Shown here: positions 1 through 34,303 of the stretch, one piece after another | How the letters are laid out: the number at the start of each line of letters is the position of its first letter | How positions within the stretch are numbered: position 1 is the stretch's first letter | Virus record (IMG/VR): IMGVR_UViG_3300046534_000700 | Span: 1 to 34,303 of that record | DNA from: a virus | Length of the DNA: 34,303 nucleotides | Strand: one strand, 5' to 3' | Notes under the pieces: model-generated | Databases searched by the model: none | The model's input: only the letters and a program-made list of their open reading frames with translations | Told to the model about the DNA's origin: nothing | Program-made: the position numbers and the translations under genes

Positions 1-63
1 ATTATGGCGTGTGGATTTATTGATATTGAATGCGTGCTAAAAACTAAGGCTGAAACATTATGA
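1..63 (+). CDS. C-terminal fragment of an unknown early gene, cut by the window edge
   Basis: The reading frame is open from base 1 to TGA at 61-63 and its last codons read AKTL-like residues ending ...KTKAETL. An ATG at 4 is the only visible start and the true start probably lies outside the window. The stop overlaps the next start (ATGA), the junction style used throughout this plus-strand run. No function can be assigned. Confidence 0.45.
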   Translation: MMACGFIDIECVLKTKAETL

Positions 64-203
64 ATAATCGCAGGAAAGGATATCAGGACCGCATGATTAC
101 CAATTTCACTAAGCGCAACATTATGGAAATTATGACGATATGCGCTTTAGTTATATTAATTTATATGCCTGAGATTGCAGGGCTATTGGAGAGTGTAAAA
201 TGA
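60..203 (+). CDS. small single-pass membrane protein, unknown
   Basis: A 47-residue product starting at the ATG that overlaps the previous stop. The N-terminus is basic (NNRRKGYQDR, TKRN) and is followed by one hydrophobic segment (about residues 22-36, IMEIMTICALVILIYM), so an inner-membrane protein with its N-terminus inside is likely. The C-terminal codons carry the GGAGAG ribosome-binding site of the next gene and the TGA overlaps that gene's ATG. The family is not recognised. Confidence 0.5.
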   Translation: MNNRRKGYQDRMITNFTKRNIMEIMTICALVILIYMPEIAGLLESVK

Positions 204-562
204 GCTATTACTCTGACTTAGATGATGACTTAGGATGTGAACAAGAAGCAAGAGAACATGCGCAGGAATGGGAGTGGGAGCAAAAGCAAAAGTTAGGAAT
301 ATTTAACGCAAAAGTAAAAGTAGAGGTTAAAAAGCAACTTAAAAATACAACGCATAGCTTAATAGAGACCAGCTTAGAAAATCGTTTTCCTTCTCGCGGA
401 ATAACTCAAACAATGAAATGTCATTGCGGCGGCTTGTATGAAGCTAGGAAAGCCGATTTAAAAAGAGGGTGGGCATTGTCTTGCTCTAAGTCTTGCGCAG
501 CAGCTAGGCGTACTTACAGAAAGCCAAAAGCAACTAAGTTTATATTGGAGAGTGTAAAATGA
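184..562 (+). repeat. 20-bp direct repeats around the zinc-finger-like gene
   Basis: TATTGGAGAGTGTAAAATGA at 184-203 and 543-562. Each holds Shine-Dalgarno, start codon and the overlapping stop of the preceding gene. Confidence 0.88.
200..562 (+). CDS. phage zinc-finger-like protein with CxC and SKSCAA motifs
   Basis: A 120-residue product. The N-terminal half is acidic and charged (residues 1-50). The C-terminal part has a cysteine cluster, CHCGG near residue 74 and LSCSKSCAAARR near 93-104, joined by the segment ADLKRGW. This layout (CxCG, about 18 residues with ADLKRGW, then CSKSC) is familiar from small phage proteins and suggests a structural zinc site; the role is unknown. Exact 20-bp direct repeats carrying the Shine-Dalgarno and start (184-203 and 543-562) bracket the gene. 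Confidence 0.7.
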   Translation: MSYYSDLDDDLGCEQEAREHAQEWEWEQKQKLGIFNAKVKVEVKKQLKNTTHSLIETSLENRFPSRGITQTMKCHCGGLYEARKADLKRGWALSCSKSCAAARRTYRKPKATKFILESVK

Positions 563-1005
563 CATTATTTGAAAATCAGTTAAAAACGTTAATCGCTACA
601 CTAGAAGCGGTCAAAGAGCCTAAGTCTTTTGATATGACTGACTGGTATCATGAGCAAGCAAAAATTGTTGTAGATTGCGGGTATGCGGCTTGCATTTGTG
701 GACATCAAGCTGTAGCTGATAAATCAGAGTTTTTTGATGTAAACGTGAGCCTTAATTACCAGCATCAAGCTGGTGAAATATCACACTTTCTTGATGATTC
801 TTGTTGTGACACATTCGGTAATAGCTTCTTAATTGATGCAGTAGTTGCTGGTGAAGAAGAAAACCGTTTTGAAGGGGCAGTAAAATCTGGATTATTTACC
901 AAAACCGAATTAAAGCATTCTCACTTACGAAAAGAAAACCCAACAATTAAACAAGCAATAAGCTTTATTAAATTAGCACTTAAAAAAGTTGAGGCGGTAA
1001 AGTGA
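559..1005 (+). CDS. hypothetical phage protein, 148 aa
   Basis: A soluble acidic product with a Cys/His-containing stretch (CGYAACICGH, residues 39-48) and a later DDSCCD. It begins at the ATG overlapping the previous TGA and is preceded by GGAGAG. The 3' end overlaps the GTG of the next gene. A low-complexity tail (AISFIKLALKKVEAVK) repeats the EAVK wording found near its own N-terminus. The family is not recognised; metal binding is possible but unproven. Confidence 0.65.
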   Translation: MTLFENQLKTLIATLEAVKEPKSFDMTDWYHEQAKIVVDCGYAACICGHQAVADKSEFFDVNVSLNYQHQAGEISHFLDDSCCDTFGNSFLIDAVVAGEEENRFEGAVKSGLFTKTELKHSHLRKENPTIKQAISFIKLALKKVEAVK

Positions 1006-1148
1006 CATTATCATTCACAGACTTTTGCAGTCAAAACGAAATATTGTTTGAAGACTTATGCAGAGAAACCGAACGCTTGTTTGTTGACATTGCAGATGAG
1101 CATTATCAGGAATATTTATGGTCGATAGAGGGTAGGGATAATGACTAA
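1002..1148 (+). CDS. small acidic protein, GTG start, unknown
   Basis: A 48-residue product (VTLSFTDFCSQ... ending IEGRDND) whose GTG overlaps the previous stop in GTGA. The last codons (ATAGAGGGTAGGGATAATGA at 1125-1144) hold the ribosome-binding site of the next gene, and nearly the same 20 bases end the gene at 1582. The function is unknown. Confidence 0.5.
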   Translation: MTLSFTDFCSQNEILFEDLCRETERLFVDIADEHYQEYLWSIEGRDND

Positions 1149-1335
1149 TATAGCTCAAATTTGTAAGCTTAACAACATGACAGAAGCTGAGTTCCTTAAT
1201 CAAATATCGCTAAACTTTCTAGCTTTGATGGATATGCAGTTAGATAAAAATAACAATGAAACTTTAGCAATTACTAGAGGTAATGTATCTCTACTTATAT
1301 TTAGAGCAGATAAAAAGGAACAAGACAATGATTAA
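1141..1335 (+). CDS. hypothetical protein, 64 aa
   Basis: The ATG at 1141 is preceded by GAGGGTAGGG, a very strong Shine-Dalgarno. The product begins MTNIAQICKLNNMTEAEF, which resembles the short helix-turn-helix-like openings of phage proteins, but there is too little to call a DNA-binding domain. It overlaps the next gene by 8 bases. Together with 1328-1582 it is bracketed by 19/20-identical direct repeats. Confidence 0.55.
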   Translation: MTNIAQICKLNNMTEAEFLNQISLNFLALMDMQLDKNNNETLAITRGNVSLLIFRADKKEQDND

Positions 1336-1582
1336 ATTATCAGAAAGAATGCATTTAAGTCGTGCAGACAGGCCAGATGAGTGGTCAATGGATGATTATT
1401 CAAGGGAGGCTAAAAAGCTAGAAGATAAAGTTGCAGAGCTTGAGAAAGGGAAAATTGAGCCGATTAGTCTAAATCAATTTAAATATGCATTTTTTAAAGT
1501 GGAGGCAGGGCAATTAAGCGGGTTTTATAAATGGCTTAAAAAATGGAACCATTTATCAATAGAGGATAGGGATAATGATTGA
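1328..1582 (+). CDS. small phage protein with RPDEWSMDDY motif
   Basis: Start chosen at 1328 (ATG, preceded by AAAGGAACAAGACA) rather than the longer frame at 1283, which would lie inside the previous gene. The 84-residue product has the segment DRPDEWSMDDYSREAKKLED, a pattern seen in many small proteobacterial phage proteins (RPxEWxMD followed by an alpha-helical, Lys/Glu-rich stretch to about residue 45). A second helical half ends LSIEDRDND. No biochemical role is known to me. Confidence 0.65.
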   Translation: MIKLSERMHLSRADRPDEWSMDDYSREAKKLEDKVAELEKGKIEPISLNQFKYAFFKVEAGQLSGFYKWLKKWNHLSIEDRDND

Positions 1583-1742
1583 ATCAACAGTAGAGCAAAC
1601 CATAGCTGCCATACACGCATTAAGAGCAGCAGGCAGTAAAGAGATGCAGTTTAGCGATAGTGACCGTGAGCGAGCTGCTATGAAGCGTAAAATGGATGCG
1701 GGACGGGTTATTGAAGATAGAAGGATTGATGAAGATGAATAA
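1575..1742 (+). CDS. small charged helical protein, unknown
   Basis: A 55-residue product not longer than about 56 codons, beginning MIESTVEQTIAAIHALRAAG and ending in a highly charged helix (RERAAMKRKMDAGRVIEDRR). The ATG follows GAGGATAGGGATA and overlaps the previous stop. Its 3' end overlaps the next gene by 8 bases. The function is unknown. Confidence 0.55.
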   Translation: MIESTVEQTIAAIHALRAAGSKEMQFSDSDRERAAMKRKMDAGRVIEDRRIDEDE

Positions 1743-2019
1743 CGACAAGCAGCACAGAGAAGATACCAAGTATAAGCAGTGGCAAGATGGTATGTATGTA
1801 ATGCTTGATGATTTGGAAGATGATTATGAGAAAGCAATAGTTGAGGATAGTTTGCGGCGTAGTGTTTATTACAAGCGATTGGATTATTTTTTGACTGAAG
1901 GAGATGAGGGATTGTTAGGAGTTAGGCTTAGCGATGCAGGGCTTTGGTTTTCAGTAGGAACTAACAAACTAACCCGCGAACAAGCTTTGTATATTGCTAC
2001 GGGTGATGCTAATATCTAA
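1735..2019 (+). CDS. hypothetical acidic protein, last gene of the left early run
   Basis: A 94-residue product. The ATG at 1735 sits 9 bases after AAGGA; ATG 1729 in the same frame is an alternative. It is acidic (DDLEDDYEKAIVED) and has no motif I recognise. It ends 24 bases before the terminator stem at 2043, so it closes the rightward transcript that enters from outside the window. Confidence 0.6.
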   Translation: MNNDKQHREDTKYKQWQDGMYVMLDDLEDDYEKAIVEDSLRRSVYYKRLDYFLTEGDEGLLGVRLSDAGLWFSVGTNKLTREQALYIATGDANI

Positions 2020-2042
2020 TTTAACACTCTCCCTGTTAAGTC

Positions 2043-2077
2043 AAAACCCTCTAATGCTGCAACGTTAAGAGGGTTTT
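2043..2077. terminator. bidirectional intrinsic terminator between converging transcripts
   Basis: A perfect 10-bp stem, AAAACCCTCT and AGAGGGTTTT, with a 15-base loop, followed on the plus strand by TTTTATTTT and on the minus strand by TTTTG. It lies between the end of the rightward early run (2019) and the end of the leftward late/lysis run (2092), the expected place for a two-way terminator. Confidence 0.85.
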
Positions 2078-2091
2078 ATTTTGTCTTTGAT

Positions 2092-2511
2092 TTACTTGTC
2101 TTTTTTAGTTTCGTTGTGTCTTGTTAGCATGTATGAGCCAAAGAAAAATGTAATTATTGCCGCTGTACCTGCTAGCATTACCGAGGCTGTTGCTAGCTTA
2201 AAGTAAAATTCTGCTAACTCCATATCAAAAGGCGCAGCAATGGCACACATTAAAATAATCCATAGTTGGACTTTAATCCACTGTTTAGCAATTTCACGCC
2301 TTGCTTTTGATCGTTCGCTATTTTCACCCATAGAGGCGATAGCGTAGGAAACCACTCCATTTCTTAAACCCTCCCTAGCCTCTGCTTTTTCTTGGTCGGT
2401 GTGTGACAAATTATCAATCCAGCCACCCACACCCTTTAATAATCCATTGTCTTTATCAAGGACATTATCAATAACTTTATCTGACCAGCTTAAAGGGTTA
2501 TACCATGCCAT
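2092..2511 (-). CDS. holin of the three-TM, gene-transfer-agent type
   Basis: A 139-residue product. The N-terminal soluble half (WYNPLSWSDKVIDNVLD ... DQEKAEAREGL) is typical of the GTA_holin_3TM family (PF11351). Two clear membrane segments follow, about residues 79-96 (VQLWIILMCAIAAPF) and 106-127, and the tail is basic (TRHNETKKDK). Members are thought to form the inner-membrane lesion that releases the endolysin. It directly follows the M15 endopeptidase by one base, which supports a lysis role. It is the last gene of the late transcript. Confidence 0.75.
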   Translation of the reverse strand: MAWYNPLSWSDKVIDNVLDKDNGLLKGVGGWIDNLSHTDQEKAEAREGLRNGVVSYAIASMGENSERSKARREIAKQWIKVQLWIILMCAIAAPFDMELAEFYFKLATASVMLAGTAAIITFFFGSYMLTRHNETKKDK

Positions 2512-2512
2512 G

Positions 2513-2902
2513 TTATCTTACCTCAAAATGTGGCATGTCTTTAAAGTTAGACCAATGACCACCCCATCGCATATTAACGGATAGCCTGTTAGCAGCCTCA
2601 AGCATTGCAGCCGCTATTGTTGTTAGGTGTAATTCATCCCAGCTAGCCTTGCCGTCAACATATGCAAATACATCAAGAGCCATGCCGCTTTGGTGGTAAC
2701 TCTTTTTGACTGTGCCGTCTAACTGGCTTGCCTTATCATTAAAAAGCTTCTGCTGTTCTTCTGCTGTGCGTAAACCTCCATGCTTAGGTATGCCAAAGTC
2801 AATTGGCGACATTGATAGTGCCAGCCTTGCAACTTCTACGACTTGGTAATTAACGCCGATCATTCTATGCTCGCTGTTTTCACCAAACTTAAACTTATTC
2901 AT
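2513..2902 (-). CDS. M15-family peptidase endolysin (L-alanyl-D-glutamate type)
   Basis: A 129-residue single-domain enzyme. The zinc ligands of the family are visible: H70 and D77 in SYHQSGMALD and H125 in PHFE; R45 in GGLRT is the usual conserved arginine. The size and order match T5 Lys and related VanY/M15_4 phage endolysins, which cut the peptide stem of peptidoglycan. There is no signal peptide, so export needs a holin; two holin candidates flank it. Its start overlaps the stop of the upstream holin-like gene by 4 bases. Confidence 0.88.
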   Translation of the reverse strand: MNKFKFGENSEHRMIGVNYQVVEVARLALSMSPIDFGIPKHGGLRTAEEQQKLFNDKASQLDGTVKKSYHQSGMALDVFAYVDGKASWDELHLTTIAAAMLEAANRLSVNMRWGGHWSNFKDMPHFEVR

Positions 2903-3198
2903 TTTTTTGAATCATGCTCTTGTTGTTCACGCTTATCTTTCTTACGTGCAAAGTAAATGTCTACAGCAAGCTTAATAATAAACATTGTTGAGCCAACTAT
3001 AGATAGTATTGCTACTGCGTTTGATACTGTCATCCAGGTAGGGTCCCTGCTTACTATTGCCGTTGAAGTTAACGCGCTAGTCCCGCCTGTCACGACGCTT
3101 GCTATCCCTAACTTGTTTATTATACCGCTTGTCGCTTCGTTCATATGCGGTGTGATTGAGTGTAGGCCGCTGCTTAACTTGCTTAGAATGCTCATCAT
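2899..3198 (-). CDS. class II-like holin
   Basis: A 99-residue product with two hydrophobic segments, about residues 30-50 (LGIASVVTGGTSALTSTAIV) and 58-83 (VSNAVAILSIVGSTMFIIKLAVDIYF), then a short very charged tail (RKKDKREQQEHDSKK). This is the normal form of a two-TM holin directly upstream of an endolysin. ATG 3198 and ATG 3195 are both possible starts. It overlaps the preceding reading frame by 120 bases. Confidence 0.7.
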   Translation of the reverse strand: MMSILSKLSSGLHSITPHMNEATSGIINKLGIASVVTGGTSALTSTAIVSRDPTWMTVSNAVAILSIVGSTMFIIKLAVDIYFARKKDKREQQEHDSKK

Positions 3199-3289
3199 CT
3201 TCTCTGGCTCGTCTTTGTATGTGCTTGAACGTTGAATAAATTAGATAAGCGAGTAAAAACAATATCGCCACTGTTAGCATAGTCTCCAT
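3077..3289 (-). CDS. N-terminally anchored, highly charged small protein; possible inner-membrane spanin
   Basis: A 70-residue product with one N-terminal membrane segment (residues 4-18, MLTVAILFLLAYLIY), then a strongly charged and basic region with no further hydrophobic stretch. A strong Shine-Dalgarno (AGGAGCGGGAG) precedes the ATG, which argues that it is real although it overlaps the gene before by 95 bases and the holin after by 120. Single-TM plus charged periplasmic tail is the plan of an i-spanin, but the tail is short and very Arg/Lys-rich, so this is a guess. Confidence 0.5.
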   Translation of the reverse strand: METMLTVAILFLLAYLIYSTFKHIQRRAREDDEHSKQVKQRPTLNHTAYERSDKRYNKQVRDSKRRDRRD

Positions 3290-3659
3290 TTCTCCCGCTC
3301 CTAATAATGGTAAATAATATGCACAAGTTTACCACAATCATACTGGATGCAAAATAATAAGAATAATTGTCAATATAAAGATTTGACAAAAAATAATTAT
3401 GAGGCAAGAGATCTGATAAGAAGTAAGCGACAGCTAAAAAGTTTACAACCGCAGAGGCAAGCATTACGTATGCTATTTTAGTCGATGAAAATAACGCACA
3501 GCATAAATATATCAGTATAAATAAGACGTGTTGAACGGCTTGGTTAAGAAAAGAAAGTGACACTAGCACAGTTAATAAGAACGCCACGGCCGGCATTCTT
3601 GCAAGTCGTGTGAATCTAACAGCTAGCAGGTAGCCAAGAATTAAAAGTAAGTCGATCAC
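3195..3659 (-). CDS. multi-pass membrane protein in the lysis cluster
   Basis: A 154-residue product that is hydrophobic nearly throughout, with about four to five membrane segments (residues 1-15, 24-40, 45-58, 63-82, 101-117). The start is GTG, overlapping the previous TGA in GTGA. No family is recognised. Holin, anti-holin or superinfection-exclusion functions are all possible from its position among lysis and envelope genes. Confidence 0.6.
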   Translation of the reverse strand: MIDLLLILGYLLAVRFTRLARMPAVAFLLTVLVSLSFLNQAVQHVLFILIYLCCALFSSTKIAYVMLASAVVNFLAVAYFLSDLLPHNYFLSNLYIDNYSYYFASSMIVVNLCILFTIIRSGRNGDYANSGDIVFTRLSNLFNVQAHTKTSQRR

Positions 3660-3757
3660 TTTTTTGTTTTCTTGGTCTTGCTTGGCTTTTTAGTTCCGTA
3701 ATCTATTGACTTTGTACTTGACGGCTTGGGCTTGTTTGGGCTTTTCGTGCTAGACAT
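3656..3757 (-). CDS. 33-residue lysine-rich peptide
   Basis: The frame is MSSTKSPNKPKPSS... ending KPSKTKKTKK, almost entirely Lys, Pro, Ser and Thr, with a GAGG Shine-Dalgarno 10 bases before the ATG and a stop that overlaps the next GTG. It is disordered by composition. Strong translational signals and coupling support expression, but a role cannot be named. Confidence 0.5.
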   Translation of the reverse strand: MSSTKSPNKPKPSSTKSIDYGTKKPSKTKKTKK

Positions 3758-3772
3758 TTTATTTAATCCTCT

Positions 3773-3934
3773 TTAGTTAATAAGTATTTTGTTATCTGTA
3801 AAGCTCAACTGTGACATTTTAGCATTAAAATGTGCAGCATAGTCAAAATCTGGCTCTGTGCTGCACGACATCAGCAATATTATGGTGAATATACTAGCTG
3901 ATTGTTTGAGAAGCTTAATTGTCCTACTAGCCAT
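3773..3934 (-). CDS. small lipoprotein (lipobox LMSC)
   Basis: A 53-residue frame that overlaps the end of the upstream gene by 55 bases. It has the three parts of a lipoprotein signal: basic N-region (MASRTIKLLK), hydrophobic core (ASIFTIILLM) and lipobox L21-M22-S23-C24, leaving a 30-residue mature peptide. The +2 residue is Ser, so outer-membrane sorting is expected. GAGGATAAA precedes the ATG as Shine-Dalgarno. Candidates for the role are an o-spanin or a receptor-blocking superinfection-exclusion lipoprotein; the position between tail-fibre and lysis genes allows both. Confidence 0.7.
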   Translation of the reverse strand: MASRTIKLLKQSASIFTIILLMSCSTEPDFDYAAHFNAKMSQLSFTDNKILIN

Positions 3935-4284
3935 TTTATCCTCTCTATGCCGCTTTCTGGCTCAACATTACCAACAGGCTTTAATTTGATTTCTATCTGA
4001 GTATTAATTGCATCAACAAAAGTTTGAAAATAAAAATCAGTGGTTTCTTTAGTTGTCATATTAGTAATAAAGTTGGTCTTTTCAGATAAAAACACCCATT
4101 TATTATCGCTTCCCAAATATACAGCTCTTAGCCCGTATTCATCATCAAAGCCGGTCGCATATTGCGCCCAGACACAGACATCTATTTGATATACCTGTCC
4201 ACATGCCGCTTTTGCTGGGGGAGTGTTTAAGTCTGCAAATGCTGAAGTTGCAAAAAGTGTTAATACTAGAATTAAAAATTTCAT
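3880..4284 (-). CDS. exported (signal-peptide) protein of unknown function
   Basis: Start chosen at ATG 4284, which has AAAGGT eight bases upstream; ATG 4299 would place that Shine-Dalgarno inside the gene. The product (134 aa) opens with a classical signal peptide, MKFLILVLTLFATSAFA, with probable cleavage after A17. The mature protein has only two cysteines, C28 and C37, spaced for a disulfide bond, as expected in the periplasm. It follows the tail-fibre genes by 30 bases. The family is not recognised. Confidence 0.72.
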   Translation of the reverse strand: MKFLILVLTLFATSAFADLNTPPAKAACGQVYQIDVCVWAQYATGFDDEYGLRAVYLGSDNKWVFLSEKTNFITNMTTKETTDFYFQTFVDAINTQIEIKLKPVGNVEPESGIERIKWLVGQLSFSNNQLVYSP

Positions 4285-4314
4285 TGTTTTACCTTTCATT
4301 AGTTTATTAAGTGT

Positions 4315-4731
4315 TTATAGAATTTTTCTTGCGTCATAATTTATATTTACAGATGTATCTGAAACCGTTGTTATTTTAAGTATTAATTCTTCATTAACTT
4401 CAAATGGTAAGGAAGAAAAAGAGTTGGCTATGCCGCCCTCAAACCCGTACAAACTAAATGATGTTCCAGCAGCACCAACATCGTTAAAAATTATCACACC
4501 GTCAACCTCCATGTAATATGTGTTAGTTTCTGAAATCAACGCAGAATACCAAAGTCTATTTACTGCATATTTTCCTGTTAGCGTTAAAGTTGTAGATGAA
4601 ACGCCAGCAGTGACAGAAACGGTATTATTTTTATAATTATTTGTTGCCCCCACTTTGTCAGCCGGATAAGTTAAATCAGGGGCTAGCTTTACTAAAGCAC
4701 CGCCACCTAAGCTAGATGTATTGATACCCAT
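4315..4731 (-). CDS. putative virion/tail protein, 138 aa
   Basis: A beta-rich product beginning MGINTSSLGGGALVKLAPDLTYP, a kind of opening often seen in small phage tail-associated proteins. The remainder alternates short hydrophobic beta-strands with Gly, Thr and Ser, without a recognised domain. It follows the tailspike/fibre by one base and so may be a fibre partner or a chaperone. Confidence 0.55.
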   Translation of the reverse strand: MGINTSSLGGGALVKLAPDLTYPADKVGATNNYKNNTVSVTAGVSSTTLTLTGKYAVNRLWYSALISETNTYYMEVDGVIIFNDVGAAGTSFSLYGFEGGIANSFSSLPFEVNEELILKITTVSDTSVNINYDARKIL

Positions 4732-4732
4732 T

Positions 4733-5629
4733 CTATAATCTCCAATCGCTAACGCCGTCAGACGTTAATGTTAATGATATGCTTGAGCCAGAGTTAAAGT
4801 TAATAACCGTGTCAGTGCCGCTTCTGTATGTAATCGTGTTACTCCCTGCCCTTGTAACTGTTGGAGCAAATGAAGCATACGAATCTGGCTGTGAAACAGT
4901 AATAGTTTGATTGACTAAAACCGTATTAGCAAGAGGTAATGTGTACGCCCCCGCATCTTGTAATTCATTATCTCTCTTTGCAGTTAACGCCCCGCCGCCT
5001 GTCTGCGGAATTACCGTTGTAGTATCACGTTTAAGTTCTATTACTTCGGTTATTTTAGCGCCGTTAATAGCTGGTAGCCAGTATGTTCCATTATCGGTTA
5101 CAGGGTCATTACCTGCGTTGGCATTCGTTATTGAGCGCCACAAATAACCCTCTGTAGTTTGCGCTACGTTACCTGACGAGTATGATTTAGAGCTATTATA
5201 CATATCAATAAAGCTAATCTGCATCCAATATGCATTTGATGCGGGGCTTAATGCTGGGCTGTTGCCTTGATTTAAATCTTGCAGAGATATGTAAAATATT
5301 CCGTCAGCCGTTTTTGTAATGTCATCCTTTTCATATACAACTACCTCGTCATATAATTCAAAGTCGCCTAATGACCCCTCGCCGCCTACTGGGTCACGCT
5401 CCCATTCTTGTTCATTGTCAGCGTCTTGTAAAACAACCCTAGACTTTGCCGTATAGAAAACGTTGGGCACTCTACCTACAGAATCAAGCTTTACTGGATT
5501 AGGGTTGCGTATAGTTTCAAGCTCATCTGAAAACGTAGTTAATTCTGAGTTGGTGCCTGACTTGTAAAAGTAAAGCTTCCCGAATGGCGGGTATGTGTAA
5601 CCTGGAACTGGATTTATATAACGTGGCAT
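4733..5629 (-). CDS. tailspike/tail-fibre protein with P22-like head-binding N-terminus
   Basis: A 298-residue product. Residues 1-75 (NPVPGYTYPPFGKLYFYKSGT ... VKLDSVGRVPNVFY ... VVLQDADNEQEW) have the pattern of podoviral tailspike head-binding domains: Gly-Lys-hydrophobic strand, 'SDELET', 'DSxGR', then 'VxLxDADG'-like. Residues about 130-190 (YNSSKSYSSGNVAQ ... WRSITNANAGNDP ... YW) resemble a ChtBD3/CBM5-12 carbohydrate-binding fold. The C-terminal 90 residues are beta-rich. It is short compared with the 667-residue P22 spike and shows no beta-helix catalytic part, so it may bind rather than cut the receptor. Confidence 0.7.
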   Translation of the reverse strand: MPRYINPVPGYTYPPFGKLYFYKSGTNSELTTFSDELETIRNPNPVKLDSVGRVPNVFYTAKSRVVLQDADNEQEWERDPVGGEGSLGDFELYDEVVVYEKDDITKTADGIFYISLQDLNQGNSPALSPASNAYWMQISFIDMYNSSKSYSSGNVAQTTEGYLWRSITNANAGNDPVTDNGTYWLPAINGAKITEVIELKRDTTTVIPQTGGGALTAKRDNELQDAGAYTLPLANTVLVNQTITVSQPDSYASFAPTVTRAGSNTITYRSGTDTVINFNSGSSISLTLTSDGVSDWRL

Positions 5630-5630
5630 G

Positions 5631-5768
5631 CTATAAACTTCCTATGAATATATTAATATTGTTAATTTTATTACCTATCGCATGGCGTTTATCCGCCAAT
5701 GAGTTTCCGCGCACTTCTAGGTTTCTTGGGTTTTTAACCATGATTATATCAGTTTCGCTGGGCATCAT
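5631..5768 (-). CDS. small protein between ejection and fibre genes
   Basis: A 45-residue frame (MMPSETDIIMVKNPRN ... ending IFIGSL) starting at ATG 5768 or 5765, preceded by AGAGGTGAGG, overlapping the end of the ejection protein by 20 bases and ending one base before the fibre start codon. Shine-Dalgarno and spacing support it over the competing plus-strand frame here. The function is unknown. Confidence 0.45.
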   Translation of the reverse strand: MMPSETDIIMVKNPRNLEVRGNSLADKRHAIGNKINNINIFIGSL

Positions 5769-7320
5769 CCTCACCTCTTAGTTCTTGAGCAGATGCGCCT
5801 GTTGTGGCTCCTGCTGATAAAAATATCGCTCTTTTCCCTTTTGCTGTTTCAAAGGCATCTTTTGCAATCTGGCTAGATACCCCTTCTAATTCATCTATGT
5901 TTACCGTTGGGTCTGCAAGTAAATCAGACAAGTCATCTAGGCTTCGTCTTTTTTTAGGCACTGCTTCCATGTAGGCTTTTACTATTCTCTTGCCGTCCTT
6001 TCCTGACCTAGTAATTGTATCTATAAATTTAGCTTTGTTAGTGGTTAAGCCTTTAGCTATTTGCCTAGCAGCTACGCCAACCGCCGGTACTGCCACTGCT
6101 CCAACTGGGCCTAGCAATGAAGAGCCAGCGTAAACCCCACCGAGCGAACCTAAAACGCTTGTACTTGACCCCTCCATAAATCCCATTCTACCAATCATTT
6201 TTGCAAAATTGGTTTTAAAATCACCTTGAATAACATCTCTCATTGATTCCAGTTCATTTTTTGGGAAAAACTTACTAAGCTTTTTACTTCTAGTTATTTT
6301 GTTTAATTCGTTTCTTATTCCGTTTTCAGCGCCAGATCGAGCATCGCCTCCGGCTTTTATAGAATCGTTAATTAATTCAGAGCGCTTAGCCCTTCCATAA
6401 AGCCCTCTTGCCGCCCTGTATTTCTTAGCTGTAGCACCTAATGATTCGGAGCCTGCAACCATGTCAGTAGATTTTACATTATCCATAAAATCTTCTATGT
6501 TATTTATGATTATTGAGCCAAGCATTTTTTCTGTTGAGTCAGTGCTTTTAGCTGCTGCTTGAGCAACCTTTCTTAAAGTTTCAAGTTCGCCAATTGGCTG
6601 ATTTGTTAATGCCGAGTCTTTAATTGATTCAACAACGCCGGCTGATATTTTAGTTGTTCTAGGGTCAAGACCTTGCTTTTTAGTGGCCGCGCTTATTTTA
6701 TTTGCTAAAGTTGTTAAGGCTTCTTTTTTAAGTACCGCGCCAGATTGGTCTATTTCTCCATATATACCCCTAGCAAGACCTTTTAGCTTTTCTGCGTCTG
6801 GTGCAGACTCCATCATAGCCCTATTCACAGACCTATCAGATACGCCTTTTCTTCCGCTTAAGGCTTTAGTGCCTTTTATTCCTATAACTTCAAGCACTGC
6901 TGTAGGGAGTGTGTGAGCTATAGACGCAAGCAAAGGGCTTCCCGTTGCATTTAAGGTGCTGTCACCTAAAAATTTCTCTGCTTCAGTAAGAGCTTCGCCG
7001 ACTGGAGCTAAAACCTCCCCTATTGCCTGCTGCTGTGACTTTCCAGCCTCGGTTCTTGGTGATGCTAAATCTCTCGCAAACCCTCTTACAGATTCAACAG
7101 CTTCAGCCCCAGCCCCTTCTTCTGCAAATGGGTTCAATGACTGTGCGATACCGGCTATTCCAGCAATAGGCTCTGCAACCGCCCCAGCAATGAAGCTACC
7201 GACATTTTCTAGCGCGCCTAATGCATTTTCTCCAGTGCTAAAGCCTCCATCAATAGTTGCTGTAGACATATCAAACCTATTGTTTTTTTCTGGCTTGGCT
7301 GTTGCAATATCAAAGGCCAT
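5749..7320 (-). CDS. P22 gp16-like ejection (injection) protein
   Basis: A 523-residue product. The N-terminal part is Ala/Gly-rich with hydrophobic stretches (FIAGAVAEPIAGIAGIAQSL, residues about 42-61). The centre is helical and charged. A second hydrophobic Ala/Gly region (LGGVYAGSSLLGPVGAVAVP) lies near residue 400. There is no enzyme motif. Large helical protein with membrane-active-looking segments, last of the internal-protein genes, matches the position of P22 gene 16, whose product leaves the capsid with the DNA and helps it cross the inner membrane. Sequence identity to gp16 cannot be claimed by eye. Confidence 0.65.
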   Translation of the reverse strand: MAFDIATAKPEKNNRFDMSTATIDGGFSTGENALGALENVGSFIAGAVAEPIAGIAGIAQSLNPFAEEGAGAEAVESVRGFARDLASPRTEAGKSQQQAIGEVLAPVGEALTEAEKFLGDSTLNATGSPLLASIAHTLPTAVLEVIGIKGTKALSGRKGVSDRSVNRAMMESAPDAEKLKGLARGIYGEIDQSGAVLKKEALTTLANKISAATKKQGLDPRTTKISAGVVESIKDSALTNQPIGELETLRKVAQAAAKSTDSTEKMLGSIIINNIEDFMDNVKSTDMVAGSESLGATAKKYRAARGLYGRAKRSELINDSIKAGGDARSGAENGIRNELNKITRSKKLSKFFPKNELESMRDVIQGDFKTNFAKMIGRMGFMEGSSTSVLGSLGGVYAGSSLLGPVGAVAVPAVGVAARQIAKGLTTNKAKFIDTITRSGKDGKRIVKAYMEAVPKKRRSLDDLSDLLADPTVNIDELEGVSSQIAKDAFETAKGKRAIFLSAGATTGASAQELRGEDDAQRN

Positions 7321-8366
7321 CAGGGTAATTCCTCAAAAGTTCCATCAGGGTAAACGGTTGCTTTATTCCCGCTTGCATCCGTCATCACTTGTCCGCCTGT
7401 CTTTTTTGGGCTTCTTTCTTCAAATGATTTGGGGATTCTTCCCATTATTGACTTTGAAAACCTAGCAGGCAAGCTATCACCGTATGTATTTAAGTAGCTT
7501 GTTATCTGTTCGTTAGATGAATTAATAGCAGAGTTTGATAGACCCTGTGCCGTATCTACAAATTGCTGTATTTGCTCAGTTCCGAGTTTTTCACCGCTTG
7601 CTAACTTGTTGTAGAAGTTTCTAACTGCTGCGGGTACGCCTGCTGATTGCTCGGCTGATGCTTGCTCACCTTCTCTAACTACAGATGTAGGGTCTAGGGC
7701 TTTCATAAATTTAAACACAACAGCTAAAGCGGCTGGGCCACTTGGTATTTTTTGCAATCCGCCCAATGCCTTGGCTGTGTCGTATATCAATGTTGTGTCT
7801 TTTAAAAAGCCGGTAATGTCTTTATTGATAGATTGCTTATCTTTCAAATCCAGAGTTGCGCCCGATGCTTTTTTTGCTGCTATTTGATCAAGCCTTTGTT
7901 TAGCAACTGGGTCAACAGAGTATGTTCCGTCATTGGGGTTAAACACCATACCCCCTTCAGCTTTTTGCCTAGAATCTTGGGCTTTAGGTTTAAGTGGCTT
8001 ATAACTATCATCAAATACAGAGCGGTAATTAGCTAACATCTCTAACGCTTCAGGTACGTTACCGTCTCTAATTGTGTTGTAAACTTCCATGGTTTCCCGT
8101 GGGTTTCCGCCGCTTTGTGACGATGCTTGCGCCCTATCACTGAGAAATTCCATAGCCCCTTGAGTGTCTTTGTTTTTAAGCAATACTTCCGCTGTCTTGA
8201 CATCTTCAGTCATTGCGTTTCTGCGCTGCGCATCCTCTACGCCCATCATTTTCATAGCATTAATTTTTCTTTGCTCAATGCCGTCAAATAATTTGTTAGA
8301 TGCCTCTATACCACCTTTCATGCCAGTGCCTCGGCCAGATGGGTCAAAAAAATCATATTGTGCCAT
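7320..8366 (-). CDS. internal virion/ejection protein, 348 aa
   Basis: A soluble, helical, Lys/Gln/Ala-rich product opening MAQYDFFDPSGRGTGMKGG. Many marine podoviruses have a protein of this sort beside their gp16-like gene. The segment GEQASAEQSAGVPAAVRNFYNKLASGEKLG (split here as two helices, about residues 232-262) and the C-terminal DASGNKATVYPDGTFEEL are its most distinctive parts. Its stop overlaps the next start. A role in DNA ejection is inferred from position only. Confidence 0.6.
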   Translation of the reverse strand: MAQYDFFDPSGRGTGMKGGIEASNKLFDGIEQRKINAMKMMGVEDAQRRNAMTEDVKTAEVLLKNKDTQGAMEFLSDRAQASSQSGGNPRETMEVYNTIRDGNVPEALEMLANYRSVFDDSYKPLKPKAQDSRQKAEGGMVFNPNDGTYSVDPVAKQRLDQIAAKKASGATLDLKDKQSINKDITGFLKDTTLIYDTAKALGGLQKIPSGPAALAVVFKFMKALDPTSVVREGEQASAEQSAGVPAAVRNFYNKLASGEKLGTEQIQQFVDTAQGLSNSAINSSNEQITSYLNTYGDSLPARFSKSIMGRIPKSFEERSPKKTGGQVMTDASGNKATVYPDGTFEELP

Positions 8367-8375
8367 AATTACCTC

Positions 8376-10778
8376 TTAACCAAAGAACCCGCTTAAACCG
8401 CCCATTGCAGAGCTAACGCCCCCCGCTGGCGCACCGTACGCACCAGCCACCGCGCCAGCAACTTGCCCAACTCCAGAGCGAATGCCAGCGGCTCTGCCTG
8501 TTATGCCGCCAGCCTGTGCGCTACCAATTCCCATCTGAGCGGCGCTTGCTTGACTGCCCTGCCCCACTGCTAAGTTAGACAGCATTCTAGCAAGCTCTTG
8601 CTGTTGTGATGCATTCATTTGCCCATAATTTGCAATTAAATTCTGTATGTTTGTTCCGCCCTGAGCAAGTATACTTTCAAGCCCTGCGCCTTGGTCTGAT
8701 TGGAAGCCAGCTAAGTTTTGAGACCCTGAAGCTAATGAATTTGCTAAGTCTCTGCCAGCTTGATTCCTAGCGCCGCCTAACGCTTGACCTGTGTTTTGAT
8801 ACATATTAGCTGCTTGCTGGCCTGCGTTACTCATCATTTGAGCGCCTTGGCCTGCCAGTTGCCCAGCAAAGTTAGCTTGATTCATTCCTGCATTTGATTG
8901 AATGCCTGCACTTTGGCCTGCTAATTGACTTAATATATTTGCTTGATTTGTGCCAGCTTGACTTTGCATTCCCGCCTGTTGTGTGCCTAATTGACTTAAT
9001 AAATCCGCTTGTTGTGCGCCTGTCTGTTGTGCCATTCCTGCACCTTGACCGCCAAGTTGAGCGAGTATGTTAGCCTGATTTGTACCAGCTTGGTTTTGCA
9101 TCTGAGCGCCTTGTCCCGATGCTTGATTTATGAAGTTAGCCTGATTTGTGCCTGCCTGCGATTGAATACCTGCGCCTTGCCCTGCTGCTTGTCCAATCAT
9201 GTTGGCTTGTGATAACCCGCCTTGCTGCGCTATGCCTGCGCCTCTATTTGCCGCGTCTTGCAATGCGTTAGCTTGAGCCATTCCAGTTTGTTGGTTAAAC
9301 CCTGCGCCCTGACTAAATAAATTAGATAGGTTATTCGCGCTTTGCCCAAACAATCCGGCCTGCTGGCTTGCAGCGTTGAGCCTGTTGCTTGCGTTAGCCA
9401 TGTTGGTTTGATTTTGCATTTGGGCGTTTTGCCCTGCAAGCTGCCCTTGTTGTTGTCCTGCCTGAGCTAAGAACTGACCCTGCTGACCTGCTGCTTGTAA
9501 GCCTTGCCCTGTGCTTTGAAAGGCTCTGTTAAATTGGTTTTGCAAGTCTTGTGAAGCAATTCCCGCGCTTCTGTCTTGAAGCTCTCTAAGAATATTGCCA
9601 CTTACTATATTGCCTGTCGCTGAACCTTGATTAGTAACGTTGCGATTCATCTCATCTTGCAAATATTGGGTGCCTGGGTTATTCATTAACGCATTATTAA
9701 ACGCCTCTTGCCCTTGCTGACCTGATAAAGCTAACTGTTGTTGCTGAGACTGCAAGCCACCATTAGCGAAAGCGCCAACGCCTTCAGCAGCTTGATTGAA
9801 TTGGCTTTGCCCTGTGTTTTGGTCTACGCTGCCAGCTCTTGAACTAAAGTTACCTCCTAAAGCGTTTACTCCTTGGTTAAACAGGTTTGATGATGCATTC
9901 ATCCCTTGCTGCAACTGGCCTTGTGCTAATTGATTGCCACCGCCAATCCTACTTTGAGCAAGGTTAGCGCCTGCACCGAGCATATTTAAACTTTGGTTTG
10001 TGCCCTGGTTTATTGCGGACGTGCCTAGGTTAACGCCTTGCTGTAAGCTGCTTAGGCCTTGATTAGCGCCTTGATTTATGGCCTGGCCGCCTTGATTAAC
10101 GCCTCTTTGTAAACTGTTAATTCCACCGCCTACACCTTGATTTATTGCCTGTCCTGATTGCTGACCAGCCTGATTCAGCATATTAGCGCCCTGATTAAAT
10201 CCTTGATTTAGTTGGTTTTGCCCCTGCTGCCCTGCTTGGCGTAATGTGTTGACACCTTGATTAGTGCCTTGGCTTATTGCGCCTACACTTTGCTGCCCGC
10301 CTTGTTGCAACGCTCCCATAGCATTCTGAGCGCCTTGACCGATTTGGTTTAACCCAAAGTTGCCCGCACCCTCTAAAAGATTTAAGCCTTGTTGATTAGC
10401 GCCCTGCAAAGCACCAAGACCGCCTTGCAACCCTCCACCATAAGCGGCTTCTGCACCAGCTAAACCGTAGTTTTGTGAGCCGCCGACCTGTGCCGGTTGC
10501 TGTGTTGTTTGCTGCATTTGTGGCGGCGGCTGCATTTGTGGCGATGGGCTGCCTTGGGGTTGTTGCATTTGTGGGCTAACCTGCTGAAAGCTGGGGTTAT
10601 CCCTTGGAATAGGGGCATCACGCGGAATAGGCGCGTTATTTACAGGCGGTCCGGCTAATGCTTGCTGAGACAGGTTATTAACCCCCATAGCTTGTTGAGC
10701 GCCTTGTGACATTTGATTTGGTTGGCGCATCATGTTGTTAGGCTGTAAACGCCTTAGCGCACTTGCTCTAGCTACCAT
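8376..10778 (-). CDS. Gln/Gly/Ala-rich ejection protein with 11-residue (hendecad) repeats; gp20 position
   Basis: An 800-residue product. Residues 1-100 are Pro/Gln-rich. From about 115 to 305 the chain is an almost uninterrupted series of 11-residue units (for example QGANQGLSSLQ, QGVNLGTSAIN, QGTNQSLNMLG). A second run, about 490-664, has 22-residue double units (GQGAGIQSQAG then TNQANFINQAS). The last 60 residues are Gly/Ala-rich and hydrophobic. Hendecads favour long amphipathic helices or right-handed coiled coils, which fits a channel- or tunnel-forming ejectosome subunit. The location equals P22 gene 20; the length (P22 gp20 is about 470) is nearly double. Confidence 0.65.
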   Translation of the reverse strand: MVARASALRRLQPNNMMRQPNQMSQGAQQAMGVNNLSQQALAGPPVNNAPIPRDAPIPRDNPSFQQVSPQMQQPQGSPSPQMQPPPQMQQTTQQPAQVGGSQNYGLAGAEAAYGGGLQGGLGALQGANQQGLNLLEGAGNFGLNQIGQGAQNAMGALQQGGQQSVGAISQGTNQGVNTLRQAGQQGQNQLNQGFNQGANMLNQAGQQSGQAINQGVGGGINSLQRGVNQGGQAINQGANQGLSSLQQGVNLGTSAINQGTNQSLNMLGAGANLAQSRIGGGNQLAQGQLQQGMNASSNLFNQGVNALGGNFSSRAGSVDQNTGQSQFNQAAEGVGAFANGGLQSQQQQLALSGQQGQEAFNNALMNNPGTQYLQDEMNRNVTNQGSATGNIVSGNILRELQDRSAGIASQDLQNQFNRAFQSTGQGLQAAGQQGQFLAQAGQQQGQLAGQNAQMQNQTNMANASNRLNAASQQAGLFGQSANNLSNLFSQGAGFNQQTGMAQANALQDAANRGAGIAQQGGLSQANMIGQAAGQGAGIQSQAGTNQANFINQASGQGAQMQNQAGTNQANILAQLGGQGAGMAQQTGAQQADLLSQLGTQQAGMQSQAGTNQANILSQLAGQSAGIQSNAGMNQANFAGQLAGQGAQMMSNAGQQAANMYQNTGQALGGARNQAGRDLANSLASGSQNLAGFQSDQGAGLESILAQGGTNIQNLIANYGQMNASQQQELARMLSNLAVGQGSQASAAQMGIGSAQAGGITGRAAGIRSGVGQVAGAVAGAYGAPAGGVSSAMGGLSGFFG

Positions 10779-11332
10779 TATCTAACCCTCATGTTTTGCA
10801 TATTAAAGCCGCTACTATTAAACGGTCTACCGTTGCCCATTCGGCCACTTAAAAAACTATTAGCAGTAGCACCAGGAGGTATGCCGCCAGGATTAAATGG
10901 AACTTGCTGACTGTTCATGCTTGGCTCTGGATTTAAAGCCTGCTGACTTGTTTGCATTTCTGGTAATTGCTGGCTAAAAATACTTTGATCATAATTAATT
11001 TGTTGGGGTTGGAATTGTGAGTAATCAACAGCGCCGCCCATCAAAGCGTTCTGTATCTGAGGTAGACCCGCTGAGATTTGATTTTGTGCGTTCATGTTTC
11101 CTTGTTGAAACACATTTGCTTGCTGTGGTAAAAACTGCCCCATTACATCAAGCGCACCTTGAGCTCCCTGTTTTAAGTTGTTTTCCGCTGACGGGTATAG
11201 GCTCATCACATCACCGCGAGCTTTTTCAGTGCCTTTTGCAAACTCTTCGATGCTACGGTCTAACCCGCGCTCTTGTGCTGCGGCCGCTTTCTTCTCTGCT
11301 CCGCCAAAAAATGTATCTTTAATTATAGTCAT
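10778..11332 (-). CDS. P22 gp7-like ejection protein
   Basis: A 184-residue product. It has an N-terminal helical part (residues 12-75, EKKAAAAQERGLDRSIEEFAKG...), a central segment QNALMGGAVDYSQFQPQQ typical of the short internal protein encoded before the gp20-type gene in marine podoviruses, and a Pro/Asn/Gln-rich disordered tail. It overlaps the gene before by 4 bases and the gene after by 1. In P22 gp7 is made first in this set and leaves with the DNA; assignment is by order and composition. Confidence 0.6.
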   Translation of the reverse strand: MTIIKDTFFGGAEKKAAAAQERGLDRSIEEFAKGTEKARGDVMSLYPSAENNLKQGAQGALDVMGQFLPQQANVFQQGNMNAQNQISAGLPQIQNALMGGAVDYSQFQPQQINYDQSIFSQQLPEMQTSQQALNPEPSMNSQQVPFNPGGIPPGATANSFLSGRMGNGRPFNSSGFNMQNMRVR

Positions 11333-11769
11333 AAGTATTTTCTCTCAATTCCAAAAAGCCAAAGGTCGTATAACTGGCCGTTTTTAGTAAAGCTATGCGT
11401 GTTAGTTCCTTCGTGCTTAAAACCTAACCTTTCTGTATATTTCTTAATGTGCGGGTAAATGCTTGGCACTTGACTTATTATTTTCTTGTACATGTCGGGC
11501 GCGTTGTCTGCTACCCACTTTAATGATGCCTTGCCGCACTCTAACGACTTGTAACGGCTTTCTTTTAATATGTACGGGTGAATGTCTAGCGTTGTTCTGT
11601 TGTACGCTGAGACGTGCATATAACCGCACCCTTCAAGGTCTAGCCAGCAATCTTGGTTAACATCTAATTCAAAACAATCAACCGCCGTACCATCCTCAAT
11701 TACATCGTTAATCATTGACATTACAGCCTGTTTAATAGCGGCTTCATCGTAGCTTCGAGTAATAATCAT
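11329..11769 (-). CDS. DUF2824-type GNAT-like phage protein (gp14 position)
   Basis: Start chosen at ATG 11769, which overlaps the previous TGA (ATGA); a TTG 12 bases upstream is less likely. The 146-residue product (MIITRSYDEAAIKQAVM ... YPHIKKYTERLGFKHEGTNTHSFTKNG) has the GNAT-style C-terminal half: helix, 'RLGFKHEG', then beta-strands. I recognise this as the DUF2824 'phage acetyltransferase' group encoded between gp10 and gp7-type genes, the position of P22 gene 14. Catalytic activity and substrate are not established. Confidence 0.7.
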   Translation of the reverse strand: MIITRSYDEAAIKQAVMSMINDVIEDGTAVDCFELDVNQDCWLDLEGCGYMHVSAYNRTTLDIHPYILKESRYKSLECGKASLKWVADNAPDMYKKIISQVPSIYPHIKKYTERLGFKHEGTNTHSFTKNGQLYDLWLFGIERKYL

Positions 11770-12026
11770 ACGGCTATCCAACCTTTCTTATTGTCGCCGC
11801 CTATGTCTGAATCCCGCTTTCTATACATAAGGTTGCCTGCCGTTCCGTTTGAATCCATATACTCACGGCCCTGTAATGCTTCAACTACATCTTCGGGAGA
11901 GCCTTCACCAATTATTAGCGACTCTCTTGTAATAGTGTTTACCCACGTTCTAAACGCATCATCCATTGTGCCATCATCGTTCAGTATCGGACGGTTTGCG
12001 TCTGGTGGTGTAGTGCTAACGGCCAC
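11766..12026 (-). CDS. small conserved virion-region protein (GTAGNLMYRKRDSDIGGD motif)
   Basis: An 86-residue product with GTG start and AGGGG seven bases upstream. It has a proline-rich opening (TPPDANRPILNDDGTM, then FRTWVN) and a conserved-looking end YMDSNGTAGNLMYRKRDSDIGGDNKKGW, a pairing I know from many podovirus and siphovirus genomes beside tail genes. It stands where P22 has tail-needle gene 26, but at a third of its length and without coiled coil, so it is probably not the needle. Confidence 0.65.
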   Translation of the reverse strand: MAVSTTPPDANRPILNDDGTMDDAFRTWVNTITRESLIIGEGSPEDVVEALQGREYMDSNGTAGNLMYRKRDSDIGGDNKKGWIAV

Positions 12027-13500
12027 GCTGTGACCCCTGTTTTATATTCATTCTTAGCTTTAACGCTCGAAATTTATTAGGGTCTGAAAATTCAAATAGC
12101 AGTATGCCAAAGCGTGAGAATCTGCCTAATCTGCGCCAATTCTGCCTTACATCATATTCGCCAATCTTGCCTAATGGGGCTGGTATCGGGTCGTTGAAGT
12201 TCTTACCGTCTGATGATGCGCTCAATCTTATCTCTGGGTTAGGCTGCACATCATTGCCCACGCCTGACTCCATGGTTAGCTCTACATTGTTGAGCGAAAT
12301 AGCTGTGCCCATGTCGGCAAAAGGCTGAAGTGAGAACGCTCTTAATATTGGGTTGCCGTACTCGTTATATACCGATGTAGACAATTCACCTATTCGACCA
12401 TCTTGAGAGTCACCGCATAAAACCCGACCGTAAGCAGTAACTAAACTGTTAACTCTATGCCGTAGGTTTTTAGTTAACCCTTTACTGTCAATTATTTGAC
12501 TTTCTTTTTCATGCCAAACCTGCGTGATCATGTCGTAAACAAGCGTGATTAGTGGTAATGAAAACTCTACAAAATAACCGCCAGCCTGTGCGTATGAGAT
12601 AGCAAACGAGGCTAATATTTCATCTTGTGTAAATGTTTGCAGCTTTGCGTCTATAGCTGTTGTGCTAATCTTTTGCGGCGTAGCTCCGTTAAGTGTCCAC
12701 ACTGCCGGACTTTCATCCACTGCACCGCCAATAAACATAAATCCATCGTTAACGTTTATAAGTGAATGCGGCGCAAAACAGCCTTTTTGCACAAACAAGC
12801 CATTGCGCTGAAATGGGAAACCTGACAAACCTAAGTTATCAAAGCCCTCGATTGTCTCTTTACCTGTTATCGTAAGCTTATTCTTAACCACTATAGGCGC
12901 GACTATTGCATCTGGGTCTGCTGCTGCTGTGGTAAAGTCTAAGGCGCTCCATGCCAGCCCATCATTAGCCGATGATTTAATTACTCTCTTGGTATCAGTC
13001 GTGACTACAAAAAAAGAATCCACATAAACAACATATTGAGGGGATCCGTTTGTAGTTGTAAAATCAACGTCAGTTATTTGCTGAAACACTGTCCCAGCCG
13101 CCTCGTTTACAATGTAACCCGCGCCTGTGGTGGTTAGTATTATTAGCTGCGTACCATTATCAGAAAATGAGCAACGAGTCGTTCCAGGTATCGTACCTAA
13201 TGCGCCCATTGTAAATGTCTCAGTGCCGTCCGATGCTATGTCTCTATCGAGTCGATAAAGTGTTTCACCGTTTAAAAAATACGGCTTACCATCTTTAACG
13301 TGTGAGCCTCGGTTTATTTGATTAACAGCTCCGCTTGTTGCAATTTGAGTTAGTCCAGCAGTGCCCTTTAAGACAGCCTCGGATAAGGTTGCAGTTTGCG
13401 GAATATCTACATAAACATTTAAGCACCGCTGATTAGATAGCGGAAGGCTATCAGATACGTAATATCCATCACCAAGCGAGACTGGTACGGGTTGTCCCAT
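12016..13500 (-). CDS. P22 gp10-like packaged-DNA stabilisation / tail hub protein
   Basis: A 494-residue product, close to P22 gp10 (472). The opening (PVSLGDGYYVSDSLPLSNQRCLNVYVD ... LKGTAGLTQIATSG) has the family's 'N..N.Y....' pattern followed by a beta-propeller-like series of strands (SFSDNGTQLIILTTTG, PQYVVYVDSFFVVTTD, SALDFTTAAADPDAI). In P22 six copies of gp10 bind the gp4 ring and plug the tail. The gene lies in the tail block next to the gp4 gene, as expected. Confidence 0.78.
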   Translation of the reverse strand: MGQPVPVSLGDGYYVSDSLPLSNQRCLNVYVDIPQTATLSEAVLKGTAGLTQIATSGAVNQINRGSHVKDGKPYFLNGETLYRLDRDIASDGTETFTMGALGTIPGTTRCSFSDNGTQLIILTTTGAGYIVNEAAGTVFQQITDVDFTTTNGSPQYVVYVDSFFVVTTDTKRVIKSSANDGLAWSALDFTTAAADPDAIVAPIVVKNKLTITGKETIEGFDNLGLSGFPFQRNGLFVQKGCFAPHSLINVNDGFMFIGGAVDESPAVWTLNGATPQKISTTAIDAKLQTFTQDEILASFAISYAQAGGYFVEFSLPLITLVYDMITQVWHEKESQIIDSKGLTKNLRHRVNSLVTAYGRVLCGDSQDGRIGELSTSVYNEYGNPILRAFSLQPFADMGTAISLNNVELTMESGVGNDVQPNPEIRLSASSDGKNFNDPIPAPLGKIGEYDVRQNWRRLGRFSRFGILLFEFSDPNKFRALKLRMNIKQGSQRGR

Positions 13501-15080
13501 TAGTTCACCGCTAACTTAGCGTTGTCTATTTGCACATTTGTACCATCTACTGACTCGACCCATAACTCATAGTAATCGCCTTTGACTAAAGCATCTTGCC
13601 AAATAACTGTATGTTGTTCTGCTACAAGATTGCTGATTGTTGCCTTTACTTTGGTGTTTGCTACTATCGTTCCATTTTTAGCAAAGTAAAAGTTAATGAC
13701 TTTGTTAGTACTTGATACAGGTTGAGCCGTCACAGTTGCAAAGATTGGGAATGTCCCGCCGTTTTCACCCGTGTAAGTTGCCCTACCTGCTGCTGAGAAT
13801 GTCATTTGACTAGTTCTAACACTTGTCCATGTGCCGTTAATTAGCGCAGGCGTAGCGGCTGCTAACGTGGTTGTAGTAGGTGTTAAAAACACGCCGAAAG
13901 CGTCTGGTCTGGTGTCCGGTATTGTGTTGGAGTTTTTAAAATCAAACTGGTTATCAGTAGTAGCAATATTAGTAAGGCTGGTCATGCTACCGTTAATGTT
14001 AACACTGGTTACATTGGCTACTGCTCCGCCTTCAATGTTTGCACTTGCCGCTGCTCCAGATAAGAACACTGAGCCTGATTCACTAGCGTTTACCGCTATA
14101 TTGTCAATTCTAAGCTTTTTAAATGTGGCGGTGCCTAGCTTATATAGGTCAACGCCTGCTGACACCGCAGAAAACAACATTCCATTGAGGTTTGCTGAGA
14201 TGCCAGTGCCAGAAAATACAAACCCATCGCCAGTTATTGCGGTAGTTGACATGTTATTGACAGTAATAGCGCGTACAGAGTCAATAGCCCCTAAGTTTTT
14301 GACGTTTGGGATGCTTATATCTGAAAGTCTAATAGTTCCTGTAGAGCTGCCAGTTGTATCAACAAAAGTACCTGTAGCACATGTAATCGAAATATCTTTA
14401 ATAGTTAACGCTGGGTTAACTGATGTGAACATTGCGGCTGTGCCGGTATAGACTAAAGAAACAATGCTTCTATCAGATGAGCGCATGACACAAGGGCTAC
14501 CACTTATAGTGATAAACCGATCGCTTGTTGTTAGGTCGTTTGTAACAACGTAGTCAGTGTCCTCTTCAACGGTTATAGTGCCGCCCACTGCTGCTGGGAA
14601 ATCTGACATTGCACCAATGATTACAGTCTTACTAGTCAATGCTAGCTCTGTTGCGCTTATCTCAATGCCGTTAGTTGTTTCGAGTAATGATATGCCTGAG
14701 CTTGCCTTTAACCGCTTAAATTTAATCTGTGCTGCTGTAGGGTCAATTATAAGCTGCTTGCCATCTGATGACGTACCAGCGTTAGTAATGTTGGTCTTAA
14801 TATTAATGTTGCCGTAACTATCAACGATTGCCGTTATTCCCTGAGTGGGTAGCAATGAGCGTATGTAGTTTAAGCCGGTAGATGGTTTATTGATTATCTG
14901 CACAGCACTTGCAGAGCCAACTGGTTTAATTTGACCCGTCACACCTAAAGCGGCTTGAAAGTTTGAGAAGGTTATCCCATACAAAGTAGCGTTACTGACT
15001 ACTGCTAAGATGTCAGATGATGCAATGCTTGTTGTTTTTACTGCTGCTGTAATGTCAGCAGCTACTGATTGACACGTCAT
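13500..15080 (-). CDS. large beta-rich tail appendage protein, 526 aa
   Basis: Three parts can be seen. Residues 1-150 are an N-terminal anchoring part with phage-fibre style strands. Residues about 160-390 form a Ser/Thr/Val/Ile-rich repeat-like region (TIKDISITCATGTFVD, TIRLSDISIPNVKNL, AITVNNMSTTAITG, FKKLRIDNIAVNAS) that reads like a right-handed parallel beta-helix. The C-terminal 120 residues (SAAGRATYTGENGG ... INFYFAKNGTIV ... GDYYELWVESVDG) read like a C1q/TNF-type jelly roll. It lies between gp4- and gp10-type genes, where P22 has no gene. A receptor-binding or needle-tip role is inference. Confidence 0.6.
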   Translation of the reverse strand: MTCQSVAADITAAVKTTSIASSDILAVVSNATLYGITFSNFQAALGVTGQIKPVGSASAVQIINKPSTGLNYIRSLLPTQGITAIVDSYGNINIKTNITNAGTSSDGKQLIIDPTAAQIKFKRLKASSGISLLETTNGIEISATELALTSKTVIIGAMSDFPAAVGGTITVEEDTDYVVTNDLTTSDRFITISGSPCVMRSSDRSIVSLVYTGTAAMFTSVNPALTIKDISITCATGTFVDTTGSSTGTIRLSDISIPNVKNLGAIDSVRAITVNNMSTTAITGDGFVFSGTGISANLNGMLFSAVSAGVDLYKLGTATFKKLRIDNIAVNASESGSVFLSGAAASANIEGGAVANVTSVNINGSMTSLTNIATTDNQFDFKNSNTIPDTRPDAFGVFLTPTTTTLAAATPALINGTWTSVRTSQMTFSAAGRATYTGENGGTFPIFATVTAQPVSSTNKVINFYFAKNGTIVANTKVKATISNLVAEQHTVIWQDALVKGDYYELWVESVDGTNVQIDNAKLAVN

Positions 15081-15535
15081 GATGTGGTCTCACATGTTGC
15101 GGCGTCATCTTCACAACAGCCATCATAAAAATTAAAGTCAGAGAATGTGTCGTTGTAATTGCCTGAGCCGCGCGGAGTATTTGAGGTGTATTTAGTGCCT
15201 TGAACTGGCGAGCCAAGCTTAATCATAACGTTAAGCCCTTTCTTTGCTTTTATTGCTAGCTCTGGTGTAACTACCACGTCATAAGTTGTAGCTAATTCAA
15301 ACGCGACATTGTATATGATGCCACTAATAGCACCCGCTGGAACTGTAATAGCATCAGTAGGGTTAGTAACCTCTGTATAGCCAAGCTTAACGCCGTCAGC
15401 GTCTTGCATTGACATCCAACGATTGAGGTATCTAACACCTGTTTGAAAGTCTACCGCTGGGATTGATTGCTCTGCTGAGTTAATTAATAACTCTTGCAGA
15501 ATATCATTTACCAGTGTTTGAGCTGTTTCTGACAT
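15077..15535 (-). CDS. P22 gp4-like head-to-tail adaptor
   Basis: A 152-residue product (P22 gp4 is 166). The helical N-terminus (TLVNDILQELLINSAEQ ... DFQTGVRYLNRWMSM) followed by a short beta excursion (GYTEVTNPTDAITVPAGA) and a second helix pair (IIYNVAFELATTYDV, ELAIKAKKGLNVMI) is the recognised shape of the gp4 tail-accessory family, which binds the portal after packaging as a 12-mer ring. The Cys/Asp-rich end (GCCEDDAATCETTS) is unusual. The gene starts within the small ORF before it. Confidence 0.8.
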   Translation of the reverse strand: MSETAQTLVNDILQELLINSAEQSIPAVDFQTGVRYLNRWMSMQDADGVKLGYTEVTNPTDAITVPAGAISGIIYNVAFELATTYDVVVTPELAIKAKKGLNVMIKLGSPVQGTKYTSNTPRGSGNYNDTFSDFNFYDGCCEDDAATCETTS

Positions 15536-15662
15536 TCTTATTAGCCTTTGGTTGTGTTGGAGGCTTATCCGTCCAGCCTAACTTTACTGCGTGGGCGATA
15601 GAAGGCTCTGAAACCTCGACTTCTTTGCCGCATGGCTTGTACATAGTGAAAGTGTCAGACAT
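15504..15662 (-). CDS. small coat-region protein, 52 aa
   Basis: Begins MSDTFTMYKPCGKEVEVSEPS and continues AHAVKLGWTDKPPTQPKA with a basic, Pro-rich tail. 'GKxxEVxxxSxxxAxxLGW' followed by a Lys/Pro tail is a known pattern of short proteins encoded after the coat gene in P22-like phages. GAGGT lies 6 bases before ATG 15662 and the gene overlaps the gp4-type gene by 32 bases. It is the first gene of the tail transcription unit proposed here. Its role is unknown. Confidence 0.65.
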   Translation of the reverse strand: MSDTFTMYKPCGKEVEVSEPSIAHAVKLGWTDKPPTQPKANKNVRNSSNTGK

Positions 15663-15691
15663 AAATACCTCAAGGTAATAATTATTGCTCT

Positions 15692-15738
15692 ATTATAAAG
15701 CGTTTGCTATGGTGTATGTAGATAGGCGTATTGCCTAT
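15692..15738 (-). promoter_or_regulatory. candidate minus-strand promoter for the tail/lysis unit, with upstream dyad
   Basis: On the minus strand TATAAT occupies 15697-15692, about 30 bases before the start of the 52-aa gene. TAGCAAA lies 6 bases above it and CTACA 19 bases above it, directly joined to the dyad ATAGGC-GTATT-GCCTAT at 15722-15738. The same parts at the same spacing occur at 18519-18565. The -35 match to TTGACA is poor, so an activator or a phage-specific sigma partner would be needed. Confidence 0.55.
15722..15738. promoter_or_regulatory. dyad element copy 1
   Basis: ATAGGC-GTATT-GCCTAT, a perfect 6-bp inverted repeat with 5-base spacer, between divergent genes. On the plus strand it precedes the Shine-Dalgarno AAGGGG and ATG 15755. 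It could be an operator at DNA level or a leader hairpin at RNA level. Confidence 0.7.
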
Positions 15739-15754
15739 GGTTAAGGGGTGATTT

Positions 15755-15925
15755 ATGTTAATTGAAATGAATGGCAGATATATATATACATGCACAATAT
15801 TAAACCGATGGCTTTACGTAGCAAAGAATGACGGTTCGCCTCTATTGTTTAGCGAGCGAAATGGGCATACCAAAGTGTGGTTTATTTTTGGGTTAAAGTT
15901 AAAATATAAAAAGCTTAAAGGGTGA
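15755..15925 (+). CDS. island 1 gene a: small basic protein, unknown
   Basis: A 56-residue product, MLIEMNGRYIYTCTILN ... VWFIFGLKLKYKKLKG. A strong AAGGGG precedes the start. Its last codons supply the AAAGGG of the next gene. Aromatic-rich and basic; it could be a small beta-fold. It is transcribed against the surrounding late genes. Confidence 0.55.
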   Translation: MLIEMNGRYIYTCTILNRWLYVAKNDGSPLLFSERNGHTKVWFIFGLKLKYKKLKG

Positions 15926-15928
15926 TTT

Positions 15929-16108
15929 ATGAAACCACACATTAAGGTAATACAGCGTAATGGTGTTGATATCTTTGTAACGTCTAGTATGACTATGAAG
16001 GAAACTAAGGGTCATCTTTTTCGCAATAGAGGTATGAGCAATGCATACTTTGATGCTGAAGGTTATTGTGGAAGTATATTAGGCGTATTGCCTATGGGTA
16101 AGGGGTAA
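15929..16108 (+). CDS. island 1 gene b: first copy of a tandemly duplicated gene
   Basis: A 59-residue product. Residues 1-27 (MKPHIKVIQRNGVDIFVTSS then MTMKETK) are identical to the next gene; residues 28-59 differ. The last residues, LGVLPMGKG, are simply the translation of the dyad and Shine-Dalgarno of the following copy, so the 3' end was replaced or cut when the duplicate arose. The function is unknown. Confidence 0.55.
   Translation: MKPHIKVIQRNGVDIFVTSSMTMKETKGHLFRNRGMSNAYFDAEGYCGSILGVLPMGKG
16080..16094. promoter_or_regulatory. dyad element copy 2
   Basis: TAGGC-GTATT-GCCTA, 5-bp arms, the same 5-base centre as copy 1, followed by GGGTAAGGGGTAATTTATG. It lies inside the 3' end of gene b, and lacks the conserved promoter part found beside copies 1 and 3. 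Confidence 0.6.
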
Positions 16109-16111
16109 TTT

Positions 16112-16300
16112 ATGAAACCACACATAAAAGTAATACAGCGCAATGGTGTTGATATCTTTGTAACGTCTAGTATGACTATGAAGGAAACTAAGTCAGGTTT
16201 GGGATTAAAAACGGGTAGGTATTGGGCGAAAGTTAACAGCTTTATTAATCAAGGCGGGTCAATAAAGTTTGCTGGCGGCATAGGTATAGTATTGGAATAG
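16112..16300 (+). CDS. island 1 gene c: second copy of the duplicated gene
   Basis: A 62-residue product whose first 27 residues equal those of gene b; about 81 bp of the two genes are nearly identical, with only a few synonymous differences. The rest (GRYWAKVNSFINQGGSIKFAGGIGIVLE) is a natural-looking beta-rich ending, so this is probably the intact form. AAGGGG precedes the ATG and the terminator at 16318 follows. Confidence 0.6.
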   Translation: MKPHIKVIQRNGVDIFVTSSMTMKETKSGLGLKTGRYWAKVNSFINQGGSIKFAGGIGIVLE

Positions 16301-16317
16301 CTCACGATTACTAATAA

Positions 16318-16339
16318 AAAGCCCCAATTAAGGGGCTTT
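16318..16339. terminator. bidirectional intrinsic terminator after the coat gene
   Basis: Stem AAAGCCCC and GGGGCTTT with a 6-base loop. On the minus strand it is followed by TTTTTATT, a good T-tract, 18 bases after the end of the coat gene; on the plus strand it closes island 1. It should end much of the scaffold-coat transcript. Confidence 0.85.
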
Positions 16340-16357
16340 GTCATTAACTTCTAACTA

Positions 16358-17626
16358 CTAAGGTGTACCGAATGACTTGCCAGAGAAGAACGGGTTAAGT
16401 ACCGCATAAGCTGGACGGAAATCGAAACGGACTATCTGTTTGTTAGCATCACCGTCTGCATACTTGGAAACACGGAACTGTAAACCGTCTTCTGTAGTAG
16501 CTAGTGTGTCAGTGCTGTAAAGCTTTTTGATAGGAACTGAACCAAGACCAAAGGCTTGCTTGTGCCAAAACAGGTTAGGCTGTATCAACGTAGAAGCTGC
16601 ACCACCAAGAGTAACAACGTCACCAGATGTTAATGCAGAGTCAACCGTGTTAAATGCGCCTGTAGCTTCAAAGATACCTGGACCAGTAACAACCAAATCA
16701 CCCGCGCCTGAACCGTTAAGCGTAACTGCTGCTGTAACTGTGCCGCTAAACAATATCTGAGCGCCTGTCTCGTCAACAATCGGCTTACGAGTAGACAAGT
16801 TAAGACGATTACGGCCTGTGACTGTAATAGTCTCACCAGCAGCAACGACAAGGTTAGCTTGCAACGCTGTAACAGATAAAGTTTGGGTCATAGTGTCTTT
16901 AGCTGCAACATAAGTAGCAGTTGGAGTGGCACTTAATGTACCTGCTCTGTCTGCGCCTGCGCCAGTTGTATAGCTGGGCAAGGTGGTTGCAGTCATTACA
17001 CGCATACCGGCAAAGTTTTCTGTGATAGTTGCGCGTTGGTTAGCGCTCATTGTGCCAGTCTCGCCACCTAATGAACGTTGATTACTTGCAAGCTTACGCT
17101 GTGTAAACGGGTTAGCAAAATAACAAATCTCGTCATCCATTGGCACACCAGATGCCTCAACCATAGCGCCTGCTTCTGCAACATGATCCCAAGTTGTGAC
17201 GCCTGTACCAACAGTACCCGCAAGTAACGCTGTGTTTTTCATACAGAACGCGCCAAAGTCTAGCTCTAAATCTGTTTTGATTCGAGTAGCCATTGGGGCA
17301 AGTAGCTGATCAATCTGATCCATTTTCAATGCTTCATCGGCTTCATCAAAGTCAACGTCTACAGTAAAGTAGTCTTGCACTGTACCAGTAGCCTTACCAG
17401 TTATAATGTTGCTACGTGTGCCGCCAGAAATATCACCGCCTGCTGTACGCTTCGATGTGTAATCAGTAGCACGTTTAAAGTCTACTTTATCGCCAGTATC
17501 AGCGCCGAATTTGCCCGATAATAGCTGAGTGTTTACGTTCTTAGATAGAACTCGTTCAGATTCAAACTTGTCTAAAAATACCTTAGCAAGTTTTCGTGTA
17601 AAGTTACTGTCAAAATTATTAGCCAT
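16358..17626 (-). CDS. P22 gp5-like major coat protein
   Basis: A 422-residue product (P22 gp5 is 430). It starts with helix-rich N-arm and spine residues, then the conserved region LELDFGAFCMKN ... WDHVAEAGAMVEASGVPMDDEICYFANPFTQRKLA, which matches the P22 coat (its 'FNPQDYKKA' equivalent). Residues about 228-345 are a Thr/Val/Gly-rich beta domain equivalent to the inserted I-domain, and the C-terminus (NLFWHKQAFGLGS ... FDFRPAYAVLNP) is the P-domain end. AAGGAG precedes the ATG. It is followed by a terminator. Confidence 0.85.
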   Translation of the reverse strand: MANNFDSNFTRKLAKVFLDKFESERVLSKNVNTQLLSGKFGADTGDKVDFKRATDYTSKRTAGGDISGGTRSNIITGKATGTVQDYFTVDVDFDEADEALKMDQIDQLLAPMATRIKTDLELDFGAFCMKNTALLAGTVGTGVTTWDHVAEAGAMVEASGVPMDDEICYFANPFTQRKLASNQRSLGGETGTMSANQRATITENFAGMRVMTATTLPSYTTGAGADRAGTLSATPTATYVAAKDTMTQTLSVTALQANLVVAAGETITVTGRNRLNLSTRKPIVDETGAQILFSGTVTAAVTLNGSGAGDLVVTGPGIFEATGAFNTVDSALTSGDVVTLGGAASTLIQPNLFWHKQAFGLGSVPIKKLYSTDTLATTEDGLQFRVSKYADGDANKQIVRFDFRPAYAVLNPFFSGKSFGTP

Positions 17627-17638
17627 GAGAAGGCTCCT

Positions 17639-18454
17639 TTATTCAAATTTAGCGTTGCCAGAATGTTTGTACCTTCCAGCATCTTTGTCGCCACCACCAC
17701 CGCTGATTTTTGTAGCTGGGTTAGGCGTGTTTGTTTGCTTCTTCTTCAATGCTGCAACTTTAGGCTTAACTGTTCGCTCGATATACATAGCTGCTTGCAT
17801 TGAAGTCATGCCTGCTATTTTCTCGGCGTCAGCGTGGTTGGTCGATAAGTGCCTAGTAATTAACGGCCCTTGCTCATCATCTAAGATAAACATGGCTAAA
17901 TCATCACTAAGCCCGTAACTCGCTACCATCTGCCCTGCTTGCTGTAGCTCTTCGGGTTTAATCCCAAACTCTTTAGCTCTGCCAGTGTATGACTCGGCCT
18001 TAGTGTTAAGCTCAGTTTGCATCTTCTGCTGCTTATCGGCTTGCTGTTGCGATTCAAAATAGCTCGATTGCTCTTGCTGGTAATTGTATCGCTCTGCTTG
18101 CCGGACGGACTCAATATAGGCTTTCTGCTTGGTGTCGTAATCGTCATCAAACGGATCGGGAGAATCTAAGACTGGCGGCGCTTCGTTTTTTGGTGCGTAC
18201 TGAGCTAATTGATTTTGTAGCTGGTCTGCCCTGCGCTTTTCGTCTTGATACTTCCTATGCTGCCTATTAAATGCCTCGTTAGTCGCTGCTTCTCGCTTCT
18301 CTTTGGCTATGGTCTCGTCGTCGGGTTGGTTTTCGTGTTCCCCATCACTATCAGTCGCTAAATCTGATGACTCACTCTCGTTAGTCTCTTCGGTTTGTAC
18401 ATCTTCGGCTTCCGTTTCTTCAACATACTCATCGTTTTGTAGCTCTTCACTCAT
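17639..18454 (-). CDS. scaffold protein (P22 gp8 position)
   Basis: Start chosen at ATG 18454 (MSEELQND...), since the longer frame to 18556 would read through the promoter module. The 271-residue product is very acidic at first (residues 5-60, Glu/Asp/Ser), then a long Gln/Lys/Glu-rich helical region (about 55-150) and a small basic C-terminal segment (KVAALKKKQ ... YKHSGNAKFE) like the coat-binding helix-turn-helix end of phage scaffolds. It lies directly before the coat gene by 12 bases. No protease gene is next to it, as in P22. Confidence 0.75.
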   Translation of the reverse strand: MSEELQNDEYVEETEAEDVQTEETNESESSDLATDSDGEHENQPDDETIAKEKREAATNEAFNRQHRKYQDEKRRADQLQNQLAQYAPKNEAPPVLDSPDPFDDDYDTKQKAYIESVRQAERYNYQQEQSSYFESQQQADKQQKMQTELNTKAESYTGRAKEFGIKPEELQQAGQMVASYGLSDDLAMFILDDEQGPLITRHLSTNHADAEKIAGMTSMQAAMYIERTVKPKVAALKKKQTNTPNPATKISGGGGDKDAGRYKHSGNAKFE

Positions 18455-18518
18455 CTCATGGCCCTTAAAGGTATAGGCTCTCGCCAGCCGCGATAATGTC
18501 GCGTACATTGTTTGACTT

Positions 18519-18565
18519 ATTATAATATATTTGCTAAGTTCACTGTAGATAGGCAATATGCCTAT
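18519..18565 (-). promoter_or_regulatory. candidate minus-strand promoter for scaffold and coat, with upstream dyad
   Basis: Minus-strand TATAAT lies at 18524-18519, 65 bases before the scaffold ATG. TAGCAAA lies above it and CTACA 19 bases above it, joined to the dyad at 18549-18565. Parts and spacing equal those at 15692-15738. The ATTATAAT core is itself symmetrical, so a plus-strand -10 (TATAAT 18521-18526) coincides with it. Confidence 0.55.
18549..18565. promoter_or_regulatory. dyad element copy 3
   Basis: ATAGGC-AATAT-GCCTAT. The arms equal copy 1 while the 5-base centre differs, which is what selection on the arms would give. TGTAG lies just before it and TTAAGGGTTGATTTATG just after it, almost as at copy 1. 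Confidence 0.7.
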
Positions 18566-18582
18566 GTTTTAAGGGTTGATTT

Positions 18583-18756
18583 ATGAAATGTGAATTTACA
18601 ACACTAATACACGCTAAAGGCTGGACTGTGTGGGATGCCTGCAAGCATTGGGGCATTAGATATGACGTCTGGCGTAGAACATGCCGCAACATTAACGATA
18701 AACACCGTCAACAGCTTGTGTGTAGGTGTAATGGATTGGAGAGTAAATTATGTTAG
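18583..18756 (+). CDS. island 2 gene a: small Cys/Trp-rich protein, possible HTH
   Basis: A 57-residue product, MKCEFTTLIHAKGWTVWDACKH then WGIRYDVWRRTCRNINDKHRQQL. The pattern 'LIxAKGWTxxDxxxxWGIxxxxWxR' is like short phage proteins with a helix-turn-helix, so DNA binding is plausible. AAGGG precedes the ATG. It overlaps the following membrane-protein gene by 7 bases. Confidence 0.55.
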   Translation: MKCEFTTLIHAKGWTVWDACKHWGIRYDVWRRTCRNINDKHRQQLVCRCNGLESKLC

Positions 18757-18971
18757 AAGTTATTGTGTTTTTAGTTTGGGTTTCATTTACGGTATTGTTA
18801 ACTATCGCTCCTGTACCGATGCTTCCTTTATTTGCATTAAGAGGGGGAGCTAAAAAAACTGACATAGCTATTATTTGGATATTTATTTGCTTGGTTGTAA
18901 TTAGCTGGTATTTCATATTCACATCAACAATTAATCTTAATTAACATGAATGGATTGGAGAGTAAATTATG
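18730..18971 (+). repeat. 23-bp direct repeats around a membrane-protein gene
   Basis: 18730-18752 and 18949-18971 are identical, starting AATGGATTGGAGAG and ending AAATTATG. Each contains a ribosome-binding site and the start codon of the gene that follows. Confidence 0.88.
18750..18944 (+). CDS. island 2 gene b: two-TM membrane protein
   Basis: A 64-residue product with hydrophobic segments at about residues 2-20 and 40-59, joined by a short basic loop (RGGAKKTD). Exact 23-bp direct repeats at 18730-18752 and 18949-18971, each with GGAGAG and a start codon, bracket the gene. The function is unknown; superinfection exclusion is possible for a phage membrane protein of this type. Confidence 0.55.
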   Translation: MLEVIVFLVWVSFTVLLTIAPVPMLPLFALRGGAKKTDIAIIWIFICLVVISWYFIFTSTINLN

Positions 18972-19145
18972 AAATTGATTGAGTTTATTATTGTGGACAG
19001 TCTGGGCAATGAACACAAAATTCTTGCTCACGAAAATAGAATTGACAATGGTTATGTTGTAATTTGGCATGATGATTTTGAGCATGAAGTTATATTTTAT
19101 AAGCCTGTGTCGGTAACTTTCTCTAATGTGGATGATAAATTATGA
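18969..19145 (+). CDS. island 2 gene c: hypothetical protein, 58 aa
   Basis: MKLIEFIIVDSLGNEHKILA ... ending FSNVDDKL, a soluble acidic beta-type sequence. The start is given by the second 23-bp repeat (GGAGAGTAAATTATG). The stop overlaps the next ATG. Not recognised. Confidence 0.5.
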   Translation: MKLIEFIIVDSLGNEHKILAHENRIDNGYVVIWHDDFEHEVIFYKPVSVTFSNVDDKL

Positions 19146-19390
19146 GTATCAAGATAGATAAAAAATACGTTGGTCACTATATGACTGCTGATTACAGAGT
19201 AGGCGATAATGTTAGCGCAAATATAGGGTGCGCTTTGATTACCGCTATTGATGGTGATGAATATACGCTAGAGATTCCTAAAACTGAGCGGGAGGAGTTT
19301 ATTGAGAAGTGCTGTGATAGATGTATTGGTGTTGCCACATCATCAGGCTATGGGAGCCTTTACGATGCAGGAGCAAGATTCAAATGTTAA
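19142..19390 (+). CDS. island 2 gene d: hypothetical protein, 82 aa
   Basis: A soluble product with a beta-barrel-like first half (YRVGDNVSANIGCALITAIDGDEYTLEI) and a Cys pair (ECCDR-type, residues about 58-62: EKCCDRC). Four cysteines including the last residue suggest metal binding, unproven. It overlaps the next gene by 7 bases. Confidence 0.55.
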   Translation: MSIKIDKKYVGHYMTADYRVGDNVSANIGCALITAIDGDEYTLEIPKTEREEFIEKCCDRCIGVATSSGYGSLYDAGARFKC

Positions 19391-19497
19391 TACTATTACT
19401 AGGTGCCATAGGGTATATCGTAGCAGGATTTATGGGTGTCGCTATTGGTGTGGTGATAGGGGTTATTGCTGAACTTGTTTGCAAGGTGGTTAAGTAA
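19384..19497 (+). CDS. island 2 gene e: 37-residue membrane peptide with glycine zipper
   Basis: MLILLLGAIGYIVAGFMGVA then IGVVIGVIAELVCKVVK: almost wholly hydrophobic with glycines every four residues (G7, G10, G15, G18, G22, G26), a helix-packing pattern known from small pore-forming or oligomeric membrane peptides. It is read against the late genes. Toxin, holin-like or exclusion roles are open. Confidence 0.45.
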   Translation: MLILLLGAIGYIVAGFMGVAIGVVIGVIAELVCKVVK

Positions 19498-19503
19498 CCA
19501 ACA

Positions 19504-19535
19504 CAGCCAGCATCCTATTATTAGACTGCTGGCTG
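19504..19535. other. hairpin between converging genes
   Basis: CAGCCAGCA and TGCTGGCTG form a perfect 9-bp stem with a 14-base loop, between the end of island 2 (19497) and the end of the portal gene (19544). Neither strand has a T-tract, so it is not a classical intrinsic terminator; it may protect 3' ends or help factor-dependent termination. Confidence 0.5.
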
Positions 19536-19543
19536 GTAACTCG

Positions 19544-21760
19544 CTAGCTAGGCGGATCTTCTTTTGCTAAGTCCTCAGACACACTATCATAAGCCTCGAT
19601 GGTGTTCTTATTCATTATAGCTTCAGCACCCATAGCGTCTTTCAATGCTTTAAGCGTTTCAGCTTGCACCTTCTGAGATTCAATCAATTGTTTTTGCATT
19701 GCCAGCATCTGCGTAAACTGCTGATTCTGTGATTGCAAATCAATTTTTTCTTGGTTCTGTTGGATATTCGCCGCGTCAACATTGTATTTATCATCCTTCT
19801 CTCGTTGGAATTTAGCCACGTCTAATTGCTGCTCTTGCTCTGCTAGTGCTAGTTTTCTGTTCTCCAGTTGTAGTGTTTCCATTTTAAGTTGCAAGTTGCC
19901 TTGTGCTTCCTGCTGCTTAGTCTGTGCGCTCATCTGTTCAGCTTGTGCCTTGCCCATTTCGGCCTCAGCTATGAGCATATTTGGATCAGGTTGTGGAGGC
20001 TGGTTAGCTTGCTCTTGTGCTGCTGCTTGCTCTTCGTCTGTCAGTTGGTCGAAAGGTATAACACCATTCTGTATCTGCATGGCTCTTGAGCGTTCAGCTA
20101 CTAACTTCATGCCAGGCTCGTTGATGTTGCCTAACCATACGTCTCTGGCAAGCTCCATAATGCTGGGGTCAAGCTGTGCAATAATGGCAAACGCTTCGCT
20201 AGACTTTGCTTGCCTGCTCTTAAACGCTGGGCCGTAATCACACACCACATCATATTCGCCTTTTGTCAGGTCGTTTAGCGTTACTTCTTGCTGCGTATCT
20301 TGGTCAAATATAACTTCGTTCAGCATAACCATCTCGCCTACGCCGTCTTCGCCTAGTATGCGCTGCTCTCTTGTCGCATCGTAAACTCTAGGTATGCAAT
20401 TAACCAAACACTTACCAACTGCCGTTAAGGTGGTTTGCACTGCTTTGTAATACTTAACTGTAGATGTGTTGGACTTCTCAATCTGCTTATCTAATGCAAC
20501 GCCAGATTGTAAGTTAGCGTTGTTGGCTAGTTGCGGACTAAATGCGCCGGTTGCTAGGTCGATTGATTGCGCTGACATTTGGCTGAGTGTTGACAAGCCT
20601 GGATTAACTTGTGACCCACCTAAAAACAACGGCCCTTGTGGAAAGTTAGGGTCATGGTTAATATCTTGCCACGGGTCAGAGTTAGTATTAAGCGTAGCTA
20701 TCTTTTTCTCATGGCCTAAGCGCATCTCAGGCGAACCCCAAAACTTAGCTCTTGGGCTTAAAACAATCTCTTCCACTTCACGACTAAACGCCATGTTGTG
20801 TACACGTTGTTGATCCATAGCTTTAGCAATAGCGCCACGCATAATGGCTTTGCCGTCTACAACTTTATAGTTAGCATAGCAGCCAAACACAGGCAGTATT
20901 TCAAAAACTGTTTCCTCTGACTCATTCAGCCATGCCGAGCTATCCATATAACGCTGGCAGACCTTAAATGAATCTCTAGTCCTGCGGTCTCTTACTGTGA
21001 TGCCGTTCATTTCTAGCTCGTCAACAATCTTGGCGAAATCTTCATCATCTCGATAGACTGAGCCGTCATTCATGCGAACAATATTAATCTTTAAAGGTTT
21101 CTTGTAATAGCATCGGCTAATAGTAATGACATCAGGTTTATCATAGTAAGCTTCGTTACGTATGTTTGACCCTACGGATGAGTACTTACCGTCTGGGAAT
21201 CTGTCTTCATATTCTTCTTTGGTAATGTACTCGTCAACAAAAACAAACCTTGCATCGCCATTGTCTTGCTTAATGCTTGCTTGGTCAAACCATACACGGT
21301 TATGAAAGTCTGGTATTTCTTTGATAAATAGGTCTTGGTCGAAGCTATCCCCATCAATATAATCCTGCACTATCTCAACGCCACTCATAGAGCTTGTGAC
21401 CATCATACGTGCCATAGCCGAATAAGTTAGCGCGGCTGTGCTGATGTTCTCTATGTTACGGATCAAGCCTTCAAAGGTCTCCGCTGTTTCTTTAGATGCT
21501 GAACCACTGGCCGCTGATATCTTAATTGCAAATTCATTATCTTCTATTTCACCGCATATAGAATCAAGAATAGGATTACAACGGTCATCAGTATAACGAG
21601 GCTTGCCGTTCATACGTTGGATTATCTGAGGCTCCCACTGTCCATCCTCTTTCTCAACAAAGTATATCTGCTCACGCGCTTGTTCACGCATGTCATCGTT
21701 TACATCTAATGACTTTGAGCGTTCGTTACTCATCGTCTGGAAATCTTCGTAATCTACCAT
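19544..21760 (-). CDS. P22 gp1-like portal protein
   Basis: A 738-residue product (P22 gp1 is 725). The N-terminal half (MREQAREQIYFVEKEDGQWEP ... RYTDDRCNPILDSICGEIEDN) and 'VEIVQDYIDGDSFDQDLFIKEIPD ... VWFDQASIKQDNGDARFVFV' have the pattern of Phage_P22_portal. The last 170 residues are Gln-rich long helices (EQEQQLDVAKFQREKDD), equivalent to the P22 barrel region inside the capsid. Twelve copies form the DNA channel. It overlaps the terminase gene by 7 bases. Confidence 0.88.
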   Translation of the reverse strand: MVDYEDFQTMSNERSKSLDVNDDMREQAREQIYFVEKEDGQWEPQIIQRMNGKPRYTDDRCNPILDSICGEIEDNEFAIKISAASGSASKETAETFEGLIRNIENISTAALTYSAMARMMVTSSMSGVEIVQDYIDGDSFDQDLFIKEIPDFHNRVWFDQASIKQDNGDARFVFVDEYITKEEYEDRFPDGKYSSVGSNIRNEAYYDKPDVITISRCYYKKPLKINIVRMNDGSVYRDDEDFAKIVDELEMNGITVRDRRTRDSFKVCQRYMDSSAWLNESEETVFEILPVFGCYANYKVVDGKAIMRGAIAKAMDQQRVHNMAFSREVEEIVLSPRAKFWGSPEMRLGHEKKIATLNTNSDPWQDINHDPNFPQGPLFLGGSQVNPGLSTLSQMSAQSIDLATGAFSPQLANNANLQSGVALDKQIEKSNTSTVKYYKAVQTTLTAVGKCLVNCIPRVYDATREQRILGEDGVGEMVMLNEVIFDQDTQQEVTLNDLTKGEYDVVCDYGPAFKSRQAKSSEAFAIIAQLDPSIMELARDVWLGNINEPGMKLVAERSRAMQIQNGVIPFDQLTDEEQAAAQEQANQPPQPDPNMLIAEAEMGKAQAEQMSAQTKQQEAQGNLQLKMETLQLENRKLALAEQEQQLDVAKFQREKDDKYNVDAANIQQNQEKIDLQSQNQQFTQMLAMQKQLIESQKVQAETLKALKDAMGAEAIMNKNTIEAYDSVSEDLAKEDPPS

Positions 21761-23292
21761 AATGATTCAAACTCTATTGGTTTTTGAGCCATTGTATTAA
21801 CTGGCTCTGTAAATGTTAATGCCCCAGCATCACCAAAGTCTGGGCTAAACCCTAATTCTTTTTTAATCCTTTCTTTTGCCCACAGCACACGCCTATGATT
21901 TGAGTCCCAAGAGTATGGGCTAGCACAAAGATCCGCCTGCAACTCGTCGCTATCAGGTATATCAACAGGTAGAGATTCATCGTTAAGCCAGTCTGACATC
22001 TCACCCCACATTTCATTCCGTTTATTAGTGTATTTCTTGGGCCTTAAAGGGGTAGAACCAAAGTAAACGGCTTTTACCCTAGATTTATACCCAAGCTCAT
22101 GAAGCCTATCTACTAAGTCAGCTCCCGCCCCAGCATCTACAAACATCATATCAGGTATTTTTCCTGCCATTGGGCATACCGTGTCCAGTACATCTATACA
22201 TAATGCTACATTTTTGCCCAGCGAATTACATTCCTCACCCTTATATGCCTTCATCCCATACATCTTTCTGCTATGCCTGCTAATAAACGCGAACCTATCC
22301 CCGCCTCTTGAGGGGTCAACACCTATAATTAATGGTCCACTTCCTTTAAAGTCGTTATCTCTCGCATTAATGCACATGTTAGAGTTAATTAAGCCGTCAC
22401 CACCTGACATTTGAAAAGCTTCGGCTGCGTTCATTGGGTACTCTTGCTTAAAAGCCTTAGTGCCATCCACACCGTCAGTTGTAAGCTCTGCAATCTTCAT
22501 TCTGCGCCAGTAAATTTGCTCAAAGGTAAGATCATACTTATCTTTAAGATTAACCTCCTCGTCATCAAATGAAGCATTGTCAGGCAAATCTTTTTTATAT
22601 TCAGACTGCCAAAACCAAGGAACAAATATAGCTTGAAATTCTGACAACCCTTTTTCTGCTAGCTTCCATTGCTCATGAAAGAAGTTACCAACCCCATTGG
22701 CAGTTGATTCCCATATAACTTCAGTTCCAACTCCATCAGGTACTGCTTGCATAATTCCTTTCGTGTGCTCACTGGCATTTAACCAAAACGCAACTTCTGA
22801 ACCATGAAAAAATTGTATTGTTTGCCCGCGACCTACCGCCTTATTTCCCGCAGTACCTATTTTATAGCCTGAGTCTAGCTTGTCGAAGTGCAATTCTTTG
22901 GCGTTACATGCCCCAAGCGAAGGCTTAATAAATTTAGGCAGGTTGTCATAATACCGCTCAGTCATTTCAAACAGTGCGTTAGTCGACTCGCCATCATGAG
23001 TAAGTATAAAAGCTCTTACCCCTTTGTTATGCGTGGTCTTCCATATATACCTGCCTTCCACATAAGTGCTAGCGCCCTGTTGCCTGCCTTTTAGAATTAT
23101 TACCCTAGCCTTCCCAGTTTCTTTTATCTGCTGCTCAATGCGACCATGTATGTATTGTTGTGCCTCATTAAGTATAAGTGGCTTAACCCCCTCAAACTTT
23201 GTTCTTATCGCTAGGCAATTACGAGCGTAAAACTCAAAGTCATCTTTAAGCCTTTGGCGCTTACTATTTAAGTCCATCAAGCCACTGCTCAT
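21754..23292 (-). CDS. terminase large subunit
   Basis: A 512-residue product (P22 gp2 is 499). ATPase part: Walker A-like GRQQGAST at 69-76, a Walker B/catalytic-type strand FFHGSEVAFW at 161-170 and coupling motif STANG at 196-200. Nuclease part: RNase H-like GVDPSRGGDRF with D326, and FVDAGAGADL with D386. The enzyme cuts concatemers and drives DNA into the procapsid through the portal. It overlaps the small-terminase gene by 29 bases and leads directly into the portal gene. Confidence 0.93.
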   Translation of the reverse strand: MSSGLMDLNSKRQRLKDDFEFYARNCLAIRTKFEGVKPLILNEAQQYIHGRIEQQIKETGKARVIILKGRQQGASTYVEGRYIWKTTHNKGVRAFILTHDGESTNALFEMTERYYDNLPKFIKPSLGACNAKELHFDKLDSGYKIGTAGNKAVGRGQTIQFFHGSEVAFWLNASEHTKGIMQAVPDGVGTEVIWESTANGVGNFFHEQWKLAEKGLSEFQAIFVPWFWQSEYKKDLPDNASFDDEEVNLKDKYDLTFEQIYWRRMKIAELTTDGVDGTKAFKQEYPMNAAEAFQMSGGDGLINSNMCINARDNDFKGSGPLIIGVDPSRGGDRFAFISRHSRKMYGMKAYKGEECNSLGKNVALCIDVLDTVCPMAGKIPDMMFVDAGAGADLVDRLHELGYKSRVKAVYFGSTPLRPKKYTNKRNEMWGEMSDWLNDESLPVDIPDSDELQADLCASPYSWDSNHRRVLWAKERIKKELGFSPDFGDAGALTFTEPVNTMAQKPIEFESLW

Positions 23293-23647
23293 GCGTTACT
23301 TCAACGTTTAAATTTTCGTTTTGAATTTTATCTGTCCAATTCATGTTTTTAAGTGCAAATATCGCGCCCGTACTGTTACCGAATTGCAGTTGATACTCAT
23401 ACGCATTCTCTACATAAAGACGTGCCTTTTTTATAATGTAAGAGAAACCCTCTTTTTTTTCGTAGTCATATAAGCTCTGCCTACTCTCAAACCCTAGATG
23501 TATAGCTAAACCTGTTATGGTTATAGCAGGGTAATTTACTGGTCCATCTTTAGTTATTACCGTCCTGATAGGCGGGCTGCCAAGATATTCATCCACCATA
23601 ACCTCCAACTCTTCAGGCGTTTGAAACTTAGGACTACCAGAAGGCAT
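23264..23647 (-). CDS. terminase small subunit (P22 gp3-like)
   Basis: A 127-residue product. The core 'FQTPEELEVMVDEYL ... YPAITITGLAIHLGFESRQSLYDY ... FSYIIKKARLYVENAYEYQL ... AIFALKNMNWTDK' is the recognised gp3/DNA-packaging pattern (P22: 'MTITGLTLFIDV', 'ANIIARDLGLKE'). It recognises the pac site and regulates the large subunit. A pac site might lie in this gene, as in P22, but I see no way to name it. Confidence 0.88.
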   Translation of the reverse strand: MPSGSPKFQTPEELEVMVDEYLGSPPIRTVITKDGPVNYPAITITGLAIHLGFESRQSLYDYEKKEGFSYIIKKARLYVENAYEYQLQFGNSTGAIFALKNMNWTDKIQNENLNVEVTHEQWLDGLK

Positions 23648-23983
23648 TTACACTATCTCACATACGGGCAATATATCTACCACGGCATCAAATACAGGAG
23701 CCTCTAACTTACCGCTTGCCGTACCTACTCGTAGGTAATGGCTGTACTCGCTGTTAGTGCCTGTAATATCCAGCGTGTTTTCTAATATCTCAAGCTGTAG
23801 GTTTGAGCTGATGACAGTTAATTGACCGGCTAGGCTTGCAGTGTAAACTACAGTACATGTGCCAGTATTTACTATTCTGTACTCTGCCTCTGCAAATGTG
23901 CTGGCGTCTACCGAAGTAATGCCGTCACTTTCCAGAATTGGCAGGCTTACCTTTTGATAAGCGTTTTGATATAAGACTGACAT
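23648..23983 (-). CDS. small virion-region protein, 111 aa
   Basis: A beta-rich acidic product (MSVLYQNAYQKVSLPILESD ... AEYRIVNTGTCTVVYTASLAG), ending one base from the small terminase and starting one base after the next gene's stop. It looks like an Ig- or head-decoration-like fold, but no family is recognised. Coupling to terminase genes suggests a structural role. Confidence 0.55.
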   Translation of the reverse strand: MSVLYQNAYQKVSLPILESDGITSVDASTFAEAEYRIVNTGTCTVVYTASLAGQLTVISSNLQLEILENTLDITGTNSEYSHYLRVGTASGKLEAPVFDAVVDILPVCEIV

Positions 23984-24433
23984 TTAGCCCACCGCTTGAG
24001 TGAATGAACCCGCTGCCGCTACTGCGTAATCAAAGTCATTGTTAATCACATCTATTGACGTTGAGCCATCAGCAGTTAAGTCTACCGCTTTGTATAAATC
24101 ACCTGTTGCAGTGTGTTTAATTAAAGCAGTCTTAATAGTGCTTGGGTTACTAGCGTTCTTAGCTATTGTAGACAAGTTAGCATAATCAAACTTTAGGTTT
24201 ACACCTGTTCGAGTTATTGCAGAGCTAGCTAATGTAGTGGCGGCCACAAAGTTACCACCAGTTAAGGGCGTGTGACTTGATATGTTTGGGTTGGTAGCGT
24301 CTGCATCTACACTTGCGAAAGCGGTAGCAATAAAGCTAATTGCAAAAGCATCGCCCCCACTTGATAAGTCGTATGTTTTTTTTGCTAACTTTAGCGCAAA
24401 GTCGTTAAATATTTTACTGTCGCCTGCTGCCAT
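23984..24433 (-). CDS. putative structural protein, 149 aa
   Basis: A product with an Ala/Ser/Thr/Gly-rich sequence starting MAAGDSKIFNDFALKLAKKTYDL. Similar openings (IYNDFKxxLxxGxYDLxxD) occur in virion-associated proteins of many marine phages. Its stop touches the next ATG and its start overlaps the previous stop by one base. The role is unproven. Confidence 0.6.
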   Translation of the reverse strand: MAAGDSKIFNDFALKLAKKTYDLSSGGDAFAISFIATAFASVDADATNPNISSHTPLTGGNFVAATTLASSAITRTGVNLKFDYANLSTIAKNASNPSTIKTALIKHTATGDLYKAVDLTADGSTSIDVINNDFDYAVAAAGSFTQAVG

Positions 24434-25983
24434 TATTCCGTAACTCCTAAAAATGATGCAGCCTTTGCAGTGCCGCTAAATGTTTGTAATTCGGTTATTG
24501 TACCAGTAAAACCATATAACTTGGTAGTGCCAGTAAATTCTGCCGCTTTTTGTATGCCTGTAAATGTCTGTGTATAAACTGGTAAGCCAAGAGTAACGCT
24601 GGGGTCCCTAGTCAACATGTCAATTGTTTTGGTTGACTCTACAATTGAAAGTGTGCCACTTAGCGTAATATTTGGGCTTTGTGTTGTAATATTTAAAGTT
24701 GCTGTTGACTCAGTTATTACCAGCGTGTCTGGTGCTGTCAGCGTAATGTCTGGGTCATTGTTTGCAATGTTGAGTGTTGAGGTTGATTCTGTAATTGTTA
24801 ACGTTGCTGTTAAAGTTACAGTAGGGTCAATACTAGTAATGTTAAGAGGCTCTGAGCCTTCTACAATTGAGATTAGGCCTGTAAAGTCTATAACTGGGTC
24901 TACGCTTGTCATGTTTAGCGTAGCTACTGACTCGGTTATAGTTAGTGTTGCACCACCAGGAACAAATACAGTGCCTAATGTCCAGAATGTTGATGGGTCG
25001 CTTTGATTGTCGTCTTCTGACTCATACATATCAGCTGAAATAGAAAATAATCTTAACCCATACTCAGCAAATCGGTTGTTAGCAATGGGGTCAAATACAT
25101 CAAATCTAATATTGCCATCAGGTACTATATTTAGTGTGTTGCTACCGCCTGATGTAGATGATGGTTCCGCTCCGTCTACGACCAAAGTTGCACAGCCTGG
25201 GAATGATGAAGTGCCATCAAATATTACATTAAATGAATGATATACAGAGTCGTTATATGTCGTATCTGTAAATTTATTTGTTCCAGCGTTTGCTATCCGT
25301 AGCTTGCCGTTTGATAGCTTTATTAGCTGGAATCTTTCCCCTGTTGAGTTTGTTCCGTAGTCGAGCAAGCCAATGTTTGACGATAGAGATTCAGAATTAA
25401 ACCAGCCGCTGTGCGTTCTTGCGGATGCTCCAGATTCTCCTGTGTAGCCTGTAACCTCTAAAAAATTAGATGTGTTGAACGACGTATCAGCATCGTCACC
25501 GATTGGGCCAGTGTTGCTAGTAACCGTACCTGTCTTTGTTAGGCCGTAATTACCTGCTGAATCTACAAGCTGATTAGATGAGTTGAAATGGAATCTATAT
25601 TTGAAATCTTGCCAAACATCATTTCTACCAAATGCTGCTGCAGGCAATGGCTGTGATTGACCCGCCTTATTCCAAAATGCGTAAACTTCTCTTGTTCCGC
25701 TTGCGTAAGTTGGGAATCTAACCCACGCCTCAAATTCAGTGCTTGATGCAGTTGCATTAGTTACACATGTAACAATTTCAACAGGTAGCTGAGTAGCCCC
25801 GTTTATATCTGTACTAAGTCGAAAGTCACCGCCACCATTTATTAATGACAAAAGGCCAGTATCTAATGCAGATGCGGGCAAGTTGTCTTTAGTTATTACA
25901 GCACCAAAGCCGGTTAATGAGCTGCCAGGGCTAAGACCAGTTAATAACCGTCCTTGACCCCATGTTGAAGCTGTAAAAGCCAT
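24433..25983 (-). CDS. virion surface protein with DUF2341-like and LamG/lectin-like parts and stalk repeats
   Basis: A 516-residue product. Residues 45-110 (FRLSTDINGATQLPVEIVT ... FEAWVRFPTYASGTREVYAFW) read as DUF2341-type. Residues about 150-310 (HSGWFNSESLSSNIGLLDYG ... VYHSFNVIFDG ... TLVVDGAEP) read as a concanavalin A/LamG fold. Residues about 345-470 are five tandem units of about 24 residues (TLTITES-ATLN-TS-DP-IDFTG), a probable beta stalk. The end has short FTG-KAA units. Decoration or adhesin protein is inferred; its position upstream of terminase is unusual for a receptor-binding protein. Confidence 0.65.
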   Translation of the reverse strand: MAFTASTWGQGRLLTGLSPGSSLTGFGAVITKDNLPASALDTGLLSLINGGGDFRLSTDINGATQLPVEIVTCVTNATASSTEFEAWVRFPTYASGTREVYAFWNKAGQSQPLPAAAFGRNDVWQDFKYRFHFNSSNQLVDSAGNYGLTKTGTVTSNTGPIGDDADTSFNTSNFLEVTGYTGESGASARTHSGWFNSESLSSNIGLLDYGTNSTGERFQLIKLSNGKLRIANAGTNKFTDTTYNDSVYHSFNVIFDGTSSFPGCATLVVDGAEPSSTSGGSNTLNIVPDGNIRFDVFDPIANNRFAEYGLRLFSISADMYESEDDNQSDPSTFWTLGTVFVPGGATLTITESVATLNMTSVDPVIDFTGLISIVEGSEPLNITSIDPTVTLTATLTITESTSTLNIANNDPDITLTAPDTLVITESTATLNITTQSPNITLSGTLSIVESTKTIDMLTRDPSVTLGLPVYTQTFTGIQKAAEFTGTTKLYGFTGTITELQTFSGTAKAASFLGVTE

Positions 25984-25986
25984 GGG

Positions 25987-26334
25987 TTACTTAAACTGCG
26001 CGGCGTATTCTACTAAATTAAGCCCACCAGCTTCCATGTCAGCAATAAAGTCAGCTTTGGTAACTGTCTCGCTATCTAATGCTTGGAGCTTGGCTAGATT
26101 TGCCAGTACAGGCGCAAGGCTAATGACTGCATCACGGAATATTTTTGAGTATTGGAGGCGGTCTTCAGAATCAATATCTAACACGCTTATATCAGAGTTC
26201 ATGTATGCGCTAAATTCACAAGCGTCATTAACAGCAGTATTTAAAGTGGAGATAGCTGATAGAGCTGAACGCCCAACATTTTGGGGGTGTTTACCTACGC
26301 TTTGTTGTCTTGTATTTTGTGTTGAAATAGCCAT
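25987..26334 (-). CDS. first gene of the late region, hypothetical 115 aa
   Basis: A helical soluble product (AISTLNTAVNDACEFSAYMNS ... LAPVLANLAKLQALDSETVTKADFIADMEAGGLNL) without known motif. It is the first gene after the early terminator and the candidate late promoter, and it precedes the lectin-like gene by 3 bases. It could be a chaperone, partner of that protein or regulator. Confidence 0.55.
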   Translation of the reverse strand: MAISTQNTRQQSVGKHPQNVGRSALSAISTLNTAVNDACEFSAYMNSDISVLDIDSEDRLQYSKIFRDAVISLAPVLANLAKLQALDSETVTKADFIADMEAGGLNLVEYAAQFK

Positions 26335-26363
26335 TATAAACCCTAATTATTTATTACTAGGTT

Positions 26364-26372
26364 ATTATATCA
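26364..26372 (-). promoter_or_regulatory. candidate late promoter (extended -10)
   Basis: On the minus strand TGATATAAT is a good extended -10 (TGnTATAAT), 30 bases before the start of the first late gene. The -35 region is weak. It stands between the early terminator and the late genes, where a late promoter is required. Confidence 0.45.
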
Positions 26373-26400
26373 CTATTCTTATCTGACTAGAATTAAAAAG

Positions 26401-26421
26401 ACCCTCCCACTGTGAGAGGGT
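26401..26421 (-). terminator. intrinsic terminator at the end of the early region
   Basis: Minus-strand ACCCTC and GAGGGT form a 6-bp stem (AACCCTC / GAGGGTC with wobble extension) followed by TTTTTAA. It lies 52 bases after the last early gene and before the late promoter. Confidence 0.75.
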
Positions 26422-26472
26422 TAAAAGCTATCGGCATTTTCACGGAACGATAGCAAGGGGTAAGACTGTTAG

Positions 26473-26832
26473 TTATTCATTTAACTCAATATAGCATATG
26501 CAAGCAGCTATTAGTTTTGTGCAGTTGTGTTTTATCATTATACAATTCCATTTTGCTTCACGAAATTCAAAACCATGTACATTTTTTAAAAACATAGACT
26601 TCAACAATTCATCCCAACATTTATCAATAATGGCGTCTGTGTCTGATGGGTTATTGCAGTAATCAACAGCACTACTTAACTCAGGTCCACCACTACCAGT
26701 AATGACCACATTTTCATCTCTATCGCCAAAATGCATATACTGCTCTTTAGATACTTTAATACCAAGCAACTCAGCACACCGCTTATTAATATCAAACTCA
26801 GTGTATGGTTTACCGTTTATTGTGTATGTCAT
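26473..26832 (-). CDS. NinX-like (DUF2591) protein, copy 1
   Basis: A 119-residue product with the pattern of the P22 NinX family (PF10765): 'FDINKRCAELLGI' at the N-terminus, 'DYCNNPSDTDAIID' in the middle and a helix 'NCTKLIAACICYIELN' at the end. The biochemical role of the family is not known. It overlaps the next gene upstream (ATGA). A paralogue lies at 28789-29139, also behind a copy of the same partner domain. Confidence 0.75.
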   Translation of the reverse strand: MTYTINGKPYTEFDINKRCAELLGIKVSKEQYMHFGDRDENVVITGSGGPELSSAVDYCNNPSDTDAIIDKCWDELLKSMFLKNVHGFEFREAKWNCIMIKHNCTKLIAACICYIELNE

Positions 26833-27221
26833 TGCTTACCTTCCTTTAGTGCTTCAATAACAGAGTGATAATTGGTCTTATTGCAGTCTGGGTCTAAACC
26901 TAGCTTTCTGCAACGCTCCCGACCTGTCCCCATTCCAGCTCCAAATAATTCAGAATAAAGCCTGCCATTTGATGTTCTTGCCTTAGCTTTAATTAACCTT
27001 CTTGCATTTGACATAATTAATAAATCATTCTTTAAATGATCTCTCTCAAGCTCTGCAATGCGCTCACAGGCAAAAAGAACCATATCAGGACAGCCGATTA
27101 AAGCGCCAACTTTAAAATTGTTACCTTCAATTGCTAGGCCATCTGCTGTAGCTGCAACAGTTGCCATTTTTTGCATTAAAACTAAACTATATTTACCCTC
27201 GGATTTACGTAGTTCACTCAT
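26829..27221 (-). CDS. phage protein with C-terminal SNARRLIKA..TSNGRLY domain, long form
   Basis: A 130-residue product. Its last 60 residues (IMSNARRLIKAKARTSNGRL, then ELFGAGMGTGRERCRKLGLDP) are paralogous to the whole 70-residue protein at 29139-29351. The first 65 residues are an additional part with a helical ERIAELERDHLK segment. The shared domain with its 'GMGTxRxxCRxxGLxPDxNKTxY' pattern is common in phage early regions but has no assigned function. Always next to NinX in this window. Confidence 0.7.
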   Translation of the reverse strand: MSELRKSEGKYSLVLMQKMATVAATADGLAIEGNNFKVGALIGCPDMVLFACERIAELERDHLKNDLLIMSNARRLIKAKARTSNGRLYSELFGAGMGTGRERCRKLGLDPDCNKTNYHSVIEALKEGKQ

Positions 27222-27556
27222 GACTCACCCGCCTTGTCATTCAGATAAACATCAACTTCAGCTATAAATATCTCAACGTCATGAGTTGTTATTAGTTTAT
27301 CGCTGTGTTCCATGTATCTTACAGCGTCTGTGAATGCTTGTTTTCTTACTTCTAAGTTGTGGGCATCTAAGCAATCTGAATAGCATATAGAATTTGCCCT
27401 GGTTGTAAAATCGACCCAATCTTGTGAGCAGCTTAAATACCTAATTGATGCCTCTCTTGCATTGCGCTCTTTCTCAAGCTCTGCAATCTTATCTATTAAT
27501 GCAATCACAGCATAAAAGTCATAATCATCATTTAATACGTCGTCTTTAGTTATCAT
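27218..27556 (-). CDS. hypothetical early protein, 112 aa
   Basis: An acidic helical product (MITKDDVLNDDYDFYAVIAL ... DKIAELEKERNAREASIRYL) with three cysteines in the middle. It shares the 'IAELEKE' helix style with neighbours. It overlaps the gene before by about 11 bases and the gene after by 4. Not recognised. Confidence 0.6.
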   Translation of the reverse strand: MITKDDVLNDDYDFYAVIALIDKIAELEKERNAREASIRYLSCSQDWVDFTTRANSICYSDCLDAHNLEVRKQAFTDAVRYMEHSDKLITTHDVEIFIAEVDVYLNDKAGES

Positions 27557-27800
27557 TATATTTACTCTCCTTTAGTCTATTTCTATGTCTCTCTACATTT
27601 GCGCTAACACCGTGTGAAGACATAGCGTTTGATAGTTGAGATACTTTGGCGTTGTACAATGCTGCAACTTCTACTAGCCTCATGGTCAGAACGTGAATCT
27701 TTATGTCTGCCATTCTCTCTTTCCAAAAGTACCGATAATTGACAGGCTTGCTTTCTGGTATGCCTTGCTTGTCTCTGTGTCGCTTAGTGTGATATTTCAT
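27546..27800 (-). CDS. small basic protein with possible helix-turn-helix
   Basis: ATG 27800 overlaps the previous stop (ATGA); ATG 27812 in the same frame is possible. The N-terminus is basic (MKYHTKRHRDKQGIPESK). The segment RLVEVAALYNAKVSQLSNAMSSHGV resembles a helix-turn-helix, so a DNA-binding regulator is possible. Its C-terminus (RLKESKYNDN) overlaps the ribosome-binding site of the next gene (CTAAAGGAGAGTAAA). Confidence 0.55.
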   Translation of the reverse strand: MKYHTKRHRDKQGIPESKPVNYRYFWKERMADIKIHVLTMRLVEVAALYNAKVSQLSNAMSSHGVSANVERHRNRLKESKYNDN

Positions 27801-28231
27801 TTCTTTACCCATCCTTTACCAATCATATACTCTGAAAACTCTTTTACCAGATGCACGTCGGTTTCATGCCAATCAGTAAAAAACAACTCTGCCGTAGTTG
27901 GCTCAGGTTTTTCCACTACATAAACCCACTTTTTACTAAATGGCATAGTTGGCCCTGATGAAGTAAAGTCCTCAAACTTTAATTTATTATTTTGAGCTAA
28001 CAACAGCTTACCCTTCTGCTTATCGCTCAAATCTGACCATGGTAGTGTGTTGTTGTATATTGTCCATTTGGGTGTGGCTAGCTCCCAATAATCATCAATA
28101 ATTTCGTTGACCTCTCCTAATGCATCTAAGTACATATTACCGTCTAGCACAACAGCCTTAAATCCTATTCTAGCCCACCTTGCATCCATGCTAGACCGGG
28201 TAATTTTATCATTTTTATTAAACTTACTCAT
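27797..28231 (-). CDS. hypothetical early protein, 144 aa
   Basis: Start chosen at ATG 28231, 9 bases after AGAAGGG, rather than GTG 28240. The first part contains 'KITRSSMDARWARIGFKAVVLDG' and the middle 'KWTIYNNTLPWSDLSDKQKGKLLLA', Trp-rich and similar in style to phage early proteins of unknown role. No motif is recognised. Confidence 0.6.
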   Translation of the reverse strand: MSKFNKNDKITRSSMDARWARIGFKAVVLDGNMYLDALGEVNEIIDDYWELATPKWTIYNNTLPWSDLSDKQKGKLLLAQNNKLKFEDFTSSGPTMPFSKKWVYVVEKPEPTTAELFFTDWHETDVHLVKEFSEYMIGKGWVKK

Positions 28232-28404
28232 ACCTTCCACCCTTCTACTGGCTTACCTGATTTAATCCACGGCTGTCCGTCATCGTCAATTATTGCGCCC
28301 ATGTCGAGATGGCGCTTAAACTGAGAGCCTTGACGTATGCCAAGTGCTTTGTATGCTGCGTAAATTGATTTGTGTGGTGCTAGTAGTGATTCTATTGTTC
28401 TCAT
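28228..28404 (-). CDS. small putative regulator, first gene after an early promoter
   Basis: Start chosen at ATG 28404, with AAGG 8 bases upstream and the promoter ending at 28438; the longer frame to 28449 would overlap the -10 element. The 58-residue product (MRTIESLLAPHKSIYAAYKA, then LGIRQGSQFKRHLDMGAIID) has a helix-turn-helix-like centre and a C-terminal beta end 'GQPWIKSGKPVEGW'. As the first gene of a unit with an operator-like inverted repeat it may be a Cro-type regulator; inference. Confidence 0.55.
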   Translation of the reverse strand: MRTIESLLAPHKSIYAAYKALGIRQGSQFKRHLDMGAIIDDDGQPWIKSGKPVEGWKV

Positions 28405-28437
28405 ATTATTGCCTTGGCTTTTAACTTTAGTGGGGTT

Positions 28438-28466
28438 AATATAGTACATCTAAATTTGAATGTAAA
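28438..28466 (-). promoter_or_regulatory. sigma-70-type early promoter with overlapping inverted repeat
   Basis: On the minus strand TTTACA (28466-28461), a spacer of exactly 17 bases, then TATATT (28443-28438). ATTCAAAT in the spacer (28446-28453) is the inverted partner of ATTTGAAT at 28484-28491, a possible operator. It drives the block 28404 to 26473. Confidence 0.65.
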
Positions 28467-28508
28467 CACTAATTAGCAATTATATTCAAATTAATTATTA
28501 CTTACTGC

Positions 28509-28730
28509 TTACTCATAAATCTCTACACTTTTGCACCAGCTAGCACCGTCCAAATAAAGCCTAGTCATAAAGTAACGGTTTTTCTTTTTGTTAATAATAA
28601 TTTCTTCCCCATCACCATTATCAATAACCTCTTTAACTTTAATAGATTTGTAACTATCTCTTGAGTTTTTACCAGTTATTTTTAATATGTTGCCTACTTT
28701 AATCTGCCCTTCCGCACTTAATTTAATCAT
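28509..28730 (-). CDS. small phage protein (EEIIINKKKNRYFMT..LDGASWCKSV type)
   Basis: A 73-residue product with an SH3-like beta pattern (GQIKVGNILKITGKNS ... SIKVKEVIDNG) followed by EEIIINKKKNRYFMTRLYLDGASWCKSVEI. The C-terminal half is a wording I know from many phage early regions as a hypothetical protein. It is last before the promoter at 28438. Confidence 0.6.
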   Translation of the reverse strand: MIKLSAEGQIKVGNILKITGKNSRDSYKSIKVKEVIDNGDGEEIIINKKKNRYFMTRLYLDGASWCKSVEIYE

Positions 28731-28789
28731 TATTTCTTTATCTCCAGGTTGTCTAGCGTTGCTAATATTGTTGTCATGCCGCCCTTCAT
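28730..28789 (-). CDS. possible 19-residue peptide
   Basis: Frame MKGGMTTILATLDNLEIKK with GGAGG 10 bases before the ATG. The start codon overlaps the previous stop (TAATG) and the stop touches the next ATG. It may only serve to couple translation across the junction. Confidence 0.35.
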   Translation of the reverse strand: MKGGMTTILATLDNLEIKK

Positions 28790-29139
28790 TATTTATTCAC
28801 CTCCACTAAGTATATGCAGGCAGCCTCTAATATAGAGCAATTGTATTTTTCTATTATTATGCTCCATCTTGATTGATACCATTCACAGCTATTTTTGTCA
28901 GTGCAAAATACAGGCTCTATTAAATCATCAAAGCAAATATTAATAATGCTATTTGTGTCTGCTGGGTTTTCGCAGTAGTTTTTTAATAATTCAGATTTAC
29001 CATTATAATTATCACTATAAACCCAAGAATCACAATCATTCATCTGATCACCTGGCGGCAAATACCACGATGACACGCCAAGCAATTCAGCGCATCTTTT
29101 ATTAATAATAAAGCTTGTAAAACCTTTTGTATCAATCAT
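28789..29139 (-). CDS. NinX-like (DUF2591) protein, copy 2
   Basis: A 116-residue paralogue of 26473-26832: 'FIINKRCAELLGVSSW', 'LKNYCENPADTNSIIN' and the final helix 'NCSILEAACIYLVEVNK' align to the same places. The middle part is different. Exact 16-bp repeats bearing the ribosome-binding site and start (28787-28802 and 29137-29152) bracket it. The family is PF10765-type; the role is unknown. Confidence 0.72.
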   Translation of the reverse strand: MIDTKGFTSFIINKRCAELLGVSSWYLPPGDQMNDCDSWVYSDNYNGKSELLKNYCENPADTNSIINICFDDLIEPVFCTDKNSCEWYQSRWSIIIEKYNCSILEAACIYLVEVNK

Positions 29140-29351
29140 TATTTATTCACCTTACTAATAAAGCTCATCATTACGTTATATGATGTTTTGTTGTCATCAG
29201 GGTTTAACCCTATTTCTCTGCATGCATCTCTAGCAGTTCCCATTCCAGTTCCAAATAATTCCATATATAGGCGTCCATTACTTGTAATTGATTTTGCTTT
29301 TATTAATCGTCTTGCATTTGACAATACGATTGCAGTGCGTTCTAAATCCAT
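29139..29351 (-). CDS. short form of the SNARRLIKA domain protein
   Basis: A 70-residue product equal to the C-terminal domain of 26829-27221: 'LSNARRLIKAKSITSNGRLY', 'MELFGTGMGTARDACREIGL', 'NPDDNKTSY'. It is followed by the NinX-like copy 2, so the gene pair order is the same as in the other copy. One of the two pairs has lost or gained the N-terminal 65 residues. Confidence 0.68.
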   Translation of the reverse strand: MDLERTAIVLSNARRLIKAKSITSNGRLYMELFGTGMGTARDACREIGLNPDDNKTSYNVMMSFISKVNK

Positions 29352-29569
29352 TATTTCTCTACCTTTTTATCTAAAAACAAATTATTGTATGCCTCTGTAA
29401 AAGTATTATGGCTATTTAATGGGTGATCATCTTCCCACTCTACTTCTGCCGTCTTAAAGCTTATAACTTCGGCATTTATGTATTTAGATGACTCAATTAT
29501 ACGGGTAACTTCATCATCTCCTAAGTTTTCAAAATCCATTACAAATAATTCAATCTTGTATGCTTTCAT
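29351..29569 (-). CDS. hypothetical early protein, 72 aa
   Basis: A product with a ferredoxin-like start (MKAYKIELFVMDFENLGDDE) and 'SSKYINAEVISFKTAEVEWEDDHPLN', read by eye as a beta-alpha-beta unit seen in other small phage proteins. It is bracketed by exact 18-bp repeats containing the start region (29349-29366 and 29567-29584). Not recognised. Confidence 0.6.
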   Translation of the reverse strand: MKAYKIELFVMDFENLGDDEVTRIIESSKYINAEVISFKTAEVEWEDDHPLNSHNTFTEAYNNLFLDKKVEK

Positions 29570-29922
29570 TATTTCTCTACCTTTAGGTTTTCTGCGTTAG
29601 TTATGATTGTTTTAAAATAGCTGCCAGTTACAGGGTGGTATTTGTCCATTAGTCTTTGTGTGTTGTCGCACCAGCTCAAGCCGCCTTTATCTTCAAGTAG
29701 TGGCTGCTTAACTTCTGGCATAAAGCTGCGTAGCTCTGGTATGTCTGGAAACCATTTATACTTTTCATCATCAATGTGATTGTTAACGCCGTTGTAAAAG
29801 TCAATGTAGCTAAGATGAATAAACCTTCTGTGGTAAAGCTGTGACAAAACAGGGTCAAACTTTTTGTTTGGGTAATATGAAAAAAGCATAGCCATACATT
29901 CATTAAATTCACCGTCTGTCAT
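29569..29922 (-). CDS. possible helicase loader (lambda P / G39P-like position)
   Basis: A 117-residue product, MTDGEFNECMAMLFSYYPNK ... LYHRRFIHLSYIDFYNGVNN ... WFPDIPELRSFM. The pattern 'F...m...YP......v...Y...l..i.......a......ikFFPtipel' is like the N-terminal part of lambda P/G39P-type replicative helicase loaders. It overlaps the end of the initiator gene by 14 bases, the same order as O-P in lambda. It is shorter than P (233) and no helicase gene is in the window, so host DnaB is a possible partner. Moderate confidence. Confidence 0.5.
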   Translation of the reverse strand: MTDGEFNECMAMLFSYYPNKKFDPVLSQLYHRRFIHLSYIDFYNGVNNHIDDEKYKWFPDIPELRSFMPEVKQPLLEDKGGLSWCDNTQRLMDKYHPVTGSYFKTIITNAENLKVEK

Positions 29923-30583
29923 AATTTATCTCCGAAAGCTGATTAAATATCTCTTGAGTCTTACCAATCTCAACTCTTGGTGCTTTGTTCTGCGACTTAG
30001 ACAACCACGCATTTATAAATTTAGGCATGCCTCCAATCGTTTTTCGGTTTTTTTGATTTGCATTTAACCAAGATGCGATTTCTTTAAATTGTTGCTCAAT
30101 ATTTACAGCTTGGTATGTGGATTTGTAATAGTCAATTTCTTGTGTTGTAACCAAATAAAAAGAATCAGTTTTGTTTGTAAGAAGTTTAAAAACATATTCT
30201 TCCACGATAGTGGGTAAGTCTTTTATCTTTTTACTAACATTATCATTATCACTATCATTAACATTATCATTCTTACTAACATTATCATTCTCTGCTAACT
30301 TTGCTACCTTTTGCTTGGGTTTGCTAGCATTTGCTACCTTTTGCTTGCCACCCATAGAACCCGCATTAGCTCTACGTTCACAGGTAGTTTGGTATTTTAA
30401 TGTGTCTCTATTGAATTGGTTTTTAAATGGGGAAAACACTATTTTTGTTAGTGCATCAAGCTGCATTTCTTCATCGTTATGATAGTCGCGCATAGCTTTT
30501 AATAGCATTCCAGCTTGCTCATTATTCAGTTCATCGAGAACATCTAACGAATCAATGTGGAGCAAAAAGGATCTTCTTGTCAT
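29909..30583 (-). CDS. lambda O-like replication initiator (DUF6291-type)
   Basis: A 224-residue product. The N-terminal 85 residues (RRSFLLHIDSLDVLDELNNE, QAGMLLKAMRDYHND, IVFSPFKNQFNRDTLKYQ, CERRANAGSMGGK) have the DUF6291 pattern found in phage initiators. Then follow a low-complexity linker (SKNDNVNDSDNDNVSKK) and a C-terminal helical domain (residues 135-205, ending GGMPKFINAWLSKS). DNA repeats in the part coding for the linker look like iterons, as in the origin within lambda O. GAGGGG precedes the start. Confidence 0.65.
   Translation of the reverse strand: MTRRSFLLHIDSLDVLDELNNEQAGMLLKAMRDYHNDEEMQLDALTKIVFSPFKNQFNRDTLKYQTTCERRANAGSMGGKQKVANASKPKQKVAKLAENDNVSKNDNVNDSDNDNVSKKIKDLPTIVEEYVFKLLTNKTDSFYLVTTQEIDYYKSTYQAVNIEQQFKEIASWLNANQKNRKTIGGMPKFINAWLSKSQNKAPRVEIGKTQEIFNQLSEINYDRR
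30231..30347. other. candidate replication origin: iterons inside the initiator gene
   Basis: Three copies of TAACATTATCATT stand at 30235-30247, 30259-30271 and 30277-30289, and two copies of TTGCTACCTTTTGCTTG at 30301-30317 and 30331-30347, 30 bases apart. They lie in the linker part of the O-like gene, as iterons do in lambdoid phages, in AT-rich DNA. Simple low-complexity coding is the alternative for the first set. Confidence 0.45.
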
Positions 30584-30586
30584 AAA

Positions 30587-31177
30587 TTACCCCTCTATTA
30601 CATAGTTTAATAGAGCGGTTCTAAGTGGCTCAGATTGTTGATTGGCTACTTCTGCTATGTATTTGTACTTGAATGCTTTGTAAGCTTCGTGTGCTTCTTT
30701 TGGCGTGTCGTAACAGCCTATAGTTTTCTTTTTACCGTAGGCCATGCAGTCAGCACGATATTTCCCCTTTTTCTTATTAAAGCAAACTCCCCTAGGAAAT
30801 TTACCCCTGACAGATGTGCAGTTGTTTAAAAAACTATTAATATCAGCATTAACAAAAATGCAAGTTAATGGGCTGTACACTTTGTTGTGTTGTATTAAAA
30901 TATCTTTATCAAGGCTTTTACCATGCCAATCCTGTTTATCCATCCATGAACTAAATTTACTAAAACTAAACCATTCACTAGCAACAGTACAGCCTATGTA
31001 TGTTGGCCATATTTTATGATGAGTTTCGCTATAGCACCTAGTTAACATGCTTGTCCAAGTTTTATAAAAAGGACATATTACACGTTTTCCATTAATTACA
31101 GATGAAGTAGCACATGCAACGTCATTTATTCCAACGCCACAAATTAGTTTTGTTCTTTTATAAATTCCACTTGGCAT
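30587..31177 (-). CDS. HNH/AP2-type homing endonuclease-like protein
   Basis: A 196-residue product. The N-terminal part has 'TWTSMLTRCYSETHHKIWPT', 'GCTVASEWFSFSKFSSWMD', then 'LDKDILIQHNKVYSPLTCIF', the pattern of phage HNH-type DNA endonucleases. The C-terminal 60 residues (FPRGVCFNKKKGKYRADCMA ... GCYDTPKEAHEAYKAFKY) are an AP2 DNA-binding domain. AGGAGG precedes the ATG by nine bases. Such genes are mobile and usually cut an intronless or empty site. It stands between the initiator and small early genes with a structured leader. Confidence 0.8.
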   Translation of the reverse strand: MPSGIYKRTKLICGVGINDVACATSSVINGKRVICPFYKTWTSMLTRCYSETHHKIWPTYIGCTVASEWFSFSKFSSWMDKQDWHGKSLDKDILIQHNKVYSPLTCIFVNADINSFLNNCTSVRGKFPRGVCFNKKKGKYRADCMAYGKKKTIGCYDTPKEAHEAYKAFKYKYIAEVANQQSEPLRTALLNYVIEG

Positions 31178-31191
31178 TTTATATTCCTCCT

Positions 31192-31268
31192 AATGTAAAT
31201 TAAACCTCTGTAAATATCTCTGATAAAGACTGCCCAGCTTATTATCAGTAAGCTGGGCTATTTACATT
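31192..31268 (-). ncRNA. candidate structured leader (pseudoknot) before the HNH/AP2 gene
   Basis: On the minus strand: TGTAAATA (31266-31259), 10-bp stem GCCCAGCTTA / TAAGCTGGGC (31258-31249 with 31241-31232), whose 7-base loop CTGATAA (31248-31242) is fully complementary to TTATCAG (31226-31220), and then TATTTACA (31216-31209) to close the outer stem. The AATGTAAAT arm can instead pair with ATTTACATT (31200-31192), which touches the Shine-Dalgarno AGGAGG. Upstream ACGGG/CCCGT (31280-31296) adds another small stem. The 127-base gap 31178-31304 holds no gene. Confidence 0.6.
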
Positions 31269-31304
31269 GGTGCTTGCAGACGGGGAGTCTACCCGTGTAT
31301 TTTA

Positions 31305-31532
31305 CTATAGTTTTTGTTTGATATCATTATTAATAGCTTTTTTATTATTAACTGTAAACTTATGAGATGTATCACCATTAAGTCGACCCCTCTGATAAGA
31401 TATGCGGTAGCCTTTTGGTGATTGTATTATGTCGCATTGGTTGGTCATAAAGCTGTTAATTAAATCAGAGCAAAGCTGTAATGCATCTGCGTCATCTAAA
31501 TTTGATTCGTTGTCTATTGTTATTCTGTTCAT
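31305..31532 (-). CDS. hypothetical early protein, 75 aa
   Basis: ATG 31532 has AAAGG 8 bases upstream; GTG 31541 in frame overlaps the previous gene and is less likely. The product (MNRITIDNESNLDDADALQL, then CSDLINSFM) has a beta segment followed by basic residues (KGYRISYQRGRLNGDTSHKF). Phage proteins beginning 'ITIxNExxlxDxdAL..V..VI' are familiar and always unassigned. Confidence 0.55.
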   Translation of the reverse strand: MNRITIDNESNLDDADALQLCSDLINSFMTNQCDIIQSPKGYRISYQRGRLNGDTSHKFTVNNKKAINNDIKQKL

Positions 31533-31533
31533 T

Positions 31534-31722
31534 CTATTCACCTTTGCTGTTAAATTCTTTAATTGAACGCCTACCCTCTGCGTCTAATGATGTGTTGTGA
31601 TACGCGCCACATGTAGGGCATAAGTACGACCTTTGTCTATACTGTAACCCTCGCTTTCGTAGGAACTTCTTAGCGCCTTTCCTGTTGCAAAATCCCACTT
31701 TCTTGCAAATTGTAAATACCAT
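31534..31722 (-). CDS. small zinc-ribbon-like protein
   Basis: A 62-residue basic product: 'GFCNRKGAKKFLRKRGLQYR', then 'LCPTCGAYHNTS'. CxxC followed by xYH is the pattern of small phage zinc-binding proteins ('CPxCGxWHLTS'). The start at 31722 is preceded by GGAGTGGATGGAATGA. The role is unknown, nucleic-acid binding possible. Confidence 0.65.
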   Translation of the reverse strand: MVFTICKKVGFCNRKGAKKFLRKRGLQYRQRSYLCPTCGAYHNTSLDAEGRRSIKEFNSKGE

Positions 31723-31757
31723 TTCATTCCATCCACTCCGACAATTAATAAAATAAT

Positions 31758-31859
31758 TTATTCTTCATGCTGCCACCCGCCTAAAATCCAACATAATAAA
31801 GACACTGCTGCAATAGCTATTACCCCAAACACTACACATAAAATTATTAAAATTTCCAT
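31758..31859 (-). CDS. 33-residue membrane peptide
   Basis: MEILIILCVVFGVIAIAAVS then LLCWILGGWQHEE: one membrane helix with a short polar tail. GGAGTGG precedes the ATG. Exact 15-bp repeats (31725-31739, 31857-31871) with ribosome-binding sites bracket it. It overlaps the previous gene by 13 bases in another frame. Confidence 0.45.
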   Translation of the reverse strand: MEILIILCVVFGVIAIAAVSLLCWILGGWQHEE

Positions 31860-32047
31860 TCCATCCACTCCACTATGATTAATGATTTAGTTTGTCTTAT
31901 GCGAGTATAGCCAGATTGATTCCTGTGGTGCATGTAGCTTCTATTTGGTGCTGAACCTATGCGTTCACCTACGTCTTTGCGATAGCTCTTAACATCTTCC
32001 TCTACAATGGGGTTATAGCAGTCTGCTCTGTATTGTTCTGGCTTCAT
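31847..32047 (-). CDS. hypothetical early protein, 66 aa
   Basis: A soluble basic product, MKPEQYRADCYNPIVEEDVKS ... (split) ERIGSAPNRSYMHHRNQSGY, ending IIVEWMEWKF. It starts at an ATGA overlap with the gene before. Its last codons form the ribosome-binding site for the membrane peptide that follows. Not recognised. Confidence 0.5.
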   Translation of the reverse strand: MKPEQYRADCYNPIVEEDVKSYRKDVGERIGSAPNRSYMHHRNQSGYTRIRQTKSLIIVEWMEWKF

Positions 32048-32193
32048 TTCTCTAGCGCTCCAATAATAAATGATGCTGCAACAAATACACTTGCTATTAT
32101 AAAATATTTATCACCACCAACTGTTTCACTTAGAATATATGCCAAAGATGCAAATACCATTGTTGTTATCCAATATCCTGTTGACTTTCTCAT
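32044..32193 (-). CDS. 49-residue two-helix membrane protein
   Basis: MRKSTGYWITTMVFASLAYI ... YFIIASVFVAASFIIGALEK, with two hydrophobic segments (about 7-22 and 30-46). Start and stop both overlap the neighbours by ATGA, so it sits in the operon. Family unknown. Confidence 0.5.
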   Translation of the reverse strand: MRKSTGYWITTMVFASLAYILSETVGGDKYFIIASVFVAASFIIGALEK

Positions 32194-32354
32194 GTCTTAG
32201 GCTCCTTTAGTGCTTCATTGAGCTCGTCCACTAAGACTCTAACAGAGTGATTACCCAGCGCCGTCATATTCCAAGCAATTGATTTAGCTAAAACATTTTT
32301 TAATACTAAAACCTGCTTCTCTAAAGCCTCTATTCTTTGCTGGTCATCCATCAT
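32190..32354 (-). CDS. 54-residue coiled-coil-like protein
   Basis: MMDDQQRIEALEKQVLVLKN then VLAKSIAWNMTALG ... ELNEALKEPKT. Heptad-like leucines and valines in residues 8-25 suggest a short coiled coil. Exact 17-bp repeats (32202-32218, 32360-32376) bracket it; both encode the 'EALKE' ending and the AAGGAG ribosome-binding site. ATG 32354 or 32351 is the start. Confidence 0.5.
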   Translation of the reverse strand: MMDDQQRIEALEKQVLVLKNVLAKSIAWNMTALGNHSVRVLVDELNEALKEPKT

Positions 32355-32605
32355 TTACTCTCCTTTAGTGCTTCATAAGCTTCATCTATCCAGCTCTCTG
32401 GAAAAGACTCCCAGCTATCTACTTGTTGCGCTCTGTCGATAAGCTTATTCAGTGCCTTCTCTAGCTCAACAATGCGCTTAATGTCTGCTAGTGAGCGAAT
32501 GATTGGCTGTCTATGGCTCCACTTGCCATTACTATCGACTTGATTGCAGTCTGGCCATTTACCTTGTTTTGGTGGTTCGCTATCTATAATCTCTTGGTTA
32601 TTCAT
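32351..32605 (-). CDS. hypothetical early protein, 84 aa
   Basis: A soluble product. 'QPIIRSLADIKRIVELEKAL' then 'NKLIDRAQQVDSWESFPESW' and the ending 'IDEAYEALKESK' are the recurring style of early phage proteins that carry an 'ELExAL' helix. Its 3' end supplies the ribosome-binding site CTAAAGGAGAG for the next gene. No role is assigned. Confidence 0.55.
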   Translation of the reverse strand: MNNQEIIDSEPPKQGKWPDCNQVDSNGKWSHRQPIIRSLADIKRIVELEKALNKLIDRAQQVDSWESFPESWIDEAYEALKESK

Positions 32606-32904
32606 TGTTTTATACCTACCTGGTTGTTAACTAATTCTAATAAATCCAGCTCATTACCGAACTGCGCTATAAATATGTTTCTGTTACCGTGGAATGAATC
32701 TGGTCCAGTTCTATGATGTGAGTGACACAATCCTATAACTCTGTAATGACTAGACCGTTGCCCTGCTCCTGCGCCTTCTCTTACGTGGTGTATTTCACAA
32801 GGGGTGTCTTCATAGCCTATTTTAAGGCAGGCTTGACAACCTAGTGATGCGACCTTTGCCATGTGCGCTTTTTCTGCTTTCGTTGCTGCTTTCTTCTTTG
32901 CCAT
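32602..32904 (-). CDS. Ref-family RecA-dependent nuclease-like HNH protein
   Basis: A 100-residue product with the full pattern of the recombination-enhancement (Ref) family and DUF968-type relatives: N-terminal basic helix, 'LGCQACLK' (CxxC), 'CEIHHVREGAGAGQRSSHYRV', 'GLCHSHHRTGPDSFHGN' and 'FIAQFG'. The HH pairs and cysteines form the HNH/zinc site. P1 Ref is a RecA-filament-dependent nuclease. The gene follows a NinB-like gene directly, a typical Nin-region pair. Confidence 0.82.
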   Translation of the reverse strand: MAKKKAATKAEKAHMAKVASLGCQACLKIGYEDTPCEIHHVREGAGAGQRSSHYRVIGLCHSHHRTGPDSFHGNRNIFIAQFGNELDLLELVNNQVGIKQ

Positions 32905-33395
32905 TATTTATCCCCTTGTTGAAAAACAGATTCCCAATATTTATCAACCGGTATAGTTAATTGAAAACCTTGACCGGTAAAATGCTCTCTCATCTTGTTT
33001 AAGTACCGATGCATTTGATTGGTGTTAAATATCCTTGTAACCGGCATGTCAAAAGGCACCATCATAAATTCCATTTTTTCAGCATAGGTAAGATGCTTTA
33101 ATAGTCGATCGTACTTTTCTGCAAACTCATCATTTTCTTTAGCTATTGCTATACCGAAGTGTAATTTACAGTAACCTCTATATTCTTCTTGTGTCATATC
33201 GCCTTGCGCTTCAGCCTCGCCTGTCCATTTTCGCTGCAACTTATTTGATTCAACACTGCGGCATCTTTTAAATAGCTCAATCGTAACTTTTACAGGCTTA
33301 TCACTAGCGTTTAAAAAGCTGGTGATAATTGACCATAGGCGTTTGCCATCTTCAGCGTTGCTGGCTTTTTTGATTATGGTGGTTTGCTTATCCAT
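32904..33395 (-). CDS. ninB: NinB-like recombination protein
   Basis: Start chosen at ATG 33395, 8 bases after AAGGGA and overlapping the previous stop (TAATG). The 163-residue product has the NinB (lambda Orf) layout: 'KPVKVTIELFKRCRSVESNK' equals the 'PIVVTIQERNRSLDQNRK' strand and helix of lambda, a central helical part and an ending 'NQMHRYLNKMREHFTGQGFQ'. Lambda Orf binds single-stranded DNA and helps RecA or Red recombination. It is about 15 residues longer than lambda NinB. Confidence 0.75.
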   Translation of the reverse strand: MDKQTTIIKKASNAEDGKRLWSIITSFLNASDKPVKVTIELFKRCRSVESNKLQRKWTGEAEAQGDMTQEEYRGYCKLHFGIAIAKENDEFAEKYDRLLKHLTYAEKMEFMMVPFDMPVTRIFNTNQMHRYLNKMREHFTGQGFQLTIPVDKYWESVFQQGDK

Positions 33396-33706
33396 TACTT
33401 TTCCCTTAAATGAATTATTGCTATGCAAATAGCGCGGTTAGGGTTTTCGTCATTGACAACCCCAGAGCCAGATAGAACTAAGTCCACATCATAAACGCAT
33501 TCATAACCGCCAAATTCACATTTGAATGGGGCTATGTCATATTTAATCATCAACTTAAAACACAAGGCATCGTCTGTTAGTGGGTTGTAGATAGTCTGAC
33601 TGCCCGCTGCAAATGCAGTCCTATCACCTTGACGATAAGGCATTAAATCAACGCCTTCAATTTCTGCAATGCGTTGACATATTTGTAAATCTGTTAATTC
33701 ATTCAT
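33395..33706 (-). CDS. NinX-like (DUF2591) protein, diverged copy
   Basis: A 103-residue product: 'LTDLQICQRIAEIEGVDLMP' at the start, 'YNPLTDDALCFKLMIKYDIA' in the middle and 'NPNRAICIAIIHLREK' at the end, the three positions conserved in NinX-type proteins. 46 bases coding for the middle motif are identical with the gene at the right edge of the window. Confidence 0.68.
   Translation of the reverse strand: MNELTDLQICQRIAEIEGVDLMPYRQGDRTAFAAGSQTIYNPLTDDALCFKLMIKYDIAPFKCEFGGYECVYDVDLVLSGSGVVNDENPNRAICIAIIHLREK
33540..33585. repeat. 46-bp exact repeat, copy A
   Basis: Identical to 34177-34222. It codes for the NPLTDDALCFKLMIKY segment of a NinX-like protein. Confidence 0.9.
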
Positions 33707-34017
33707 GACTCACCCCTTGCTTTAGCTAGCAACGCCTCTTTGCGGTCTAGTCTTGATGAGTAATATAGCCAGTCGCCAGACATATGATTTAGGGTTGAAA
33801 TAAACTCTTGCAATTCTTCAATTTCTATTTGTATTTCTTCATACATCTCAGGGGCGGCGGATATAAGGCTGACGTTGGCATATAATTCATCAGGGCATTC
33901 AATGTCAGTCATTTCCAAATCAGCTATAAGTCCGTTATCGCCATTATCAACCCAGCATGATTGGTCATTCATACACGCGACCCAATTACCACCTGTAAAT
34001 TTAGTTAACTTATCCAT
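33703..34017 (-). CDS. phage protein of the 'SAAPEMYE..LLAKARGE' type
   Basis: A 104-residue product. The first half is beta-rich (GGNWVACMNDQSCWVDNGDN ... YANVSLISAAPEMYEEI), the second a helical hairpin ending EALLAKARGES. 'xLIxAAPEmxxxL ... xxAxGE' is a well-known wording of hypothetical proteins in phage early regions; the function is unknown. Four-base overlap with the next gene. Confidence 0.65.
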   Translation of the reverse strand: MDKLTKFTGGNWVACMNDQSCWVDNGDNGLIADLEMTDIECPDELYANVSLISAAPEMYEEIQIEIEELQEFISTLNHMSGDWLYYSSRLDRKEALLAKARGES

Positions 34018-34019
34018 AA

Positions 34020-34303
34020 TTACGCCTTCACCTTAGATTCAATTATTGCTAGGCATATTGCAAGTTTAGGGTTTAATCCCTCAACATAGACCTTGCCTAT
34101 TAACTCGTAATACCATGCGTTATAACCCATCACTTCTCCTCTAGGTTCGTGCCTAGAAGTCATTAATATAATTCCGTATTTAATCATCAACTTAAAACAC
34201 AAGGCATCGTCTGTTAGTGGGTCAAGTAACGGCCAACTTGTAAACCCTATACTATCCACCCAAAAACAATTTTGTGATTCGTCAAACTCTATGCTTTTTG
34301 CTT
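34020..34303 (-). CDS. NinX-like (DUF2591) protein, 5' end beyond the window
   Basis: The frame is open to the window edge. A GTG at 34259 is possible as start, but upstream codons (AKSIEFDESQNCFWVDSIGF) continue the reading frame naturally, so the gene is probably cut by the edge. 'DPLTDDALCFKLMIKYGI' and the end 'NPKLAICLAIIESKVKA' match the gene at 33395-33706. The N-terminal 'xICxxIAEIEG' part must lie outside. Confidence 0.6.
   Translation of the reverse strand, partial: AKSIEFDESQNCFWVDSIGFTSWPLLDPLTDDALCFKLMIKYGIILMTSRHEPRGEVMGYNAWYYELIGKVYVEGLNPKLAICLAIIESKVKA
34177..34222. repeat. 46-bp exact repeat, copy B
   Basis: Identical to 33540-33585, in a paralogue cut by the window edge. 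No third-position differences are present, which indicates recent conversion or duplication. Confidence 0.9.

Follow-up and report, generated by a model that had tools for sequence, protein, structure and literature searches.

Short repeated junction words around small genes of a P22-like phage most likely act as joints for gene gain, loss and swapping

How phages gain and lose single small accessory genes without damage to the operons that hold them is an old and open question. A 34,303-nucleotide viral record (IMG/VR IMGVR_UViG_3300046534_000700, positions 1 to 34,303, hereafter the window) raises it in a concrete form, as several of its small genes are bracketed by short direct repeats. Because related phages have the same slots empty or differently filled, these stretches, which hold a ribosome-binding site and usually a start codon, most likely act as ready-made joints at which genes are gained, lost and swapped.

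All seven repeat pairs that the first-pass annotation had listed are present at their coordinates, with identities of 20/20, 19/20, 23/23, 16/16, 18/18, 15/15, and 17/17 (words A to G in order). A junction word is typically made up of the last four to six codons of the upstream gene, a ribosome-binding site lying within them, and usually the next start codon. On the plus strand, the first copy of word A (TATTGGAGAGTGTAAAATGA; 184-203, repeated exactly at 543-562) covers the end of gene 60-203, a Shine-Dalgarno (SD) stretch and the start of gene 200-562, and the second covers the start of gene 559-1005; the bracketed gene (200-562) encodes 120 aa ending in LESVK and matches a PHROG of unknown function. 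Word B (TCGATAGAGGGTAGGGATAATGA) lengthens from the reported 1125-1144/1559-1578 to 1122-1144 and 1556-1578, where 21 of 23 positions are identical, and the stretch between them (1141-1582) holds two genes, 1141-1335 and 1328-1582, with adjoining ORFs that end in DND. Word C (AATGGATTGGAGAGTAAATTATG; 18730-18752 and 18949-18971) brackets a gene for a hydrophobic 64-aa protein (18750-18944), and its second copy is the start of gene 18969-19145. On the minus strand, word D (AGGTGAATAAATAATG) lies downstream at 28787-28802, at the start of a 19-aa ORF (28730-28789), and upstream at 29137-29152, with a 116-aa gene between (28789-29139, C-terminus VEVNK). Word E (AAAGGTAGAGAAATAATG; 29349-29366 downstream, 29567-29584 upstream) brackets a 72-aa gene (29351-29569, C-terminus KVEK), its upstream copy being the 3′ tail of gene 29569-29922 (NLKVEK). 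Between the copies of word F (GGAGTGGATGGAATG; 31725-31739 downstream, 31857-31871 upstream) is a 33-aa ORF with one hydrophobic segment (31758-31859, MEILIILCVVFGVIAIAAVSLLCWILGGWQHEE), which lies below the 40-aa cut-off and had hence been missed. Word G (containing GAAGCACTAAAGGAG; 32202-32218 downstream, 32360-32376 upstream) accompanies a 54-aa gene (32190-32354, C-terminus EALKEPKT), and its upstream copy is the 3′ end of gene 32351-32605 (EALKESK).

The accompanying claim that each repeat contains both a ribosome-binding site and a start codon holds for six of the seven pairs; word G includes an SD stretch and the final codons of the upstream gene and stops a few nucleotides 5′ of the ATG, so the claim is wrong there. 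The pairs had also been read as local copying, each of its own type. Each array does have its own word, in two to four copies, but the likeness is not purely local: words D and E agree at 15 of 18 positions and occupy the same place in relatives (word D is identical in G004 and has one mismatch in G012), and they are therefore old, inherited joints. Two further repeats had been overlooked. One is a bracket in island 1 on the plus strand (15723-15757/16080-16114; 35 nt, 94% identical), formed of a palindrome (TAGGCGTATTGCCTA), an SD stretch and an ATG, with a leader also found in island 2, and enclosing genes 15755-15925 and 15929-16108; the other is an exact 46-nt coding repeat (33540-33585/34177-34222).

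Such repeats are far in excess of chance. Counting exact direct repeats of 15 bp or longer whose copies lie 60-700 bp apart, the window has 13, some of them coding repeats; the same search in 20 third-order Markov sequences gave a mean of 0.05 and a maximum of 1. We then compared adjacent junctions. With a hand-curated gene list, completed with the repeats already in view, four adjacent junction pairs had at least 12 nt in common up to the start codon (permutations 0/2000, mean 0.45). When genes were called blind and the threshold was set at 10 nt, the window had three such pairs, a number reached by 21 of 2000 order permutations, and the relatives G003, G004, and G012 had six (0/2000), three (21/2000), and two (33/2000), respectively. 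Adjacent junctions are thus more alike than random ones, and random junctions do not match equally well. Early regions of the family hold 13 brackets in ~44 kb compared to 6 in 629 kb across 63 other phage early-region loci, a density ~30-fold higher (Poisson ~1e-15) by bracket criteria set after examples had been seen; none was found in lambda, HK620, APSE-1, or five marine phages. The repeats are too short and too unlike each other for an obvious assembly artefact. An assembly chimera was rejected, since the words fall below the k-mer lengths usual in assembly and contigs from different samples carry the same arrays.

Identity also stops sharply. In 15 of 16 informative pairs it ends 0-2 nt past the start codon and extends 8-20 nt upstream, which is why unrelated proteins have the same last residues (KVEK, KEQVK). 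When 532 ends of homology segments between relatives were examined, 21% lay within 6 nt of a start codon compared to 3.3% after random shifting (0/300), a six-fold excess of breakpoints at start codons, although the contigs are related and the ends not independent. In an exact-word search of 2.9 million IMG/VR contigs, word E was recovered from only five contigs of the family, always at gene starts (two to three times in each), together with two unrelated coding matches, and a further word, S, from four family contigs and one other.

Comparison with IMG/VR relatives showed that junction words are held in common and that the enclosed genes differ. The same genes between both repeats are not a constant feature of the relatives: sites C, D, E, F and, with less clarity, G (five of seven) show alleles with a single copy or an alternative gene, and so do words R, S, and T in relatives. 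At site F, G004 has one copy and lacks the bracketed gene; the intact window sequence aligns to G004 in two pieces, and joining the two window copies in silico merged these into a single gap-free alignment of 297 nt (76%). Similarly, G003 joined at the start codons 3′ of word R gave a gap-free 127-nt alignment to G004. Word T (AAGGTAGGTATAAAACA) occurs once in each of the window, G003, and G004, and twice in G005. Word E encloses unrelated genes in four phages (the window, G003, G004, and G012; G002 and G005 pair with G003 and G004 here), and 3′ of the replication gene ending in NLKVEK the array-gene families of these four differ, with words E and D between them. Word S encloses each gene in a run of three in G003 and in a run of two in G004. 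At site C, homology to G004 and G008/G009 ends at the first copy and a different gene follows; in G004/G005/G010 and G008/G009 the word is single and slightly diverged, and the genes behind it are different ones. Site G fits in part: the EPKT end in G003 sits directly on the gene of the upstream family, and joining the window copies in silico did not lengthen the alignment to G003. For sites A and B, the collections searched yielded no relatives; at site A, gene 559-1005 had none in IMG/VR. Megablast of the window's first 20 kb against sequenced phages gave no match. Portal proteins searched against 84,980 bacterial and archaeal genomes revealed no prophage; protein relatives suggest Alteromonadales or Vibrionales as the likely host group. 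The single-copy and alternative-gene alleles support the cassette exchange proposed for these repeats in the first-pass annotation, recombination being read from the comparison, and neither of the two outcomes named there as refuting it was seen.

Exchange is slow, however. G004 and G005 share a 13-kb stretch of 99.96% identity, which begins at the site F start codon and so adds another breakpoint at such a codon, and arrays are unchanged both in this near-identical pair (over 13 kb) and in G002/G003; the exchange rate is therefore low. A fast phase-variation switch was ruled out on the same evidence.

We also considered whether duplicating an entire gene in tandem, translation signal included, could have produced the brackets, with one copy then diverging or being replaced and no inter-phage exchange required. 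Genuine cases of tandem paralogy exist: genes 15929-16108 and 16112-16300 have 27 initial codons in common and differ thereafter, G006 has two adjoining family-116 genes bracketed by a 27-bp word, and genes 33395-33706 and 34020-34259 have 46 identical bases. As a general account it is nonetheless unlikely, given that in most brackets the enclosed gene belongs to a single-member family and shows no relationship to the genes beside it, that identity ends at the start codon rather than within the gene, and that it would leave unexplained why identical words enclose different genes in four phages.

Homing offers a second route, in which HNH endonucleases of the arrays cut near junctions and repair copies the tail, so that brackets would be footprints of endonuclease insertion and co-conversion. 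An HNH gene in G012 follows family 126, and its 3′ end is nearly identical over ~44 nt to the window's family-126 tail, word E included. The window itself has an AP2/HNH endonuclease gene (30587-31177, minus strand; PHROG 953, E 1.1e-79), a homologue of which in L014/L015 lies inside a 20-bp SD-start repeat. Yet an endonuclease gene is neither inside nor adjoining most window brackets, and there was none among those bracketed genes of the window that were scanned; with only the G012 HNH and L014/L015 AP2/HNH genes fitting, we regard homing as quite improbable.

Selection for a good coupled start signal in tight overlaps might make junctions look alike by convergence, since stop-start overlaps (ATGA, TAATG) force the SD stretch to lie within the preceding gene's final codons. 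We find this very improbable: the likeness is among neighbours rather than all junctions, it extends to bases outside the SD stretch and to third codon positions, the exact words are nearly private to the family, and the comparison phages without brackets include the compact lambda and HK620. Least credible is a role for the words as sites bound by a regulator of translation or transcription, cf. the start-associated sequences (SAS) of cluster K mycobacteriophages; their position at the starts of genes and the several copies of E and S speak for it, but the word differs per array, includes no promoter or hairpin composite, and shows no hairpin or shared secondary structure at 14 copies (z -1.5 to 1.5), Rfam and tRNA scans likewise returning nothing.

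We return to the junction words as homology joints for cassette gain, loss and exchange in this P22-like phage of marine type and in its relatives, a reading which, judged from sequence, we consider probable. The words would be inherited joints in the accessory-gene arrays of a phage family, and a small gene between two copies would be a cassette that begins at one start codon and runs to the next. If two copies in one genome recombined, the cassette would be deleted and one intact joint left; recombination with a relative carrying another gene between the same words, or alternatively integration of a word-cassette circle where a single word stands, would replace or add a cassette. In every case the SD stretch and start codon would stay intact and translational coupling would be retained. 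We infer that the words themselves are the crossover points, and the enzymes responsible are likewise putative. A point against this reading is that 15-23 bp is little homology for RecA to exchange efficiently. Probable agents are the phage's own short-homology recombination or replication template switching. Candidate factors are a YqaJ-type exonuclease in G003 (found among relatives in G002/G003 only) and, on the minus strand of the window, a NinB/Orf-type recombination mediator (32904-33428, likely start 33395; PHROG 7283, E 2.6e-21) and a Ref-like RecA-dependent nuclease (32602-32904; PF16786, 39 bits, cut-off 26.9). Searches for Rad52 and RecT families in the relatives, whose contigs are fragments, found none, and an AlphaFold model of the 177-aa protein beside the exonuclease, a possible annealing partner, was unusable (mean pLDDT 34). 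More tentatively, the several words, one per array, may be standing docking sites for open-ended stacks in which genes are added, lost or swapped singly by short-homology recombination with expression kept, a translational counterpart of a gene-cassette platform that would work without any site-specific recombinase.

The arrays fit the boundary-sequence (linker) model of lambdoid mosaicism, proposed long ago, as a strong variant of it rather than as a new kind of system. In that model (Susskind and Botstein 1978; Clark et al. 2001 on HK620), as described in PMC3233612, short gene-border sequences conserved among related phages flank non-homologous genes and are proposed points of homologous recombination. 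Here too, border sequences common to relatives (words C, D, E, R, S, and T) flank non-homologous genes, homology between relatives breaks at them, and the window has NinB/Orf in a nin-like block. Support for the model has so far been limited, with the border signal missing in many mosaics. In contrast to the model, the boundary sequence here is on both sides of a cassette within one genome, and single genes can therefore be lost or stacked (up to four copies). Since the borders are visible as exact repeats, several words allow comparison among relatives, and empty sites stand beside filled ones, the model becomes directly testable. Lambda and HK620 lack such a bracket, whereas P22 has one in its ea region: a 26-bp exact repeat at eaF (BK000583, 25481-25506/25837-25862) spans the starts of two successive early accessory genes, although its identity extends five codons into coding sequence instead of ending sharply at the start codon.

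Two other systems are similar in part. T4-type promoter-early stem-loop (PeSL) cassettes (Arbiol 2010 and Comeau 2014, cited in PMC4503421), as that source presents them, are promoter and stem-loop composites that place repeated expression signals between optional small genes and are proposed mediators of gene shuffling. The window has the same arrangement, but compared to this account its signal is translational, lies within overlapping genes, and comes without promoter or hairpin; we detected no promoter excess in the islands and no unusual fold at the 14 word copies. The cluster K SAS, a single 13-bp consensus (GGGATAGGAGCCC) upstream of many starts genome-wide (PMC3203893), resemble the words as a repeated motif just 5′ of small-gene starts before different gene families, and differ in that here each array has its own word; the consensus had no match in the window at up to two mismatches.

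A repeat ending at two successive start codons provides a simple search signature for exchangeable phage genes. In other phages, such genes often include anti-defence functions. Similar brackets are present in other phages (L122, L171, and L172), which suggests that the route is general but usually rare.

The 34.3-kb window, an IMG/VR virus record, encodes a P22-type podovirus whose portal, terminase, scaffold, major head, and head-closure proteins match PHROGs. Its first 20 kb had no DNA-level match among sequenced phages; the closest cultured portal was that of Pseudoalteromonas phage vB_PspP-H6/1 (43%), followed by those of Vibrio phages. The minus-strand block at 26.4-34.3 kb is nin-like, with a NinB/Orf recombination mediator adjoining a Ref-like RecA-dependent nuclease. 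Relatives (contigs G001-G012) were retrieved by IMG/VR searches with portal, HNH, endolysin, and replication genes, the replication protein of G003 being nearest to those of Shewanella and Vibrio phages. Because G002 is approximately the same phage as G003, G004, G005, and G010 overlap at 99.8-99.96%, and G008 overlaps G009, we counted as separate witnesses only the window, G003, G004, G005 (only where different), G006, G008, and G012. G001 (L064/L065) matches the window at 96% in the lysis genes and at 90% in part of the tail region, with DNA similarity lacking over the intervening 19 kb; the whole head module has presumably been exchanged.

The first-pass annotation had described seven repeat pairs that bracket small genes and carry a Shine-Dalgarno-like stretch (SD) and start codon. 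All seven pairs (hereafter junction words) are present; six span a gene end together with the SD and the following start codon, and the seventh covers only the gene end and SD. The window contained 13 exact direct repeats that were 15 bp or longer and spaced by 60-700 bp, compared to 0.05 expected; some of the 13 are not junction repeats. Adjacent junctions were also more alike than under permuted gene order (0/2000 permutations with the curated gene list, 21/2000 with blind gene calls), and the same test on blind gene calls gave 0/2000 in G003, 21/2000 in G004, and 33/2000 in G012. True tandem duplications are present too. Separately, an exact 46-nt coding repeat (33540-33585/34177-34222) occurs in two paralogous genes flanking gene 33703-34017, and is single copy in G004.

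Joining of two copies had been proposed to remove the bracketed gene, and alleles with one repeat copy were found in relatives. At site F (31725-31739/31857-31871), a 33-aa gene lies between two words in the window, whereas in G004 these flanking genes are separated by a single word; the intact window aligned to G004 as two overlapping pieces of 204 and 119 nt, whereas joining the two copies in silico gave one 297-nt piece with no gap. Around word R (CGGGAGATAAATAAGATG), G003 reads word-gene-word-gene-family 36 and G004 word-family 36, and G003 joined at the start codons aligned to G004 gap-free over 127 nt. Word T is single in the window, G003, and G004 and double in G005, around a 46-aa gene. 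At site G (32202-32218/32360-32376), the upstream gene of G003 ends in ALKEPKT, which in the window is the ending of the bracketed gene, as would be expected of a single-copy allele; the downstream gene in G003 differs, and joining the copies left the alignment to G003 no longer than before.

Alternative genes between the same repeats, predicted if genes are exchanged as cassettes, were likewise recovered. At site C (18730-18752/18949-18971), homology with relatives ends at the first copy, and other genes follow in G004/G005/G010 and G008/G009. The G004 gene at this position is similar to gene 32351-32605 of the window, located in a different block, so this cassette family seems to have changed blocks. 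Following the replication gene that ends in NLKVEK*, the window carries families 209, 125, and 11, a 19-aa ORF, and family 207; the same position holds families 65, 64, and 63 in G003, 96 to 100 in G004, and an HNH gene (217) with 218 to 220 in G012. These four have no array family in common at this position, although relatives of families 11 and 125 occur at other places in the genomes. Words E (29349-29366/29567-29584) and D (28787-28802/29137-29152), or near-D forms, nevertheless recur at many borders of these arrays, which in G003, G004, and G012 terminate at conserved families 14 and 5. Word S (AAGGAGCAAGTCAAGTG) has four copies with three genes between them in G003, and three copies with two genes between them in G004. 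As the word sits within the last codons of the upstream gene, unrelated proteins have like endings (KVEK, KEQVK, ESVK, DND). The 19-aa ORF (28730-28789) is probably the remnant of an earlier cassette, its end being similar to the tail of gene 29569-29922 (72% over 46 nt).

The words are sharply delimited: identity stopped 0-2 nt past the start codon in 15 of 16 informative pairs, extending 8-20 nt upstream, with the T pair one base out of register. Ends of homology segments lay within 6 nt of a start codon in 21% of 532 cases compared to 3.3% at shifted positions (0/300), the ends among contigs being non-independent. Over 13 kb, G004 and G005 are 99.96% identical; they diverge at the site F start codon, past which no more than a few bases match. 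In IMG/VR, exact matches to word E were confined to five contigs of the family and two unrelated coding contexts, and those to word S to four contigs of the family and one further contig.

For all of the following counts, a bracket was defined, after the window had been seen, as an exact repeat of 14 bp or more that includes the start codons of both of two consecutive ORFs. Early regions of the family contained 13 brackets in about 44 kb; 63 non-redundant loci from other phages with the same replication-gene type contained 6 in 629 kb, and nine reference phages 1 in 354 kb (P22 eaF). Thirty other loci gave 4 brackets in 255 kb, including two from copies of a single locus. In another phage (L014, 20-620; L015, 4991-5591), an AP2/HNH endonuclease homologue lies between copies of a 20-bp SD-start repeat (TGGAGTGTGAATTCAAATGA), and two further phages carry 37-bp and 48-bp repeats ending one base past two successive start codons (L122, 1787-2078; L171, 2241-2514).

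The idea that short conserved intergenic sequences act as recombination points goes back to Susskind and Botstein 1978 and Clark et al. 2001, as cited in PMC3233612, and T4-type phages are described as shuffling genes at PeSL elements (cited in PMC4503421). PeSL elements combine a promoter and a stem-loop, both absent at the window's words, and the start-associated sequences of cluster K are one spread consensus (PMC3203893) that is absent in the window. The present system differs in having repeated, array-specific, translational words that flank single genes on both sides, with empty and filled alleles in relatives.

Together, these comparisons fit recombination at junction words. Deletion would occur when two word copies join, and replacement or insertion when joining involves a partner bearing the same word. 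Rad52-like phage recombinases have been shown to work relatively better on short, diverged homology, and deletion of orf lowers Red-mediated exchange about ten-fold (PMC3945230); at low frequency, RecET can join stretches of 5-13 bp (PMC2327257). G003 encodes a YqaJ-type exonuclease and the window NinB/Orf; no annealing protein was found in the family contigs, which are fragmentary, and the annotation of the cultured relative H6/1 includes a Rad52-type protein, NinB, and the same nuclease family. As to the origin of second word copies, the G012 HNH gene ends in a sequence nearly the same as the family-126 tail, suggesting that the tail of the upstream gene was copied at the time of insertion.

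A 37-nt stretch (32470-32506) encoding RSLADIKRIVELE is common to otherwise different proteins of the window, G003, G004, and G005, in the early block and island 2, and may be an internal exchange point within genes. Two adjacent genes (15929-16192) have their first 27 codons (MKPHIKVIQRNGVDIFVTSSMTMKETK) in common and differ thereafter, and in G004 this start is followed by yet another ending, suggesting an N-terminal module whose C-terminal partner can be exchanged. The plus-strand genes of islands 1 and 2 are set among minus-strand head genes, and both islands begin with one shared leader (15691-15757 and 18518-18585) consisting of a plausible sigma-70 promoter followed by the palindrome TAGGC-N5-GCCTA and then an SD and ATG; it looks like a shared promoter-operator of moron-like islands, and is also found in G004/G010. 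In phage H6/1, a small-gene island on the opposite strand occupies the corresponding position, flanked by the portal and scaffold genes (L103, 4789-5478). Lastly, a gene for a large, DNA ejection-like protein (8376-10778) contains many short degenerate repeats throughout.

Follow-up and report, generated by a model that had tools for sequence, protein, structure and literature searches.

Does the RNA in front of a virus-borne HNH endonuclease gene act as a switch on the translation of that gene, and does it belong to the gene or to its surroundings? The question is raised by the minus strand of the window, the whole 34,303-base stretch analyzed here, a viral record with a P22-like portal gene, in which a compact pseudoknot-like leader with two exclusive folds had been predicted before an HNH/AP2 gene. 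The endonuclease half of that gene description was borne out (PHROG 953, E 1e-79), while the match to AP2 (PF00847) is weak and sub-threshold. The reading favored here, with a probability of about 0.55, is a cis-acting bistable pseudoknot leader that would tune translation of the HNH endonuclease, form part of a mobile HNH cassette and represent a reduced counterpart of the int-alpA-like RNAs.

Pairings and predicted folds of the window leader

The pairings of the original prediction were all found at their minus-strand coordinates, which confirms the underlying observation (Table 1). The 139-nt leader folds with z = -3.2, none of 200 shuffles being equally stable. A perfect hairpin of at least 10 bp occurred in 108 of 5000 dinucleotide shuffles, and its combination with a loop pairing 3' over at least 6 nt in a single one of the 5000; a 7-mer with its complement twice downstream was seen in four of 5000 other shuffles. 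The leader is a genuine RNA element.

Table 1. Features of the HNH gene and its leader in the window (RNA letters for transcribed elements).
Feature	Position	Strand	Basis or remark
HNH endonuclease gene, 196 aa, C-terminal AP2-like domain	30587..31177	-	PHROG 953, PF00847
Palindrome CUCUAUUA-AACUAUG-UAAUAGAG, 3' end of HNH gene	30593..30615	-	sequence
Shine-Dalgarno AGGAGG of HNH gene	31186..31191	-	sequence; unchanged in L023 save last G
85-nt block identical in window and L023/L024	31187..31271	-	sequence
Alternative stem, 3' arm AUUUACAUU	31192..31200	-	immediately 5' of AGGAGG 31191-31186
Tandem near-repeat, UUUAUCAGAG 31227-31218 and UUUACAGAGG 31214-31205	31205..31227	-	compared with int-alpA-like leaders
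Outer stem, 3' arm UAUUUACA, then GAGG 31208-31205	31209..31216	-	sequence, folding energies
Pseudoknot, 3' strand UUAUCAG	31220..31226	-	7 bp with loop CUGAUAA 31248-31242
Inner hairpin, 10 bp, 7-nt loop CUGAUAA	31232..31258	-	folding energies; exact-copy search
Inner stem, arms GCCCAGCUUA / UAAGCUGGGC	31258-31249 / 31241-31232	-	10 bp
Outer stem, 5' arm UGUAAAUA	31259..31266	-	8 bp with 31216-31209
Alternative stem, 5' arm AAUGUAAAU	31260..31268	-	9 bp with 31200-31192
5' hairpin P0, GUAGAC-UCCCC-GUCUGC	31276..31292	-	covariation with L023
Promoter-like TTAATA-18-TATAGT	31304..31333	-	consensus only

Drawn in full, the H-type pseudoknot is too tight: its pairings are present, but L1 and L2 are both 0 nt and 5 nt would have to span a 10-bp stem. 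As the complete 10-bp stem and the 7-bp loop pairing cannot coexist over connectors of 0/0/5 nt, the three loop-proximal A-U pairs must open; judged by A-form geometry, opening UUA/UAA would give a 7-bp stem with loops of 3/3/5 nt, a pseudoknot that appears feasible. Calculated with no pseudoknot term, the outer stem plus hairpin reaches -20.2 kcal/mol and the alternative stem plus hairpin -19.3 kcal/mol, a difference of 0.9 kcal/mol between the competing outer stems. In the predicted ensemble, AGGAGG is partly paired, with unpaired probabilities of 0.21-0.93. The proposal that two exclusive folds regulate translation retains its near-isoenergetic, mutually exclusive outer stems, while the alternative stem adjoins AGGAGG without covering it; because the Shine-Dalgarno sequence is adjoined instead of buried, we infer the effect of the leader on ribosome access and translation from the modeled folds.

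The inner hairpin also invites a simpler explanation, an intrinsic terminator or attenuator in which some transcripts would stop short of the HNH gene, at the GC-rich 10-bp hairpin and the AGUCUUUAUC that follows it. A terminator scan does flag the hairpin, on either strand, as terminator-like; yet the tail AGTCTTTATC passes the loose scan only, the U-tract is interrupted and begins with AG, and the int-alpA-like relatives described below carry short P3 stems without U-tracts. As termination would also leave unexplained the outer stems, the loop complement and the conservation up to the ribosome-binding site, we consider it decidedly improbable.

Conservation and linkage to the HNH cassette

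An exact search for the hairpin returned copies in two other viral contigs only, L023 and L024, which represent a second phage lineage and do not differ from one another around the HNH gene. The window and L023 have an 85-nt stretch without differences next to an HNH gene of 73% identity, and their downstream genes differ; the leader RNA is more conserved than the HNH gene behind it. A further related contig, L180, has retained the upstream genes together with the downstream gene's end, and there is no HNH gene between them. The same RNA before homologous HNH genes, with a different downstream gene in L023/L024 and no HNH gene in L180, indicates that the RNA travels with the HNH cassette, and on the same grounds the alternative of a leader belonging to a neighboring gene was rejected. 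The idea of a mobile-RNA remnant fits just in the sense of an RNA moving with a homing-type gene. A wider search for the window's exact class, with the model R2 across 137 sources, gave the two viral contigs and no further convincing match, and a search for close DNA relatives in named phages gave just short, weak matches around the ribosome-binding site.

Upstream of the conserved core, two overlapped stems had been noted. AGAC/GTCT stands, extended to the hairpin P0 and kept in L023, while ACGGG/CCCGT is not kept. In L023, P0 reads GUGAAC-UCCCC-GUUCAU: two pairs have changed in a compensatory way, others show one-sided wobble changes, and the UCCCC loop is invariant. Covariation with L023 supports P0; since the window's class amounts to two distinct sequences with a core identical over 85 nt, there is no compensatory change in the pseudoknot, and neither it nor the alternative stem gains covariation support.

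Identity of the whole sequence, loops included, and an invariant loop on a covarying 5' stem would also suit a protein-binding site, as in a static structured leader whose pseudoknot protects the 5' region of the mRNA or binds a protein (the HNH protein or a host factor) with no switching. We regard this as a serious but unlikely alternative: chance rarely yields an exact duplicated partner of the 5' arm (4/5000), the competing folds lie close in energy, and duplicated partners at the Shine-Dalgarno sequence are clearly in use among relatives.

Over its last 60 bases, palindrome included, the HNH gene is nearly identical between the window and L023, so both cassette ends are alike around a divergent core. 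The identical 85-nt block could accordingly also be explained by recombination, that is, a recent homologous exchange at the cassette ends to which the structure is incidental. We consider such a footprint very unlikely, as the structure is improbable by chance (1/5000 shuffles), P0 carries compensatory change and structured leaders occupy the same position in relatives. The ribosome-binding site of the following gene (DUF6291) overlaps with the palindrome.

int-alpA-like leaders and their bearing on the window RNA

Leaders of seven HNH relatives have a P1 stem enclosing P2 and P3, with the P3 loop pairing to the 3' tail, and most of the seven carry a promoter-like TATAAT. Their alignment (A2) has pairing in 85% of cells and two-sided changes in ten pairs, where shuffles gave 71% and five (0 of 500 as high); P1, P2, P3 and the pseudoknot covary. 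Two HNH leaders exceed the 35.8-bit cut-off of the Rfam int-alpA model RF02996 (L032, 39.6; L075, 38.6), and three further ones match it below the cut-off. A model built from the int-alpA-like leaders (R1) gave 31 matches, 27 of them distinct, each directly 5' of an HNH gene and among them the untrained leaders of Vibrio phage 1.198.A, Shewanella phage X14 and Aeromonas phage 4_4512. At 1925-2621 of L031, an HNH gene with an int-alpA-like leader lies on the strand opposite its neighbors, which is what a self-contained cassette would be expected to show.

The int-alpA-like leaders carry two complements of the P3 loop, one at site A, right after P1, and the other at site B, which overlaps the Shine-Dalgarno sequence (in L032, loop CUCGUAA, A UUACGAG and B CUACGAGG). 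Over 23 distinct leaders, with kinship not removed, the summed loop-to-A score is 334 and the summed loop-to-B score 315; permuting the loops across leaders gives 215 ± 12 and 226 ± 11, respectively, with 0 of 1000 permutations as high in either case. A predicted two-site pseudoknot switch architecture at the Shine-Dalgarno sequence is strongly supported for the related HNH leaders at the sequence level.

Rfam lists int-alpA as an sRNA gene, and a literature search found it named in one paper, in passing only. Its cut-off is exceeded in 47 of 299 sampled genomes. Twenty bacterial int-alpA RNAs (L159-L178) have a second pseudoknot-tail site at the Shine-Dalgarno position, with score sums of 263 against 212 ± 8 for A and 295 against 249 ± 10 for B, the automatic loop cut being wrong or empty in a few rows. 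An open frame begins at most 30 nt downstream in most of the 20, and the proteins there are mostly without a Pfam match. Co-variation of the loop with both sites, together with the nearby open frame, suggests that int-alpA is a cis-acting translational switch; the class would gain a testable function, as its loop co-varies with a second, Shine-Dalgarno site outside the Rfam model.

Where does the window RNA stand relative to this class? RF02996 gave no match in the window at the gathering threshold, nor with E up to 10. Rfam membership was rejected altogether, with nothing at the gathering threshold; below it, the best match was caiA (21.9 bits, cut-off 55.5), which owes its score largely to the ribosome-binding region and was discarded. 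The model R3, built from 31 HNH leaders, places its top match in the whole window on the HNH leader, at the correct place and strand, with a weak score (14.4 bits, E 0.62, or 0.0054 in 301 nt), aligning P1 to GCCCA/UGGGC, deleting P2 and P3 and following the tail through GAGGUUU. Pairing of a hairpin loop with the 3' tail, taken here as an int-alpA feature from the model consensus and the leaders, is present in the window (CUGAUAA/UUAUCAG, 7 bp), whereas a P1 enclosing P2 and P3 hairpins is absent.

The two RNAs have in common the loop-to-3'-tail pseudoknot, what looks like a duplicated tail site and the setting of a short mobile-element leader just before a start codon; the window RNA differs from RF02996 in having no P2, no separate P1 and P3 and no UAG...GAAAA core. 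Its tandem near-repeat, UUUAUCAGAG/UUUACAGAGG, resembles sites A and B at a similar spacing, and the loop CUGAUAA pairs weakly with the second copy. The strand with two partners is an outer-stem arm in the window and the loop in int-alpA (RF02996), and its second partner in the window adjoins the Shine-Dalgarno sequence with no overlap. On the HNH tree, the window and L023 fall among HNH proteins with int-alpA-like leaders (modest to weak support), and leader type is labile, with 18 changes at weak support; dating the leader by this tree was dropped for that reason. By score, the window RNA falls outside int-alpA; it looks like a reduced, rewired counterpart. With the R3 match and the pairing of the loop to the second copy both weak and leader type labile, descent from int-alpA-like leaders is plausible at most.

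Proposed mechanism and comparison with known systems

Under the bistable leader favored here, transcription would probably start from a promoter just upstream of the leader. A consensus scan found 6 promoter matches against 4.4 expected from shuffles, and a TATAAT stands in L023 and the int-alpA-like leaders at a place similar to that of the window's TATAGT. The RNA would fold into the 5' hairpin and the pseudoknotted hairpin within the outer stem, and the 5' arm of the outer stem would pair either with 31216-31209 or with the Shine-Dalgarno-adjoining partner 31200-31192, the balance between the two setting the ease of ribosome loading on the endonuclease mRNA. In the int-alpA-like HNH leaders, the hairpin loop would pair with either a decoy site or the Shine-Dalgarno site. 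The two-way fold in the window and the larger two-way RNA in nuclease relatives argue that RNA switches probably control the timing of translation of these selfish genes. This suggests how selfish nuclease genes may limit their own expression, by a compact, gene-borne RNA that gates the ribosome-binding site. A broader proposal, tentative and somewhat short of even odds, is that int-alpA RNAs are widespread two-site pseudoknot switches gating the translation of selfish genes and of prophage genes, that their conserved core may respond to a ligand or protein, and that in the window a minimal, rewired descendant leaves the choice of site to the outer-stem arm instead of the loop.

HEARO, or omega RNA, before IscB is likewise a structured RNA 5' of an HNH-containing gene; the window differs in its protein, a 196-aa HNH/AP2 protein, and its RNA has no Rfam match at the gathering threshold. 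That RNA controls the ribosome-binding sites of homing endonucleases is established for T4-like phages (PMC2988022). The hairpins of I-TevI, segB and mobE in T4 and Aeh1 resemble the window in that RNA folds at a homing-type endonuclease's ribosome-binding site, but they are simple and relieved by an internal late promoter (PMC2988022), whereas the window has a predicted pseudoknot and two competing partners. In seg43(25) of Aeromonas phage 25, as in the window, a very stable hairpin lies just 5' of an endonuclease ribosome-binding site that it leaves uncovered; unlike for the window, a pseudoknot or alternative stem is not described in the review (PMC2988022). The tuning of HNH translation favored here would resemble what folded leaders do for T4-type homing endonucleases (PMC2988022).

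Other HNH genes are preceded by RNAs of different appearance. Upstream of the HNH genes in L034, L042, L044, L076, L107 and L134, parts resembling group I introns were seen by eye; for L034, L042 and L044, Rfam returned nothing at the gathering threshold. The HNH leaders of L080 (1870-2001) and L113 (1270-1397) form a stem GCACCUU/AAGGUGC around a GNRA-like hairpin. An apparent loop complement in L080 was set aside as probably due to chance, since both L080 and L113 have GNRA tetraloops. The 3' arm of the stem holds the Shine-Dalgarno sequence in these two leaders.
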